DNA of 64,000 bases from Terramyces sp. JEL0728 (lineage: Eukaryota > Chytridiomycota > Chytridiomycetes > Rhizophydiales > Terramycetaceae): the NCBI GenBank assembly GCA_027603945.1, contig JADIIU010000071.1, positions 1-64,000 on the forward strand, read 5' to 3'. Below are positions 1 through 64,000 of this stretch, piece by piece. The translations under genes and the position numbers were made by a program. Every line of letters starts with the position of its first letter. Position 1 is the first letter of the stretch. The notes beneath the pieces are model-generated. The model searched no databases. It was not told the DNA's origin and saw only the letters and a list, made by a program, of their open reading frames with translations.

Positions 1-361
1 TTTGTCTGTCCAAAAGTATTTGCTGGTTTGGGTTGGCCAAACATTTTAGATCACAAAAAAATAAATCGCGTTGAATAGCTTTGGGGTTTAGATAGAATTT
101 GCCAGCATGCAACAATACTTTTAGACACAGTTTATTGCTACAGTCAATTTGTTTAGCTTGCAACACATATCTCTTTTGCTGGACCACATTTTTTGAAGCA
201 TAGTCACCACCTACAACAGTCCTTGATTGGCATTGCAGAATCAGTGAAAGATTCAATTATTTCGTGCAATTGTGCTTTCAACTAGACTTGACAGAAATCT
301 ACGAACACAATGTAATTGAGCTGTAAAATATCCTTTAAACAAATAAAATTTATTAAAACAG
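1..361. other. Left-edge intergenic stretch
   Basis: I see no convincing gene here. An imperfect inverted repeat links about 8-26 and 101-130: a 14-base core beginning TGTC and ending AGTATT recurs on the opposite strand with one mismatch, each copy next to a TGCTGG/CCAGCA motif. The right end contains the probable 3' UTR of the leftward DUF3455 gene, including an AATAAA near 341. Confidence 0.4.
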
Positions 362-1183
362 CTAATATCCATAGTAGCTGGATGGTCTTGAAGTGGAAGG
401 ACCAGAAAAGAACCAATACTCTGCAGAATATCTAACACGTACAAATTGGCCATCTCTACAAGAAGAGTTTGGTGGATTACCGCCTTTAGTATGGACTCTT
501 AACAAAGTTGTAGCTTTAGAAAGCAACCCGTCGTTTGATCCAGAAGTACGCGACAATACAACCCAAGGAATAGAGTTTGGATCAACAGTGATTTTTACAA
601 TTGGTTTGCCAGTGAATACACTGAAATCATCCAAGTACATCCAAGTTGGTTGACCTCCGTTTGAATCTGGTTGGGGCAGGAAAAAGTAGCTGATGTCTAC
701 GTGTTCAAGATTACGAGGGTCTTTGTATTGGTTTGCATCGACTGATTCCAAAGTCCATTTTCCGGCTGAGCATTTGTAGTTTTGAGTTCCTACTCCGAAT
801 GTTTTTGAAATGAGTTTGCTGCCTGATGGAGCACGGATTTGCTGTGGAAACCCTTTATACCAGTCATCACTTGAACCTTGATTGCTGTTCCAGTCATTTC
901 CATTCCAAGAGGTCATTCCGTTACCACTAGAGCCTTGGTTATTCCACGAATCCTGGCCGCTGGATTGGCCATTCCAAGAACCGCTACTGCCATATTGCCC
1001 ATTCGATTGGCCGTTGCCATATTGCCCGTTTGATTGCCCATCCATAGAACCTTTATCCCAAGATTGGCCAGATCCATAAGAATCGTAAGAGTATCTTGAA
1101 TTTTGAGGATTGCGGCTATTGTGCCTTTTAGCAAGTGGTTCAGCAGCGATGAGAGATACTAATAGAGTAAGGGTGAGTTGCAT
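362..1183 (-). CDS. Secreted DUF3455 protein with Gly/Ser/Asn/Gln-rich linker
   Basis: This encodes about 273 residues in one exon. I chose the start at 1183 because it gives a short hydrophobic signal peptide (MQLTLTLLVSLIAA) followed by a KR dibasic site; an in-frame upstream ATG at 1237 would hide it. Residues about 22-105 form a low-complexity linker rich in SGQ and NGQ repeats. The C-terminal half matches the fungal/bacterial DUF3455 family: GVGTQNYKC, a GGQPTWMY segment, IPWVVLSR, LLRVHTKGG and an ending Y-x-AEYWFF. The family is usually secreted and has no established biochemical role, although some databases label it malate-dehydrogenase-like. A paralogue lies at 7152-7802 with a much shorter linker. 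Secretion is inferred from the signal peptide. Confidence 0.85.
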   Translation of the reverse strand: MQLTLTLLVSLIAAEPLAKRHNSRNPQNSRYSYDSYGSGQSWDKGSMDGQSNGQYGNGQSNGQYGSSGSWNGQSSGQDSWNNQGSSGNGMTSWNGNDWNSNQGSSDDWYKGFPQQIRAPSGSKLISKTFGVGTQNYKCSAGKWTLESVDANQYKDPRNLEHVDISYFFLPQPDSNGGQPTWMYLDDFSVFTGKPIVKITVDPNSIPWVVLSRTSGSNDGLLSKATTLLRVHTKGGNPPNSSCRDGQFVRVRYSAEYWFFSGPSTSRPSSYYGY

Positions 1184-2021
1184 TTTTATAATGTATTTTT
1201 GTTTTTTCCTATTTATACAGCTATTCGGGCAGTGCACTGCACGGCCTTCAAAGAATTAACTTTGCCTTCCATTTTAAACTATGACGTAATTGTGCTTTAC
1301 AGCAATTTGGTGGTAATGATGTCACTTTAGGACGGCAGAAGAATTGATTATCCTAATGAACAGAGTGAATTGGCAGCCACCTGAAATCTTTGTTTTTGAT
1401 CCATTGCAGATAATTCTGCTGCTAACTCTACTCCTGTAGTACTGCAAGTTGCTGCAACGCTTTCTGAACAGCTACTTGTCAACAACGAAAAATGAATGGA
1501 TCAAAAACAAAGACAAAAGAGTTTGGAATATAAAGCACTCAGTTTTTGAAAAATGCATTGTCGTTAATGCATGAACGAGACTACTTTCGAAACAGAATGC
1601 TCTGACCATTTCCTCAATATATCCTTTTGTTTATAGCTCAATTTGTTGCATTCAAAGAATATGACCAAACATTCAAGTGGCAGTGAGAATTGGTTCCAAA
1701 CTCAAACACCATTTACAATAGCCAGATTTGTCAAACACAATTATTGTCCAGACAATTCCATTTACTCAGGAAAGGTGTAGAGTAATGTGAGTCACAAGAT
1801 ACACAAAATTAATATTTGGTTTCTAACCAAAATAACGCTTGATAATACTGGGAAAGAAATCCAACAAAAGAGAAGGCGCGATTGAACTAGAACCGCAATG
1901 AAAAGAATAGCCTGCGACTCTAATATTATATCATTTATTTTCGGGACTTTTGGTTTTTTGTGTCCATCATGAAACATTTTCAAGGATATAAGGCGTTTGG
2001 TCCCAATTTATTTTACGAAAA
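1184..2021. other. Long intergenic region between DUF3455 and FSH genes
   Basis: About 840 bases hold no supported gene. It serves as the divergent upstream region of the flanking genes and contains a perfect 18-base inverted repeat (listed separately). Confidence 0.6.
1388..1512. repeat. 18-bp perfect inverted repeat with 89-base spacer
   Basis: CTTTGTTTTTGATCCATT at 1388-1405 is exactly reverse-complemented at 1495-1512. The arms could fold into a long hairpin or be the ends of a decayed small element. No coding sequence lies inside. Confidence 0.85.
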
Positions 2022-2543
2022 ATGAACAGCCAGAAAAAGGTTTTATGCATCCATGGCGGCGGTAGCAACAAAGATGAAATGAAACAAGTTTTGGATCCAA
2101 TTACTTCCAAGTGCGGGCAGTACCAATATGTATTTATAAATGGCCCACGTGTTATGGACGAAAACAGTTTCCATTGGTTCCAAGGTGGGTATGCAATTGC
2201 TATCGATGCCTTTAAACAGGTGTGGGATGACAGTTTTGTTGGAATAGTCGGCATGTCCTGGGGAGCAGTCGCAACTGGTTTGGTAGCTCAACATCTGACT
2301 CCAGCTCCAAAGTGGTTGGTGACCTTTGTCTCTTCTTTTCCTCAATGCCCACCTTCTTTTGAAGAAGATCTAAAGAACATCAAATACACTGGAAACTGGT
2401 TCAGTATGGTTGGAGAACAAGACGAAGGCACAAACTTGTTGGAACACGTAAATGCTGAATTTACAACGCATCCAGGCGGCCATCATCTTCCATTTGACAA
2501 TGACTCTTTACAAAAAGTCATTGATTTTATCAATAAACAGTGA
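2022..2543 (+). CDS. FSH-family serine hydrolase
   Basis: This is a 173-residue, single-exon alpha/beta hydrolase of the fungal FSH1 family (esterase-like serine hydrolases). It opens with the oxyanion-hole segment KVLCIHGGGSN. The nucleophile elbow is G-M-S-W-G with Ser79, where the family usually has G-F-S-Q-G. The probable acid is Asp134 (GEQDEG) and the base His154 or His155 (PGGHHLP), so the triad is complete. It is shorter than most FSH proteins (about 220-250 residues), lacking insertions between strand and helix elements. There is no signal peptide, so a cytosolic enzyme is likely. The substrate is unknown. Confidence 0.85.
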   Translation: MNSQKKVLCIHGGGSNKDEMKQVLDPITSKCGQYQYVFINGPRVMDENSFHWFQGGYAIAIDAFKQVWDDSFVGIVGMSWGAVATGLVAQHLTPAPKWLVTFVSSFPQCPPSFEEDLKNIKYTGNWFSMVGEQDEGTNLLEHVNAEFTTHPGGHHLPFDNDSLQKVIDFINKQ

Positions 2544-2647
2544 TATTCATTAAGCTGAGCTGTGTAATATTATTCTGCTTGAGTAAATATGACAATTATT
2601 CTCTTTCAGTAAACTAACAGATATATTAAATTAATGCATGAAATACG

Positions 2648-3904
2648 TCAAGAACAAGATTTATCTGATTGTGGTTTCTTGCCGTAGTTGCAGCAACAAT
2701 TGGTACCTAGTTTAGCAGTTCAGCTACCTGGAACAAGTGGTTGGTTCGTTGTGTCTGGAGAAACTCCTTCGCAATTAAAAGAGTTACTGGCGCAAGGTGC
2801 AGTAGGCCCACTAGTACCAGGAGGCGGCCATTTAGCGTTTAATTGGCACGGTATTGGCTTTGCAGCACTCAATTGGCAACTGCCACTGCTTGTATGTCCG
2901 GAGCAGAGACTGTTCCAAGCATTTATATCAAGATCAAAATGAGCTTGCGTTAATTTAAATCTTACGATGGTTATTGGAAGCGCACCAATCGCACTGAGCA
3001 ACTACTGGAACACCACAGTTGTTTCCGCAACAGCCGTTGTATAAGCTGCCTGCTGAGCCAACACAAGGACAATTTGGAGTTAAATTAGGATTGAGACCAT
3101 TCAAAGTCGGTAAATTGATTGCATTCACGCATGGGCTTATTAGTAATATAGTACCCACATTCTTGGAATCCAGATCCATTGCATTTACAGTATCCACCGC
3201 ATCTTTATAAACTTGTGTTTACCTATCAGTAAGGGCTACTACGACTTGCGATCCGCTTGGGCCGGTTAATTCGTAACACAAGTTTGATGCTTCAGTCATG
3301 CCGAGACCCCAAGCACCGCCAATACCAGTTCTATTCGTAAACTTTGCCTGCTGGCTATTACCTACGATCATGGCAGAGGATGCAGCAATCCCAACGCACT
3401 TTGTTGAAGGGTTAGGATTATCTGGACAAACTTGAAGCCCCAGCAAGTTTGCTACCTTGTTAGCCGTAACTAATGGCTGCTCGGTTTGAGAAACTCCATT
3501 ACAGCCTACGTCAGTGTCAACATACCGCCGTTAGCTAGCGTACAGTAGTAAGTGGACCACGGATTGGGGTCAGATTGAATACCTTGATACCCACCAGTAA
3601 ATACGCAAACGCCATTCACACAGTTGCCTAGACCTAGTGGACAAGTTTCTGCAGTACAAGCAGTTGGAGGCATACAAATCGTTACATCATCTTTGACCCG
3701 CAGCAGTCTTCCTTGATTTTGATACCCGCATCCCTCAGATCCATCGTGATTTAGGAAAAGTGGTAAGGTAGGGGGCTGCGAACTGTTTGTCACTGCGATA
3801 GCACTTGCACTGCCATGGTAAAGTAAGAGCAGGAAATGGACCAACTGTCTCCTGGTCAGTGCGCCAAATCCAAGATTTACTAAGGAATACAAGTTGGACG
3901 GCAT
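2648..3904 (-). CDS. Secreted double-psi beta-barrel (expansin/barwin-like) protein with Cys-rich tail
   Basis: Six exons give about 384 residues. Introns are 3506-3525 (20 nt), 3203-3222 (20), 3136-3154 (19), 2944-2965 (22) and 2707-2727 (21). The N-terminus has a hydrophobic stretch (HFLLLLYHGSASA) consistent with a signal peptide; the exact ATG is uncertain. The core contains GGAWGLGMTEASNLCYE, VVVALTDRCGGYC, ECGPCVNA, the QCDWCASNNHPHFDLDI segment and GSCQL, a pattern I associate with barwin/expansin/GH45-type double-psi barrels acting on cell-wall polysaccharide. The last 40 residues (FNCEGVSPDTTNQPLVPGT, then CCC and YGKKP) closely match the tail of the chitinase transcribed divergently next door, implying a shared wall-binding module. 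The enzymatic or loosening activity is inferred, not shown. Confidence 0.75.
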
Positions 3905-4335
3905 CTATCTAGCAAGCTTGACTCTATACTGGTCAGAAAGGACTTACTGGAAATTATTGGCTCGGTTTTAGCATGTGTTCCATTTATAAAAATCTCTGTG
4001 GTCTTTGTCCCGCCTCCTTGAGTAAGCTTTTAAGGGAAAAGGAAAATGCAACAATCAGATTAACTCACGGAGCCTAGCATCTGATAAAGTAAATACGATC
4101 TGTTTGAAATAAGGGATGCAGTATTGCCTGCGGAAGATTTACACCTCACCCGAATACCAAAAAATCTTTCCGCTCAAACAACTCCTCGGCGTTTTCGAGG
4201 TTTTTGGAAATAAAACATGAAATATCCTATCGCATCAGGTGATATTTGATAAATGCACGCACAACCAGGAACGAATGACTTATAAACAGCAGCCAATCTC
4301 AACGATCTTCTCTCCCTTTCGTCAACTTAAAAGAA
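3905..4335. promoter_or_regulatory. Divergent promoter region between barrel protein and chitinase
   Basis: This 431-base gap separates the start codons of two divergently transcribed secreted genes whose proteins share a tail module. Shared regulation is plausible. I see no motif I can name. Confidence 0.4.
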
Positions 4336-5952
4336 ATGTTTACCGGGGCTTCAACCAATCTCCAACTGCTAGGGCTTGTAGCTGTGTATCTGTTATCTGG
4401 GATCAATGCTGCGACTATTAGCCAGCCAATCAACGCCAAAAGGAATTTTAATCACGGAACCATTCGGTCGACCATCAAAGTAACTGCGCCAGCCAACTGC
4501 CCAGCTTTGGGAGCACTTCCTCCAACACCAAACGCTCGGCCAAATGGCAACATGTACGTAGGATACTATGAATCTTGGGCTGATCCAACTGCTTCAAACC
4601 TGTGTCTCGTTCCTACTTATTACAATGTGGTAATTCTCTCCTTTGTCAATCCAACGTTCAAGTACACCAAAGGCTCGTTTGACATCTCTCAAACTGGTTT
4701 GGACTTTTTGCCGTCGGCAGCAGCCAACTTGAAAAATGGTATTGCTATTCTCAGATCACGAGGAAATCGTGTGTTGGTATCAGCTGGTGGGTGGTGCTAC
4801 TCAGGTAACTTCAATTAAACAATAGTCGATGGTGATTCAACATGCATTGCAGGAGGTGTTACTCCTTCTAAAACCAGCTGGGCAATGTTTGATCCAAAAG
4901 ACTCGAGATACAATCCAACACTCTATACCCAAAGTCTCAATGCTCTCCGAGACTTTGTAGACGATTTCGGTATAGACGGCGTTGATGTTGATTTCGAAAC
5001 TAACGGCTATCCATCGTCCATGTCTTCTCAGGCCAATTGCCAGCCAAGTAATGGTGGAGGCCCGTGGGTTCCACCAGGCACAAATCTAACTCAAACTTGT
5101 GCTGCCGATCCGCAGTACATTAATATAGTAAACCAATTTCGTTCTGCATTTCCACGACCATACCTTTTGAGCAGTGCTGTCCATGGGTATGGTGCGTATG
5201 GCGAAGGCAAGTACGATAACGCTCACATGGTAATCACTTGTTAATAATAGGCTCCTGGCTGGGGTGGATTATGGTGGAATGGTGGTATGTCCATTGGAAT
5301 GTTGAAAGCATCAGGAAGCAGTCTGGATTGGCTGAATGTAATGTCCTACGATGCCAACACGTACTGGGATCCAGCGTCGAGGACCTACATCGTCAATCCA
5401 AACAATAACAATGTCAACTTTGGATACTATGACCCAACAACGGCACTCTCGGCATACAAACAATACTTTTCTGGACCAATCTTGTTGGGGGTTGAAACTC
5501 CAATGGAAGGATATCCCGCTGACCAAGCATCTACACCGTGCCATTTAGGACATTGTTTGACGGTTGGCGAACTGGGGTTCTTGCTTGATGTTATTGCATC
5601 TCAAAAAGCAGGTGGAATCATGATCTGGGCAATTCAAAAGCAACCACAGCCGCAATACGCTGCATACCCTGATCCTAATACCGTCTCCTCTCAAGTTTGT
5701 AATTATTTCAAGTGGTCAAATTGTCATGACGCTTTTCCACTTGGCTCTGCTGCTCCAACTGCTGCTCCAACTGCTGCTCCAACTGCTGCTCCAACTGCTG
5801 CTCCAACCACCGGTCCAGTAACAACGACTTGCGGGGAAAACTCTTTTAACTGCAGTGGTGTATCTCCAGATCCAAAAAACCAACCGCTTATTCCAGGAAC
5901 TATTTGCTGCTGCTACTACGGGAAGACTCCAAAGTCTGCAAATTCTTGTTAA
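4336..5952 (+). CDS. Secreted GH18 chitinase
   Basis: Three exons give about 524 residues. Introns are 4805-4825 and 5230-5250, both 21 nt, each introducing stops if retained. The protein starts with a signal peptide ending near LLSGINA. The GH18 barrel includes YVGYYESW, VLVSAGGWCYSG (SxGG motif) and the catalytic DGVDVDFE, so the acid Glu and the preceding Asp residues are all present. MSYDANTYWDP and GGIMIWAI match later barrel strands. After the barrel comes a linker of five AAPT repeats, then a Cys-rich tail (FNCSGVSPDPKNQPLIPGT, CCCYYGKTPKS) almost identical to that of the divergent neighbour. The enzyme would hydrolyse chitin in the wall or environment. Confidence 0.95.
5749..5808 (+). 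repeat. 12-bp coding minisatellite in chitinase linker
   Basis: Five tandem copies of GCTGCTCCAACT (the last ends ACC) encode Ala-Ala-Pro-Thr repeats joining the catalytic barrel to the C-terminal module. Copy number is likely to vary between strains. Confidence 0.95.
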
Positions 5953-6092
5953 TTTTAGAATAAATTGTTTTCAATTAAAGAGTATGAGATTGCACATAGG
6001 AAATACAAAACTACCAACTCGAAATGGTGATCTCAAAGTCTATGTCCGTCTAGCTGAATAAACCTGTTGGGTCTCATTGAAAAACAAAATCT

Positions 6093-7085
6093 TTACATGT
6101 ATTTTCCAAGATTGTACAAATCATATGCAGTCTGATAATACACCATCGGCAAATATTCTTCATAGCCTTTAAAACACTCTTGAAATGTTTCTCTGCTCTG
6201 TTCAACACATACACCAAACATTTCAATTCTAGTATGGGCGTCGCTGCTATACATGATCTTATTCAAAGGACCCAATTCCATCAAGCCTTTGATTGCGTCA
6301 AGCTGCCCTTGCTTGGACAATAACGGAATTGCGAGTCCGGTATCCAAGTATACATTGCTAAATACCGAAGCCAGATAGCCAGCTTCTTTGCAGTACGGCC
6401 ATGAAGTATGCAATAGGACGATAGGCACAGACGGATATTTCTTTATCAACAGAGTCAAATATACTGGATTCGCAGCTACAAGATCCAAATCAGCATCTCC
6501 AAATCCTGTGTGAAATTGCATCGGCAAACCTTTAGAGCAAGCCAGATCCAAAATATGTTTAATTATAACCGGATCCTGTAACCTAGCAGCACCAGAATTG
6601 ATATATTTTAAAATACTATCTTTGATTTCAGATTCGGCATAGTCTGGCTGTATTTGAATGAATCCACACCGATATGCAGCAATTGATTTGTATCCTACGA
6701 CAGGAACGTCGTGTATATCTGGGTTAATCTTTTCCATAAATAATTTATTGAATTCTTGCAATGCATTAGTGCTAGGTTTGATGGTTTTCAATACATCTTG
6801 CGCTGTAGTTTCCAATCGAAGTATTTGAAAAGTCTTGCACATTGTCTCGTATTCACAAGGAGAAAATCCAAAATCAACCAGCAATGCTTTGATATTATAA
6901 TCCTTGAAAATATCTTTTTTCAGCTTGCGTAAAGTTTCAACACCTCGTTTGTGTGCAATAGTGTGTGTATTTATATTTGCTGATTCAGAAAACATTCCGT
7001 GGATCTCTATTTCAGTAACTGGACTGGTCTTGAATGGGTGGCAATGGTTGTCAATAATCGGTTGCCGATCGAAATCAAACTTCAT
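6093..7085 (-). CDS. Amidohydrolase-2 family protein, FluG N-domain-like
   Basis: This single-exon, 330-residue protein is a metal-dependent TIM-barrel amidohydrolase. Visible motifs are DNHCHP near residue 12 (HxH metal site), QFHTGFGDAD, LLHTSWPY and YSSDAHTRIE, which supply the later His and Asp ligands. The pattern resembles the N-terminal amidohydrolase half of fungal FluG proteins more than ACMSD decarboxylases. The glutamine-synthetase-like C-terminal half of FluG is absent. The substrate is unknown. There is no signal peptide. Confidence 0.8.
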   Translation of the reverse strand: MKFDFDRQPIIDNHCHPFKTSPVTEIEIHGMFSESANINTHTIAHKRGVETLRKLKKDIFKDYNIKALLVDFGFSPCEYETMCKTFQILRLETTAQDVLKTIKPSTNALQEFNKLFMEKINPDIHDVPVVGYKSIAAYRCGFIQIQPDYAESEIKDSILKYINSGAARLQDPVIIKHILDLACSKGLPMQFHTGFGDADLDLVAANPVYLTLLIKKYPSVPIVLLHTSWPYCKEAGYLASVFSNVYLDTGLAIPLLSKQGQLDAIKGLMELGPLNKIMYSSDAHTRIEMFGVCVEQSRETFQECFKGYEEYLPMVYYQTAYDLYNLGKYM

Positions 7086-7151
7086 TATATGTTTGGATTC
7101 TCGGAGATTTGCAAACCAAGATTCAATTCAAACCTTTTACAATCATTTAAT

Positions 7152-7802
7152 TTATTGAGTAAAGAACCAATACTCTGCAGTATATGCCACACGTATACTC
7201 TGTCCGCTTTGGCATGCAGAAGTAGGAGCATTTCCGCCTCTAGTATGCACTCGCAGGACAGAATTAACTTTGGAGAACACACCTGCACTCGATCCAGAAG
7301 TGCGGGTCAATACGACCCAAGTAATAGAATTAGAGTCAACTGTACTTTTCGCTGCTGCTTTCCCAGTAAAAGTGCTATAATCATTCAAGTACATCCACGT
7401 TGGCTGACCACCACTGCTATCCGCAGCAGGTAAAAAGAAGTGCGATACTTCAGGATGCTCCAGTCTATGGCGGTTCTTTGCTAGTTCGGCATTAGCAGAT
7501 TCAAGTTGCCAGCTACCACTAGAGCATTGGTAGTTTTGAGTTCCAACGCCGGATGTTTTTGCTAGTAATTTACTTCCGGAAGGTGGTCTGATTTCTTGTG
7601 GGATTCCGTTAAATAAATCGTCGTCAGAGTGGTATTTGCTGTAGTGCAAGTCTCCGTTATAGTATTGTGCAGGGTATTGGCGATCGGAGTGAGATTTGTG
7701 AAGGTTAGGCGTGCGGTTGTTGTGACGCTTTGAAAGGTTATCTGCTGAAATGGATGGCAGGAGAAGGGATGCGACAAACATTGTATTCCAATGTATTTTC
7801 AA
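7152..7802 (-). CDS. Secreted DUF3455 protein, short-linker paralogue
   Basis: This single-exon protein of up to 216 residues is paralogous to the gene at 362-1183. The start is 7802, or the internal ATG at 7781 which gives a cleaner signal peptide (MFVASLLLPSISA). A KRH dibasic site follows, as in the paralogue. Shared features are GSKLLAKTSGVGTQNYQC, GGQPTWMYL, ITWVVLTRTSG, LRVHTRGGNAP and YTAEYWFF at the end. The Gly/Ser/Gln-rich linker is largely missing. It is probably an extracellular protein of unknown function. Confidence 0.85.
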   Translation of the reverse strand: MKIHWNTMFVASLLLPSISADNLSKRHNNRTPNLHKSHSDRQYPAQYYNGDLHYSKYHSDDDLFNGIPQEIRPPSGSKLLAKTSGVGTQNYQCSSGSWQLESANAELAKNRHRLEHPEVSHFFLPAADSSGGQPTWMYLNDYSTFTGKAAAKSTVDSNSITWVVLTRTSGSSAGVFSKVNSVLRVHTRGGNAPTSACQSGQSIRVAYTAEYWFFTQ

Positions 7803-7935
7803 AAGTTTTTATGGGCTGAAATTACAACTGAGCCACTTATTTTGACGATGCTCAAAATTAGTGGATTACACATGAGTAGAATAATATCTCCGCATGTGGA
7901 GGAAACCAAAGTATGCAGTTTCACATTTTATTCAA

Positions 7936-9805
7936 TTAAACAAAGGCAAAGTTTTGTTGAGCAGAACCCGCTCTCATAAGTAAGCAAGCAACTATTTCCT
8001 TGATAAATTCTTCAAAACATATAATGTTTCTAATTACTTCTCTTTCTTGATCAAAATCGGACATGAGATCATCATTTAAGCTTTGTTTAATCAGCGGCAA
8101 TCTGATTTCATAGTTTGGAATGCTTGCCTTGTACTGATCTACTTCGGCTATTAGTTTTGTGAAAATAGTAAGGATCGAGGGACAGGCTGGGCTGTCTGAT
8201 TCTTCAAATAGACACGAGAACAGCACTTGGTTTGGCTGAGTGGATAGAATAGTAATAATTCCCGTTAGCGCAAGATTGATTTTCATGGAATGTTGGAAGA
8301 AGCCACTGAACTTTTGTAGTATTTTGTTGAGTGTTGGGTCAGTCTTTAATAGAGCAACTTTTTCCTGTAATCTTCCCTCAGCCAATTCAACATCAACTTG
8401 TGTTTCAGAACCATCTTTTTGTAACGGTTTGTTCACTAGAATTGCCGAAATCGCGTCTGCTAAATACGTATCAAGGTTAGAATGCTGAGGTCCTGTCCCT
8501 TTTGGTAATAGCGGAATGTACTTGTTGAGCAACTCCATATGTTCGGAAATTTTCACTGGAATCTTTACATCCAAGTCGTCACATTTTTCAAACAATAACG
8601 ACACAGCTAACCTAGATTGGTGGGTCAAGATGAAAGTCAAGATTTGAATTACCAAAGTAACAACATCTTCTGACAATGAATTTAATTTTGAAAGTAAAAT
8701 ATCCCTTGCTTTCAAACTGTCCAAATCATCAACACTGCTACTTTCCAATAAGAATCTAGTAAGCGCTTCAAACATTTTTTGGTCAACAGTAAGTTCAATC
8801 ATGTTTTGAATATAAAATAGTGAAGTGACAGTCGACCCATCAAAATCTGAGCAGGAATTTAAAGTTGAAAACACAACTTGAGACAAGAACAAATCTGTGA
8901 ACTGTTTAATGATTGCATCTCCAATCTTTCCACTTGGACACTTTGTCAGACACATATGGACAAATTTGTAAAATGAGAGAAATGCTTTCATATCTGCTTC
9001 AAAAATTTCCTTGTTGTGTCTGCTCCTGTTGGAAATATTTGGCAATATAACTGGTAGCTGAGCATGTAATCCTGCCAAAGAAGCTACAATAATCGAAGAA
9101 AATTCAGTTTGTAATATGTATCCTTCCAAATCGCTGTTTACAGCACATTGACACAAGAGCATCTCAAACGCTGCTCTAGCAAAATCGCCGTTCTCAGTGT
9201 CCAAATGAACTAGATTAAAATCAAGTACTGAACTGAATCAAGTGGTCAAAGATTGAAAATTGAGGCTTTCCATCTTGTGGTTTTAAAAAGAATAAATGGA
9301 GCAATTCCGGAGATTCCAATATTTTCAATGATAAATGGTATTCCTGAATTAATTACAGTTACCAATTCAATCAATTTTTCTCCCAAAGCTTGGTCTTTGA
9401 GTAGTTTCGTAATTGGCCCGTGAATAGCTGCGTTGTAGATGAAATGAGAATCCATCATGTTGACTAATTGTGAAGCGAAATTGATTATTCGCTTGTTGCT
9501 TCCCGCCAAAATCATTTGTCCCAGAATTTCATTCTTCAAAAAGAATTCGGTGCAGCTGCCAGTTTCCTACATTAAAGTCATTGTACATTAGTCTTGAGGT
9601 TTTTGGCCTGTTCCATCAACAAGAGATCAAGCATTTCATCCAAAGAATTTCTTAATTGCTGTTCGGAATACGGAGACTTTAGCTCTTCCAAGGCATATTT
9701 CCATGCGCTCTTGAATTGGTCGATCGGAGTTTGTTCTTCGAATACTTTTGCCGCTTCCCGGCTAATTGAAAGTAGTTTCGATTTGAAATCTCCAAACAAA
9801 TCCAT
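7936..9805 (-). CDS. FHIP-like (RAI16/FAM160 family) protein
   Basis: Four exons give about 603 residues. Introns are 9567-9586 (20 nt), 9344-9362 (19) and 9210-9228 (19). Splicing restores family landmarks: an N-terminal FKSAWKYAL segment, SPELLHLFFLKPQ, then PQFSIFDHLIQFIHLD followed by NGDFARAAFEMLL, the signature of FHIP proteins (FTS- and Hook-interacting). In fungi such as Aspergillus this family links early endosomes to dynein through Hook, so a cytosolic trafficking adaptor is the likely role. I chose the start at 9805 (MDLFGDFKSK) because upstream in-frame residues do not resemble the family. The C-terminal part is helical repeat-like and less conserved. Confidence 0.8.
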
Positions 9806-10182
9806 ATGGTAAACTTGGGACAAGTTTTTTGAGGAAGCGTTTGCGCCACAAGAATTCCTTATTTCCCACACTATTTGTATGGCTAATGAATTAAGGATTC
9901 CACACGGCAAATGTAATAACAATTACGCACATCTAAAGGATATGCCCCGATTGTCTGCAAGCCTCCATTCGGATGAGATAGGGTCCAGTGCTGGCGAATA
10001 AGTATGTTCCAAGAACTATTGCTATATTGAATTTCATCCTTCCGATAATCTTGCTTTGGATTTGAGTAGTGCGACAGCTGCGGATTGACATTGACTTTGC
10101 AATCTTGACATTGGTTAATGTCAATTAGTATAGTTAAAAAGAACTCTTGTACATCCTGAAAAAGTGACGGGTTTCTTTGCAA
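9806..10182. other. Divergent intergenic region
   Basis: This gap lies between the FHIP-like and homeodomain starts. It contains an open frame of 104 codons on the minus strand (9883-10197) that overlaps the homeodomain gene start and resembles no family I know. I treat it as non-coding. Confidence 0.4.
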
Positions 10183-11298
10183 ATGACGCAGGTTCAACCA
10201 CGAATTATGGAAAAGCTACAAGAAATCTTGGAGGAGTTTCAGCAAACTGCTTCTTTGGATCTCGCCAACAGTCTTGTAGATAATCTCTACACATTGCTGG
10301 CTGCCAACGAAAAGTACTTAAAGGTGTCTGACGCTTCCCAGGTTCAAAAAGCTGTAATCCAGATACTCGATTGCAGCAGGGCTATTCGAATACAGCATGT
10401 GAATTACATCCCAATGATTCATACTCAAAGCAGAACCTCGTCTACCGGTCTATCCGAACCTTTTCCACTGGGTTCGCCAGACCTAAGCCAGCAGTGTCAA
10501 TATGAACCTCTTCAGCAAACTCTATTCACACTCCATGACCCAATCAAAGTCAATCTCTTTGCACCAGATACTCAAGGTAAATGATGTTGACATAAAGACC
10601 CAGCAGTCTCTCTTGAACTGGTTGAAGATTACAAGACCGACTTGGGGCCGGTTGGCAAATACAGTCCTTCTCATAGCACTTTAGAAGAGAGCAAAGAGTC
10701 TTCATCTTCAGAAAACTCTGACGATGAGGAGTACAATCCAGATAACGAGCTCAAGGGTGCAGAGCAGTCGAAACCAACTTCTAATACATTGCCAGTGGTT
10801 AAGCCAGCAAAGAAAAGAATTGCCAGAGCAAAACAATTGAACCTAGTTGAAGCGACCGGAGGTACATTCAGATATCCGTGCAATGCAATCCAAGATTTAC
10901 CATTTGAACTCACTCCTCAAAAGAAATTGCTCATGTACGAGTGGGTCCAAAAGAATTATGACGATCCGTACCTCACTCAGAGCAAAAAGGTCCAGTTCAG
11001 CTACTTGCTCCAGTTATCAATCACTCAAGTTGAAGATTTCTTTTCCAATAGTAATTTACACTAAATTAGCTCGAAGACGAATCGTATTCAACAAGAAAAA
11101 AGCTCCTAATGCACGCATGAAATCACTGATGACCAAAATGAAAAAAATTCAAGTTTGTTTGAATAGCAACCAGATTCAAATCGATCCTACGCTCATGCAG
11201 GTGCTGATGGATGGTGGTGCGAAATCAAAAGGTAGTTAAATATTCACATAGCTACAGGCAAGAAGGGTGAAGCTGATCAAAATATCCAAGATGAATAA
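10183..11298 (+). CDS. TALE-like (homeobox KN) homeodomain transcription factor
   Basis: Four exons give about 351 residues. Introns are 10577-10597 (21 nt), 11051-11069 (19) and 11232-11251 (20). An acidic Ser/Glu stretch (ESSSSENSDDEEY) precedes a basic segment and then the homeodomain: LTPQKKLLMYEWVQKNY, DDPYLTQSKKVQFSYLLQLS, and helix 3 VEDFFSNTRRRI created by joining exons 2 and 3. Helix 3 keeps the invariant Asn51 and Arg53 but has Phe instead of Trp48. The spacing between helices 1 and 2 (NYDDPYLT) is the extended loop of the TALE class. It should be a nuclear DNA-binding regulator. Translation may also start at the ATG at 10207. Confidence 0.8.
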
Positions 11299-11348
11299 TT
11301 CTTTTCATCCAATAAATATCAGTTTTTTAATTTTAACTTTTGGACAAA

Positions 11349-12833
11349 ATGAATAATCTGCTTTTGAACCCGTGGGATAACGAAGCTGCAACAGAAGGTA
11401 AACTTTCTTAATGTCAGAACAACCTTCAATGTCTTCTTCTTCACTAAACGAGCGGGGAATGATATTTTCACGATCCTATTCTGATGATTTACCAAGCAGG
11501 GGTTCAGTAACATTGACAACTGATCTCACTCAAGACCCTTGGAAATCAAATGAAAACCTAGTTGGAGGTGATGAAATATTTTCGAATTCAGCAACATTAC
11601 CTCCGTTTCCACCACAGAAAGAACCCAAGAAACTGCCGCAACCACAAAAAGACTCTAGTTATGAAATTGAACTCAAAAAGCTGGATCAAATTACTGTGGA
11701 ATTGGAAGAGAAGCAAGTTCCATTATTTGGCCACTTGAATTACACTATTATATCAAAAGTACTGCCGTATTAATTCAGTATCACGGCTCTACTGTGTCCA
11801 GAAGGTATTCGGATGTATTATGGCTCCAAAATCATCTGTTGAAAAAATATCCGTTCAGGATTATCACTTCTATTCCTCCAAAGAAAGCCGTTGGAGGTAA
11901 TTCCATTCTGATCAAGTTGATGCGGCTTTTATAGAACAGCGCAGGAAAGGGTTATCCAGATTCATGAATCTCATTGCAAATCATCCTGTAATCAGCAAAG
12001 ATCCTCAAATCCATGCATTTTTCACATGCGAAGCGGTACCTGAAATTAAGACTAGACTTTTCAAAGTTATAGACATTCTAATGCTGTGGAAAATGAAGAG
12101 GAATTCAGTGTAAATCAAGTACAGGAAGATGAATTATCCTCAGTACCCGAAGGATTTGAATCTCAGCTGTTGGATTTGAAAACAACACTAAAACCTCAGA
12201 TTGATTACATATGCGATTTGGTTGGAATAATGGAGAGATACGTGCAGAGATCAATCGGTATTTGCAATTAACATAGCGTCTGCCGCTGACATTCGCAAAC
12301 TTGCCATGCTGTTAAGTACCACCAAGAATGGAAACAAGTGCATCGTAAATGGATGCACAACCTGCCAAACCATTAACGAACAATGTGATGCGTATGCCGA
12401 GGGTTTAGAAGGAGTCTGTAATGCCCACACAGATCAAGCGTATACCACTTCAATGGAGATTGTTGAAAATTTGAAATCATACAGGGATTTGCTTACTGGA
12501 TTCCAAATATTATTGACGAGAAGGGAGATGGCAATGACTTCAATGACTTCACAGAACATTGGCAGAAGAATAGCGGGCAATAAGAATAGATTGGTGGAAA
12601 TCACTGCAAAAGGGGCTGGTCAAAAAGAAATTGATAGAATTACAAATCTCATAAATCAAGACGAGAGGGAACAAGAATATCAAATCGCACGGACAAAATT
12701 CATCCAGTGGTGTGTATATAATGAATACAGGTTCCTACACAGTCAAAAATCCTCATTAGTAATTCTGTTAACGTTATTCTTGGAAACACAAATAGAATTT
12801 TCCAGCCAATCCCTTTCCGTACTTTCTTTTTAA
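11349..12833 (+). CDS. MVP1: Sorting nexin Mvp1/SNX8-like
   Basis: Six exons give about 461 residues. Introns are 11398-11417, 11759-11778, 11897-11916 and 12036-12055 (all 20 nt) and 12258-12276 (19). After an unstructured N-terminus, the PX domain reads FGHLNYTIISK, then VSRRYSDVLWLQNHLLKKYP, FRIITSIPPKK and EQRRKGLSRFMNLIANHPVI, the classical phosphoinositide-binding PX elements. The C-terminal half is a BAR-like helical region (INQDEREQEYQIARTKFIQW). The order and sequence match Mvp1/SNX8, which promotes endosome-to-Golgi and endosomal recycling traffic. The extreme C-terminus is less certain. Confidence 0.9.
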
Positions 12834-12958
12834 CCTAGACATGGAGTATCATATCCGGCACATTATCTGAAATAACCAATCTCTAGTTTATTCTACTATT
12901 TTATCCAGACCAAACATGGACGATACTAATGCTTCCAACTGTTCCATCCCTAGCAATT

Positions 12959-13225
12959 CTAAATAAATATATATGAACCTGCTGCGAATTTTTCTACATT
13001 CTGTGGTCGCTCTATTAATACGTGTCGCATAAAGTATTGAATTATGAATCTAATTTCTGGATGGCGACGTAAATATAGCTCATTCTCCACCCTTAATTTG
13101 ATCATTGTTAATTCGTGGTTACCTTTTCCTCCTTTAGCTTCTCTACTGTTTCTTTTGGCAGAGCTGACATGACGCGTAAAGTTCAAAGGAAATGGTTCGC
13201 AGGAAAGAGAATTAGAGTTTTGCAT
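12959..13225 (-). CDS. RIIa-domain protein, RIIAD1-like
   Basis: This is an 88-residue, single-exon protein. Its C-terminal half, VENELYLRRHPEIRFIIQYF then RHVLIERPQNVEKFAAGSY, matches the RIIa dimerisation/docking fold as found in RIIAD1 (pattern NExYLRxHxE...LLxERPxNxxxFAAxYF). Such proteins are largely restricted to organisms with cilia or flagella. The N-terminal 35 residues are basic and unstructured. If the match holds it is the window's best hint of a flagellated life stage. It is divergent with the coiled-coil gene starting 57 bp away. Confidence 0.7.
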   Translation of the reverse strand: MQNSNSLSCEPFPLNFTRHVSSAKRNSREAKGGKGNHELTMIKLRVENELYLRRHPEIRFIIQYFMRHVLIERPQNVEKFAAGSYIFI

Positions 13226-13282
13226 AATCTACAGCCACAAAAGCTTATTTACTACAAATACCACCATGTTTTAGTATAAATA

Positions 13283-13597
13283 ATGTCTCAAGAGTCTGAC
13301 GACGAGTTTCTTGATTTGATTAAACTCAAACTACTCAAGAGACAGCAAGATTTTGAAACTAAAAAGGAAAAGAAACTCGCTGATATCTCTGCTAAAATCA
13401 ATAGTAAGATTGATGAACACAAGAGGAAACACAATGCGATATTTAATGATATGGAAAATCGGTATCAGAGATTATTGACTCTTGTTGAGCAACGCAACCA
13501 ACTGGTACTTGAATTGATGAACGAGCAAAAGGTGCAGAAATCTAATCTAGGGCTTGAATTCAAAACTAGACCATATCACATCCCTATTAAACTTTGA
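13283..13597 (+). CDS. Small coiled-coil protein, unrecognised
   Basis: This encodes 104 residues in one exon, highly charged and almost entirely helical (LKLLKRQQDFETKKEKK through LVEQRNQLVLELMNEQK), consistent with a long coiled coil. There is no signal peptide or membrane segment. I do not recognise a family. It shares a divergent promoter with the RIIAD1-like gene, which may be chance, and its stop codon lies 23 bp upstream of the PIG-M start. Confidence 0.6.
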   Translation: MSQESDDEFLDLIKLKLLKRQQDFETKKEKKLADISAKINSKIDEHKRKHNAIFNDMENRYQRLLTLVEQRNQLVLELMNEQKVQKSNLGLEFKTRPYHIPIKL

Positions 13598-13620
13598 ATA
13601 AAATATCTCAATTTTCAATC

Positions 13621-14822
13621 ATGAGAAAACGAAAATCAAAAACAGCTTTAGAAAAAGATACAAAGAGAGAACCAAATAACCCAAGAGGAATACAAACAAA
13701 GTATAAAATCCTAGGAATTTCAATTTTGCTGCGGTTGGTTTTCCTCGTGTACGGATATCACCAAGATCAACATCCAATACTAAAATACACCGACATTGAT
13801 TACTCTGTATTCACAGATGCATCTCACTTTGTATACAACAATGAATCACCATACTTGCGCAAGACATATCGCTATACACCATTGCTAGCTTGGATTTTAT
13901 TACCAAACGTTCATTTTATTTATTGGGGAAAGATCTTGTTTTGTATTTGTGACTTGATTGTTGGAATGATTCTGTATGATATGAGCGGATTGTGGTCCTT
14001 GTTATGGCTGGCTAATCCATTTGTGATTGTCATATCAACCAGAGGCAATGCTGAATCTGTGCTGCTATGTTTGATATTCCTAGTCCTGCATTACTTGAAA
14101 CAGTAAATGGAATTAATGTAGGAACATTCATCTAGCTGCGTTTTTTTACGGGTTATCAATTCATTTCAAAATCTACCCAATTATTTATTGTATACCACTA
14201 TACTTTGGATTAGACAATTATATTTCATCATCAAATTTAAGATTGTTTTCAAAGCGACGGATTCTGTTTGGAGTTGAATCGTTGGTTTGGCTGCTTGTTT
14301 TTACAGGACTGTGCTATTGGGTTTATGGATATGAATTTCTGTACGAGACGTTACTGTACCATGTAATTAGAAAAGACCATCGGCACAACTTTTCATTGTA
14401 TTTCTATTACATGTATTTGGATAGTGGTACCTGGTCTGTAATAACGTTTCTTCCGCAGTTTGTATCTGTACTAGGTGATTATAATTAACCCAGCCGTTGG
14501 ATTATACTTTTGGAACGATTTGTACATGGCATTCTTTTTGCAAACATTTGTTTTTGTCTTGTCAAACAAAGTCATTACTTCACAGTATTTCATGTGGTAC
14601 TTGTGTTTTATCCCGCTGGTATTACCGAATAACGGGATGAAGAGTTGGTGTGGATTGATATTGCTTGTAGGATGGATAATATCACAAGCGATATGGCTGT
14701 TTTTCGCATACCAGTTGGAACATGAGGGCAAAAACACATTCATGGAACTGTTTTATTCATCGATACTGTTTTACTGGTCGCAAATACTAATCTGCTGTGG
14801 ATTTATAATTGGGCATAAATAA
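13621..14822 (+). CDS. GPI14: GPI mannosyltransferase 1 (PIG-M / Gpi14)
   Basis: Three exons give about 387 residues. Introns are 14103-14121 and 14475-14493 (19 nt each; the second starts GTG). The protein is polytopic. The luminal catalytic motif KYTDIDYSVFTDA carries the DxD-type acidic pair, followed by ESPYLRKTYRYTPLLAW, GLSIHFKIYPIIYCIP and ITSQYFMWYLCFIPL, all hallmarks of the first alpha-1,4-mannosyltransferase of GPI-anchor synthesis in the ER membrane. The start at 13621 follows the coiled-coil gene closely. Potential clients include the GPI-tailed proteins encoded at 44905 and 47486. Confidence 0.92.
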
Positions 14823-14836
14823 AAAAGCAATATATT

Positions 14837-16152
14837 TTAATCTTGCTTGCACGGTAGTTTCGATCTGATTGCTAGGAATGCAGCAATGAGAGAAAATAAA
14901 GAGCCAAACCGAATACACCAGCCAAATGAATCTTCCTTTATAACTGAGAATATCACCATGTTAAATAGCGTGCTGAATATTTGTGGTATGCACACGTATA
15001 TGTTGTGAATCCCCATTATTACACCTGCCGATAATGGTTCTTGATCCTCAATTGGAAGGTAATCTTGCTCATTCAAGTATTCTCCTAATAAAGTGAAAGG
15101 TATCCAAATAGAAATAGCCCAGCTGATTCCCATTAATCCTACGGCTATTAGTGTAAAATTTCCAGCTAGTGTAGAGAAACAGATTGCAAAGAATAGCAGT
15201 AATCCAAAAGCCCACATTACTCTTAGATTTGATTTGATTTGATGTTGAATTGCTGGCAGGATGAATCCCGCAATCAACGATACAATTGAAAACAAGAATA
15301 ATGCAAACGAGCCTTGCCTTTCATCGCCATTCCCCGCCCACGTCGCACTGTAAAATAAGAACGGAAACCATCCCATCCAACTAAAGAATTGAATATTGCA
15401 AATCTGACTGATATTTTCAGGTAGGTTTTTGATATTCTTGTAGATTGCGGTAAACGGATGTTCAGATCTTGGTGCGGTTTCGTGTTGCTGTTCATGGGTA
15501 AAATAGCAGGTCAGGCCGACTGTCAGGTTAAACACAATGATTGCAATCCAGCATAATACCTAGTCAGGAAAATAATACTTGTAATTGAGTGCCACCGAGT
15601 CCACTTAAATCTAAATACCCAACAAAATAGCCAGCACAGTTACCAATCCCCAGCATAACACCTGCCATCGCATTCCCATTCCTTTGCAGACTACTATCAA
15701 GAACATCGACAATTAGATTCCTGCAGCTAGCTTGTACGACATTAATACTAAAATCCAGCAAATAAAACCCTAGCACAGCATACAAAATAATCAAACTCTG
15801 CTCATCAATCCCAGTCCATAAAGTGTAATCCGCAATCAGCTTTGAATAGGCTATTAATACAATGCTGGCATTCAGGAAAATTGATCCGAGCACTATAAAT
15901 GGTCTTGTTAGAGAAATCTACCTCCTTTTGCCGTATTTACTATTGCATTTATCCGAAAGTATTCCTATTAGTGGCTGAACGACCAATCCTGATAATGGTC
16001 CGGCTAACCAAACAAGAGCCGAAACCGGTTTCGATAAGCCGAGCGATAGTAGATAATTAGTTCCATGCGCGAACTCCACCGTCCCTGGATTAGCGTGATT
16101 TACAAGTGAATTGAATGCCAAGCAATGCTATTGTCGCTAAAGTTAGATGCAT
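14837..16152 (-). CDS. SLC45/SUT-type sugar:proton symporter
   Basis: Four exons give about 419 residues. Introns are 16085-16103 (19 nt), 15904-15921 (18, among the shortest here) and 15560-15578 (19). Joining exons yields the family opening GIQFTWTVEFAHGTNYLLS, then WLAGPLSGLVVQPLIGI, a KYGKRRPFIVLGS loop, and FFSWMGWFPFLFYSATW. This order is diagnostic of the glycoside/sucrose transporter family that includes plant SUTs, animal SLC45 and fungal alpha-glucoside permeases. It is predicted to be a 12-helix plasma-membrane transporter. The 3' end lies only about 15 bp from the convergent PIG-M stop. Confidence 0.88.
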
Positions 16153-16268
16153 AAAATTAGGTTTCAAAATTCTACGCAAAAAAATTGTACAGTCCAAAAA
16201 TTGACGCCACCAAACTTTTTACAGCACAATTTAATATTTGTGAAACCCCAAGATTTTACTCACCAAAA

Positions 16269-19200
16269 ATGAATCAAGATTTGAAATCGTTTCAGCTGCA
16301 ACCACCGTCGAATAAATGGTTCTACAAAACAGACACAGAAACCATTTACGCAGATGTATACCCACAGCTACAAAACCAACAAGAAGATCTACTTACAAAA
16401 GACACTATTCAAAAAGGATACATTAGCACACCAATGCTCCGCCATGAATCGCAATCAGCTTACGAATTGATAGTTGAAGACCTGTCTAAACGACTAGTGA
16501 AATTATCTCAGCTCAGCAGGCCGCTTCTACGATTTCATTTTCCAATTGAAAAGAACCAATTTTCCATTCCTGATAGGAGAATAATGCCGGATATAAAGCG
16601 AGAGCAGTGGTTGAATGATTTAAAGTCACAGAAAGATTTAAAATTGATGGATAGAGTTCCACACGGATTCAAGCAAGAAAAACTACTGGAAACTATTGTT
16701 GAAAGAGAGATTCCAGTTTATCGCGCAATGTGGTTTATTAAATGCGTTGGCTATGCAGAAAACAAGAGAAACAACATGGAAGATTATTCCAACGACTGGA
16801 CCAAAATAGTTTTATTCTTCTTTTCAAAATTCAATCCACTAAAGATGAATTATTTTGTGAATTTAGTAAAACGGATGATGGATGAAAATCTACTGGTTCA
16901 CTTTGAATTCCTTAAACAATTGCTAATCTTGTTCCAGAAAAGAGTAATTATCTTGTTGATGTAGGTTGAGCTATTGCCAATGATTCAGATTCTTGTTCCT
17001 TACTACATGAAAAACCGGTTCCTCACCAAACAGCTGGTATTATACTTGATTCACTTGAATGAACTCAAATTACTGGAGTTTATTTTTCAACAAAATAGCG
17101 ATATCTTTGTCTTGCCTAAAATATACCACAAAACAAGGAAAATGATGGATTTGTCATCTGTTGAAAAGAGAGCAAATTTGTTTATAGTCCACCATGCTGT
17201 ATTGCCAGATCAAGTATCTCTAGAGTCGATGCTCGCTTCTCTGACGGGGGATATGCAAACTGACGGCATGCAGACTGAAAGCACGATTACGAAAAATAAC
17301 ATGTATGGACTGATAAAACTAATTCAAAAACACAATTGCAAACCAGAATTGTACGCTCTGTTGGATAAGCCAAACGACAACATCTTTTATTTGTTTGGAC
17401 TTTTGGATGCGTTTGAAATCCTAACACTCAGAGAAATTGTAATTAAATTCATAGCCAGCGGTACTTTGTATGACTATATCGAAATACTGAAACAGATACC
17501 CCTATTCAAGAAGAGAAGAATCGATTTTTTGCAGTTTGATGACCATTCAGAATGCAGAGCTTTTGTTTTTACATTTTTGGATACACTTGCTGGCGATTTG
17601 GATATTCTGGAAAATATGGAATTGCCAGCAGAGCTGAACCACTACAGCACATGTATGCATTTCCAGACACAGTTAGATTTGAAATATTATGAAATACAGA
17701 ACGACAGACAATTGCTGTTTATCATCAAATATCTGGAGCAATTCCATAACTACATTGTGCTTTTGGAGATTGTTTTGACTCAACTACAAACTAAACAGTC
17801 CCTGTTACTTTTCAAAACACTTTTAAAACACGATTTTGGATTTGGAAAAGACGAAATATTGAAAATCAAGAAAACACACTTTTCAAAAAAGATTATTGCA
17901 CTTTTAGAAAATAAAAAAATGCAAGAAATGAACATCAAGAACACTAAAAATGTCAATGTCAAAATGATTGATGCTAGAAATTACCAAAAAACTCTGAATT
18001 ACTTGAAGGACTATCATTCATTGGAAAACATCAAACAAATCTTCAACAAGATTGTTGAACTAGTGAGTGTGGAACAGGATATCAAGCCATATTTGAAACT
18101 TGTGCTTGCCTTGAACGAAAACGGATATTTTGAACAGTGTATATACGCGAATGTGTTTCATTCAAAATCACAGCAATTTCAACAATTACTATTGTTTATG
18201 GTAATGAATGGAATTGTATCTTTGGTAAAGCTTCTAAAGAACCATGTGGTCCCCCTATTTCAAAATATCAAAGAAGGAAAGCAATATGACTATGATTTAT
18301 TCCTCAACTGGACTGCTTTTATCGAAACTGTTTTTACTGATGATGATTACTTGTCTATTTTGAACCTCGAAATGAATAATCAAGAGGGATATTCTATTGC
18401 CAGCTCAATCATACAAACAATCTACATTGTCAATACCAGAGACCAAAAACAACTTGACGGAACGATAGATAACCTATCGACGGGATGGTTTAAACAAATG
18501 GCCCTGAAGAATCCCAAGCTGCTTGTCTACAAGTTTTTGAATTTAGTGAAAACCGATTCACCAACCACACCATTCATTTTTTCATACCTGCTACAGATTT
18601 TCAATATTGAAATTGATCAGTTGGACCGGTTGATGGAAAATAACAAGTACTGGCAGGTAATTACTATCCTTGGGTACTTGTCGTTCCAAAAAAAGAACTC
18701 TGTGAATGCAGAATGGGATGCAAAGTTTAAGAGCGGGCTACAGAAATGTTTTATTTATCCATTCAACTACGAGCCATTGATTACCCTCACACATTTCAAC
18801 TATAGCAAATTTGCAATTGAATACCTATCTGATTTATTAAAGAACATTGAAACGCTTGATTCAATAGGAGACAGGTCTGTTTACCATTCACGAATCGTCA
18901 ATATTGTGGAAACGAGCAAACAATTCATCTTTACTGATTTCAAAACTGAAAATTATAGCGAATTTATTGGGCTGGTGTACAAGACTTTGCTTGGATGGAA
19001 ATCAGATATATACCAGTAATTATTGCTAACCCAGATTGGAATTTCTTTTACGAATCCTCTGTCCTTTCCATAAGCAAGTCCAGAATATCGAAATGATCAA
19101 GAGTTTAATACAGATCCAAACTGAAACACACCTCCAAGACTTGCTGTTTGATTTGATCTGCTGTTTGATTGACGAACTGCCAAAGAATATTGAGTTCAAC

Positions 19201-19533
19201 AAGTGGTTAATCAACCAAGTTGTACCTAAACGCTTGGAAATCCTGTTGCCACTTCAGCCGAAACTCAACTACAAGCCATGGGAAATGATAGAGTACACCG
19301 ATAGCGATCAGTCGATCGTCAATGATACACCTATTTGTCTGTTACAATTCGGTGCTAGGCGTGTGCGGACTGAAAAGAATAGCTATGAACAATTGTATGA
19401 GAATGGATGGAGGAAAAGGAACACTAAAACTGTAGAGTGGAAAGAATTGGATCAGCGTATTCTTGATGAAGGGTTATCTAGAAAGAGGAAGGATGATGAG
19501 CCAGATCGACCAACAAAGAAAATAAAAATATAA
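16269..19533 (+). CDS. MED12: Mediator complex subunit 12 (Srb8)
   Basis: Three exons give about 1074 residues. Introns are 16944-16964 (21 nt) and 19016-19034 (19). The N-terminus matches the MED12 signature: REQWLNDLKSQKDLKLMD, RVPHGFKQEKLLETIVEREI, then PVYRAMWFIKCVGYAENKRN and DWTKIVLFFF. The remaining 850 residues are helical and divergent, ending in a lysine-rich tail (PTKKIKI). Med12 is part of the CDK8 kinase module that reversibly binds core Mediator in the nucleus. The ATG at 16269 is chosen because upstream in-frame sequence lacks an ATG. It is short for the family but complete. Confidence 0.85.
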
Positions 19534-19655
19534 CCATTGCTAGCTAGTTTCACAGTACTTTTTATATCTTTCTTTTGCTCATGTGTCCAAAGCTGGTCTG
19601 CCCATCAACTAAATATCAGGATTTACACTCTTAAAATTTGTTAATTTAAAATCTC

Positions 19656-20136
19656 ATGAGCAAAAACGGAATCGGGTATGTCGTCAAAAGCAGAGCGCCA
19701 GGACTAGCAAACTACCCGCATGCAAGAAAGGCAGGTGGACTAGTCTTTGTATCCGGAATCTCATCCCGCAACGCAGACAATTCATCGTGGGAGGGTGTAA
19801 TTGAGCACGCAGATGGCACATTCACTCTGGATATCAAGCAACAAACACATGCGGTGATCAAAAAGTATTTCATTTTAATGTAGTATTGGATTGATTTTGA
19901 ATGAAGCTGGATGCTCACTGGAAAATATTGTTGATTTGACTGTATTTTTGGTACTAATTGTTAATGCAGGTGGACATGAAGGATTATCAAGAGTTTAACA
20001 AGGTTTATAACGAGTACTTTAATCAAGAAACTGGTAAGATTCGTTAATGGCAGGGCCTTCCAGAACAACTGTCGCTGTCAAGCAACTGCCAAATCCAAGG
20101 CTATTGATTGAAATAAAAGCAACCGCATTAGCTTAA
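19656..20136 (+). CDS. RidA/YjgF-family enzyme, 2-aminomuconate deaminase-like
   Basis: Four exons give about 140 residues. Introns are 19865-19883 and 19951-19969 (19 nt) and 20034-20053 (20). The protein reads VKSRAPGLANYPHARKAG, FVSGISSR, LDIKQQTHAVIKN, AGCSLENIVDLTVFLVDMKDY, ETGPSRTTVAVKQLP and LLIEIKATALA. This is the trimeric RidA fold; the APGLANYPHARKAG opening and SGISSR are typical of the subgroup that includes bacterial 2-aminomuconate deaminases of tryptophan/nitroaromatic breakdown. The broader family hydrolyses reactive enamines, so either role is possible. The stop is about 10 bp from the stop of the convergent HMG-box gene. Confidence 0.88.
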
Positions 20137-20146
20137 TCCTTTATTT

Positions 20147-21012
20147 TCAGCGTTTCTTTGCAGGTCTGATCTTTGTGGCCTTGGCTGCAGGCTTCTTGGC
20201 TTTCGTTGCAGGTTTCTTGGTCTTTTTAACTTTCTTTTCTCCTGTTTCCTTTCTTACTTTTTCCCTGTACTTGGCAATCGCAGCTTTCTTGGTTTCTTTG
20301 ATTAGGTTTTGAACATGGTTAATAGCAGCATCATTGGCGTGAGCGTATTGCGCAAATAAAGCTTTATACTCTTGCTTTTCTTTCTCATACTCTTCATTGA
20401 GTTTCTAAATTAGCTTCAGTTACCTTGAGTTGATCAGGACTGGCAGATTTATATTCTTGTGCAACTATTTTCATCTTTTCGATTGGCTTTGCGTCTCTGT
20501 AGGTTGAACCATACTTTGAGACCAAATCGGATTCATTATTCAATGAATATTTGACAAATCTTGTGAATGCAGTAGCTGGCCTCGTTGGTAATGTTGGGTC
20601 TTTTTCCAAAACCGGTCTTTTTCCAACTGCTCTTGATAAACGAGCTCGATGATTCAATAAAAAGTAATCACCGGCAGTTAGCTTGCCTGTAATATCGTTT
20701 TTCCCTTTAGTTGCGGCTGCATTCAATTGTTCAACTTCCTTTTCAATTTGCTACAATTAAGATAAAAAGTACAGATTTATCTGCAAGGTCGATCGTTTTC
20801 CATTTTTCCGAGATTTCTTTACCGACGTCCTTCACAGATCTACCTTTAGCTACAGTTTCCCATTGCTTCTTGCTGAATAGTGCGTAGGAGGTGATTTTCT
20901 TTGGAGCAGCTTCGAGGGGATTTGGGAGATGTTTGAGTTGATAACGGCGGATATAGTCCAAGTCTATTTTGCTTGCAGGTTTTGCAGTGGAGAACCAACG
21001 TGTAGTTTGCAT
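20147..21012 (-). CDS. Mitochondrial HMG-box DNA-binding protein (TFAM/Abf2-like)
   Basis: Three exons give about 274 residues. Introns are 20751-20772 (22 nt) and 20405-20423 (19). The N-terminus (MQTTRWFSTAKPAS) resembles a mitochondrial presequence. An HMG box follows (KKITSYALFSKKQWETV, KDVGKEISEKWKTI), then a second box-like region (RPATAFTRFVKYSL). The last 90 residues are helical and strongly basic, ending in an H1-like tail of KPATKAKKP/AAKATK repeats. It probably packages mitochondrial DNA. The basic tail could alternatively indicate a nuclear HMG protein; the presequence favours mitochondria. Confidence 0.75.
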
Positions 21013-21453
21013 TTCAAGGATGTTCGAAATGGATTAAAAAAGTTGTCAATAAAAAATGATTCATTTCGCAAAGCGTTGCTGCTATTGGAACCATAAACGA
21101 TCCATTCTATGGATTATCAGATACCATCCTCTTGTCGACGCAAGTCAGAGTTCAACGAAACAAAATTTTGAAGAGTTGCAATTGGACGCCACTCTAATTT
21201 GGTATATAAACCAGAAACGCGTGAAAATCATTGAGCTTATTCAACGTGACTGCATTGAACTGACTTGCTCTTGTACCCATTCTATTACTAAACAAATGGT
21301 TATTTCCATTGCCTTTCAAGGGGCTCTTGCATTGTGAAAACGGACAATGCCAAATGAAACAAACTTGACATGGATGTCAAAAAAACTGACCATGGAAAAA
21401 AAGGGAACAATGACTGGCAATTATATAACGAGACAATTTTGGAATTACGTGCA
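21013..21453. other. Intergenic region upstream of small secreted protein
   Basis: I see no supported gene. Open frames here are short and resemble nothing. It serves as a divergent promoter region. Confidence 0.5.
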
Positions 21454-21846
21454 ATGCTCTTCGTTTTGCTTTCTGCTGCTGCTGCCCAGTGGTCTGGATT
21501 CACCTTCCAATCAACTTCATATTTCAACGCAATTAACCCATACGCGTCACCAGCTTCTGCTCATGGTATTCCAAACCAGTGCGTCAGTCAAGCTTCAATT
21601 ACCCAAAACCAGTGCGCGACCTATATGAATTACAAGTATACAATTAAAGACTGCCCAGCACAAATTGCTTACTTTGATCAATTCAACAGCTCTACTTTAT
21701 CGCTACAAATTAGAAATAGTTGCATTCAAGGAATGACTAGTGCAGCAATTGATATTGGGGTTAAATTGGCGCATACTTATGAATGTACCGTGCGATCTCT
21801 AAACAACGGACTCCTTCCAATGACTGGATCTGGCTACACTTGGTAA
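21454..21846 (+). CDS. Small secreted protein, unrecognised
   Basis: This encodes 130 residues in one exon from the ATG at 21454, chosen because it begins a clear signal peptide (MLFVLLSAAAAQW). An in-frame upstream ATG at 21370 would add a charged 28-residue leader. The mature part has five cysteines (in NQCVSQ, NQCATY, KDCPAQ, NSCIQG and YECTVR), few charged residues and one NSS glycosylation site. It ends in SGYTW without a GPI signal. I do not recognise a family; a secreted effector-like or wall protein is plausible. Confidence 0.6.
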   Translation: MLFVLLSAAAAQWSGFTFQSTSYFNAINPYASPASAHGIPNQCVSQASITQNQCATYMNYKYTIKDCPAQIAYFDQFNSSTLSLQIRNSCIQGMTSAAIDIGVKLAHTYECTVRSLNNGLLPMTGSGYTW

Positions 21847-22083
21847 AATATTAAATAAAGTTTTTGATTAACTGCCGTGTAATTGCTAACATCTGGTGCC
21901 TAATATTAAATCGACCGGGATATGTATGGTGTATCTCGGTGAAATACGGGCTCGATTGTATGCTTGGCCACGACCGCTTCAACTGCGAGTATTTGAAGCC
22001 TTTGGAACAATCACATTTGTGGGTTCATGTATTTCCTGGTCACAATTAAACGTGGCTTTCTGAGCAATCTTTTTTTCATTCAA

Positions 22084-23988
22084 ATGACCAACAAACCTGA
22101 AGGAGAAACGCCTAGTGACTCGCAGATATCTCCATATGCCTTGCTGGAACAGTGGAAGGCAAGACAGCTCAGCCAGTCTGAATCGGAAAAGAATGAGAGT
22201 CCAAATACTCAAGCTGATAATGAGCAAGTGGATAACCAATATGAAGGAGAAAATAACCAGGTAAACCTTGTTTAATATAAGGATGCAGAATCTGTTGCAT
22301 TAACAGAAAGCGATCTGGATAGAGTTGGTGAAGTTTATGAACCTGAACAGCCTTATTCTCCTTCTCCACTTCAGAATGATCCTACGGTTGATGATAATAA
22401 CTCTGCTGCAGAAGAGGATCATAATGCTGTAGAGGAGGATCAAGGAGAAATATTTGAAGAGTATATTCCGCTCGACCAGCCTAAAGCCAACAATGAATCA
22501 AGCAAAGGTGCGGATGATTATGAGGAAGAGACTTGCGCTGAAGGATCTGCCCCCCTTAGTTTGCCAAAGTTTTCCATTGACACAAATCCTGATGATCTGT
22601 CCCGTAAGAGGAAAGTTGATGGGCCAGACATAACTGCATCTTTAGAAGGCGGCGAAAGGAAACGTTATGTGAAAGATAAAGGACACCAAAATTCTGCCGA
22701 CCCATCCGATAGGGAAGGCGGGTTATCAATACCCGCATCGCCAGCAAGTCCGACTAAAGTGAATCCTTCTTCTAAAGTAATCGTCTTGCCAGAACTACAT
22801 CCTACAAACAAAGTTGTACATGCTTCTCCACATACCACTCTTGAGCAAATGCCCGCTGGATCCAAATTATTTGTCGGTAATTTACCGCTAGATTATACAA
22901 ACAAGGATGAAATCGCCCGAGTATTCTCTCATTACGGAAATATCTACGACATTGCTTTTCAAGTCATGAGCAGAACTACCCACGGATATGTTCAGTTCGA
23001 TAACCCAAATTCAGTTAAGGAGGCACTCCGAAAAGAGGACAGAAGAGAAATGCCTGGTGGTTATAAGCTAGGTACGTGGTTTTTGACAGACAGATTTGCA
23101 AGATGCGGATGAAAGAAACAATCGCAATAGGAGGCCGCCAAAGGCAAATAGTCCTGAGCGAAGGAGGGATTCTAGAGAAAATGCGACGAGAATTAGAGAC
23201 GGTAAATCCAAAAGAGAAAATAGTCCTCCTAGAAGACGAGACTCTAGTCCTGTAAGAGATAGAAACAATTTCAGCCGGGATAGGGATCGTCGTAACAATT
23301 CCCCAGACCTGCCTGATGTTCAGTTAGTTGCTTTCCCCGATGTATCTAGAAATTTTGTGTATCTTGTTGAATCTAAGTGTAAAAGCAATAGCATTTTGTT
23401 TAAGGTGAATAACCTGTCTCCTAGGCTGGATCTCAAAGCCTTGATGGAAGAAACCAATACTGATTCTCACTTTGCAACAATATTCCTTGAAAGAGCCAGA
23501 GAAAGAACCGATTCTGTAGCTTTGCAGATTCGAAGTCAACTGGGAATAACTGGTACTTGCAAAATAATTTAGAATATGACAATATTGGCATCAATGATGC
23601 TTTTAAGGTTATCGCCAGGGAAAAAGACGCACGAAAGGGAAAGGGTAGTTCTATCTCTGCACCTCAAATGGACCCGAGTGTGCTGTTCTCCATGATGAAC
23701 CCTGCTGCAAATCCAAACATGCCATTCCCTCCTCAAAATCTAATGAACCCACTGCTACAACAGGCAATGCCGCAACTACAAAATATGCCGCAGTTGTCTC
23801 AGAACCCGAATGCTCAACTTCCTGGCCAATTCCCTCCAAATTTTAATCAATTCAACCCTGCATTTAGACCTCAATTTAATCAGCCAAACCAGTCGTTTAA
23901 TAACCCAGCTTCGTTTATGAATAATCCAAATTTACAGGCCTTATTGAATCAGTATAACAATCCAAGTATGAGATCTGGCCAAAGTTAA
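22084..23988 (+). CDS. NAB3: Nab3-like RNA-binding protein
   Basis: Four exons give about 613 residues. Introns are 22261-22281 (21 nt), 23072-23093 (22) and 23553-23572 (20). An acidic Glu/Asp/Ser N-terminus precedes an RRM with RNP2 KLFVGNLPLDY and RNP1 THGYVQFDNPNSV. An RD/RS-rich segment (RRRDSRE, RRRDSSPVRDR) follows, then a domain reading PDVQLVAFPDVSRNFVYLVE and LSPRLDLKALMEE, and a C-terminal Pro/Gln/Asn/Met-rich tail. This order matches Nab3 of the Nrd1-Nab3-Sen1 transcription-termination and RNA-surveillance complex. In the second intron the 18-nt AG is skipped in favour of one 4 nt further on, as the frame demands. Confidence 0.8.
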
Positions 23989-24026
23989 TAAATGAGACTA
24001 ATGAGAACTAATTTTTGCAAATTTAC

Positions 24027-24925
24027 ATGAATCAGGATCTCCAAGCTTTCCTTTATGTCGATTACCAGGATGCTAATCAAGCAATATATATAGAAAAGGC
24101 AGTGCTGGAAGTAGTCAATAAAAAAGCGCATTTAACAATCCTCCTTGAATATCAGCCAAAGACGTTTGCTCACACTCAATTCGTATTACATGAAGTGTAC
24201 GCATTAGCAAGTAAAATATGTTGGGATCATAACAATCCCCTATTACCTGTAGACGTATTGATCCGGGGAGTTATTGGCGAATTACCAGTGCCGGATTTAG
24301 AGTTTGTCGGCACGAAACAGCTCTACCAGACAACTTCAAAACGACTAGATATCAGCACTGGAGGTTTAAAATACTATAAAGACTACCAAATCAAGGCAGA
24401 TGCTGATGTTGAATTGCCCTATTACAAGAATGTAGCATTGGGAGGGACATTTGATCGATTGCATGCCGGACACAAGCTCCTTCTTTCAATGGCGATATTG
24501 ATTTGCAAAGAACGGTTGATATGTGGTATTACAGGTACACTTTTGACTGACGAGATTTCAAACCGGAAGCGCTTCAGAAAAAGAAATACTCTCAATACAT
24601 TCAGCCACTTGCTGATAGAATAAATTTGGTTGAATCGTTCTTGGCTAGATTCAAACCTGGTGTGAAATTGCAAGTGGTTGCCATTCAAGATGATTATGGA
24701 CCGACTAGGACTGATTCCAATATTCAAGCGATTGTCGGAAGCATGGAGACTAAAAAAGGATGTGAAATGGGTATATGGCTTGTTAATCTAGTTAATATTA
24801 AGCGCAAAGATGTTGGGTTTAATGAATTGGACATTTACCTCGTGGATTGTCTTGGCGGCGATGATAAGCTTTCCTCATCCGCGATTAGAACGTTTATGTA
24901 TAACCAGGAGCATTTGGCGAAATAG
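24027..24925 (+). CDS. Pantetheine-phosphate adenylyltransferase (Cab4-like)
   Basis: Three exons give about 285 residues. Introns are 24535-24554 (20 nt) and 24771-24791 (21). The nucleotidyltransferase core opens with VALGGTFDRLHAGHKLLL, containing the T/HxGH-type ATP-binding motif. It continues LICGITDF, KKKYSQYIQPLADRINLVESF, IQDDYGPT, IVGSMETKKGCEMVN and KLSSSAIR. The 150-residue N-terminal extension is typical of eukaryotic PPATs. It catalyses 4'-phosphopantetheine plus ATP to dephospho-CoA in coenzyme A synthesis. The second intron is a multiple of three with no stop, so its retention would insert seven residues silently. Confidence 0.9.
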
Positions 24926-25072
24926 ATTCAAGTGTAATATTTTCAAGTTTCAAATGTACTCGTTATTGTGCTTGTCACCAATTTCCGACCCTGCTGGTGA
25001 GAAATTAACTAGCTGGTATTTGGCGAGTAATTATTGGATTCATTGCTCCTTGGTTAGCAATTGTTCATTCAC

Positions 25073-26486
25073 ATGCGGCGAAACCTAAAAAAAATTACCT
25101 CCAAAACCAAGCTGCCAATGTGGAAGAGATTGGGAATTCAGTCCCCGCTGAAATTGTTCAAACCAAATCAATTTAGACCAGTATCAAATAGATATATTTC
25201 AATTGCCAAAGGGCTGACTGTCTTTGAATCCAAATGGAACAAAGTATTTAGTCCAATTAGATATTCAACTACTACAGACTTGAAAAAGCCTGAAGGTTTT
25301 AAACCAGAACAAAAAGAATTCCCGGAAGACACCGAGCCATCCAAGCGAATTGTCGCTTACTGGTACCTCGCTTCTGCGTTTCTGGTATTTGGAATTGTCA
25401 TTCTTGGAGGAGTGACTCGTCTCACAGAAAGCGGACTATCAATTGTCGAATGGAATTTAATTAAAGGAATGAAGCCTCCAATCAACGAACAGGAATGGAT
25501 AGAGGAATTTGAAAAGTACAAACAATTTCCTGAATACAAATTACTCAATCACAATATTACCATAGATGAATTCAAGACTATTTTCTACTTTGAATGGGCA
25601 CACAGAATGTGGGGGAGAGCGTAAGCGTATTCTAACCTAGAATTGGTTTGTTTTTTATTATCCCTGGATTGTACTTTGCTTCTAGAGGCTATATGACCAG
25701 GAAAATTAGAAATCGATCGCTTTTGGTCGCTGCAATGATTGGTTCACAAGGTGTACTTGGATGGTTCATGGTAATGGTTTTCTGACTCGAGGTAAAATCG
25801 GGATTGGGAGACGATATTATTGAAAATAAGCAAGTCCCAAGGGTAAATCACTTTTGGCTCTCTGCACATTTGGCGTCTGCCTTTGCTATTTATATGACCA
25901 TGCTCTCTACTGGATTCGAAATTTTGAAGCAAAATGAATTTAAGAATATGTCGCCATTCTTGAAAGAAGTGAGGCATACAAAGTTAAAGTGGTTCTCTAT
26001 AGTTGTCACTGGATTTGTTTTTGCAACTGCAGTTTCTGGAGCGTGGGTTGCAGGGTTGGACGCAGGATTGATCTACAATGAATTTCCATACATGGGGGAA
26101 GGGTTTGTTCCTTCAGATATGTGGGCATACTCTACAAGAACATGGCAAAATCCAGCACCGATGGAATGGTAGCCATTGCTAATTATAGGTGGGAAAATTT
26201 GATTAAAAACCCTTCAGCCGTACAATTTAATCACAGAGTTCTGGCTGTCACGACTGCCTCGCTAGTTACCACCTTGTTCCTGGCTTCAAAGACAATTAGA
26301 ACAAGTAGACATACACGGATTGCAAGCAACCTGTTGATGACTGTTTGTGCTATTCAAGTTGGGTTGGGTATCTCTACATTAATTTACCTTGTCCCGATTC
26401 CTTTGGCTGCAGCTCATCAAGGTGGTTCGTTGACTTTATTAACCGTTGCGATGTGGTTAATTCACACTCTTCGTATAATAAGATAA
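25073..26486 (+). CDS. COX15: Heme A synthase Cox15
   Basis: Four exons give about 450 residues. Introns are 25621-25640 (20 nt), 25771-25791 (21) and 26169-26188 (20). The basic N-terminus is a mitochondrial presequence. Membrane core motifs include LGGVTRLTESGLSIVEWN, FEWAHRMWGRA, NHFWLSAHLASAF, VQFNHRVLA and AAAHQGGS, which carry the conserved heme-ligating histidines. The enzyme oxidises heme O to heme A in the inner membrane for cytochrome oxidase assembly. The start is taken at the first ATG (25073). Confidence 0.95.
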
Positions 26487-26780
26487 CCGTGATCCAAATA
26501 TAATTTTAAAAGCTTCTTGTTCGTAGTTGAGTCCGTTTCTAGTTGAATTCCAACCTGAAACTCCATCTCCAGCTACACGCGTAATAAGTTAATCTTTTAG
26601 GCACTTCAAATACCCATATCGATATTATTGGAATTTATTGATTGCCTTCTGTAGTAGGAGAATCAAGATCAACTCGGAGGAACACGCTAACGAGATGACG
26701 TTTAACATACAATAGCCATGACGGCATCTTATTAAACTTCCGATATCTACTCTTCAACTTTAATTCTCCAACGTCTAGTT

Positions 26781-28460
26781 ATGAAATCCGAGCAAACAGT
26801 ATTGCCACACTCCAAAGAAACACCAAGTCTCGAACAAATCCTTTCATGTACCACTCTAGTTCCAGACGAAACAGAAATATCCTCTGAATCGATACTGAAA
26901 TCATCTGCTTCTATACCAACCTCAATCGACTTGCAAACTGATTTAAGCAGCTCTGTAGACACTCTCAAGAGGAAATTTGGTGATATGGACTCTACCACCC
27001 CCCTCGACAATTCGTTCCAATACAGTAAAAGCAGAGCTGGCGGGGAATATAGACAAGGTATATCACGCTATGCTCCGTATGGCACTAGATTTGCAGCAAA
27101 TATGCGCGACGGTCAACTGAAGACAAGCCATATTGCAGGAGATTTAGCCAATCGAGCCCGCCAAAAGAACGGTCGTGGCTGCAGAGTCGATCTTGTATTG
27201 GTAACTCATGAAGGCGAGCTGTTTCAACTCGAAGCCGCGCTATCCTTTTACGAAAGTCAAATCAAACGAAATTTGCCAAAGCCCGGGCCTTCTGAAGTTC
27301 TAAACCATTTGAAAGAAATGAAATGCGACTTTGACTATCGTAAAGGAGATGGTGTGTTCTTGTTGCAAAGAAATGCTAGCAATTTCTTTAAACGCATGAT
27401 GGAACACGCAAGGAGAATTAACCATCCCATTGTATCTGAATTTGTAAATTGTGTACCTCCAAAGCCAGTTATAGAACCTGAAGTTAACCAAGCAGCTTCT
27501 ATCCTCGGATCGTTGAGAAAGAAAGTCAAAAGGAAGGCAGAACCAGTCGAAACTATCGAAAAGGAATATGAGGAAATCGACGAAGCGGAATTATGGGAAA
27601 CGATAGAACAAGATTTAGAAAATGACGAAAAGATGGAAATTGAACTGCAAGAACAACGGGAAAAAGAACTGGTGCAAGAAGAATTGGAAGCCCAACGGGA
27701 AGTTGACTGGTCGCGTCCTAAATGGCAAAAAGGCTCATTCTACACCGAATTACTCAAAAATATGGTTGTTTCACGAAAACAAGAAGTAGAATATTTCAGT
27801 AAAGCAGCCGAAACATTTGACTGGTCAAGTGTTGTCGAACCCGAACCTAGCCCAGAGCCAGAGCCAGAACAAGCGCACTATAGTAATGACGATTCCATGG
27901 ATATTGATGTGGACGATTCGCAGGATGAACAAATATATCCTAGAAAGAAGCCACAACACAAAGTATTGAAAAAGCACATTGTAAAGAAAGATCCTCCAGT
28001 CAACAACAGCACCGTTATTGAAAATCCTCAACCAGTTTTGAGGAAAGGACGAGAGGGATTGACACAGGGATTAAGAATTAAAGGACTGTCCAGACACTCG
28101 CCTTACGGAACCAGATTCTGTGCACAAATGCTAGGGGGCGAGATGAAAGAGTCGTTCCTAGCAGGAGATTTAGCAGATAGAGTAAGGTCCCCAGATGGAA
28201 AGTCTCAGGGAGAATTGATACTCGTCTTACATCCTGGTGAGATTCAACAGCTAGAAGTAGCCTGGGAGTTTGTAAAGTCCCAAGAACCATATGTTTTAGG
28301 TGCAGGAGCCGTATTAGATCATTTACGATCAATCGGATTAGATATCAATCACAGAAAAAGCGGTAGCAAGTTGCTGCAAAAAAACGCTGGCAACTTTTTC
28401 AAGCGGGTGCAGGAATTTGGCAAGAGGAGACAGTTGGATAGCAGCTATTTGACCATGTAA
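26781..28460 (+). CDS. Unrecognised protein with duplicated ~120-residue domain
   Basis: This is a 559-residue, single-exon protein. Two copies of one domain are obvious: residues about 91-212 and 428-550. Shared landmarks are G(I/L)SRxxPYGTRF, AGDLAxRxR, a hydrophobic strand LVLVTHEGE/LILVLHPGE followed by QLE, a helix, VLxHL, the pair Y/H-RK, and a closing N-FFKR. Between the copies lies a highly acidic coiled-coil stretch (DEAELWETIEQDLENDEK) and a Pro/Glu repeat (EPSPEPEPEQ), then basic patches (RKKPQHKVLKKH). Nuclear localisation is plausible from KRKAEP and KKPQHKVLKK. I know no family with this signature. The lack of introns stands out among long genes here. Confidence 0.8.
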   Translation: MKSEQTVLPHSKETPSLEQILSCTTLVPDETEISSESILKSSASIPTSIDLQTDLSSSVDTLKRKFGDMDSTTPLDNSFQYSKSRAGGEYRQGISRYAPYGTRFAANMRDGQLKTSHIAGDLANRARQKNGRGCRVDLVLVTHEGELFQLEAALSFYESQIKRNLPKPGPSEVLNHLKEMKCDFDYRKGDGVFLLQRNASNFFKRMMEHARRINHPIVSEFVNCVPPKPVIEPEVNQAASILGSLRKKVKRKAEPVETIEKEYEEIDEAELWETIEQDLENDEKMEIELQEQREKELVQEELEAQREVDWSRPKWQKGSFYTELLKNMVVSRKQEVEYFSKAAETFDWSSVVEPEPSPEPEPEQAHYSNDDSMDIDVDDSQDEQIYPRKKPQHKVLKKHIVKKDPPVNNSTVIENPQPVLRKGREGLTQGLRIKGLSRHSPYGTRFCAQMLGGEMKESFLAGDLADRVRSPDGKSQGELILVLHPGEIQQLEVAWEFVKSQEPYVLGAGAVLDHLRSIGLDINHRKSGSKLLQKNAGNFFKRVQEFGKRRQLDSSYLTM

Positions 28461-28561
28461 AAATATACTTGAATATAAGTTTTTCAAGATTGAATAAAAA
28501 GATAAATGAAAATTGCTATTATTGACTTGTAGGTTTATATAAATGTATATAAACCGACACC

Positions 28562-29697
28562 TCATTGTTCAAAAGTGAATCCGAATCCAACGCGGCCAGC
28601 ACCACCTTTAGCATAGTCGATTTCGCCGTTCAACTGCATGTTAAATAATAAATACTTGGAATGAAAGACCCGGTGCAATTTTTTCTTCGATAACAGTTGC
28701 GACCTTACCAGTTGTCTCGACAGCCGCACGAATAGTAGCGTAAACAGTGTCCAATTTGAAACCAATGGATGCAAAAGCTAAGGTTAATAATAAAAATACC
28801 TTCTCTGCGACCAGGCTCGTCCTTTGAAAATGAAGTCAAAAGACATTGGATTTCAGTACCAACTTCTAAACGCTGGTTCAATTTTCTCCAGTAGGAGGAA
28901 TGTAACATGCCAGCAGCCGGAACATAGGTAGCTGTAAATATTTCAGTGGAATCTTTAGGGTTGACTGGTTGATAAGGGGACTCGGTTGATCCAGCTGGAA
29001 TAGTAGAAGGCAATGGCAAAGAGTGTGGATGTGGAGCATATCTGAATGCAAATGAAGTAGCAGGCTCAATAGTATCTGGGTATGGTCTTTGTAAAGTCCA
29101 TTCTACACCAAGCGCAATTGATTTGGTAATAGATTGCAAATAAGAAGCAGAGAAAATACCAGTTACTGATGGCTGTCCTGGAGCCCATGAAGGAGGAACA
29201 TCGGCTGGGTTAGCATTTACTGCTTTCAATGAAATAGAATAGTCTTTTCCGGTAATTTCGTGTTCTAAAACCACTGCCGATTGGGGTGAGCTGGTGGCTA
29301 ATTGTGCTTGTAGTTTAGAAATAGATGCGAATTTTTGTTCTTGCTCCTCGGTTTGTTCAATCCAGTTGTATTGACCACGAGCTCTTAAATTACCTTGACC
29401 GTCAACCATACCATGTAATGCGAGTTGATTAGTTCCAAACATTGCTCCGAAATTGTAGGAAGCAGGTTTTTGTGGATTTGGTCCCCATTCTAATGAATGA
29501 GTAGTTTGAAAGTTTTGGTTATGCATAGAAGTTAAATCGAATTTGGCACCATCAATCATGTAGTTTACAGGAAAGATTCCTAGAATTAATACATCCTAAC
29601 CGGTAGCTTCTCTGTGTAATCCTTCGTAGGTTCCTGGCGATTGCAAATCTGCTCTAGCTGCATGTAATTTATCCAAGATTTCTTGTAACAAAGACAT
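28562..29697 (-). CDS. TOM40: Mitochondrial import channel Tom40
   Basis: Four exons give about 356 residues. Introns are 29580-29600 (21 nt, donor GTTAGG), 28778-28799 (22) and 28634-28655 (22). The protein has SPGTYEGLHREAT, DGAKFDLTSMHNQNFQTTHS, SYNFGAMFGTNQLALHG, then alternating beta strands and the terminal strand GRVGFGFTFEQ. This is the porin-like beta-barrel that forms the TOM complex pore in the outer mitochondrial membrane. The final Phe-containing beta-signal is present. Confidence 0.92.
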
Positions 29698-29787
29698 TTC
29701 GGTGGGAAAAAAAAATCGAGCTGAAAAGTGGATCATCTTGTTTGAAGAAATGTGAAGAGGGAAATTAAGGTGATAATCATGGAATAT

Positions 29788-29830
29788 TCTATAGTGTAGT
29801 CATAGCCATTTACTCTATAGTGTAGCCATA
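29788..29830. promoter_or_regulatory. Direct repeat in TOM40/SDR divergent promoter
   Basis: TCTATAGTGTAGTCATA at 29788-29804 recurs at 29814-29830 with one mismatch, a 26-base period. It lies about 100 bases upstream of the TOM40 start and 135 upstream of the SDR start, a sensible place for a paired factor site. The factor is unknown. Confidence 0.5.
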
Positions 29831-29964
29831 CTCGTTTTGCGCACCATGTATTATCTTTTATTATCCCAAATGTACCACCAAATAATCCCTACTTACACAC
29901 AAAGTTGCTTTCTCTTTTAACTGAATTCATGAGGTTTGGATACATTGGAGAGTTTTAAATTGAC

Positions 29965-31094
29965 ATGCCGCAATTGCCAAAATCTTTTCAAAATAAAATG
30001 GCTAGAAATTCCTCATATTCGCTACTGTACCTCTTATTCTCCCCACTCATATGGATTATCTCAAAAATATATTCTATCCTCCCAACTGCAGATATACTGC
30101 CGATAGTGGAAGCATTTGAATACATGTTCAACAATCTTCAAGTATTCTTATTTTCATTGATTGGATATGATCTAAAATTCATTTCCTATGATCAAGGATC
30201 AGTTCTTATTACTGGCGCATCGACCGCCATAGGGTAAGGAGCTTTAACATTAGTGGTTCAGTAGCAATCCAACTAGCTGAACGAGGCTACACTGTGTTTG
30301 CCGGAGTAAATGCTCTACCGGACGCACATAGATTAAAAACCTTTATTTCTTCTAAAAATCACCCACGACTAATCCCTCTGTTGCTGGACGTTACTAATCA
30401 AAACCATATTCAAAATGCAGTCCAAACAGTGCTGCACAATTTCTCGCAAGCACCAGAAAGAGAAAGACAGCTTGTTGGGATTGTTAATTGTGTCGGTATG
30501 CCTTTTGACGGCCCTATTGAAACTATATCCGCACAGGACTGGACTCAGGTTTTACAAGTGAATACAGTGGGTCCATTTGCAGTTATCAGTGCATTCATGG
30601 ACATGTTGCGTGAAAGTCGGGGCAGAGTAATCAACCTTTCATCAGCCAATACAATGATTGCCAGTCCTATTCACGGCGTTTACTCTGCATCAAAGCAAGC
30701 ACTTGAAAACGCAACTCATACACTACGAAACGAAGTATTTAGATTTGGGGTTTCAGTGTCTCTCGTTATTTATGGAGCTATTGACACCACAAGCAACTTT
30801 TCACGTCCAATTGTCGAAACAAAGAGAAATTCCACCAATTTTACTCCGAAACAAGAGACTTTGTACAAACCTTTAGTCAAGAGTGTATCTATAATAGACA
30901 GGGAAACAAAAGAACACACTGTTGGGACAGATGTCACTACAAGAGCCATCTTGCATGCTCTTACCAGCGAAGCCCCAAAATCACGATACTTAGTTGGGAT
31001 TGATTCTAAACTCACCAGACTATTTGGCTGGGTATGTTCTGATAGGGTCTTGGATCTTGGGTACCAAGTTCTAGTAAACCAAGCTGCGCAATAA
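29965..31094 (+). CDS. Membrane-anchored short-chain dehydrogenase/reductase
   Basis: Two exons give about 369 residues with one 20-nt intron (30234-30253) placed inside the cofactor motif. The N-terminus has hydrophobic segments (LLYLLFSPLIWIISKIY and LQVFLFSLIGY). The Rossmann motif is TGASTAIGGS, followed by LLLDVTN, NCVGMPFDG, the VNTVG segment, a catalytic-serine region NLSSANT and YSASK with the Tyr-Lys pair. It resembles SDR9C-type enzymes (retinol, hydroxysteroid and hydroxybutyrate dehydrogenases). The substrate cannot be told. The final glycine of TGxxxGIG is shifted (AIGG). Confidence 0.85.
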
Positions 31095-31103
31095 ATCTTT
31101 TAT

Positions 31104-31658
31104 TTAAATAATATACTTTTGTATCTGTATGAAATTACCATCCAATTCAGAGCAATTCAGCCCAACTGCCGCTCTATCAGCGTCAATCTGCCTTTCAAAT
31201 TCAACCATCCCAGTCCCAGTTCGTTTTTTCTGCACTGGAAAGCGTACAATCATACCTTTGACATTCCCATATGCTTCTGCCAGCAACATTAATTTATCCT
31301 GATTCATCCCGCGACTCCTAACGTATACTTTTGTACGATGGTCCCGTCCAACCAACTTCCAATCATAAACAGTTGTTTTTGGCGTACTACAGTTTATAGG
31401 GTGTTTGTTCAGAGTATGGTTTGGAAGTGATTCAATTGCTTTTTGCGCTTCTTCAGCCGTAGTGTAATCTATTATTGCATATGGCAATGATTTTTGGAAA
31501 TTATTAAATGGCTTGACTTTAACGGATTTCAAGTCTCCGTAATTGTAGAATGCGCCGTGCAGAGATTCTTGTGTAGTTAGCGGGCTTAGGTTTGAAATCA
31601 AAAGTTTTGTCGTATAACTGCGGAATTTGCTGAAATATATTTTCTGCAGTTTAAACAT
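31104..31658 (-). CDS. Two-RRM protein, probably mitochondrial
   Basis: This encodes about 184 residues in one exon from the ATG at 31658; an upstream ATG at 31691 is less likely. The N-terminus (MFKLQKIYFSKFRSYTTK) looks like a mitochondrial presequence. RRM1 reads LLISNLSPLTTQESLHGAF and PYAIIDYTTAEEAQKAI; RRM2 reads KVYVRSRGMNQDKLMLL and GTGMVEFERQIDADRAA. No specific orthologue is recognised. Its stop is about 10 bp from that of the convergent SDR gene. Confidence 0.7.
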   Translation of the reverse strand: MFKLQKIYFSKFRSYTTKLLISNLSPLTTQESLHGAFYNYGDLKSVKVKPFNNFQKSLPYAIIDYTTAEEAQKAIESLPNHTLNKHPINCSTPKTTVYDWKLVGRDHRTKVYVRSRGMNQDKLMLLAEAYGNVKGMIVRFPVQKKRTGTGMVEFERQIDADRAAVGLNCSELDGNFIQIQKYII

Positions 31659-31715
31659 TTGATCAAGCTGAAAAATTTCGGAAACTATCAATGGACAACA
31701 TATTTTTATTAAGAA

Positions 31716-33010
31716 TCAGACATCATTAAAGAAATCATCAAAATCTAATTCAGGGCTTTTCGTTTCTTCAACCTTGCGTTTTTGAGTTTTATGATCTAGA
31801 GTGACATCAGTGGGTTTGTTTGTGCTTTCCATCAATTGCAAAAGTGCTTGGTGATCTGCTGGCGACCCTTGCAGCTGTTTGGAGGAGAGATTCAAGTTTT
31901 CCAAGTTCCAATTGTGCAAATCATCGGTTGGATCTATTCCAACTAATGGAGCAAGACCATAGATTTGATCTTGGAGTAAATCAATGTCTTCGGCAACATT
32001 TTGTGTATTAAAGTTTGGATCGTAGTTGAAATTCGGTCCTGGTTTTGGCATGCCGAATTGGTCTACTGGTGTATTGACTGGAAGATTGACTGGAAGATTA
32101 TTAGATGAAATGATATTGGATACATGATTAGCAAACTGGTTGCTGGTATCAATTTTGGCTGGCGGAATGCTGCTGATTAAAGGTAGTGAGGATTGGTTTG
32201 GAATCTGCATCAAATTCGAAATGAGCTTGACTTGATCTTGGGAATTACTCGCAGGATCATGATTTAAAACTTCAGATATTAGTCCCAGCTTACCATCCAA
32301 ATCACTTGTGTCTTCTAAAATCAATTTTCTCTTTTTAGTATCTGCATTTTCCAATTTCTTTCCAGAGAACACCTGTGCCAAGAATTCCAATATCTTGTCA
32401 ATTGTGTCTTTTTGTTTGGCATATTGCTGCTGTAGCTGAAGCGACTGGGTCCACATTGCTTGGTTTTCTCTTTGAATTTTTTGTAATTGATTAGAGATAT
32501 TGAGTTGCTGTCTCTTGATTTGAGACATTTCTACAACCAGGCTGCTTATATCAACTTTTTCATCCTTTGGTTCTTCATGGACATGTTTTCTTCTCATCAC
32601 CATTTCAAGTAAATCCGGGCGATCCTTCTTGAAGTTTTCATTGGAGAATTCCCATATTTCCGACTGACTTCCTGATAGCAACGACCCCTGTTGGACGTTT
32701 GGTATTTTATGGAATCCATACATGTTCAACTGTCTAATGAATGAAGTGAAATTGTTGTGTTTAAAGAATCTCGGTAAAACTTCTCTCGAAAAGTCGTCTT
32801 GATTAGGCACTACAAAGGATTCACTACTTGGAGACCAACGTATGTATTTGTCCGTTTCAGGATCATTAACCATGCTATTGTGAGAAAGAATTACTTGAAT
32901 AGCTTGTTCAAAAAAGCGGGGATGGGCCTGGAAGGCTTCTTTTTAGTCTGCTGTTGCAAAAGTTGCTGGAGAATCATCTGCTGTAAATTCTGGTCTGCCT
33001 CTGCTTTCAT
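31716..33010 (-). CDS. HSF1: Heat shock transcription factor
   Basis: Two exons give about 424 residues with one 20-nt intron (32875-32894) inside the DNA-binding domain. The domain reads IPAFLNKLFNMVNDPETD, YIRWSPSSESFVVPN, FSREVLPRFFKHNNFTSFIR then QLNMYGFHK, the canonical HSF winged helix with its recognition helix. A heptad trimerisation region follows (MSQIKRQQLNISNQLQKIQ), then a KKRK nuclear signal and an Asn/Pro-rich activation region. A Gln-rich 25-residue N-terminal leader is present. It binds heat-shock elements as a trimer. Confidence 0.95.
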
Positions 33011-33287
33011 TTTCCTTGTTTTTTTTTGTTTTGGGAAACTTTGTCATTGCAAGTTTGCCAGGATAATTTCTACAATTGAATTCATAGCTTTACGCCAAAG
33101 GAAAGCTGTCGCCAAGATAGCAACTCAATTGATCCAACTGCAGCTGGATTGAATTTCAGACAGATCTGCTGCAAATATCGTGCCTGCGAATGAGTAATCA
33201 TTACACTGATCCTATCAAAAGTCTAATCTGAAAGATGTAGCTGCGGTTTATTATGGACCACATTAATTTTTTTGTTTTGCAGCCAAA

Positions 33288-33784
33288 ATGAACAATTTAT
33301 CGGCAGCAGTAAAACAGCTTGTAAAGGGATATCCATCAGTGCGAACATTACCTATTCACTGGGGTGAAATCGATGTATTGCCAATTAATAGTAGAAAACC
33401 GGAAGTATTTCCAGTGTGGTATTGATTCGATACTTTGAAACTGGCAGAATATCTTTTTTTGAGCAGATAATGAAACCGCATATGAATGCAGATGATTATG
33501 TTGGGTTTCTGGATGGAAAGGGCAAAGGACCGATTGTGAAAACCATTACGATGAATTATCGCAACTTGGCAAATTATCCCGACCATATAGTACTCGCTAC
33601 CAAGGTGGATAATATTGGAAAAGATCGATTTGTGCAGCATTGCAGAATGGTGTCGCTAGAGAAGGAACTTGTAATAGCCGATGCAGAGAGTATCATTGTG
33701 AGTTATGATCACGGCAAGAAACAAAAGATTAATATACCGCAAGAATGGATAGAAGCATTTAATAAAGGCAGCGCCAGTGGTTAA
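33288..33784 (+). CDS. Hotdog-fold acyl-CoA thioesterase-like protein
   Basis: Two exons give about 158 residues with an intron at 33375-33394 (20 nt); an AG at 17 nt is skipped, as the frame requires. The protein reads IHWGEID, VLIRYFETGRISFFEQI, GPIVKTITMNYRNLANYPDH, VDNIGKDRFVQHCRMVS and AESIIVSYD, the layout of the 4HBT/YbgC hotdog family. The usual GHVNN after the Asp is replaced by KTGSISS at the exon junction. No targeting signal is obvious. Confidence 0.75.
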
Positions 33785-33926
33785 AGTAGGATTTGCGAGT
33801 TTCATCTTGCATTCCGCACGTTAATTAATGTTAATGGCTTCCAGGTAGCTACGGGGATGAGTGCCCGTCAGAGGAAGGACTTTGACGCGTTGGTCTTTTT
33901 TTCTTTTTTTTTGAGGTAGGATTTTA

Positions 33927-35386
33927 ATGGCCAAGAAGCAAAAGGTTGAAGAAAAGGATAAAATTGCTCTAGTTGAGGAAGAAATCGACGAAGAAGCTGA
34001 ACTCAACGAAGCACTGCAAAACATTAACGATGACGAAGAGGATGATGAAGATCAAGACGACGAACATCCAGAAATCAAAGCAGAGGATTTGAAAGCAGTC
34101 AAGAAAAGCAAAAAAGTCAATCCAACTGACCTCCCTGGTGTAGTTTACCTTGGTAGAATTCCCCACGGGTTTTACGAACAAGAAATGAAATCGTACTTTT
34201 CGCAATTTGGAAGTGTTACCAGACTACGATTATCTAGGAGCAAGAAAGTACAATATGCTAATATAGACCGGCAGATCAAAGCACTATGCATTTATTGAAT
34301 TTGAAAACGCAGAAGTTGCACAGATTGTTGCAGATACAATGAACAACTACTTACTCTCCAATCACCTCTTGAAATGTAATACTTACTAACAACAGGCCAG
34401 GTAGTACCAAATGACAAAGTCCATCCTGAATTATTCAAAGGGGCTGATCGTCCATTCAAAGCGCTCCCAAGAAATAAGATTGAAAGACAAAAGCACAACA
34501 AGGTATTTATAGATTTATTCAGCCAAAAACTCCTGAAGAACATCAAGTCAATTTGAAGCGCACTCTGGAAAGAAATGCCAAGAAATCAGAAAAGCTCAAA
34601 GAATTAGATTATGAGTTTGATTTCCCAACAGAATCGAGTCCAAAGAAGAAGGTGAAGAAAGATCACCCTGCAGAAACTGATTCAAATACCAAGAAAGAAA
34701 AGACTCCAACAACAAAAAAAGGTGCCGAAAAGACTGAACCTGTGAGAGCTAGTGCAAGAGGAAAGGCGAAAGAGGCTCCAGCGGAAGAGCCAAAAGGAAC
34801 AAAGACCAAAGGAAAGTCTGCCAAGAAAGAAACTGAAAAGCCTGTTTCTAAAAAGGCTGAAGAAAAGCCAGAACCAGAAGCCAAGGAAACTGCAAAGGAA
34901 ACTGCAAAGGAAACTGCAAAACCAACAAAGGGAAAGAAAGGCAAGGACTCGAAAGAAGAACCAGTCAAAGATGACGCAAAACCTGTTAAAGGGAAAAAAG
35001 AAGCAGCTAGTAAAGAAACTCCAAAGGAAGAGGCAAAATCCAAGGGTGCAACTAAGCCAGTCACTCCAAAAAAGGATGAAACTGCAGGAAAAAAGGAAGA
35101 TAAGCCAAAAAAAGCTGCAACCCCTAAAACAGAAGACGCTAAAGCCAAAAAACCGGTTGCAGCTCAAGAACCAAAGAAAGCAACAAAAAGAAGTGCATCT
35201 GAAGTCGAATCTTTGGAAGAACCAGCACCAAAAAAGGCTTCACCAACTAAAAAGCAAGCTGAAAAGAAGGAAAAGACTGCTCCGGTTGAAACAGGGCGAT
35301 CCAGTAGATCCAAACCTAACCTTGAAACTGTCAAAGCTACCAAACCGGCTAAAACAGTGTCCAAGGGAAAGCCTAAAAAGAAGTAG
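33927..35386 (+). CDS. NIFK/Nop15-like nucleolar RRM protein with long KEP-rich tail
   Basis: Four exons give about 466 residues. Introns are 34248-34266 (19 nt), 34376-34395 (20) and 34503-34522 (20). An acidic N-terminus precedes an RRM ([54 protein letters not shown]), matching Nop15/NIFK, which act in 60S ribosome assembly in the nucleolus. The following [14 protein letters not shown] is also family-typical. The last 230 residues are a low-complexity Lys/Glu/Pro/Ala tail resembling histone H1 or neurofilament sequences, far longer than in yeast Nop15. Confidence 0.85.
34883..34918 (+). repeat. 12-bp coding tandem repeat in NIFK-like tail
   Basis: Three exact copies of AAGGAAACTGCA encode Lys-Glu-Thr-Ala repeats within the low-complexity tail. 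Confidence 0.95.
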
Positions 35387-35509
35387 TTCTAAATAAATGA
35401 AGGTCTAATCATGAATGATGCTCTGCAGATATTATACTTTTGAACCTTAATTGCAACCCCACTAATTGGTTGATTGTCCAAGGTTACTTTTGCAATGTTT
35501 AAATTTGCT

Positions 35510-37091
35510 TTATTGACGCATGTCCATAAATAACTCGAGTTTATCAATTACATCTTCGTCAATCTCCATGCGACCAATGTCCTGATAGAAATTTCCTACA
35601 ATTTGGTAAATACTATTTTCTAATAGTCTTATTGCACAGCTGCTTTCGTAGATTACACACCAGCCAGTCTTTTTTCTTTTGAACAGTTTTGGAGGCAGGA
35701 AATCTAAATCGATATCGTTTGTAACTGGTTTGGCGGATTTCTTTTTAGAGTGGATGAATTTTTCAGTTAGTGTGTGTAGGTTTAAGAGTGATTTAAGGAT
35801 TTTTGGTATAGACTGGTGTACTTGTGCGTACTTGTCTTGTTCTACGCTATTACATAGTTTAATTAGCGCTGAATTAATAAAAGGCACCTTGTGTTGACCA
35901 GGTGAGAAGTTGTAGATCTTTAAACACCAATTTGGTTTCCCTTTCGATGGTATCTGCTGTGATATGTTTTCCTAATGGTAGCATATTTACAATATCGGAA
36001 ATTGCATCCAAAAACTCTGGTGATTTTTGTTGTTTTTTAATGGTATTCGTTTGCACTTGCTCAGTCTGTTTTTCAGGAAGGAATACGGATGGAACTGTTG
36101 GACCTTCAGCTGGTGCTTATTTAACAAATGAATACCTGCTAATTGCACTGGCAATTGATCAAATTCTGGCTCTTGTTCTACAAGATACTTCATTGCACCT
36201 TGCACAAACGTATCTTTCTTTTTGAAAATACCACGTTGTTCAGTCAATTCCTTCTTTTCAATAATTTTAGGAGCTGGTTTTGTAGGTTTCTTTTCCTATC
36301 ATTAAATTAATGTACCTGAAGATCCTCTTCAATGTTCAGAGACAGCTCATCAATAATAGACAGACACCTGTTGACAACTTTTCGCCAGTTGGTTTCGCTT
36401 GAATTTATATCGTTGAAAATCACATCACGGTACACTTTGTTGTTGAAGCATTTGTAGTAAAAGTTCAGGAACCCAACATATCTTTCATAGCCCTTTAATT
36501 TCATCTTTTCCAAATCATTGTTGATATTAAGAGAAATGGAATCTGTTGGTAATGTGAGGTACATGGAAATCAGTTCGTGGTAAATCTGCCAAATGCATAC
36601 CCTACTAACTCCAGATAAAAACAAGCGGTAGATTTTGGATAAACTGAATTCATACCCAGCCCTAGAATTAATCCAATACTTGCAGGTAAAAAAATACGTT
36701 GAGGAATGTAAAACACAGAGTGTAAATCGTGCTGAATTTCAATCCTGTTTCAACCGCAAACAAAGAAATACTCTTTGTCTTGAAATATAGTCGTCCGCAT
36801 AAAGCAGGAAATTGTAGCACATCCTTTTTCAATCTATATATTCCATAGCTCAATCCTAATCCAAGATGGAAAATCAGCGAGTACAAATCAAAGTCAGGGA
36901 ATACCAGATGCAGCAAGTACCAATGGTTCATTCGGTAAAAGGAAAATAATCTGTTTTTACCGATTGTTGAATACACTTGTTTATGATTGTATCTATAAGT
37001 GAGAACGAGTAAGCAAAATATCGCATCTGGGTTAATAAAGAGTACTCTTGATTCCACCTATAATTACGTTAAATGTTACCGGTAAGAGCAT
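35510..37091 (-). CDS. NDC1: Nucleoporin/SPB membrane protein Ndc1
   Basis: Six exons give about 493 residues. Introns are 37058-37079 (22 nt), 36679-36697 (19), 36296-36315 (20), 36116-36135 (20) and 35869-35887 (19, donor GTGCC). The N-terminal half is hydrophobic with several membrane segments (LVFPDFDLYSLIFHLGLGLS, FSTIYTLCFTFLNYW). The C-terminal cytosolic half ends in ALIKLCNSVEQDKYAQVHQS followed by IPKILKSLLNL, the most conserved Ndc1 signature. Ndc1 anchors nuclear pores and, in yeasts, the spindle pole body. The start at 37091 is set by frame across the first intron. Confidence 0.8.
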
Positions 37092-37303
37092 AGTCGGCGA
37101 ACCCAGCAACTGCTATCCCAAAGATTGCCGATTGAATCATTAATTTTTTTTATGGAGAAATGAGATTGGGATTACACTCATTCTGCGACCGGATTCATAC
37201 CACTACAAATTACCCGGCGCCAGCTTATTTAGATTCTATTTGATCTGTCAGATTCAAATCTACACCAGCGGAATAAGCTTTATAAGCAAAATATACAAGT
37301 TTA

Positions 37304-37945
37304 TTAAGGAATCCGGACCGATCGCAGTATTTTATATTCCAAAGACTCTTCCTTGGTCATTTCCCCAATAATCTGTAAGCAAGAATACTGCTTCCTGTTT
37401 AACTTGTCGAATGTTTCCCTTGACCATCCATTTCTACCCGGATCAAAATAATACACATATTTATCATCAATCCCTACTACGGTTTTACTGTGGCCTTGAT
37501 ACTGAAGATACAGCGGATATTGTTTGGTAGTAAAATGCTTCTGCAGGAATTCAACTAGTAACACATTGTCTTGTTTATGAAAATCATAAATGACATTCTT
37601 GATACAGTAATAATTTAGTATTGTTGATACTTCAGTTGTTCCAATCCATTTTCTAGAATCAATTACTTGATAATTGAAATCCTGTGCTCCTTGTTCGTCA
37701 AATCCCGCTTTCCATGCTTCATGTAGACTATACTGTATTTGTCTGGTGTTTTTAGGTAGCTTGGGAAATTCGCTGGTTATTGTAAGAAAGTTTTGATAGC
37801 CGCAAGACCAGTTATTTGGTGATTTGTGGAATAAGCAAGGCCGAGATATCAATTTTAAGTTCTTGCTCAGCGAAACAAACTGTGAATACTGGCACTGATG
37901 ATCGTCCTCCTCTGTAATGATTTTGCAATACTCGCATTCCTTCAT
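37304..37945 (-). CDS. C78-family peptidase (ZUP1/UFSP-like) with N-terminal Zn motif
   Basis: This is a 213-residue, single-exon protein. A short CxxC...H-x-C motif (CEYCKIITEEDDHQC) resembles the zinc finger of ZUP1. The papain-like core has the catalytic Cys48 in NNWSCGYQN, AWKAGFDEQGAQDFN, RKWIGTTEVST, the catalytic His in YQGHSKTVVGID and Asp in YYFDPG. The family includes UFM1-specific proteases and K63-specific deubiquitinase ZUP1, with S. pombe Mug105 among fungi. The zinc motif favours ZUP1-type activity, which is inference. It is shorter than animal homologues. Confidence 0.8.
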   Translation of the reverse strand: MKECEYCKIITEEDDHQCQYSQFVSLSKNLKLISRPCLFHKSPNNWSCGYQNFLTITSEFPKLPKNTRQIQYSLHEAWKAGFDEQGAQDFNYQVIDSRKWIGTTEVSTILNYYCIKNVIYDFHKQDNVLLVEFLQKHFTTKQYPLYLQYQGHSKTVVGIDDKYVYYFDPGRNGWSRETFDKLNRKQYSCLQIIGEMTKEESLEYKILRSVRIP

Positions 37946-37983
37946 TTTGAAAATCCTTTTTTTCTAATCAAATCCAAATCCAA

Positions 37984-38412
37984 ATGTTGAAGAGATTCAT
38001 TACAAAACATTTTGGAGGAAGTAATTAATACTTAACAGCAGTCCCAACAAAAATCTCTGATTTGGAATGGCTAATCAGAGTCAATCCAGAATCAACAAAC
38101 TCTACTCCACAAGCATTCGAATACCGTAAAGTATCTCCTGGAAATCAACCAGACTATCAAGCCCCAAAAACAGAAAAACTGTTCAAGAATAGATATTACG
38201 AAAAGGATACTAGAAGACAATATCCGCAGACCGTTGTATTTAGCCCTAATGATGTCAAATTGATTGGAACTGGGTAATCATTGTTTTATTATAGTGATAA
38301 ATTCGAGCCGCCAGTGATTAACAACAGGTACAAGTACAAAGCATCTGCACCACATTTAGATCCTACTGGGTCTGCTGCTAACCCAGAATTTTCTATTCGC
38401 GCAGTTGAATAA
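37984..38412 (+). CDS. Complex I 21 kDa subunit-like protein (NUZM type)
   Basis: Three exons give about 129 residues. Introns are 38021-38038 (18 nt, or 21 nt to 38041 because of a CAGCAG tandem acceptor) and 38274-38294 (21). The protein begins with a basic leader, then LIRVNPESTNSTPQAFEYRK and RYYEKDTRRQYPQTVVFS. The pattern of a PES/YR segment followed by YF/Y-x-RD-x-RR-x-YPQ recalls the fungal 21 kDa accessory subunit of NADH:ubiquinone oxidoreductase. If correct the organism keeps complex I. The match rests on a short motif. Confidence 0.5.
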
Positions 38413-38455
38413 AACAAATGCAAAGTCTTTTTCTATATTTATTTTTAAATTACAA

Positions 38456-38989
38456 TTAATACGGTTGGTGGAAACCTCTTCCTCTTCCTCTAGGGAAACC
38501 TCTACCTCTTCCCCTAGGGAACCCTCTGGCTCTTCCTCTGCCTCTGCCCCGCATAAAATATGGGACGTTGGTTCTCTTTGGTGTGACTGTAATAACCCTT
38601 CCTTTAAACATACTTTCATTCAAAGCGATAGAATTCTTTACAGATTGTACATCAGCAAACTCGACATACCCAAACCTATATTACCATCATTTACCCTTTT
38701 GGATGCCCAGTATACTTGTCACAGAGTATAGTTACTCTGTTTATTGTGCCGCAGGATTGAAAGTGGGCTTGGATTTCTTCTGGAGTTGAGGAATAGTCAA
38801 CCTGGGTTAGCAAAGAGTACATTGCCGATATGGACGGATCTGGAGTCAATTTCATGGCGTGCTTGGTCGTCTTGTTGTTGCTGCTCTGTTTGAGCTTGCA
38901 GTTCTTTGATTTTCTGTGCTTCTTGCTCTGATTCCTGGTGTCTCTTTGTTATATCTGGCTATTCGTTAATTCAATTGTACTGTTTCCAT
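38456..38989 (-). CDS. PABPN1-like nuclear poly(A)-binding protein
   Basis: Four exons give about 157 residues. Introns are 38959-38980 (22 nt), 38802-38820 (19) and 38676-38694 (19). A helical Gln/Glu-rich N-terminus leads into a single [59 protein letters not shown]. The tail is Arg/Gly-rich ([16 protein letters not shown]) and ends HQPY. This is the classic architecture of PABPN1/Pab2, which binds nascent poly(A) tails in the nucleus. The RGG tail is a likely methylation target. Confidence 0.92.
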
Positions 38990-39393
38990 TTTGAAATTGA
39001 AAAAAATAAAGGTCGTGAATTGGATCTGATTTTTGTCACTGCTTAAATCTAATTGCCCTATTACGGCGTAATTAATCTGGCATTCATAACTGACAAAGGG
39101 ATTTACGATGGTTTAGCCCAGTTTGTGTCGCAGATGGAACGATGGCTGCTAATCAACGAAACTCGAATATAACCCGGGTTTAAGCAACTGTGATGCGGAT
39201 AATATTCAATTGAGGATCATACTTGTAACCTGCACGGCTAAAATCCAACCCGTAGAGAGACTTATGGCTCGACTTGGCACGGCAATTGCGCTACGGATGT
39301 CAGATTCCAATCTCCTCCTAATTTCAAGCATTTTATCCAGGCTGGTCAAGTAAAGCTAAAGGTGGCTGCCAATTTTCTCAACCTCATTCTGGA
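38990..39393. other. Divergent intergenic region
   Basis: No supported gene lies between the PABPN1-like and Ede1-like starts. It is GC-richer than other gaps. A GATTCCAATC string near 39302 loosely recalls a tRNA T-loop but no cloverleaf could be drawn. Confidence 0.4.
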
Positions 39394-42300
39394 ATGAATC
39401 AAGAAAGTACAGTGAAAATTAACCTAGATTTCACTCCAATAGAACTAGCGCAGTATGCGAAATGGTTCAAACAATTGGATACAGAAAATTTAGGAATAAT
39501 TACCCCTCAAAAAATAGTTTCATTGCTCACAAAATCAGGGCTGGAACAGTCAAAGCTTTCACTTATTTGGGAATTAGTAGATGAAGACAAGAAAGGATTC
39601 TTGAAGCAAGCGGATTTCAACAAAGCAATGAAATATGTCAGTTTGGGACAAATTGGTGGGAAAATCGCCGCATCTAGTCTATCACTACCAACGCCATTGC
39701 CTATATTCAAGGGATTTAACGATGAAGAAAAGGAGTTTACCATAACCTCAGAAGAAAGACAGAGATTTACAGTCTTTTTCGAACAAGCCAAGTATTTTTT
39801 ACTAATCCAGTCCTGCTGACGGCCATTTAAATGCAGCTCAAGTCAAAGATATCTTTATGAAATCAAATTTGTCACCAGAAGTATTGGGAGCAGTCTGGAT
39901 ATTGATTGATAAGGATGGCAAGTTCAACGTGAACCAGTTTATTGCTGGAATGGTTATTTTGGCACGAATTAAACTGGGAACTCTTCCTGGGGTTCCTGCT
40001 ACACTTCCTCCTGGAATGCTATTACCTGCTACAAACGGCGTTGCAGGAGGCAAGACCCCTGTCAGATCAAACACTGTTGATTCTGCCCATCTACCGTTTA
40101 CTGCATTGCCATTGCCAACTTCAACTAATTTCCAAGCAGGCATTACCGATATTGAGAAAACACAATATGCTAGCTTCTTTGATACCTTGGATAAGGAAAA
40201 GAAGGGACTGCTGAATGGTAGATTTAATTAATTTAGGTGGTGAATGCTCTCCATTCTTTTTAAAGTCTAAATTGCCACCTAATGATTTGGCGCAAATTTG
40301 GGAGTTGGTTGATACTAACAAGACAGGGTCTATCAATAGGGATGGATTCGTTTCTGCAATGCACCTAATCAAGAAAAGGATGACAGGCGCTCCACTTCCT
40401 GCTGCTGCACCAAAGGCTAGCACACCAGTTCAAGACTTGTTGTCTCTTTCAGATACTGTTGTACCAAATACTCCAACAATATCAAGTATTGGTACCCCGG
40501 CAATGCTTCCAGCTAGTTTACCATTTAATCCATTATCTCCAAGTACCCCAAAGAATGCACCATTGACTGAAAAGAAATTCAATCCATTGGCTGATTTAGG
40601 AGGACTCTCATCAGCTATTCCATCTTTGGGGACCTTTGGATCATCTTTCAATGCACCAACAAATAGCTTGGAACTAAAGGAAATCGCATTAAGAGAACAA
40701 ACACTCTCAGTAAGAAAACAGGAATTGGAGGTATTTGAAGCCCAGCTGATGGATCTCAAACCAAGCGCTGAAGAGCTGAAAAAGAAGAGAGACGACGTTG
40801 AAGCAGAGTACAAGACTGTAACGGAAAAACGTAACGCTATCAGTATTGAGTTATCCCAGCTTCGTGCCACGTATGAAGCTGATTTGGAGCTTGTTCGCGA
40901 TACTCAGGCAATCATTTACCGCGAAGCTCAAAATTTAAAAGTCGCAGAAGCTGAGTTGAATCAGTATAGGGAAGCGTTGAAACTTGTAAAAGCAGAAATG
41001 GAGAATTTGGCTCTGCAAAAAGCGAAACAGCAAACAGACATGGCCGATTACAAAAAGAAAATATCTGAACTCACCGAGGAAACAAACATGATGAGGGCAG
41101 AATCCAACAAAATTGCGCAAGAGGTGAAGCAGCAACAGACTTATGTTGATGTAAACATGAAACTGCTGGAAAGCACACGAGAAGATTACAAGCAAGTGAA
41201 ATACAATCTCGAACAAGAAACTCACAAATTGGAACAAGAAAGGAAACGGGTAATTCAATTGGAACAACAAGCATCAGTTCAAGAGGCAATTATAGTTCGT
41301 GAAAGGGAAAAAATTACCCAAGCCGAAAAAGATCGTCAAAACCAATTAAAGAAATCTCAAATGTTGGCAAATTCGATGACCAACTTGTCATTGGAAAAGG
41401 AGCAGATTAGTGCTATGGTTTCTGATATTGATTTCCCAGTTACCCCACCACCTGCCATCCCATCATCAGACACTAAGCCGGCTAGACCAATTACCACTGT
41501 AGAAACGGAACCATTCCAGCCAATCACTACCAATACAGAAAAGAAATTGGACGATGGACCAAAATCTGCCACTTCATTTACTTCAAATGGCAGCAAAAAT
41601 ATTGGCAAGACTGAAAAAGCAAAAAGAGATAGCATGGATTTAGATTCCCTGTTGGAATCAAATAAACCAAAGCGCGGCAACTCCAATGACCTCATCAAAG
41701 AACAAACATCCCCAGCGAGAAGCACAAAGTCTGCACCAGATGCAATATCTTCTGCAATCGTTCAAACTCCAAAATCTTTACAAACAAAAACTTTTGCCAA
41801 TGAACTAAAAGCCAAGGGGACATCTGAATTTGAATCTGCATTCCCTCCAATTGAGCAAGTCAAGCAATCTAATATTACCAGAGGTAGCTCTGTTGATAGT
41901 CTGGACATGGCTGCTGAAATGGCAAAAGCATTCCAAACCAAAGATCTTAAACCCCCTGTTGGTGGTTCTATAGTGTCTGGCAACACAGGCTCTGTTCAGC
42001 GTCCAAACACTAAAGATTTTGATTCTAAATTTACATTCGATACTTCATTTGCACCAATGTCGCCTTCAAAAACTGGAAACGCGTTCTTTAGTTCTAATCC
42101 ACCTAAAGAATCTAGTTTTGGTGATTTCAACGAAGCATTTGGCGATACTCCTGCATTCTCTGCACCAGCACAAAACCTTGACGACATATTTGGAGCACCA
42201 CCTCCAGCAAGTGTCAACTTGAATAAGGATGATCCATTTGGAACTGTAGATTTCAAAAACGCATTTATTCAACCGCCTCCTCGTACAAACTCTCCTGATA

Positions 42301-42442
42301 TTCCCGAAGTCACTCAAATCACTGCATTAGGGTTTTCCAAAGGTATTCGTTTCTAACATTAGAACAAGCTCTAAATGCTCTGGAGATATATTCATTTAAT
42401 GTGCAGGAAGCAATTCAGTACCTCTTAGATTCTGCAAAATAA
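39394..42442 (+). CDS. EDE1: Ede1/Eps15-like endocytic scaffold
   Basis: Four exons give about 996 residues. Introns are 39792-39810 (19 nt), 40218-40236 (19) and 42343-42362 (20). Three EH domains occupy roughly residues 10-105, 110-200 and 245-340, each with an EF-hand-like DxD/E...G loop and a W-x-LVD (WELVDEDKKG, WILIDKDGKF, WELVDTNKTG). A long coiled coil follows (EIALREQTLSVRKQELEVFE onward), then a Ser/Pro/Asn-rich region and a C-terminal UBA domain (VTQITALGFSKEQALNALEI) completed by the last exon. The domain order equals yeast Ede1, an early clathrin-mediated endocytosis factor that binds NPF motifs and ubiquitin. Confidence 0.92.
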
Positions 42443-42472
42443 ATATCTCGTTTCAAATTAGCAATTTGCTAT

Positions 42473-42876
42473 TTATGCGGTTCTTTCAATCTGACGCTTG
42501 CATTCTTTGTAACAGTCTGTTTAAATCACAATTTATATTTACAATTATAGTGGCCATTGGTTCGCAAACATATCCAGCAGAACTTGGTCTTGCAATTACA
42601 CTTGACTTGATAGTCACAGCCGCCCTCTTTGACTATATGGATGCCACAAAATGGACATTGCTTGGTATTGGATTTCAAGTACTCCAAAGTTGGGCTGTCC
42701 TCATCCAAGTCTACTTCCATTACACTGAGAGAAACAGAATGCTCGGATTCAAGCAAAGAATCAGCAGATATATCAATTTGAAGTTCTGGAAAAGCATTCT
42801 CAGAGCCTCTGATAGAGCACAAGGAGTATTCTGATCCATATCCGGATTTAGTCAATTCATCAGAGCTGTCAGTCAT
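42473..42876 (-). CDS. Small IBR/RING2-type zinc-binding protein
   Basis: About 125 residues if a 26-nt intron (42517-42542) is spliced, or 116 residues ending at 42526 if not. The C-terminal half reads KQCPFCGIHIVKEGGCDYQV, CNCKTKFCWICLRTNGHYN, supplying the eight Cys/His ligands of an IBR or RING2 domain. RING1 and the rest of a typical RBR ubiquitin ligase are absent, so it may be a partial or specialised protein. The N-terminus is acidic and Ser-rich. The start codon is 25 bp from the divergent MYND gene start. Confidence 0.65.
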
Positions 42877-42901
42877 CTCAAAAAAGTTGCAAAAAAAGAA
42901 A

Positions 42902-43423
42902 ATGGATTTTGATTCTTATATGCATTCCTGTGCTGTTTGCGAGTCTACAGAGGATCTCAGATTATGTACGGAATGTCAGCAATGTTGCTACTGTTCAAAA
43001 GACTGTCTGAAGAAGGACCATACGAATCATCAGAAATATTGCTCCTCATTCAAAAAATTCAAGGCACTAGCGGATTTATTCCAAAATGATGAGCGCTACA
43101 AATCAATATTAATACAGCATGCTACAATGCCAGTTGGTAAAATCGAGCAGAATGGACGTCGGTTAGTTCAGTTTGACTTTTCACGCGTTGAAGATTTGGA
43201 TAATATGATTAATCCAGATTTTTTGATGTCTGGAGGTCAGGTGGATGTGAAGATTCGAGTTGCGTTATTAAATGAAGAGGAGGATAAGCAATCGCAGTGG
43301 TATATTGCAATGGCTTACACCAAATACTACGACTTGGAGAAGGAAGCGGCTGTTGCCTTTACGTTGAAATTAGAAGATGGATATTTGGTAAAACCGTTTG
43401 TAATACCTTTGAAACCCGAATAA
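42902..43423 (+). CDS. MYND zinc-finger protein
   Basis: This is a 173-residue, single-exon protein. The MYND finger at residues about 9-47 shows CAVC, CTEC, CCYCSKDC and HTNHQKYC with the full set of ligands. The remaining 120 residues (LVQFDFSRVEDLDNMINPDF, QWYIAMAYTKYYDLEKEAAV) match no family I know. MYND fingers mediate protein-protein contacts. It shares a very short divergent promoter with the IBR-type gene. Confidence 0.75.
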   Translation: MDFDSYMHSCAVCESTEDLRLCTECQQCCYCSKDCLKKDHTNHQKYCSSFKKFKALADLFQNDERYKSILIQHATMPVGKIEQNGRRLVQFDFSRVEDLDNMINPDFLMSGGQVDVKIRVALLNEEEDKQSQWYIAMAYTKYYDLEKEAAVAFTLKLEDGYLVKPFVIPLKPE

Positions 43424-43536
43424 ATTATTTTGAAAAATGATGACTGCGACTCAGTCCTGGGTTAGAATCTCTTCGAGAGTGCCATATCTCATGTCCGAAT
43501 AGCAAAATAAAGTGTCCAGAAAACTATACTTTTTTA

Positions 43537-44645
43537 ATGGATCCATCTGCTTTCGATATTATGAAAACCCTCCAAGACTTTGATCTCAAAGATAAAAAGT
43601 CATACAAGCCGGAACCGATGCTTGCTGAAAATCATTCACGCTTCGTTCTTTTCCCAATCCAATACAACGACGTAAGGCATTTTAACGATAGTTGTGGCAA
43701 TATTACAAGAACGCAGAAGCTAAATTTTGGACCGCTGAAGAAGTTGATCTACACGATGATCTACAGGGATTCCAAGCGCTCGAGGGGAAGGCAAAGGCAC
43801 ATGTTATCCAATTGTTGTCATTGCTCTGTACTGTTGGCTCCACGTACGATGCTGCCATTCCAAGCAAGTTCAGCAATGAAATTCAAATTCCTGAAGCAAG
43901 GTGTTTCTTTGGGTTCCAGATTATGCAACAAAATATTCACGCAGAAACAGTTTCTCTGCTATTGGACATGCTGACTGTTGACCAAGAAGAATACAGAACT
44001 GATACTTTGGAATTGGTATCTAAATTGACCAGCGTTGGCCGCAAAATGTCTTGGGTCGAAAAATACTTGACCGATACTGACGATCACTTTTCCAAGCGTT
44101 TACTCGCGTATATTGTCTACTTGGGTATCTTCCAATCGACTTTGTTCACCTTAATTTTCCATTTAGCTGGTCCTGGAAACAGATTTATGCCTGGTCTTGT
44201 TAATACTGGTAATATTGACTAATTGTCAGCTGCGAGATTTAAGCATGATTATGATATTTATTTGAAATTCTACAACAACTTGAAACTTCATTTGGCGAAT
44301 ATTGTTCCTGAAGCAGATATCAGATCAATGATTGCCGAAGCTGCGAGCATCGAAAAATCATTGATTGACGATTTGAGCGAATTGTCTGCCGGATCCCTTG
44401 CTATTGGTCGTATAAATGTAGACTTTGACGTGTTGAAAATGAAAGTGATGAATACTGCAAACGAACTTTCAAGGTTCCTTGGTTGCGGGGTGTTATACCA
44501 AGGTAAAGACCCGTTGCCATGGGTAGACCAGGTTTATAACAATGAAATTGGTAGACATCATGTCCCTGATACTAAAATCACTGCTGTTACTCCAGTAAAG
44601 CAACGTACAGAGACTCTCGCTTTCTCAACTGATCTCGACTTTTGA
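43537..44645 (+). CDS. Ribonucleotide reductase R2 paralogue lacking radical Tyr and iron ligands
   Basis: Three exons give about 355 residues. Introns are 43672-43691 (20 nt) and 44209-44229 (21). Overall sequence is R2: FVLFPIQYNDLWQYYKNAEA, EVDLHDDL, IPEARCFFGFQIMQQNIHAE and MPGL, with the R1-binding tail FSTDLDF intact. Aligned to known R2 proteins, the first Asp ligand (Asp68), His128 and His223 remain. The Glu of MENIH is Gln125, the Glu of VEGIF is Leu189, the Glu of DEGLH is Arg220, and the radical Tyr four residues after His128 is Val132. It cannot assemble a normal diiron-tyrosyl cofactor. The situation parallels yeast Rnr4, which supports folding and cofactor loading of the active subunit. 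That role is inferred here. Confidence 0.85.
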
Positions 44646-44904
44646 TTTCGAAACCTAATAAAGCATATTAATCAAATGCTTTGTTATTGTGTAATTGCAG
44701 AGCTCTTGTGATGTCATTGTTTAATTCGTCCTGGTGCCTTGCTGCTAAACTATCATCCGTCCGGCGTATAGTCATATATGACGTGCTAACCCTATCCTTG
44801 ACACTTGGCGGCGGGTAACCCACCGGTTGAATTATAATCCAAAGACAAGCAGAGACATTATGTTGACGGTTGCACCTGACATCATAAACAATAAAACTTT
44901 CCAA

Positions 44905-45406
44905 ATGATCATCGCGGCTCTTTTGGTTCCACTGATTAAAGCTGACCAAACACCAGCAATTACTTGTACTGCCACTGTGATCGCGCCATTTAATTCATGT
45001 ATCCACAATTCGATTGTCGACGCGAATGGTGCAACATTGGCTGCAAACCATTTGGATCCTGTACACGCTTGTCAAGCTGCAACTACCAAATCATACTGCC
45101 TCTGTTCATTTTTCCGAAATGTTCAATTATGGTAAATCTTTTTAATGCAGTTACAATAACTTTTGCAATTCCGATGCGCTGTTCAATACTTTTACCAATT
45201 TGAAGGCAGAGTTCTGTGGAGAAAGCGGGGATGGTAGAGATTCCGCTGTTACTATCAATTCTGGTGGTGCAATCGTTTCTATTACGTCTGACAGCAGTGG
45301 AGGCGATGTCACAAGCAGCAGGAACTCCTCTGTTTTTGAAAGTTACGCAAGCAAAACTGTATCCAGCCAAATGCTTGTTGCTTGTCTTTTAGCATTAGTG
45401 CTCTAA
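44905..45406 (+). CDS. Small secreted Cys-rich, probably GPI-anchored protein (copy 1)
   Basis: Two exons give about 160 residues with one 19-nt intron (45132-45150). The start at 44905 gives the signal peptide MIIAALLVPLIKA. The mature domain has paired cysteines in ITCTATVIAPFNSCIHNSIV, HACQAATTKSYCLC, then QLWCYNNFCNSD and EFCGESGDGRD. A Ser/Gly/Thr stretch and a hydrophobic C-terminus (MLVACLLALVL) suggest a GPI anchor. The paralogue at 47486-47984 keeps the same cysteines and the intron at the same codon. No known family is recognised. Confidence 0.75.
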
Positions 45407-45657
45407 TATACAAGTCCTGCATTAATTTCGCAATATTCTGGAATGCATTTCCAATTTCGCAATGAGTGTTTCTCATGTAGCTGTTCCTCCTTGATTTATT
45501 CATCAAAGCGATGGATTATTCAGTGAGATTATTCTTCACATGTTGGAATGTTGAGCAAGTACTCGCATCCACCAAAATCAATACGCTTCATGAAATTAGT
45601 GTCCTGATGCTCATATGGTATCAAAATAGTTAATATTTCGGGGTTTATTAAATACAA

Positions 45658-47043
45658 TCATGTGTTTGCAACAGCAAGCCAAGTTTCAATCTTATATTCG
45701 CTAGCGAGACACTCCAGATAAATCTTGAAACACCCAACTTCTCGTTTTCCAGATTTAAAATCCCAGACCAACAGCCTACTGAAAAAGTCTTCTTCTTGCA
45801 CAGTGCTATAAATTAACGTTCCATCACGAGACAGCTCAGCCAAAGTCAATTCTTGGCTGGGCGGTATAGACAAACTGTACTGTTCAGCGGATTTGTGCTC
45901 AGACAAGTCAGCAATATATTTGCCGTTATTGATATCCCACAGCACAATCTTGTTACTGCTTTTGGCATTTGTAATCAGTATGTGTCCATTTAAAGCCAAC
46001 GTACGTGGGACAAACCCAGCGTTATTCACATTCTGTACTTGTGCCAAAAACTCTGGAGTAATTCCTGGAACATCAGTGGGAAGTGAATTGCTTTCAACTG
46101 TATGTACTTCTGCAAATTCTGATATCTCATCGTCTTCTATCAGTTGCCGAGGCGGTTCTTCAGGGTCAAAATCAGTTTCTACATCTGAAATATCCAAGAC
46201 GATTCCTTCTTGTTTTGTTTTAAGATCAAAAGACACAAATTTCCCATTTCCCATTCCATAAACCAATAAATCGTTCCAGATTCCAACATTTAATGCCTTG
46301 AAATCCTCATACTTTGTTTGAATGGTGAATATACTTTCGCAAGTGTTTATATCGTAAACCACTATTCTGCCATTTTCGCCCCCAACAACTAGTCTATCCC
46401 CTTGAACATTCATAGAAACAATTTCCTGCAATAAAGTAGCTGCCCGGATATATCCAACCTTTTCAAATGTTTCCAAATTCCATATGAAAATATCTGATAC
46501 ATTGTCAAAAGATAGCAGTCGTGACTGGCCATTCGTTAGCAATAAACCAATAGAGTGTTCGTGGCCTTCCAGTTCCCTTTCGCAGCGAATAACAATTTCC
46601 GGATCGTTTGGCAAGTTGTCAATAAATCCAACATTAATCTTCAATATTGGGAAACTTGTAATATCGATCCAACAAATCACATTTCCGTCTATCGCTACTT
46701 TGTACCAAAACATTTGCTCTGATGGCCAGACAAATAATGGGGCTCCACTAGTCTGTGGAACAGAGGTATCCAAATTATCTTTAATGGTGAAGCTTTCTGA
46801 GCTAGAAACAAATTTATAGTCCATAGTAAGAAAGGCGTACTGTGTGCGATATAAATCCTTCCAAGTTTGATGCATCAATAATTGCTTTAATCCGCACTTT
46901 CGAAAACAAAGCTGTTTCCAGAACATTTGTTCAAATCTTTTGAATATTGAATTCCATCGTTTACATACTTGGGATGCTTTTACAAGCGAATCTGCTTCCA
47001 ACCATACAAACGTGAGGAAGAGCAATTCTGTCTGGTCATACAT
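45658..47043 (-). CDS. F-box/WD-repeat protein
   Basis: Single exon of about 461 residues from the ATG at 47043 (in-frame ATGs at 47106 and between give longer forms). The F-box is at the N-terminus: TELLFLTFVWLEADSLVKAS followed by QVCKRWNSIF. WD-like blades follow (LLSFDNVSDIFIWNLETFEK, RLVVGGENGRIVVYDINTCE, KIVLWDINNGKYIADL, RLLVWDFKSGKREV), with an acidic insertion. It should act as substrate receptor of an SCF ubiquitin ligase. The target is unknown. It sits between the two paralogous secreted-protein genes. Confidence 0.85.
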   Translation of the reverse strand: MYDQTELLFLTFVWLEADSLVKASQVCKRWNSIFKRFEQMFWKQLCFRKCGLKQLLMHQTWKDLYRTQYAFLTMDYKFVSSSESFTIKDNLDTSVPQTSGAPLFVWPSEQMFWYKVAIDGNVICWIDITSFPILKINVGFIDNLPNDPEIVIRCERELEGHEHSIGLLLTNGQSRLLSFDNVSDIFIWNLETFEKVGYIRAATLLQEIVSMNVQGDRLVVGGENGRIVVYDINTCESIFTIQTKYEDFKALNVGIWNDLLVYGMGNGKFVSFDLKTKQEGIVLDISDVETDFDPEEPPRQLIEDDEISEFAEVHTVESNSLPTDVPGITPEFLAQVQNVNNAGFVPRTLALNGHILITNAKSSNKIVLWDINNGKYIADLSEHKSAEQYSLSIPPSQELTLAELSRDGTLIYSTVQEEDFFSRLLVWDFKSGKREVGCFKIYLECLASEYKIETWLAVANT

Positions 47044-47485
47044 TTTCTGATTTGAGAAAGTAAAAACGCCACCAAATTCACACATAACCATAATTATCGC
47101 ATTCATCAGCTTCCACCATTCGGAATCCACTTTAAAATCACAAGATCTTGTCGCGAAACCGGAGTCAAGCTCTGATCCATCGGATTCCGGATTCTAGTCT
47201 AGGATGCTTACAGAATATTTATCGCTCAGCTCCTGGTGCCATTTGTGAGTTGTACTAATTAAAAATTCTACTAATCATCTGAGAAAAAGATGAAACACCC
47301 GCCACGGAAATGAACAAATCAATCCTATTTATCTAGGGTTGATAGTCGAACCACTGATCGTACTAGATCTTCAACTACTTTTATCGGTATTGCTTTTTTC
47401 CATCAAACGTTCTTGTCGGAGTATTGGTCAAAGTCACATGTTTAATCGAATATCCTAAAGATTTTTGTTTTCCTTTTTACAAAAA
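47044..47485. other. Divergent intergenic region
   Basis: The first part may be the F-box/WD 5' UTR or an N-terminal extension. The rest shows no gene or named motif. Confidence 0.4.
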
Positions 47486-47984
47486 ATGTCTTTAATTTCA
47501 ACACTTTTAGTAACACTAGTATATGCTCAAACCACTTCCAACATCACTTGTGATGCATCATTCCTCGCACCTTTCACTGCTTGTGTCCACAACACCGTGG
47601 TGAACGTCAAAGGCAACCCCCTTCCTACAGCCCAGCTAGATCCTATTCATGCCTGCACTGGAGCCATTACTGTGTCTTACTGCCTGTGTACATACTTTAA
47701 GAATATTGTCTTGTGGTAAGTTAATGTTGATGTATAGTTACAATAACTTTTGCAGTACAGATCCAAAGTTTGGAGACTTTACCAACCTGCAAGAACAGTT
47801 TTGCGGACCTAGCGGGGACGGCAGAGATGCAACTTCCAGTATTACAACTAATGGAACAATTGTTACTGGATCGTCAGGTGGAATTACAGGATCAGGCGGT
47901 CCAGCTCCAGTATTTGATGGAACCAATTCTGCTATTCAATCGTTTTCTGGGTATATGTTGCTTCTATCTATGCTATTCTTATGA
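47486..47984 (+). CDS. Small secreted Cys-rich, probably GPI-anchored protein (copy 2)
   Basis: Two exons give about 158 residues with a 22-nt intron (47716-47737). The signal peptide is MSLISTLLVTLVYA. The mature protein has NITCDASFLAPFTACVHNTV, HACTGAITVSYCLC, then VLWCYNNFCSTD and QFCGPSGDGRD, a Gly/Ser/Thr linker and the hydrophobic end GYMLLLSMLFL. It is a clear duplicate of the gene at 44905, with the intron splitting the same Cys codon but being 3 nt longer. A wall or plasma-membrane surface protein is likely. Confidence 0.8.
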
Positions 47985-48346
47985 AATTTTAGTTTCTATA
48001 AATTTGGTTATTTTAAATTATATGGGATTGTTTGTTGTCAGCCAGTAGACACTTTTTATAAGATACAGTTAGCCTAGTTGTTCCGCAATCAAAAAAGAAA
48101 GTTACAGCCCCATAGAGTGTGGGAAATCTTTTTGGAATAAGCAATCGGCTACTACTTGAATGCCTGCAAAATCAACGGTTTGATGACAATCGAGATTCTT
48201 TTGTCGAGATTGGTCCCTTATCTCGCCTAATCATCTCATATCAGGTGCCGGCAGTTCCACCAACGAAATCGGTTTCCGCACAATACAGCCACACCCGCAT
48301 ATAAACCACCGCACTTTCAAATATATTGCTGCAGCGCTCTCAAAAA
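47985..48346. other. Intergenic region
   Basis: No supported gene. It holds the secreted protein 3' end and the upstream region of the TauD-like gene. Confidence 0.4.
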
Positions 48347-49159
48347 ATGTTTCCTATCATTGACTATTCCAAATACAACTCAGTATCATCCGAATTCGCA
48401 AGCGAAATCAAAAAACAACTAGAGGGCAATCCTATCGTTATTCTGAACAACATCAATCTCCAAGAAAAGGACTTTTTGGATCTGACAGCCAAGCTCGGAA
48501 TTCCAATTAATCTACCTGATTTGCTTGTTCCGGCTAAAATACCAAACTACCCTGAATTCGCGAGAGTAGCCAATTTTGACCAACAAAAAGAGAGTATTGA
48601 TTTGAAATACGCCTTTGGAAACTATTGGGTACTCTCAAACTAATCCTAGCATCACGATGGAAACTTTTGGCTTCCTGGTGAAAACAGAATCTTTAATTTA
48701 TTGCATTCTAAAATGGTGCCAAACAGAGGTGGAAATACTGGGTTTATCAATACCAGAAAAGCTTATGAGAAGCTCCCTGGCGATGTTAAACAATCTCTTG
48801 ATGGTGTCAAGGCACGAGTTGATTTGAAAAATATCGAAGACTTCCGAAATGTTCCTGATTCAATCGTAAACCAACTTGGCCTGCCTATTAGTGTCCTGCA
48901 CAGCGTTGTTCAGCAAGGCGATGGATTCAAAGCCCTCTATCTACCATTCTACACTGGAACAGTTGCGGATGTTAATGGAAAAGAGTGGAAATACGAGGAA
49001 CTCTTTAATTTCTTGTTTTCTGATCCTGAATTGTATTATTACCACAGCTGGTCTGAAAACCAAATTGTGGTCTGGGATAACACGCAGTGTATGCATAAAG
49101 CTATGGGTCAAATTGAAGGGAAGCGATTGTTATGGAGATCACAGGCTAGGGTACTTTAA
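48347..49159 (+). CDS. TauD/TfdA-family Fe(II)/2-oxoglutarate dioxygenase
   Basis: Two exons give about 263 residues with a 21-nt intron (48629-48649) lying directly before the metal motif. Splicing creates GNYWHHDGNFW, providing the HxD iron ligands. The distal His is in NTQCMHKAMG and the 2-oxoglutarate-binding Arg in KRLLWRSQARVL. Between them lie GGNTGFINTRKAYEKLP and NQIVVWDNTQ, typical of the family. Substrates in this family include taurine and other sulfonates or alkyl compounds; the specific one is unknown. It is likely cytosolic. Confidence 0.9.
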
Positions 49160-49477
49160 ACCTATTCGCTTCCTTCAGTTCCATTTTTCTCTTGATCACT
49201 CTAATGCTGGCCAATATAAAATTTGGAGTCTGGGAATGGTTTAGAGTGAAAAAATACAAATAAAGAACCAGTAATTGGATATTTTGTCCAGCATGCTCAG
49301 CCAGAAGATCTTGCATTCTACTCGCAATCTTTGGCTACTATTTTCGCATCTGTTCCAAATGCACTCTGCATTAAAATTCCATTAGATACAAGCAGTCTTT
49401 CCACCAATAGCTTTCCGCAACCAATAATAATCCTTTTTGAACCCGTCTATTTATTATTTTCATTGTGCATTTTAAAT
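49160..49477. other. Intergenic region
   Basis: No supported gene between the dioxygenase and GRAM genes. Confidence 0.4.
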
Positions 49478-50374
49478 ATGCAAAAACAGAGATCGAGCAG
49501 TATATCTGGAAGCTCAAAGAGTCCGAATTTACTACAACAGACGCTGAATAAGCTTCGCAGAGCGACAGTATCGAATAAATTGGAAGATTCGCAAACATCA
49601 CTGGATACTACTGCCAATCTGTCGCATTCACCTTCCAAAATATCTTTTAATGAGATTGAATCTTCAGATCATTCAAAATTGGCAGCCGGTCCTTCGCGGA
49701 GTATATTAGAGGAAGATTTAGAAACATCTTCAGTATTTTAATCTAATGTAGCAAGTGGGAACTCCATCAACAAGGAAAACCCGAATGTTGCAGAAATTCA
49801 ACCAAATATTTCCAGATGCAAATTGTCCAGTGCTATCCAGTATATTTCATTAATACAGATCACTCGTGTGCGTTAGAACGGGAAATCCTGTGGCATGGAC
49901 GATTATACCTTACACCAACTGCAGTGTACTTTAATGCAAATATATTTGGAAAATCAGTAATGCAGATCATTCCATTTGAGGATTTTGTGGATATGGAGAA
50001 AACTACAACTGCAGGCATGTTTCAAAACGCAATCAGGATAAAAACCCAAACAAATTCAGTAATATCAGCGTAATCCTAGTACTTTTTTGCATCATTTCTA
50101 AAACGAGATGCTGTCTTTGAATTGATTCACAAGTTGTGGAAAGGCCCAATCAGGTAATTGCTTCTTATTCAGCCAAATTCAGGAGATGGAAAAAATTGAA
50201 ATGTTGAATGAAACTTGCGTTGCAAAACCAAGTGCGCCAATGGTATTAATCCAAAAAGAAACCGTCGCGATCCATAACTTTATCACAGTCGTTGTATTCA
50301 CCATCATATCCATATTCATGTTCCAGATGCTTGCACGATCGTTTTCATTGTTAATAAACAATGAAGATTTGTAA
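49478..50374 (+). CDS. GRAM-domain protein with C-terminal membrane anchor
   Basis: Five exons give about 272 residues. Introns are 49733-49751 (19 nt), 49840-49858 (19), 50059-50079 (21) and 50154-50172 (19). After a Ser-rich N-terminus the GRAM domain reads QKFNQIFPDANCPVLSNDHS, CALEREILWHGRLYLTPTAV, YFNANIFGKSVMQIIPFEDF and YFFASFLKRDAVFELIHKLW. A transmembrane helix near the end (VVVFTIISIFMFQML) anchors it. There is no VASt domain, so it is simpler than Lam/Ysp sterol transporters and closer to GRAMD2-like proteins. A role at membrane contact sites is plausible. Confidence 0.85.
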
Positions 50375-50433
50375 TCCCTATTCCAATTTACTGCAGCTCT
50401 TTTACAGATCTCGAAACTTTTTTTGCAAAATTA

Positions 50434-50592
50434 ATGCCAGGAAAGTGGTTTTTGAATTTAGTTGGAAAGGATAAAGTCAGAGCTCATCAAACAATAATTG
50501 CAGTCGCTCCAGTCACCATTTACCTCACATATATGCTCTACAAGAGAATAATACTGGGAGAGGAACCGCCAAAATTACCAAAGGACATTTAA
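50434..50592 (+). CDS. Tiny single-pass membrane protein
   Basis: A 52-residue frame starting MPGKWFLNLVGKDKVRAHQ has one hydrophobic segment (TIIAVAPVTIYLTYMLY) followed by KRIILGEEPPKLPKDI. It lies 60 bp downstream of the GRAM gene on the same strand. Size, basic N-terminus and single helix recall accessory subunits of mitochondrial complexes, but I cannot match one. It could be non-coding. Confidence 0.4.
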   Translation: MPGKWFLNLVGKDKVRAHQTIIAVAPVTIYLTYMLYKRIILGEEPPKLPKDI

Positions 50593-50682
50593 ATCACACA
50601 AATTAAAAAATAAAACATGTATTCGACTATAAAATAGTACAACAGGCAGACTTTTTTTCTTCCTTTTTATCATCTGAATAAA

Positions 50683-51064
50683 TCAACGATTACCCGGAGC
50701 TGGAGCAGATCCTTCGTTCTTTACCAGAATATGAACGACGGTTGTAGTGCCTTGTGTGAGTTTGTTTGCTAAATTACGTTTTATTTACATTCCAAAGTGC
50801 TGGTTTTCTCCAAAAACTTGCCGCTATGTAAAACTTTGATTTTGTCTACAGATATTGGGCTGACGATTGATGTGTCGTTTTTCCATTCTCTTTAATCTGA
50901 TGGTTACCTGTTGGCCACTGGTTATAAACTGTGTTGCATAGTGTTTCCACGGTATCTGATGGTGATAATTGATAATCAGTTTTCTGTCCTGATACGAGCA
51001 GTATTCTCACTATTGCTTTGTCTGCGGGACATGTCTCGTAAATATTGACTTTGTTTTCAGCCAT
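50683..51064 (-). CDS. UBL3/MUB-like ubiquitin-fold protein
   Basis: Three exons give about 113 residues. Introns are 50888-50907 (20 nt; an AG at 18 nt is skipped) and 50769-50788 (20). Splicing yields ADKAIVRILLVSGQKTDYQL, VYNQWPTEWKND, KIKVLHSGKFLEKTSTLE and TTTVVHILVKNEG, matching UBL3/MUB proteins. Those normally end in a prenylated Cys (CaaX) that anchors them to membranes; this one ends SAPAPGNR with no cysteine. Function in ubiquitin-enzyme recruitment or vesicle sorting is inferred from the family. Confidence 0.8.
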
Positions 51065-51329
51065 AATTTTGCAAGGGGAGATTTTCGAGTGGTGTTTTTG
51101 GCCAATCAAAAAGTAGAAACAATGCCTCCTGGATCTAATCAACATTGTCCTGAAATAATTGGATCGGCAGCGTTTAATCGCATAACTAGGCTATTAGCAA
51201 TCGGCATGGTTGTTTAAATATGGATCGAATTTAGTCTTTGTGGCATGAATAAAAGGCGCCTTGATTAACTGCTGACCAGTTGGGTTAAACAGGATCGCAA
51301 TATAAAGCGATTCAAAAACAAAAACATTT

Positions 51330-54300
51330 TTATTTTACTTTGGAAAAGTACACATTCATGAATTCAAAGAATGCGAATTGGCTTGGTTCAGTGCCATACT
51401 TGTAAACAAATCTAGAAGCCAAGTAACTTCCAAAGATAGCTTTGACATAGTTTTCAGGAACACGTTTCAAAAGGGTGTCTAAACCAACCTTTTCTAATAA
51501 ACATGGCGGGAACGCTTCCATTAATACAACGCGACGAAGCGGTACGTTATCCCACAAATTAGTTGTACGTAATTCTTCGTTAAGTTTAACAATCGCATAG
51601 GACAAGTCATCGGACAAGATGCTCTTTGCTTTTGTTGAACGAAGAGATTCCCTCCACAATGCTTCAAATTCTAATTCTGCATTCTTTTCAATAATTTTTT
51701 GCACCTGTTTTACATATTCTGCATAGAATGGTGGCACAACTCCGTTTCTTACCTGCATGTGTTCAAAGAATTCTTCATCAGAGAGCGAAAGAGCAGCCAA
51801 TACTTCAAGCGAGGACGAAGTGACACCGCCCTTGTTTGCTGAAGCATCCTTGAACAAAACTACACCAGCCTTTTCAAGTCTAAGACGCGCTTCTTGCGTG
51901 ATAAACAAGTTGGCACCTTCGACAATGTACTTGAACCTTGGAGTTCCGTCAGCATTGAGCAATTCTTTCCAGTTGTTGAGATCTACTGCTTCTGGTCTGC
52001 CACCACATGGAACAAACATATCTGCAGATGAAAGTGGGTGAAGGTGGAATTCGTTTCTGAATTTCAATCCATTTTCAACAATAGTCCCATCTAGTGTTAA
52101 TAACAAGTACCTGGGAGTTTAACATTGTTTTGATCAACCAACACTCTGAAGCCTTTTGGACTTAGCTTAGAAACGTCGAATTCACTAATCATTTGACGTT
52201 TGTTTGCTAATCGGAGCAGTTCTTCGCGGTTAATGCCTTGAGCGTCATACAATACCCCAGATCCGTCGAGGATAGCAGTACATCTGTCTTTGGAAATTTT
52301 GATTTCATTAGAACCCAAGTCGCCATCTGGTCCGCCAGTCTGGAATTTGGTAATGTTGCTTTCTTGCAAGTGCAATTTTCTGTAAATGCCAAGCTTGTAT
52401 TGGTGAACTGAGCGAGTAGTCATGCCATAAGTGTCGTGTGGAATACCACCAATCGACTGACTCTTTCCAGTGGTGAACGCCTTCCAGAAATACGCACCTC
52501 TTTCTCTAGCATGCTGACTGGCCCAATCCATCATGTCTGCAGTGCCTTCATCAGGACCAAAGAAGAGGATTTCTGGTTTGTTGTTTAAATCAACAATCTT
52601 TTCCTTGATACCTGGAGTTTCACCAATGATCAAAAGATCGAGGATAGAATCAACGTACTTTTCAAACGCTACTCTGGCCTTGTCTTGCGCTTGGAAATCC
52701 AAGAGGATTGTTCCTTTAGATCCACCTTCAGGAATATCCTTATTCTTTCTTTGTTGAGTATTTGCAAGACCATAGTTCTCATCCAATAAACTACGCAAGT
52801 TGATACTGTATGCTTCCTTGTTTCTTGAACGGACAATACGGATACCACCACGCGCGATATCTCTGAATCTCAGGTGGAATCCTCTGAATTCACTGCCAAC
52901 AACCAAGAATAGTCCAAACGGAGTTGATGGGTATTCAACAGTTGGCATAAATGCAGGGTCAAGTCTGAACGAAAGGGCGACCTTGGTTGGTTGGTAAAAG
53001 TTGGTTTTGAGAACATGGTTGTTGAACGTAAGGTATGATTCCCAAATCTATCATTATCATCCAATTACCAATAGCTCTTGGCTGTTTTGAACAGTCTTCT
53101 TCATTGTAGCACGGATCTCATCTTCAGTCAAGATTGGAGTAGTTTGCAAACGTTGAACTGAAAGAGAAGGAGCCAAGTTTTGATCATTCACTGTAATGTG
53201 ATGAGTTAATGCAAAGTGGTTGTAGCATAAGGAAAGCAATTCTGGATAGAGCTTGATGACATCGAGGATATATTCACGAGTAAATGTATCAGTTCTAAGA
53301 CGCTTCTTGATTTTGGATAACACATCAACATGAGCATTGTTTTGGAAATCAATGATTGATGTCAATGATGTGTACTCACTGCCAAGACGGTTCAAGAAAT
53401 GCTGAGAAAAGATCCATCCAACATACCCATAAACTACTTCCTGGACTAAAGATTAACGTTTACTTACCACTCAATTTTCCAGTTTGGAAAAAGATTTGCA
53501 TCGGGGTAGTTGGCAAGCAATAGATTAAACTGGCTTCCTTGATAATTTGGTAAATTGAATTTTCAATTGGAGCCGCTTTGCTTCCAGGTACCTGATTCAA
53601 GTAAAAACTGCAAATAGTAACCCCATTGGAGAATTGCTCAACATATTTACGGGTAGTGTACAGATCGTAAAAGTGGTACAAGTCAGACATGGCAGAGAAG
53701 AATGAGGAGGTAGTTCCTTGCCTACAATTAGAGATACTTACTTGAAACCAACAACCAAGCGCTTTTCTCTGGATCCATGAACATCGTACATTTCAATAAC
53801 CGGGCCAGAACGTACCAGCACTTGCTTCATAACGTTTTGGTAGATTTCCAGAGTGTTTTCAGCAGCCTTTTCCAAAAAGTTTTTATCGGAAACCGCTTTA
53901 ATATCAGTGGATTGCTCGTCAGTGGGGGCTGGGTTGGCGAATTCACACTTGCGAATGAAATAGCATCTTAGAGTGGTTGAGTGGACGGAAGAAACCGTTC
54001 CAAATGAGCGGTAACTTTCTATACGGAAACTAGTGGTTTTGGAAGAAGAAACATCCAAGTAATTGGCGTCGATCCTAGAGTTAACGAGTATTACTTGTCT
54101 TCGTACTTTGGACCTTTTGGATTAGATACGCCAGGGCGTGAAGTGTGGATGTAAACAGCGCCATCAGTAGTTTCTCTTTCGAGATTGATTTCAAGAGACT
54201 TTTCGTTACGAATGTATGCGTTAATCTTTGCGCCGTACAATGCCATGATATGCTGCCCAATAGTTTCAACAGATTCCTGTTGGAAATACATGTCATCGAT

Positions 54301-54477
54301 GCCCAAGTTTCTAATCGTTAATATCAATTACCCGTAGAACCAGGTGACTTCGTTATCTACGAGTTCCTTTGGGATGAAACCCTTTTCAGCAACATAAGTA
54401 GATACTTGGCCCATTTGATCTTTCTTTGCAGCAAATACATTGCGAGTATATCCTACAGATTCTGATGTCAACTTCAT
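51330..54477 (-). CDS. GDH2: NAD-specific glutamate dehydrogenase (Gdh2)
   Basis: Seven exons give about 1007 residues. Introns are 54311-54331 (21 nt), 54075-54094 (20), 53722-53741 (20), 53446-53467 (22), 53048-53068 (21) and 52091-52110 (20). Family motifs include FRFRDIARGGIRIV-type (HLRFRDIARGGIRIV), EGGSKGTILLDFQ, FFGPDEGTADMMDW, CGGRPEAVDLNNW, YIVEGANLFITQEARLRLE and ASANKGGVTSSSLEV. This is the large fungal enzyme that oxidises glutamate to 2-oxoglutarate and ammonium with NAD. The start at 54477 (MKLTSESVGYTR) is the first convincing ATG; a short further 5' exon is possible. Confidence 0.93.
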
Positions 54478-55118
54478 CCTGAGAGAATTAGTGATTGAAG
54501 AAAGATTTTGAAATTGTTTGGAAAGTGGCGAGATATGCACCAACGAACAAGAGCCAATTTGAGACGAGCAGTAATGATATACTTACATATTTGAAATTGA
54601 CTAAGGCTCTTTTTTTCTCATTAAATATACTGGTCAAAATCACGGGATGATCAGCTGGAGGACACTAAATTACATGAAATCCCGATCGGGAAGAAACGAG
54701 GGCGAAAATCCTGTTATTCAATTGGTTTGCGAATGCGCATTGCAACCCACTACCTATCAATGTACTCTTATTGGCAGGTATTTGCAATACTGTTGTTTAA
54801 TTTCGTCAAGCCCCAAAAACAGGTTGGCCGTTTCCACTAGGTTTTGGCATACCTTTTGTGTGCCACAACAAGGAAAGACAAATCAATTTCTTTAGGCTTG
54901 AATCACTTGGTATTTTGAGACAAGCATCATTTGAATCACTTGGTATTTTGAGACAAGCATCATTTGAATCACTTGGTATTTTGAGACAAGCATCATTAAA
55001 GCACTAGTCTAGAATACCAGCCCTTTGATATTTCAACTACTTATAGGTATAATTCAACAGCATATTTCTTTATAGTGCAACTATACACAATATAAGCAAT
55101 AGAGAATAAAGAATCTAT
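54478..55118. other. Intergenic region with tandem repeat
   Basis: About 640 bases between GDH2 and the first ceramidase hold no clear gene. They contain the GDH2 5' flank and a 3 x 33-bp repeat, listed separately. Confidence 0.5.
54898..54996. repeat. Three perfect tandem copies of a 33-bp unit
   Basis: The unit begins TTGAATCACTTGGTATTTTG and ends GACAAGCATCAT; copies lie at 54898-54930, 54931-54963 and 54964-54996 with no mismatch, implying recent expansion. It lies in the GDH2 upstream region, about 420 bp from its start. Confidence 0.97.
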
Positions 55119-56058
55119 TTATTGTTCAAAGGTATTGTAGCTGACTTTCTTTTCGACCTTGATATCTTGTAAAACGATATACGGAACAAAGTTCAAAAAG
55201 TGTTTGATTCTTGGTTCCTTACCAGACAATCTTTGGCTCATTCTGTCATAGAGTCCAAACAATCCCATATTATACAACCTATGATTAATAATAGTTACCC
55301 TATGGAAATAAATACGTGCCACCAAGCATGGAATTGCGGGTTGAATGGCAGGACAGCTTTAGAATAAAATGGATTGACATAGTCGCAAGCAGTAAAGTCT
55401 ACGATCCACCAGACGAAAGCGAAACCGTAGAACTTGAACCCATTTTCAAAGATCCTTGTACACTCGGCATCGCGGAAAGCAATCTTGTGAGTTCTATAAA
55501 TAGTAAACATCTGGTAGACTGCAAAGACTTGAGCGGTACCAAATGAAATGTGGAACAGGATGAATTGCCATTTGCCCTCGAAAGCAGTCACCAAATAAGT
55601 GGTCAACGCTGCATGGGAAACGAGAGCTACCGCCAGAATGGTTCTAGTCGAATGCTTGAAATTGTATTTTTGGCACAAGGTAATATATGCAAAAGCTAGA
55701 GCGCTGTATAACATTGGCACTTCATCAGCAGCCTGAGTAAAATTGGATAGAGTCCCCTACAATTAAATTGGTCTTACATGAAAGGCAACTGACCCTAAAC
55801 CGACGGCGATTGTCGCACCGAAAGCTGTTTTGAATCTGGTTTCTGCCCAGGGATGAAGCAAGATCCCAAAGACACCAGCTAGTGCCAACGCCAATGACGA
55901 CATGGAGTTGAAGAATTCTGCCAAATACGGAGTATATTCATAGTTGACTGCGTTAATTAATGCAAACCTTCACACCAGTCCACAGATGCCGTTGGGGGAT
56001 AGTCCCAATATGGTGTATGTACAGTAGTTAAATTTCTTACAAGGTTGTGGAATACCAT
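55119..56058 (-). CDS. Alkaline ceramidase (copy 1)
   Basis: Four exons give about 292 residues. Introns are 55948-55967 (20 nt, donor GTTTGC), 55757-55777 (21) and 55279-55298 (20). The opening PYWDYPPTASVDWCEVNYEY and the FHGTLSNFTQAADEVPMLY segment, with DFTACDYVNPF and FHAWWHVFI, carry the Asp, Ser and three His zinc-site residues of alkaline ceramidases (Ypc1/Ydc1/ACER). Seven membrane helices are expected in the ER or Golgi. It hydrolyses ceramide to sphingoid base plus fatty acid. A tandem paralogue lies upstream. Confidence 0.93.
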
Positions 56059-56176
56059 ATATATAAACAGCAGATTATTCTCTTGGTGTGTGATTTTATA
56101 CGTGCAAGGCTTTCGGTTTCAGTGTGACTATCAGAATACGTCGTTTCATAGATAATGCAGTTTCAGATAGAGACGT

Positions 56177-57027
56177 TTATTTCTTTTCAAATGTGACGGG
56201 TACTAGTACAATATAAGGGAAAATATTCACCAAGTATTTGACTGAAGGGTAGTATCCAGATGACAGCTTTGACTGCATCCGATCATACAGTCCAAATATC
56301 GCCATGTAGTACAATGAAAGTGAAACAAGCAGGTGCCAGAAACTATGCAGCTGTGGGTTGAATGGCAGCAGCGATGTGGAGTAGGATGGATTGAGATACC
56401 GACAAGCAGTAAAATCTAGTACCCAGCATAGTATAGCCAACCCCAAATATATACACCCTCGTTCAAAGATTCTAGTGAATTCATTATCATTGCTGGCTAT
56501 TTTGTGTTTTCTATATAACCAAGCTAATTGATACACGACAAAGACAATGGTTGATTCAAAGGAAAGATGAAAGAGTCTAAATTGCCATTCACCTTCATAA
56601 GCAGTGACCAAATAAGTGGTAATCGCGGCATGTCCGAAAAGCACACTTACCAGTATCTGTTTCTTTGACGAGTTTAAATTATATTTTTGGCAGATCAAGA
56701 TATACGCAAACGTTAATGCTGACCAGAGCATAGGCACTTCATCAAATGCTTGAGTGACTTTGGATAATGTACCATGGAATGCTACTGACCCCAACCCAAC
56801 TGCAACAACGTTCCAAAATGCAACTTTAAACCTAGACTCTACCCACGGATGTAAATAGATACCAAGGAAGCCGACAATAGCCATTGCGAATGACGACAGA
56901 GAGTTGAAATATTCAGCTAAATATGAAGAGTGCTCATAGTCATTTTCACACCAATTTACACTTGCCTGATATTAAGTAAAATTACCGTTGGAGGAGACCA
57001 ATATGGGCTATAATTCGTTAGAGACAT
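56177..57027 (-). CDS. Alkaline ceramidase (copy 2)
   Basis: Two exons give about 276 residues with one 20-nt intron (56966-56985). It parallels copy 1: YSPYWSPPTASVNWCENDYE, AFHGTLSKVTQAFDEVPMLW, LDFTACRYLNPSYS and LHSFWHLLVSLSLYYM. Catalytic residues are retained. Its only intron sits between the Thr and Ala codons of PPTASV, whereas copy 1 has its first intron further on within WCEV, and copy 1's other two introns are missing here. The tandem copies therefore differ completely in intron positions. Confidence 0.93.
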
Positions 57028-57493
57028 GAGGGCTCTTCATATTCTCTCATTATATATCGATATATTGGGGGGTTTCATAATACCCGAGACCGGCGGATAT
57101 ATTGGCAGTGAAACCTGATTTGAAATTATAGAGTGAAACTAACAATGAATTATTTATCCTGCTCGGGAATATATAGAATATTCTTTAAAGTACACGTTTT
57201 GTGTTTGTTTCCAATAATGTTCCAAGATCTTGTCCGCATTTCACGAATGATGAATCACACGGTTATTCCAACAGCGGATAAATGCTGTTGCCTTTAGATA
57301 TACTTGTGCCAGTCTGACAAATTGCGGACTATTACCTATACCAGAGGTTGAGTTACCGGTTTCAATGTACTGAAATTCCGGCAAGTTTAGATCCGGAAAG
57401 GATATCTAAAAAGCTATTACGAATAGATACTTTATATTTGGCATTGTCGGGGATTATCAGTGAGCATATCGTCATTCTCAATTGTCTTTTTTA
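57028..57493. other. Divergent intergenic region
   Basis: No gene seen between ceramidase copy 2 and the Tag1-like gene. Confidence 0.4.
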
Positions 57494-58627
57494 ATGTCAG
57501 ATACAAACATCAATATTGAAAGCGAGCCATTATTAGATCAAGAAGAGGAAATACAAGTGGAAGACGAAACACAAGCGCAACCAACGACAAAGATTGCTTG
57601 GGTCCGCAAAATTGTGGAAAACAACCCAAGGAAAACAATTACACTACTGGTAGCGATATTCCTTACCGCAATGTATTTCGTAGTTTATTTCGCAATTATT
57701 CCTGTCAAAGTACAGGCTGCATTCCAAGGACAAGGGTCCAACATTACCGCATTCAATATCAGACAGTTAGACCCGTTAATGTTTGATGTATCATTAGCTG
57801 TCCCCATCAGTCCCCAATCTATTTCTGTTGAAGTGGACCTCGGCGAATTTACAGCGTTTACAGAATCACATCTCAAGCTATCTCCAAAATTACCTTTAGG
57901 AAACTTTGAATTGCCACATATATCAGTTGCGCCAGGACAAACACAGGTGGATATAATGGAAGCTCCGATTACTATTTCAAACGCGAATATCCCGTATATC
58001 AGCTGGTTGGCAACAAGTATTGTCAAACACGGATTAACTAAACAAAAATTCTCCCTGGAATGCTATCCAAGTGTATATCTCCCGTTGTTTAGAGGATCAT
58101 GGTCAGTATCAATGAAAAATTACTATGCATTTGAATCATCAAATTCTACTTTTGATCCAGCCCAATTCAATTTCCAAACCAACGACGTCTCACTGTCCAC
58201 GGTCGAAACTGATAAAGGGCTGACTCAGTATCTAGTTACACTAACTGCTTCGTTTACCAATCCTTATCAATTTTCAATTTCAGAAATACAAACTACAGTT
58301 GCAGCGGTTGTGTATTACAAAAACGTGTCTGTATTCCATATCAACACTGAAAACGGTGTTCCAGTAAAATTAGATTGGCTTGATAATGATTATTTCATTG
58401 AAATTCAAAGTGTAGCAGAATACACCACCGAATTGATGGAGCTGGTTGGCAGAATTTCGGAAGGGGAAGATGTTGAAATTGTAGTATCTGATATTACCCT
58501 ATCTGGGTATTCAAATACTTGGATTCAAGATATGCTCGATGGTTGGAATGTAAAAATTGTTGTACCTGGCTTATCAGAAGGCGATTTTCCAGACATTCAA
58601 AACCTCTTTGACCAACTACCCAAATAA
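57494..58627 (+). CDS. Single-pass membrane protein, Tag1/DUF3712-like
   Basis: This is a 377-residue, single-exon protein. A 55-residue acidic cytosolic N-terminus is followed by one transmembrane helix (ITLLVAIFLTAMYFVVYFAI). A large beta-rich luminal or extracellular region then shows repeated LEA-2-like strands (LDPLMFDVSLAVPISPQSIS; YLVTLTASFTNPYQFSISEI). This is the layout of the fungal vacuolar protein Tag1 and related DUF3712 proteins. Several NxS/T glycosylation sites are present. Identification is by architecture only. Confidence 0.55.
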   Translation: MSDTNINIESEPLLDQEEEIQVEDETQAQPTTKIAWVRKIVENNPRKTITLLVAIFLTAMYFVVYFAIIPVKVQAAFQGQGSNITAFNIRQLDPLMFDVSLAVPISPQSISVEVDLGEFTAFTESHLKLSPKLPLGNFELPHISVAPGQTQVDIMEAPITISNANIPYISWLATSIVKHGLTKQKFSLECYPSVYLPLFRGSWSVSMKNYYAFESSNSTFDPAQFNFQTNDVSLSTVETDKGLTQYLVTLTASFTNPYQFSISEIQTTVAAVVYYKNVSVFHINTENGVPVKLDWLDNDYFIEIQSVAEYTTELMELVGRISEGEDVEIVVSDITLSGYSNTWIQDMLDGWNVKIVVPGLSEGDFPDIQNLFDQLPK

Positions 58628-58731
58628 ACCTAGAATTTGAATTTTGATTTCTCTTCATTTAGGATCTTGAAACTGTAGTTGCGCCACACGATATCCAAAC
58701 TGGAACTTGCGAAAAAGTTGCAAAAAGTTGA

Positions 58732-61102
58732 ATGGACATTCAACAGGTATGCACTGCTAATGTTAGTTGGAAATCCCCCACCTAGTTGCGGATAGAATTC
58801 TAAGAAATTTAACTTTGCAAAATGATCGAATGAAGCTTTTGCTAGTGTGCAAGGAATGGTCGAGGGCTTTCGCAACTGCAATTTACCAAAACCCGGATTT
58901 AACACCGACCGATGCATTCGAACGATTGCTAGGTCTATTAAATACTCCTCTCCCAACCCACCCATATTCATTCATGATTCAAAAACTGGACATTTCAGGA
59001 ATTGCTGCAGATAATTTGTACATGGGTGATTTGGATGCATGCTTGAAGCAATGCGCAAATATAAAAATATTGCGGTTGGAAAGATGCTTCCATATCTCCA
59101 ACATCCTGCTGCAATCGATTTCAAATTATTGTTTTAAAATTGAACAGGTAAGCGATCTGGGCTCATTTTTAGCTTGATTTACCTGGATGTCCAATCTCAG
59201 ATAGGTTTGTCCCTTTGCTTGCAAAGAACTGCCAAATGTTGAAAAAGATTGATTTCTCATTTACTAATATGACCATCACTGCACTTTATCACCTTATAGC
59301 CAACTGTCCTTCAATTCTTGAAATCGATTTATCCGAATGTAAGCAATCCGAAGGGCTGCCAGAACCTCTTGTTAAAAACTTTCACTCCTCTTTGAATTAT
59401 CTCAATTTGCGTAACAGTCCTGTAACTGATACCATAATGAGATATGTCGCTAGCCAATGTCCGAAATTAAAAACGTTAATTTTGGAATCTTGTGGAGATT
59501 TAACCGATGCTAGTTTAATGAAAGTTGCGAATTCTTGTCCAGAACTAGTTACATTGGACTTGTCTTTTTGCGATATGATGACTGATTTGTCTCTTCAAGT
59601 GTTTTCAATCCGTGCTTCCAGCGATAAAGGAGGGAAGTTGCAGGTACTCGATTCTTAATTTCAGGAATTACATTTGGCCGCTTGTGATCAAATTACACCT
59701 TCTGCTGTACACCAACTTGTAAAGAAATGTGCCAATTTGGAATTGCTAGTTTTGGATGGATGTGACAAAATTACAAACTCATATATTAAACCTCATGCAA
59801 CATTCAAAGAAGATGACATTACTTGCACCTTTGAATTACCAGAAATCAAAAAACTGGCAGAACTTTCAATCGAAGAAGCCAAAGTCACTCCAGCCGACTC
59901 TTACACCACTCCTCCAGCTACTCCCCCAAGAGTCAATGTTTCATTTGATCCCTATGAAATTTCAAAGTTGGAAGACGAAAATTACAAACGCCTCTCGTTA
60001 AGCATTGCTAAAAACCCTGCCGGATTATCAAGAAAAAAGTCCAGGTCCCTGTTGTCCCGCAGATCAATGATCAATATGGTCACACCACTAGAAGCTGAAA
60101 ACTTTGTCGAGGCTGCCTTTGAAGATAGAGCCCAAAGAATTAGACATAAAAGACTCTCCAAAGTATCCAGCCCAGTCGCTGAAGTGCCATCCATTGAAAA
60201 TTCAATCGAAAAAGCGAGAAGAATATCTGTTCGTAGATCAATGAATGATTTATCCATTAAATCCACTAAATATGTACCTACAAACACGCCTGTTCAAGAA
60301 AACATTAACACCAATACTTCTTGGATCTCTAATTCCACATACTATGACAGTAAATCCAACAGCCCTGCTGCTGTAGAATCGAAATTAGACTGGAACAAAC
60401 CGGCCAACCCAACTCCAAGACCAATGTCAGTAACTGCTGCTGCATTTACTCCTGCAAATGCTCAGCCTGCCCAAACTTTGCTCGCATCTGGAAGAAGATT
60501 GAGACACCAAAGCATGACTAATTCTATTCCAAAGTCAGTCGAGCCATTTGCTCCAGCGCACGTCAACCCCGCTCCTAATCCGCCTCCAGTCTCTAATGGC
60601 TGGGGTGCTGACCCGCAAGTGTGGAATAATCCAACTCAATTGACTGCCAACAGTTCAACCTGGTCCACTAGAAACTCTGTTCAGCTCCCTCCATCAAACT
60701 TTGTCGATCCTTGGTCTGCGAATAATCCAGAAGTGAACAAGCGATCTTCCCTGTCATGGCAAAAACCTGTTCATACAACCACCACAAACCAAGACTCTTT
60801 GACATCAGTTTACGGATGGAAGCAATCCGCCCAAGACCCAGCTCCAATCGAAGGGTTCCAATATTCTGGTACTAATCGTGGTAGAATGCTGATCAAACTC
60901 AAGATTGAAACTAGGACTGGCGGACATCAAACCCTTGTAATCCACGAGGTAAATAATTATTTAACCATAGTATGACGATCCTACTAAACTTGCTGCTGAA
61001 TTTTGTACTTATTGGAACATGACTGACTTCAAGGCACCGCTAGTTCGTTTAATTACCATTCGCAAGAACAACGCTTTGAGATCCAAGCAATCTTTCAAAT
61101 AG
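58732..61102 (+). CDS. F-box/leucine-rich repeat protein
   Basis: Five exons give about 760 residues. Introns are 58747-58766 (20 nt), 59148-59172 (25, the longest firm intron), 59644-59664 (21) and 60949-60970 (22). The F-box begins in exon 2 (IPHLVADRILRNLTLQNDRM then LLLVCKEWSRAF). Splicing across the 25-nt intron yields the LRR IEQLDLPGCPISDRFVPLLA; further LRRs read LILESCGDLTDASLMKVANS and LVTLDLSFCDMMTDLSLQVF. The C-terminal 400 residues are Ser/Pro/Asn-rich and end in a conserved-looking block DDPTKLAAEFCTYWNM. It is probably an SCF ubiquitin-ligase receptor like Grr1/Pof2. Confidence 0.85.
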
Positions 61103-61413
61103 ATGATGTTTGATACATTAATAAAACCATTTTGAATGAATTTCGTGTTTGTAACATAATGGCTGTAGCTGGCCGAACTGTCAGTATCAAGATTGAACAA
61201 AAACTGATGCTGGAAAACATGGTAAATTACTAGGAATAACAGCAATAGAATTGTTTTGATTTTCCACTATATTAGCGGTGGACCTAATGGCCCTTAAATA
61301 TTCCGAATGTCCGTTGAGTTTCCGATGAAACAAAGTACTCGTCCGACACCTCCGCAAAAAGAAACGGCCGATGGTGCTATAAAAACAGCAAAGAATACTA
61401 AAACTTATACCAA
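61103..61413. other. Intergenic region
   Basis: No gene seen; 5' flank of the monocarboxylate transporter. Confidence 0.4.
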
Positions 61414-62760
61414 ATGGATAACCAACAAACAGAAACGTATATATTGAAAAGAAAATCCGGTGATTCCAAAGACACTCTGCCAGACACGTCAAAATCTTTT
61501 ATAGAAATGCTCAAACCCAAAGTATATGAAGATGGACAAGTAGATCAGGGGTACGCATGGGTAACTGTCCTCGCCAGTTTTGTCGTCCACTTTTTTGCAA
61601 TTGGAGTTACGTATGTGTTTGGTATTTACCAAGAAGCGTACAAACAAGATCCACTACTCAAAGATATACCTAATTTCGGGATCTCTTTTATCGGTAGTTT
61701 AACGTCTGCTGGACTACCGATTTTCTCGATCATCTCTGGCAACTTGACTGAGATATACGGACACAGACTGATTGGCGTCATTGGTGGGGTGCTATATTTT
61801 TTGGCATTTACTCTCGCTTCATTTGCTACTCAATATTGGCAACTGTTGCTTACTCAAGGGTTCATGTTGGGTATGGGTATCTGCTTTTCCTACTTTCCTG
61901 CCATTACCATCTTGTCACAATGGTTTGACAAAAAGAAGGGCATCGCTACAGGTGTCGCAGTTGCAGGGTCAGGACTGGGCGGGCTTGTTTTGGGGCCGAT
62001 GACTACCACTCTTATTTCGTCTTTGGGTAGAAGCAAGAGTTTGCTTATCTCTGGTGTACTGGGTGGAACCATGATCATTCTCTCTGCGCTCACTTTCCGT
62101 CCGCGACTACCAATCAGTTACGCACAAAAGGAATACTTTTCAATCTTCAAGAACAAGCATTTTAGAACGCTCTACGTTTTGTCATTCATCACTACTTTTG
62201 GATACTTGATTCCGTTCTTTTACCTGCCAGTTTATGGCGTTGCCAAGGGGTTGACAGCTAATCAAGGCGCCTTGGTGATTGGTCTCTTGAACGGTGCTTC
62301 TGGTATAGGCAGAATCATCCTGGGCCATTCAGCAGATAGGATGGGACATTTGAATACCTTTACCGCGTGTCTAGGTCTTTCATCGCTGTCAATTATGCTA
62401 ATCTGGCCATTCGCAGTGAATTTCACTTCGATCCTTGCTTTTGGTATTGTGTTTGGACTGTTTGTTGGTGGTTATATCTCAATCTTACCAACAGTCATCG
62501 TTCAGCTATTTGGACTAGAGAATATCGGCGGTATTTTTGGTATGCTTTACAGCTCTCCATTGATTGGTACTGTGTTTGGCCCTAGTATCGCAGGCGCGAT
62601 GATTGACTCTTTGACAACAGTAAATGATGGCCAGGAAAGCACCAACTTTGTGCCTGTTATTTACTACTCTGGCATATGTATGTTCATTGGCTTTACTCTT
62701 CTGGTTAAAATCATATTTGACCTGCGTAAAGAAAAAAGCGCGGAAAGAGCAGTCGTTTAA
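61414..62760 (+). CDS. MFS monocarboxylate transporter-like (Mch family)
   Basis: This is a 448-residue, single-exon, 12-helix transporter. The diagnostic start of helix 1, VDQGYAWVTVLASFVVHF, and FPAITILSQWFDKKKGIATG with GSGLGGLVLGP in helix 5 mark the monocarboxylate porter family. Fungal members (Mch1-5) mostly do not transport lactate and include a riboflavin carrier, so the substrate is open. The start at 61414 gives a 45-residue hydrophilic N-terminus. Its 3' end lies 27 bp from the convergent RanGAP stop. Confidence 0.92.
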   Translation: MDNQQTETYILKRKSGDSKDTLPDTSKSFIEMLKPKVYEDGQVDQGYAWVTVLASFVVHFFAIGVTYVFGIYQEAYKQDPLLKDIPNFGISFIGSLTSAGLPIFSIISGNLTEIYGHRLIGVIGGVLYFLAFTLASFATQYWQLLLTQGFMLGMGICFSYFPAITILSQWFDKKKGIATGVAVAGSGLGGLVLGPMTTTLISSLGRSKSLLISGVLGGTMIILSALTFRPRLPISYAQKEYFSIFKNKHFRTLYVLSFITTFGYLIPFFYLPVYGVAKGLTANQGALVIGLLNGASGIGRIILGHSADRMGHLNTFTACLGLSSLSIMLIWPFAVNFTSILAFGIVFGLFVGGYISILPTVIVQLFGLENIGGIFGMLYSSPLIGTVFGPSIAGAMIDSLTTVNDGQESTNFVPVIYYSGICMFIGFTLLVKIIFDLRKEKSAERAVV

Positions 62761-62787
62761 TTTATAAAGAAATAAAATCAAACTTTA

Positions 62788-63946
62788 TTATAATGTACCT
62801 TCAAGTTTCTTTGCCAAGTCATCCACTTCTTGAGATTCTTCTTCTTCTGGTTCTTCTTCATCTTCATCTTCCTCTTCATCTTCCATTTCATCTAGTTCAT
62901 CCAAGCAGTCTTCTTTGCCCAATCTTTCCAATTGCTTTTTAATTGCTTCCACTTCAGACCCTTCTCCATCAAAGGTATTTCCATTCAATTCAATGCTCTT
63001 CAAATCTTCTTTTCCCACCAACATTTCAGGAACTAGTTTCGCACCAGCAGCATTGATTTCATTAAAGAATAAAGCTACACGCTCCAATTTGTGATTGGAG
63101 CTTGCAAGTCCTCTGATAACTGCTTGTCCACCTTTTGCTCCTAACAAACAGTCGCCAATGTTAAGGTGTTTCAAATTAGGCCATTTAGGGAATGCCTTAG
63201 CAATTGCTTGGGATCCTGGAAGAGTGAAGGTATTGTCTTGTAAATCCAAAAATTCCAATTTTCCACACTTTGAAATTCGTTCAACTAGTTCGGCGATACC
63301 TTTGATTAATACCCATTACCTTCTGGTCTAATAGAGTTTTGTGGCATTTGGATATGTTTTAAGGAAGCAGAGAATGCTTCCAACGCCTTGGAAAGATGAC
63401 CAACACCTGGCGATTCCATACGGTTTCTTCCAGCGACAATAACTTGCAATTTATCTGGAATTCCTTCCCTTACATTTTTTTCATGCGCTTCAACCAAAGC
63501 TTCAGAGATTAATCTTGCTCCTTCAATGCCCAATCCATTGTTGTTTAATCGCAAAATTTCAATATTTCTGTTGTTGATTAGCAATCGCATCAAAGGCTTG
63601 GCTCCAGCTGGCCCAAATGCGTTATCTGATAAATCTATTTCCACCAATTTCTTTTTGTTTTCGAATGCAAGAACAAAGGCATCCAAGCAAAGCGGGATTT
63701 CATCTTTCAGTCTTCCGGTGAACATGTCGCTGAATTTGACAATCGGGGTTAGCAAGAACTTACTGAAAGGTCTTCTTGATCTTTTAATGCGTCCGCAATT
63801 GCTTTACAAGCTTCAACCCCATATGTATTACCACCCAAACTGATTTCAGTGAGCTTTAGTTGTTTAATTGCATCGCAATATCCTTTGACATCTTCAGCCG
63901 TGTTCAATTTTAAACCTTTTCCTTTAATTTCTTCATAAACAACCAT
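62788..63946 (-). CDS. RNA1: Ran GTPase-activating protein (Rna1/RanGAP)
   Basis: Three exons give about 372 residues. Introns are 63744-63763 (20 nt, GT...CG) and 63300-63319 (20). LRR protein with [40 protein letters not shown] (RanGAP signature with the arginine loop), [40 protein letters not shown] and a strongly acidic Glu/Asp tail. It activates GTP hydrolysis by Ran in the cytoplasm. The first intron must end at CG to keep frame; the nearest downstream AG gives a 34-nt intron and a frameshift to an early stop. Confidence 0.93.
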
Positions 63947-64000
63947 TTTTCCTAGATTAAACTGAAGAAAAATTATGTGGAGTTTGGCATGACTAGGGTG

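Follow-up and report, generated by a model that had tools for sequence, protein, structure and literature searches.

The window, i.e. the whole stretch of 64,000 nt that was analysed, comprises positions 1-64,000 of contig JADIIU010000071.1 from Terramyces sp. JEL0728 (Chytridiomycota; assembly GCA_027603945.1). Our trained frame model placed 101 introns in 43 genes of the window (score of at least 15; Table 1). Their lengths were 16 nt (1 intron), 18 nt (1), 19 nt (26), 20 nt (35), 21 nt (21), 22 nt (11) and 23 nt (1), with one longer segment each of 93, 145, 163, 183 and 210 nt, such that 95 of the 101 introns fell between 18 and 23 nt. No tRNA gene was found in the window or in 26 further loci of the genome, and an Rfam scan of the window gave no match above cut-off.

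Table 1. Genes of the window and their modelled introns (trained model; lengths in nt in brackets; fractions give homologues gapless at the junction)
Feature	Position	Strand	Introns	Remarks
Secreted-protein-like gene	2648-3673	-	3506-3525, 3203-3222, 3136-3154, 2944-2965, 2767-2787, 2707-2727	
Chitinase-like gene	4336-5952	+	4805-4825 (21), 5230-5250 (21)	function read by eye; 5230-5250 shares place and phase with 19-nt intron of paralogue on contig C90 (L002)
Gene	7936-9805	-	9567-9586 (20), 9344-9362 (19), 9210-9228 (19)	
KN-homeobox gene	10207-11298	+	10577-10597 (21), 11051-11069 (19), 11232-11251 (20)	11051-11069 at end of homeobox match
Sorting nexin Mvp1 gene	11349-12886	+	six	all identical to deposited P0241
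Mvp1 intron 1	11398-11417	+	(20)	3/3
Mvp1 intron 2	11759-11778	+	(20)	0/3, since one other row opens a column; gapless to Boothiomyces P0242
Mvp1 intron 3	11897-11916	+	(20)	2/3
Mvp1 intron 4	12036-12055	+	(20)	2/3
Mvp1 intron 5	12258-12276	+	(19)	3/3
Mvp1 intron 6	12819-12838	+	(20)	0/3, without support from relatives; Boothiomyces protein stops here
Gene	13621-14822	+	14103-14121 (19), 14475-14493 (19)	
SLC45-like gene	14837-16152	-	16085-16103 (19), 15904-15921 (18), 15560-15578 (19)	preliminary label; 18-nt call doubtful
Three genes	16269-21012	.	16944-16964, 19016-19034; 19865-19883, 19951-19969, 20034-20053; 20751-20772, 20405-20423	seven introns
Two genes	22084-24925	+	22261-22281, 23072-23093, 23359-23377, 23405-23424, 23553-23572; 24535-24554, 24771-24791	seven introns
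COX15 gene	25073-26486	+	three	
COX15 intron 1	25621-25640	+	(20)	30/30
COX15 intron 2	25771-25791	+	(21)	30/30; conserved VKSGLGDDIIENK after intron missing from deposited model
COX15 intron 3	26169-26188	+	(20)	0/30, since other rows open a column; gapless to Boothiomyces P0121
Five genes	28562-35386	.	29580-29600, 28778-28799, 28634-28655; 30234-30253; 32875-32894; 33375-33394; 34248-34266, 34376-34395, 34503-34522	nine introns
Two genes	35164-38412	.	37058-37079, 37027-37045, 36679-36697, 36296-36315, 36116-36135, 35869-35887; 38021-38041, 38274-38294	eight introns of 19-22 nt
RNA-binding-like gene	38289-38989	-	38959-38980 (22), 38802-38820 (19), 38676-38694 (19)	
Four genes	39394-47984	+	39407-39427, 39792-39810, 40218-40236, 42343-42362; 43672-43691, 44209-44229; 45132-45150; 47716-47737	eight introns
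TauD gene and next gene	48347-50374	+	48629-48649 (21); 49733-49751, 49840-49858, 50059-50079, 50154-50172	TauD intron directly before HHDGNFW
Gene	50627-51145	-	50888-50907, 50769-50788, 50674-50693 (20 each)	
NAD-glutamate dehydrogenase (GDH) gene	51330-54477	-	six (20-22)	
GDH intron 1	54311-54331	-	(21)	junction as in deposited P0001; 30/31
GDH intron 2	54075-54094	-	(20)	as deposited; 0/31, since other rows open columns; gapless to Globomyces P0002
GDH intron 3	53722-53741	-	(20)	31/31
GDH intron 4	53446-53467	-	(22)	22-nt version 31/31
GDH intron 5	53048-53068	-	(21)	31/31
GDH intron 6	52091-52110	-	(20)	30/31
Two similar genes	55119-57027	-	55948-55967, 55757-55777, 55279-55298; 56966-56985	
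Two genes	58732-61102	+	58747-58766 (20), 59026-59048 (23); 59644-59664 (21), 60949-60970 (22)	
Leucine-rich-repeat gene	62262-63725	-	63300-63319 (20)	RanGAP is the preliminary label

A preliminary description of this DNA had counted by hand about 87 introns in 31 genes, of 18 nt (2), 19 nt (24), 20 nt (33), 21 nt (17), 22 nt (10) and 25 nt (1). The peak is confirmed by our count, while the 18-nt class became doubtful: only 7 of 24 such calls carried T[AG]A[CT] in a model without branch term, and the class shrank to 10 of 599 introns once the branch site was scored. Judged from sequence, most 18-nt calls are questionable and the true floor is probably 19 nt. Two calls within the RNA-binding-like gene are suspect, 38598-38613 of 16 nt and 38484-38505 of 22 nt, the latter lying in a 24-nt tandem repeat; perhaps 38433-38453 is so too. 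The 163-nt segment 35389-35551 and the 145- and 93-nt segments 3' of the intron in the leucine-rich-repeat gene are probably modelling artefacts, and the 183-nt segment joining the TauD gene to its neighbour is probably a wrong join. For a gene drawn earlier at 2648-3904 with five introns, our model is 2648-3673 with six. That all spliced lengths are divisible by three, previously taken as evidence, is automatic for any joined frame and carries no weight. Restored family motifs were recovered as TauD (PF02668, 4.1e-22), Homeobox_KN (4.7e-06) and leucine-rich repeats above cut-off in the spliced models; the SLC45 motif QFTWTVEF was rejoined as well, but a 64-aa piece of this model matched nothing in Pfam.

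Frame models of several kinds were used. A first allowed flat intron lengths of 10-120 nt without splice-site, length or motif preference (264 kb), a second learned the lengths but had no branch term (304 kb), and the trained model, from which the window counts were taken, also scored the branch site (336 kb, i.e. the window and other stretches including 24 of 10 kb). A flat model of 10-400 nt with a cheap intron was dropped because it bridged neighbouring genes by long false introns, and lengths were therefore learned afterwards. In the 336 kb, 563 of 599 modelled introns measured 18-23 nt with a mode of 20 nt, so that nearly all lie within a few nucleotides and at about 22 nt at most; the second model gave 504 of 568. 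All three phases were used (209, 178 and 117 of these 504). Short introns were present in 24 of 24 stretches outside the window at 9-33 per 10 kb, which supports, for the whole sample, the earlier claim of introns of about 20 nt in an intron-rich, fungus-like genome, now known to be that of a chytrid. Most genes of this chytrid carry such introns. Their density was 2.06 per kb of coding sequence (trained model), and extrapolation from the 24 stretches provides a total of about 26,000. The branch motif occurred in 4 of 44 introns above 60 nt in the second model, and in 9 of 26 above 24 nt in the model that rewards it. Most remaining modelled introns above 24 nt look like bridges between genes.

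Deposited proteins and homologues served as checks. The nearest other species was gapless at 14 of the 15 junctions tested (GDH 6, sorting nexin 6, COX15 3). The deposited sorting nexin P0241 equals our model over 472 aa, including six introns of 19-20 nt. In the deposited models of two of the three genes compared, conserved protein was dropped or cut off near introns of 20-22 nt: at GDH intron 4 the deposited model deviates in a way that matches a donor lying 3 nt further upstream, with the conserved GKLSVQE disrupted, and the deposited COX15 protein ends at the intron 3 junction, since the unspliced reading is TGG TAG. Part of the introns, among them all six of sorting nexin, are already in the public annotation; the fact is thus deposited though, as far as we found, not described, and searches of the literature gave no report of such introns in a fungus.

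The introns share a common architecture. The donor reads GTA(A)TT, of which only GTA is strong, the acceptor is YAG, the branch site YTRAY, and the interior upstream of the branch is T-rich. The branch adenosine predicted from YTRAY lies at position 14-15, leaving a tail of 5-6 nt to the 3' end. These values put numbers to the earlier proposal of a nearly simultaneous recognition of donor, branch and acceptor. Ring sizes of 14, 15 and 16 were found in 162, 128 and 33 of 341 introns, tails of 5 and 6 dominated, and ring (14/15) and tail (5/6) showed no dependence (p = 0.85). With the adenosine fixed in this way, the predicted lariat ring would be nearly constant in size. The acceptor was the first AG downstream of the branch site in 384 of 399 introns with the motif; in 118 of 504 introns T[AG]A[CT] was missing downstream of the donor. 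Of 133 introns of 21 nt, whose retention keeps the frame, 98 would bring a stop into the frame and 35 would not; as a test of translational control this carries no weight, the gene finder being biased against stopless introns.

Of the splicing machinery, whose inspection had been suggested, the genome encodes a canonical U2 snRNA (140 bits, usual branch-pairing element), Slu7, Prp18, SF1-HH and U2AF35 (four pieces, 47-76% identity), while U1 and U6 gave no convincing match. A loss of second-step factors, expected from the 5-6 nt between branch and acceptor, was dropped as Slu7 and Prp18 are both present. Two weak Rfam matches to U6 (27 bits, cut-off 44) fall within a protein gene that two near-identical contigs carry. 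The ACAGAGA-region pattern matched four times, and the best match, the one inspected, looks like coding sequence; the U6 3' half had no match in the genome with 3 mismatches allowed. Genome searches for U1 snRNA and, at first look, for the U1-70K N-terminal domain returned no candidate, and searches of this kind cannot show absence. As a splicing organism needs U6, the missing U6, U1 and U1-70K matches look like gaps in assembly or sensitivity.

A length peak could be produced by the gene finder itself, if any pair of dinucleotides yielded one after frame repair. Unconstrained models do bridge genes by false long introns, and probably some calls in the window are artefactual. However, in 264 kb the model without length or motif preference returned 92 segments of 18-22 nt with GT-AG ends but no peak for six control pairs in the same run (8, 12, 11, 10, 9 and 12), which refutes the artefact as a general explanation; the earlier hand count and the deposited proteins also agree with the models. 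From the control counts about 10 of the 92 calls are expected to be false, and single calls may be. The branch motif, unused in this search, stood at -12 to -4 in 65 of the 92, and in 13 of the 49 longer GT-AG segments (23-120 nt); four control pairs inspected at 18-22 nt gave 1/8, 0/11, 4/10 and 3/9. The exception was CA-AG at 23-120 nt (46/112), which probably makes use of real acceptors and thereby takes in their branch sites. We thus consider a finder-made peak extremely unlikely. That the segments are sequencing or assembly insertions breaking continuous genes has a probability close to nil: if they had arisen at random, they would have neither GT..AG ends in common nor a branch motif at constant distance nor a length of 19-22 nt, and would not occur at such density in every stretch.

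Removal by other means, i.e. programmed DNA elimination, ribosomal bypassing or the U12 spliceosome, might be favoured by the undetected U1, U1-70K and U6. U12-type introns have the donor RTATCCTT and the branch site TTCCTTAAC. Neither was matched by the overall donor and branch matrices of the trained model, a comparison at the level of whole matrices; the consensus is that of U2-type sites, and with canonical U2 and second-step factors encoded, such removal is very unlikely. Beside the ultrashort majority there may be a minor but real class of longer introns (30-60 nt) whose donors are the ordinary GTAAG, a tentative prospect and on balance rather doubtful: +5G was found in 4 of 6 introns of 32-60 nt (Fisher p = 0.009) and in 22 of 64 of 22-24 nt (p = 0.0017), compared with 82 of 495 of 19-21 nt, but the six are modelled only and both tests were chosen after inspecting the data.

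The segments are thus very probably U2-type spliceosomal introns, kept genome-wide to about 19-22 nt. Branch and acceptor, too close together to leave space for an intervening polypyrimidine tract, would be read as one unit by U2AF35/SF1 and U2, and the first six or so bases by U1 and then U6. The active site of this spliceosome may accept rings of 14-15 nt, with only a few bases separating the U6-donor and U2-branch helices as they form. Because 20 nt hardly offers U1 and U2 space side by side, assembly would proceed either across exons or with U6 taking over early from U1. Intron length varies as two narrow distances, nearly independent of each other, add up. We regard it as likely that the spliceosome of this chytrid lineage handles some 26,000 introns with the fixed ring of 14-15 nt and tail of 5-6 nt, lacking a polypyrimidine tract between branch and acceptor and mostly the +5G, in an otherwise ordinary fungus keeping SF1, U2AF35, Slu7 and Prp18. 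Fungi would in that case have arrived at the ultrashort state by a route separate from that of ciliates, mikrocytids and nucleomorphs, and with no decay of the genome.

Similar introns are known from other lineages. According to excerpts of PMC9505925, those of the heterotrich ciliate Stentor coeruleus, of an unrelated lineage, measure 15-16 nt with the branch adenosine at position 10-11; they are likewise numerous, AT-rich and near-constant in length, with a fixed branch adenosine, a 5-nt tail and a strong GTA, but are described there without a strong branch consensus, whereas in Terramyces the length is 19-22 nt, the adenosine sits at 14-15 and the YTRAY is clear. For the chlorarachniophyte nucleomorph, a relic endosymbiont nucleus with a similarly narrow range, excerpts of PMC10245619 give 18-21 nt and over 800 introns spread across some 300 genes, as opposed to a fungal genome with its many thousands. 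The same excerpts list for the parasite Mikrocytos mackini 224 introns of 16-17 nt, equally short, uniform and conserved in sequence, with a reduced spliceosome, unlike the thousands in Terramyces with Slu7, Prp18, SF1 and U2AF35 present. On this account mikrocytids and heterotrich ciliates (15-16 nt, PMC10245619) are closer comparators than the microsporidia named before. Ordinary fungal introns share GT-AG and YTRAY, and the Terramyces density is not far from the 2.53 of Rozella in PMC8476143, whose short example is Cryptococcus with a mean of 63 bp, against a mode of 20 nt in Terramyces.

With these introns a fungal genome rich in genes comes close to the smallest intron size that a spliceosome can excise. 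Terramyces, to judge by JEL strain names (excerpt of PMC7537106) apparently an isolate from a culture collection, is therewith a fungus for studying the minimum spliceable intron and lariat ring size at scale, and its relatives Boothiomyces, Globomyces and Batrachochytrium could serve for comparison of intron sizes. Surveys with a length floor miss introns of this size; one of more than 3000 eukaryote genomes excluded those below 30 bp, as stated in the excerpt of PMC10639083.

A pair of near-identical genomic copies (L023 and L024) differed in two introns, each with one single-base indel (2 in 142 intron bases), and by 0 indels in 2331 coding bases, yet by 16 coding substitutions. One indel separates a 21-nt from a 20-nt intron, which differ in the ring. 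For this one locus pair, the pattern is as expected if the reading frame puts no constraint on introns when close copies diverge.

We modelled reading frames from codon log-odds, starts and stops with free jumps between two dinucleotides, using no splice-site information. The model was applied to 264 kb of the genome, made up of the window and 20 further stretches of 10 kb each, with jump lengths of 10–120 nt being equally cheap. Between GT and AG 153 jumps were obtained, of which 92 were 18–22 nt long. For six control pairs the total number of jumps was 120–145 per pair, and the 18–22 nt bin contained 8 (TG..GA), 12 (CT..AC), 11 (GA..AT), 10 (CA..AG), 9 (GT..CA) and 12 (AC..CT) jumps, such that about 10 of the 92 GT..AG segments could be due to chance and the remainder not. 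These motif-free segments started with GTA in 82 cases and carried YTRAY at −12 to −4 in 65, compared to 1/8, 0/11, 4/10 and 3/9 in the 18–22 nt bins of four control pairs. The single high control bin was that of CA..AG jumps of 23–120 nt (46/112), where the excess probably arises from real acceptors paired with false donors.

For Terramyces sp. JEL0728 (Chytridiomycota, Rhizophydiales, Terramycetaceae), presumably a free-living soil saprotroph, a model trained on donor, acceptor and length, without a branch term, placed 504 of 568 introns at 18–23 nt (window plus 24 stretches, 304 kb). Adding a branch term and extending the sequence by ten short loci, to 336,343 bases in 35 records without overlapping or near-duplicate loci, gave 563 of 599 introns in this range, distributed as 10 (18 nt), 151 (19 nt), 211 (20 nt), 133 (21 nt), 51 (22 nt) and 7 (23 nt); 4 introns had 16–17 nt, 6 had 24 nt and 26 were longer. 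At least one intron of 18–23 nt was present in 172 of the 206 genes, and the intron density was 2.06 per kb of coding sequence. All 24 stretches outside the window contained such introns (9 to 33 per stretch, summing to 422 of 448 introns), which supports the proposal of the preliminary description that introns of about 20 nt occur genome-wide. Extrapolation from these stretches provides a rough figure of about 26,400 such introns in 15.0 Mb. The modelled genes had a median spacing of 142 bases, with overlaps entered as negative, and the GC content was 31.8% in introns versus 39.6% in the sequence sampled first.

At 15 introns of three genes, encoding NAD-glutamate dehydrogenase (GDH), COX15 and the sorting nexin Mvp1, six residues on each side of the junction were compared with the deposited Terramyces proteins and with homologues, of which 31 out of 120 listed served for GDH, 30 out of 120 for COX15 and 3 out of 36 for the sorting nexin. 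The spliced GDH model was 99% identical to the deposited protein of Terramyces sp. JEL0728, and further matches of the three genes include Boothiomyces, Globomyces, Kappamyces, Entophlyctis and Batrachochytrium. Eleven of the 15 junctions were gapless in at least 30 of 30–31 rows or in 2–3 of 3. GDH intron 2, COX15 intron 3 and sorting nexin intron 2 were gapless to the nearest relative and have a tabulated count of 0 because another row opens a column, while sorting nexin intron 6 is unsupported because the Boothiomyces protein stops there. The deposited Terramyces models matched the predicted junctions at 12 of 15 introns. At GDH intron 4 the deposited model deviates and fits a donor 3 nt upstream, at COX15 intron 2 it lacks 13 conserved residues, and at COX15 intron 3 the protein terminates at the retained 20-nt intron, positions 26169–26188. 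Deposited COX15 is without VKSGLGDDIIENK, and deposited GDH is without the ten residues VTICSFYLNQ, the place of which is occupied in 7 of 7 other aligned species. Errors in the deposited COX15 and GDH protein models are linked to short introns.

In the branch-term model the donor GT was followed by A (88%), A (57%), T (45%) and T (58%), with G at +5 in 18%, and the branch site read C/T, T (97%), A (76%), A (98%), C/T. Since the branch site is itself scored in this model, less biased figures are those obtained without the branch term: here T[AG]A[CT] was found in 386 of 504 introns, with the branch adenosine at position 14 or 15 in 311 and a tail of 5 or 6 nt behind it in 306 of the 386. Among 341 introns with YTRAY, rings (donor start to branch adenosine) of 14 and 15 nt crossed with tails of 5 and 6 nt gave 86, 69, 54 and 47 introns without any dependence (p = 0.85); the motif-free set followed the same pattern (12, 16, 8 and 11). 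Near-constant rings and tails thus yield the lengths 19 (14 + 5), 20 (14 + 6 or 15 + 5) and 21 (15 + 6). The 18-nt class matches no such sum, and 7 of its 24 introns contained T[AG]A[CT] (model without branch term). In 384 of 399 cases the first AG past the branch site was the acceptor.

Two loci, L023 (contig C199) and L024 (contig C111), are near-identical copies of one 3.1-kb stretch. By the gene models on L023, the 2331 coding bases differ by 16 substitutions and no indels, the 142 intron bases by two single-base indels, each in a different intron, and no substitutions, and the 633 intergenic bases by 4 substitutions and several indels, the latter partly from unequal ends. The total of 20 substitutions and a few indels fits what haplotypes or a recent duplication kept separate in the assembly would show. 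The first intron is 21 nt long in one copy, with a ring of 15 nt, and 20 nt long in the other, with a ring of 14 nt, as the additional T lies between donor and branch site. One intron has the same place and phase in the window's chitinase-like gene and in a paralogue of this gene on contig C90; it is 21 nt long in the former and 19 nt in the latter, and the two sequences differ. The other intron of the window gene and two introns of the paralogue do not coincide in position.

Slu7 (139 and 104 bits), Prp18 (109 and 56 bits), the SF1 helix-hairpin (66 and 43 bits) and U2AF35 are encoded, and the U2 snRNA is canonical. From the components to which the preliminary description had pointed, U2AF35 and SF1 were thus recovered and U1 and U6 were not: the genome search gave no convincing match for U6 snRNA, and it did not find U1 snRNA or U1-70K, a result that does not show absence of either. 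Since only 5–6 bases follow the branch adenosine, no polypyrimidine tract fits, and U2AF35 on the AG would have to contact SF1 or U2 at the branch. About six donor bases would pair first with U1 and later with U6, with a few bases connecting the paired donor to the U2-branch helix. Given their sizes, U1 and U2 would be unable to share one such intron, which would favour assembly across exons or an early handover to U6. G at +5 was found in 82 of 495 introns of 19–21 nt versus 22 of 64 of 22–24 nt (p = 0.0017, noticed post hoc); the lower share may reflect U1/U2 crowding and the mode of assembly. With 14–15 nt the ring is longer than that of 10 nt which a passage of PMC9505925 proposes for Stentor, and it is thus not at the absolute limit.

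A similar size range is given, in passages of PMC10245619/PMC9505925, for introns of chlorarachniophyte nucleomorphs (18–21 nt), mikrocytids (16–17 nt) and heterotrich ciliates (15–16 nt). A study of 644 fungal genomes terms the mean Cryptococcus intron of 63 bp relatively short (excerpt of PMC8476143), and the parts seen of a chytrid genome paper report intron numbers and no lengths (PMC5364385). Within the literature searched (titles and abstract starts, most subscription journals lying outside) we found no recognisable description of ultrashort introns in a chytrid, and the introns themselves are already partly present in public annotation. The kind of intron is therefore known from other lineages, and the chytrid case is apparently undescribed, though partly annotated. 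In addition, a small separate class of 30–60 nt introns may exist: GTAAG donors, unlike most donors of the short class, occurred in 4 of 6 modelled introns of 32–60 nt (calls of 32–56 nt in loci L007, L019, L020 and L028).

Genes and repeats of the window
Feature	Positions	Strand	Remark
Secreted-looking protein	362-1183		related to 7152-7781, similar C-terminal domain, ~6 kb apart (by eye)
Chitinase-like gene	4336-5952	+	label read by eye
Perfect 12-base repeat, x5	5747-5807		linker between chitinase-like part and C-terminal Cys-rich piece
Secreted-looking protein	7152-7781		related to 362-1183
Sorting nexin Mvp1	11349-12886	+	
COX15	25073-26486	+	
Ribonucleotide reductase small-chain homologue	43537-44645		PF00268, 1.7e-46
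NAD-glutamate dehydrogenase	51330-54477	-	
Exact 33-base tandem repeat, x3	54898-54997		upstream of the NAD-glutamate dehydrogenase gene

Neither in the window nor in 26 other loci of the genome (L003–L028) did ARAGORN, which may miss intron-containing tRNA genes, report a tRNA gene. The ribonucleotide reductase homologue reads QQNIHAE where active small subunits read E-N-I-H-S-E; by its sequence it is possibly an Rnr4-like paralogue without the full metal site.
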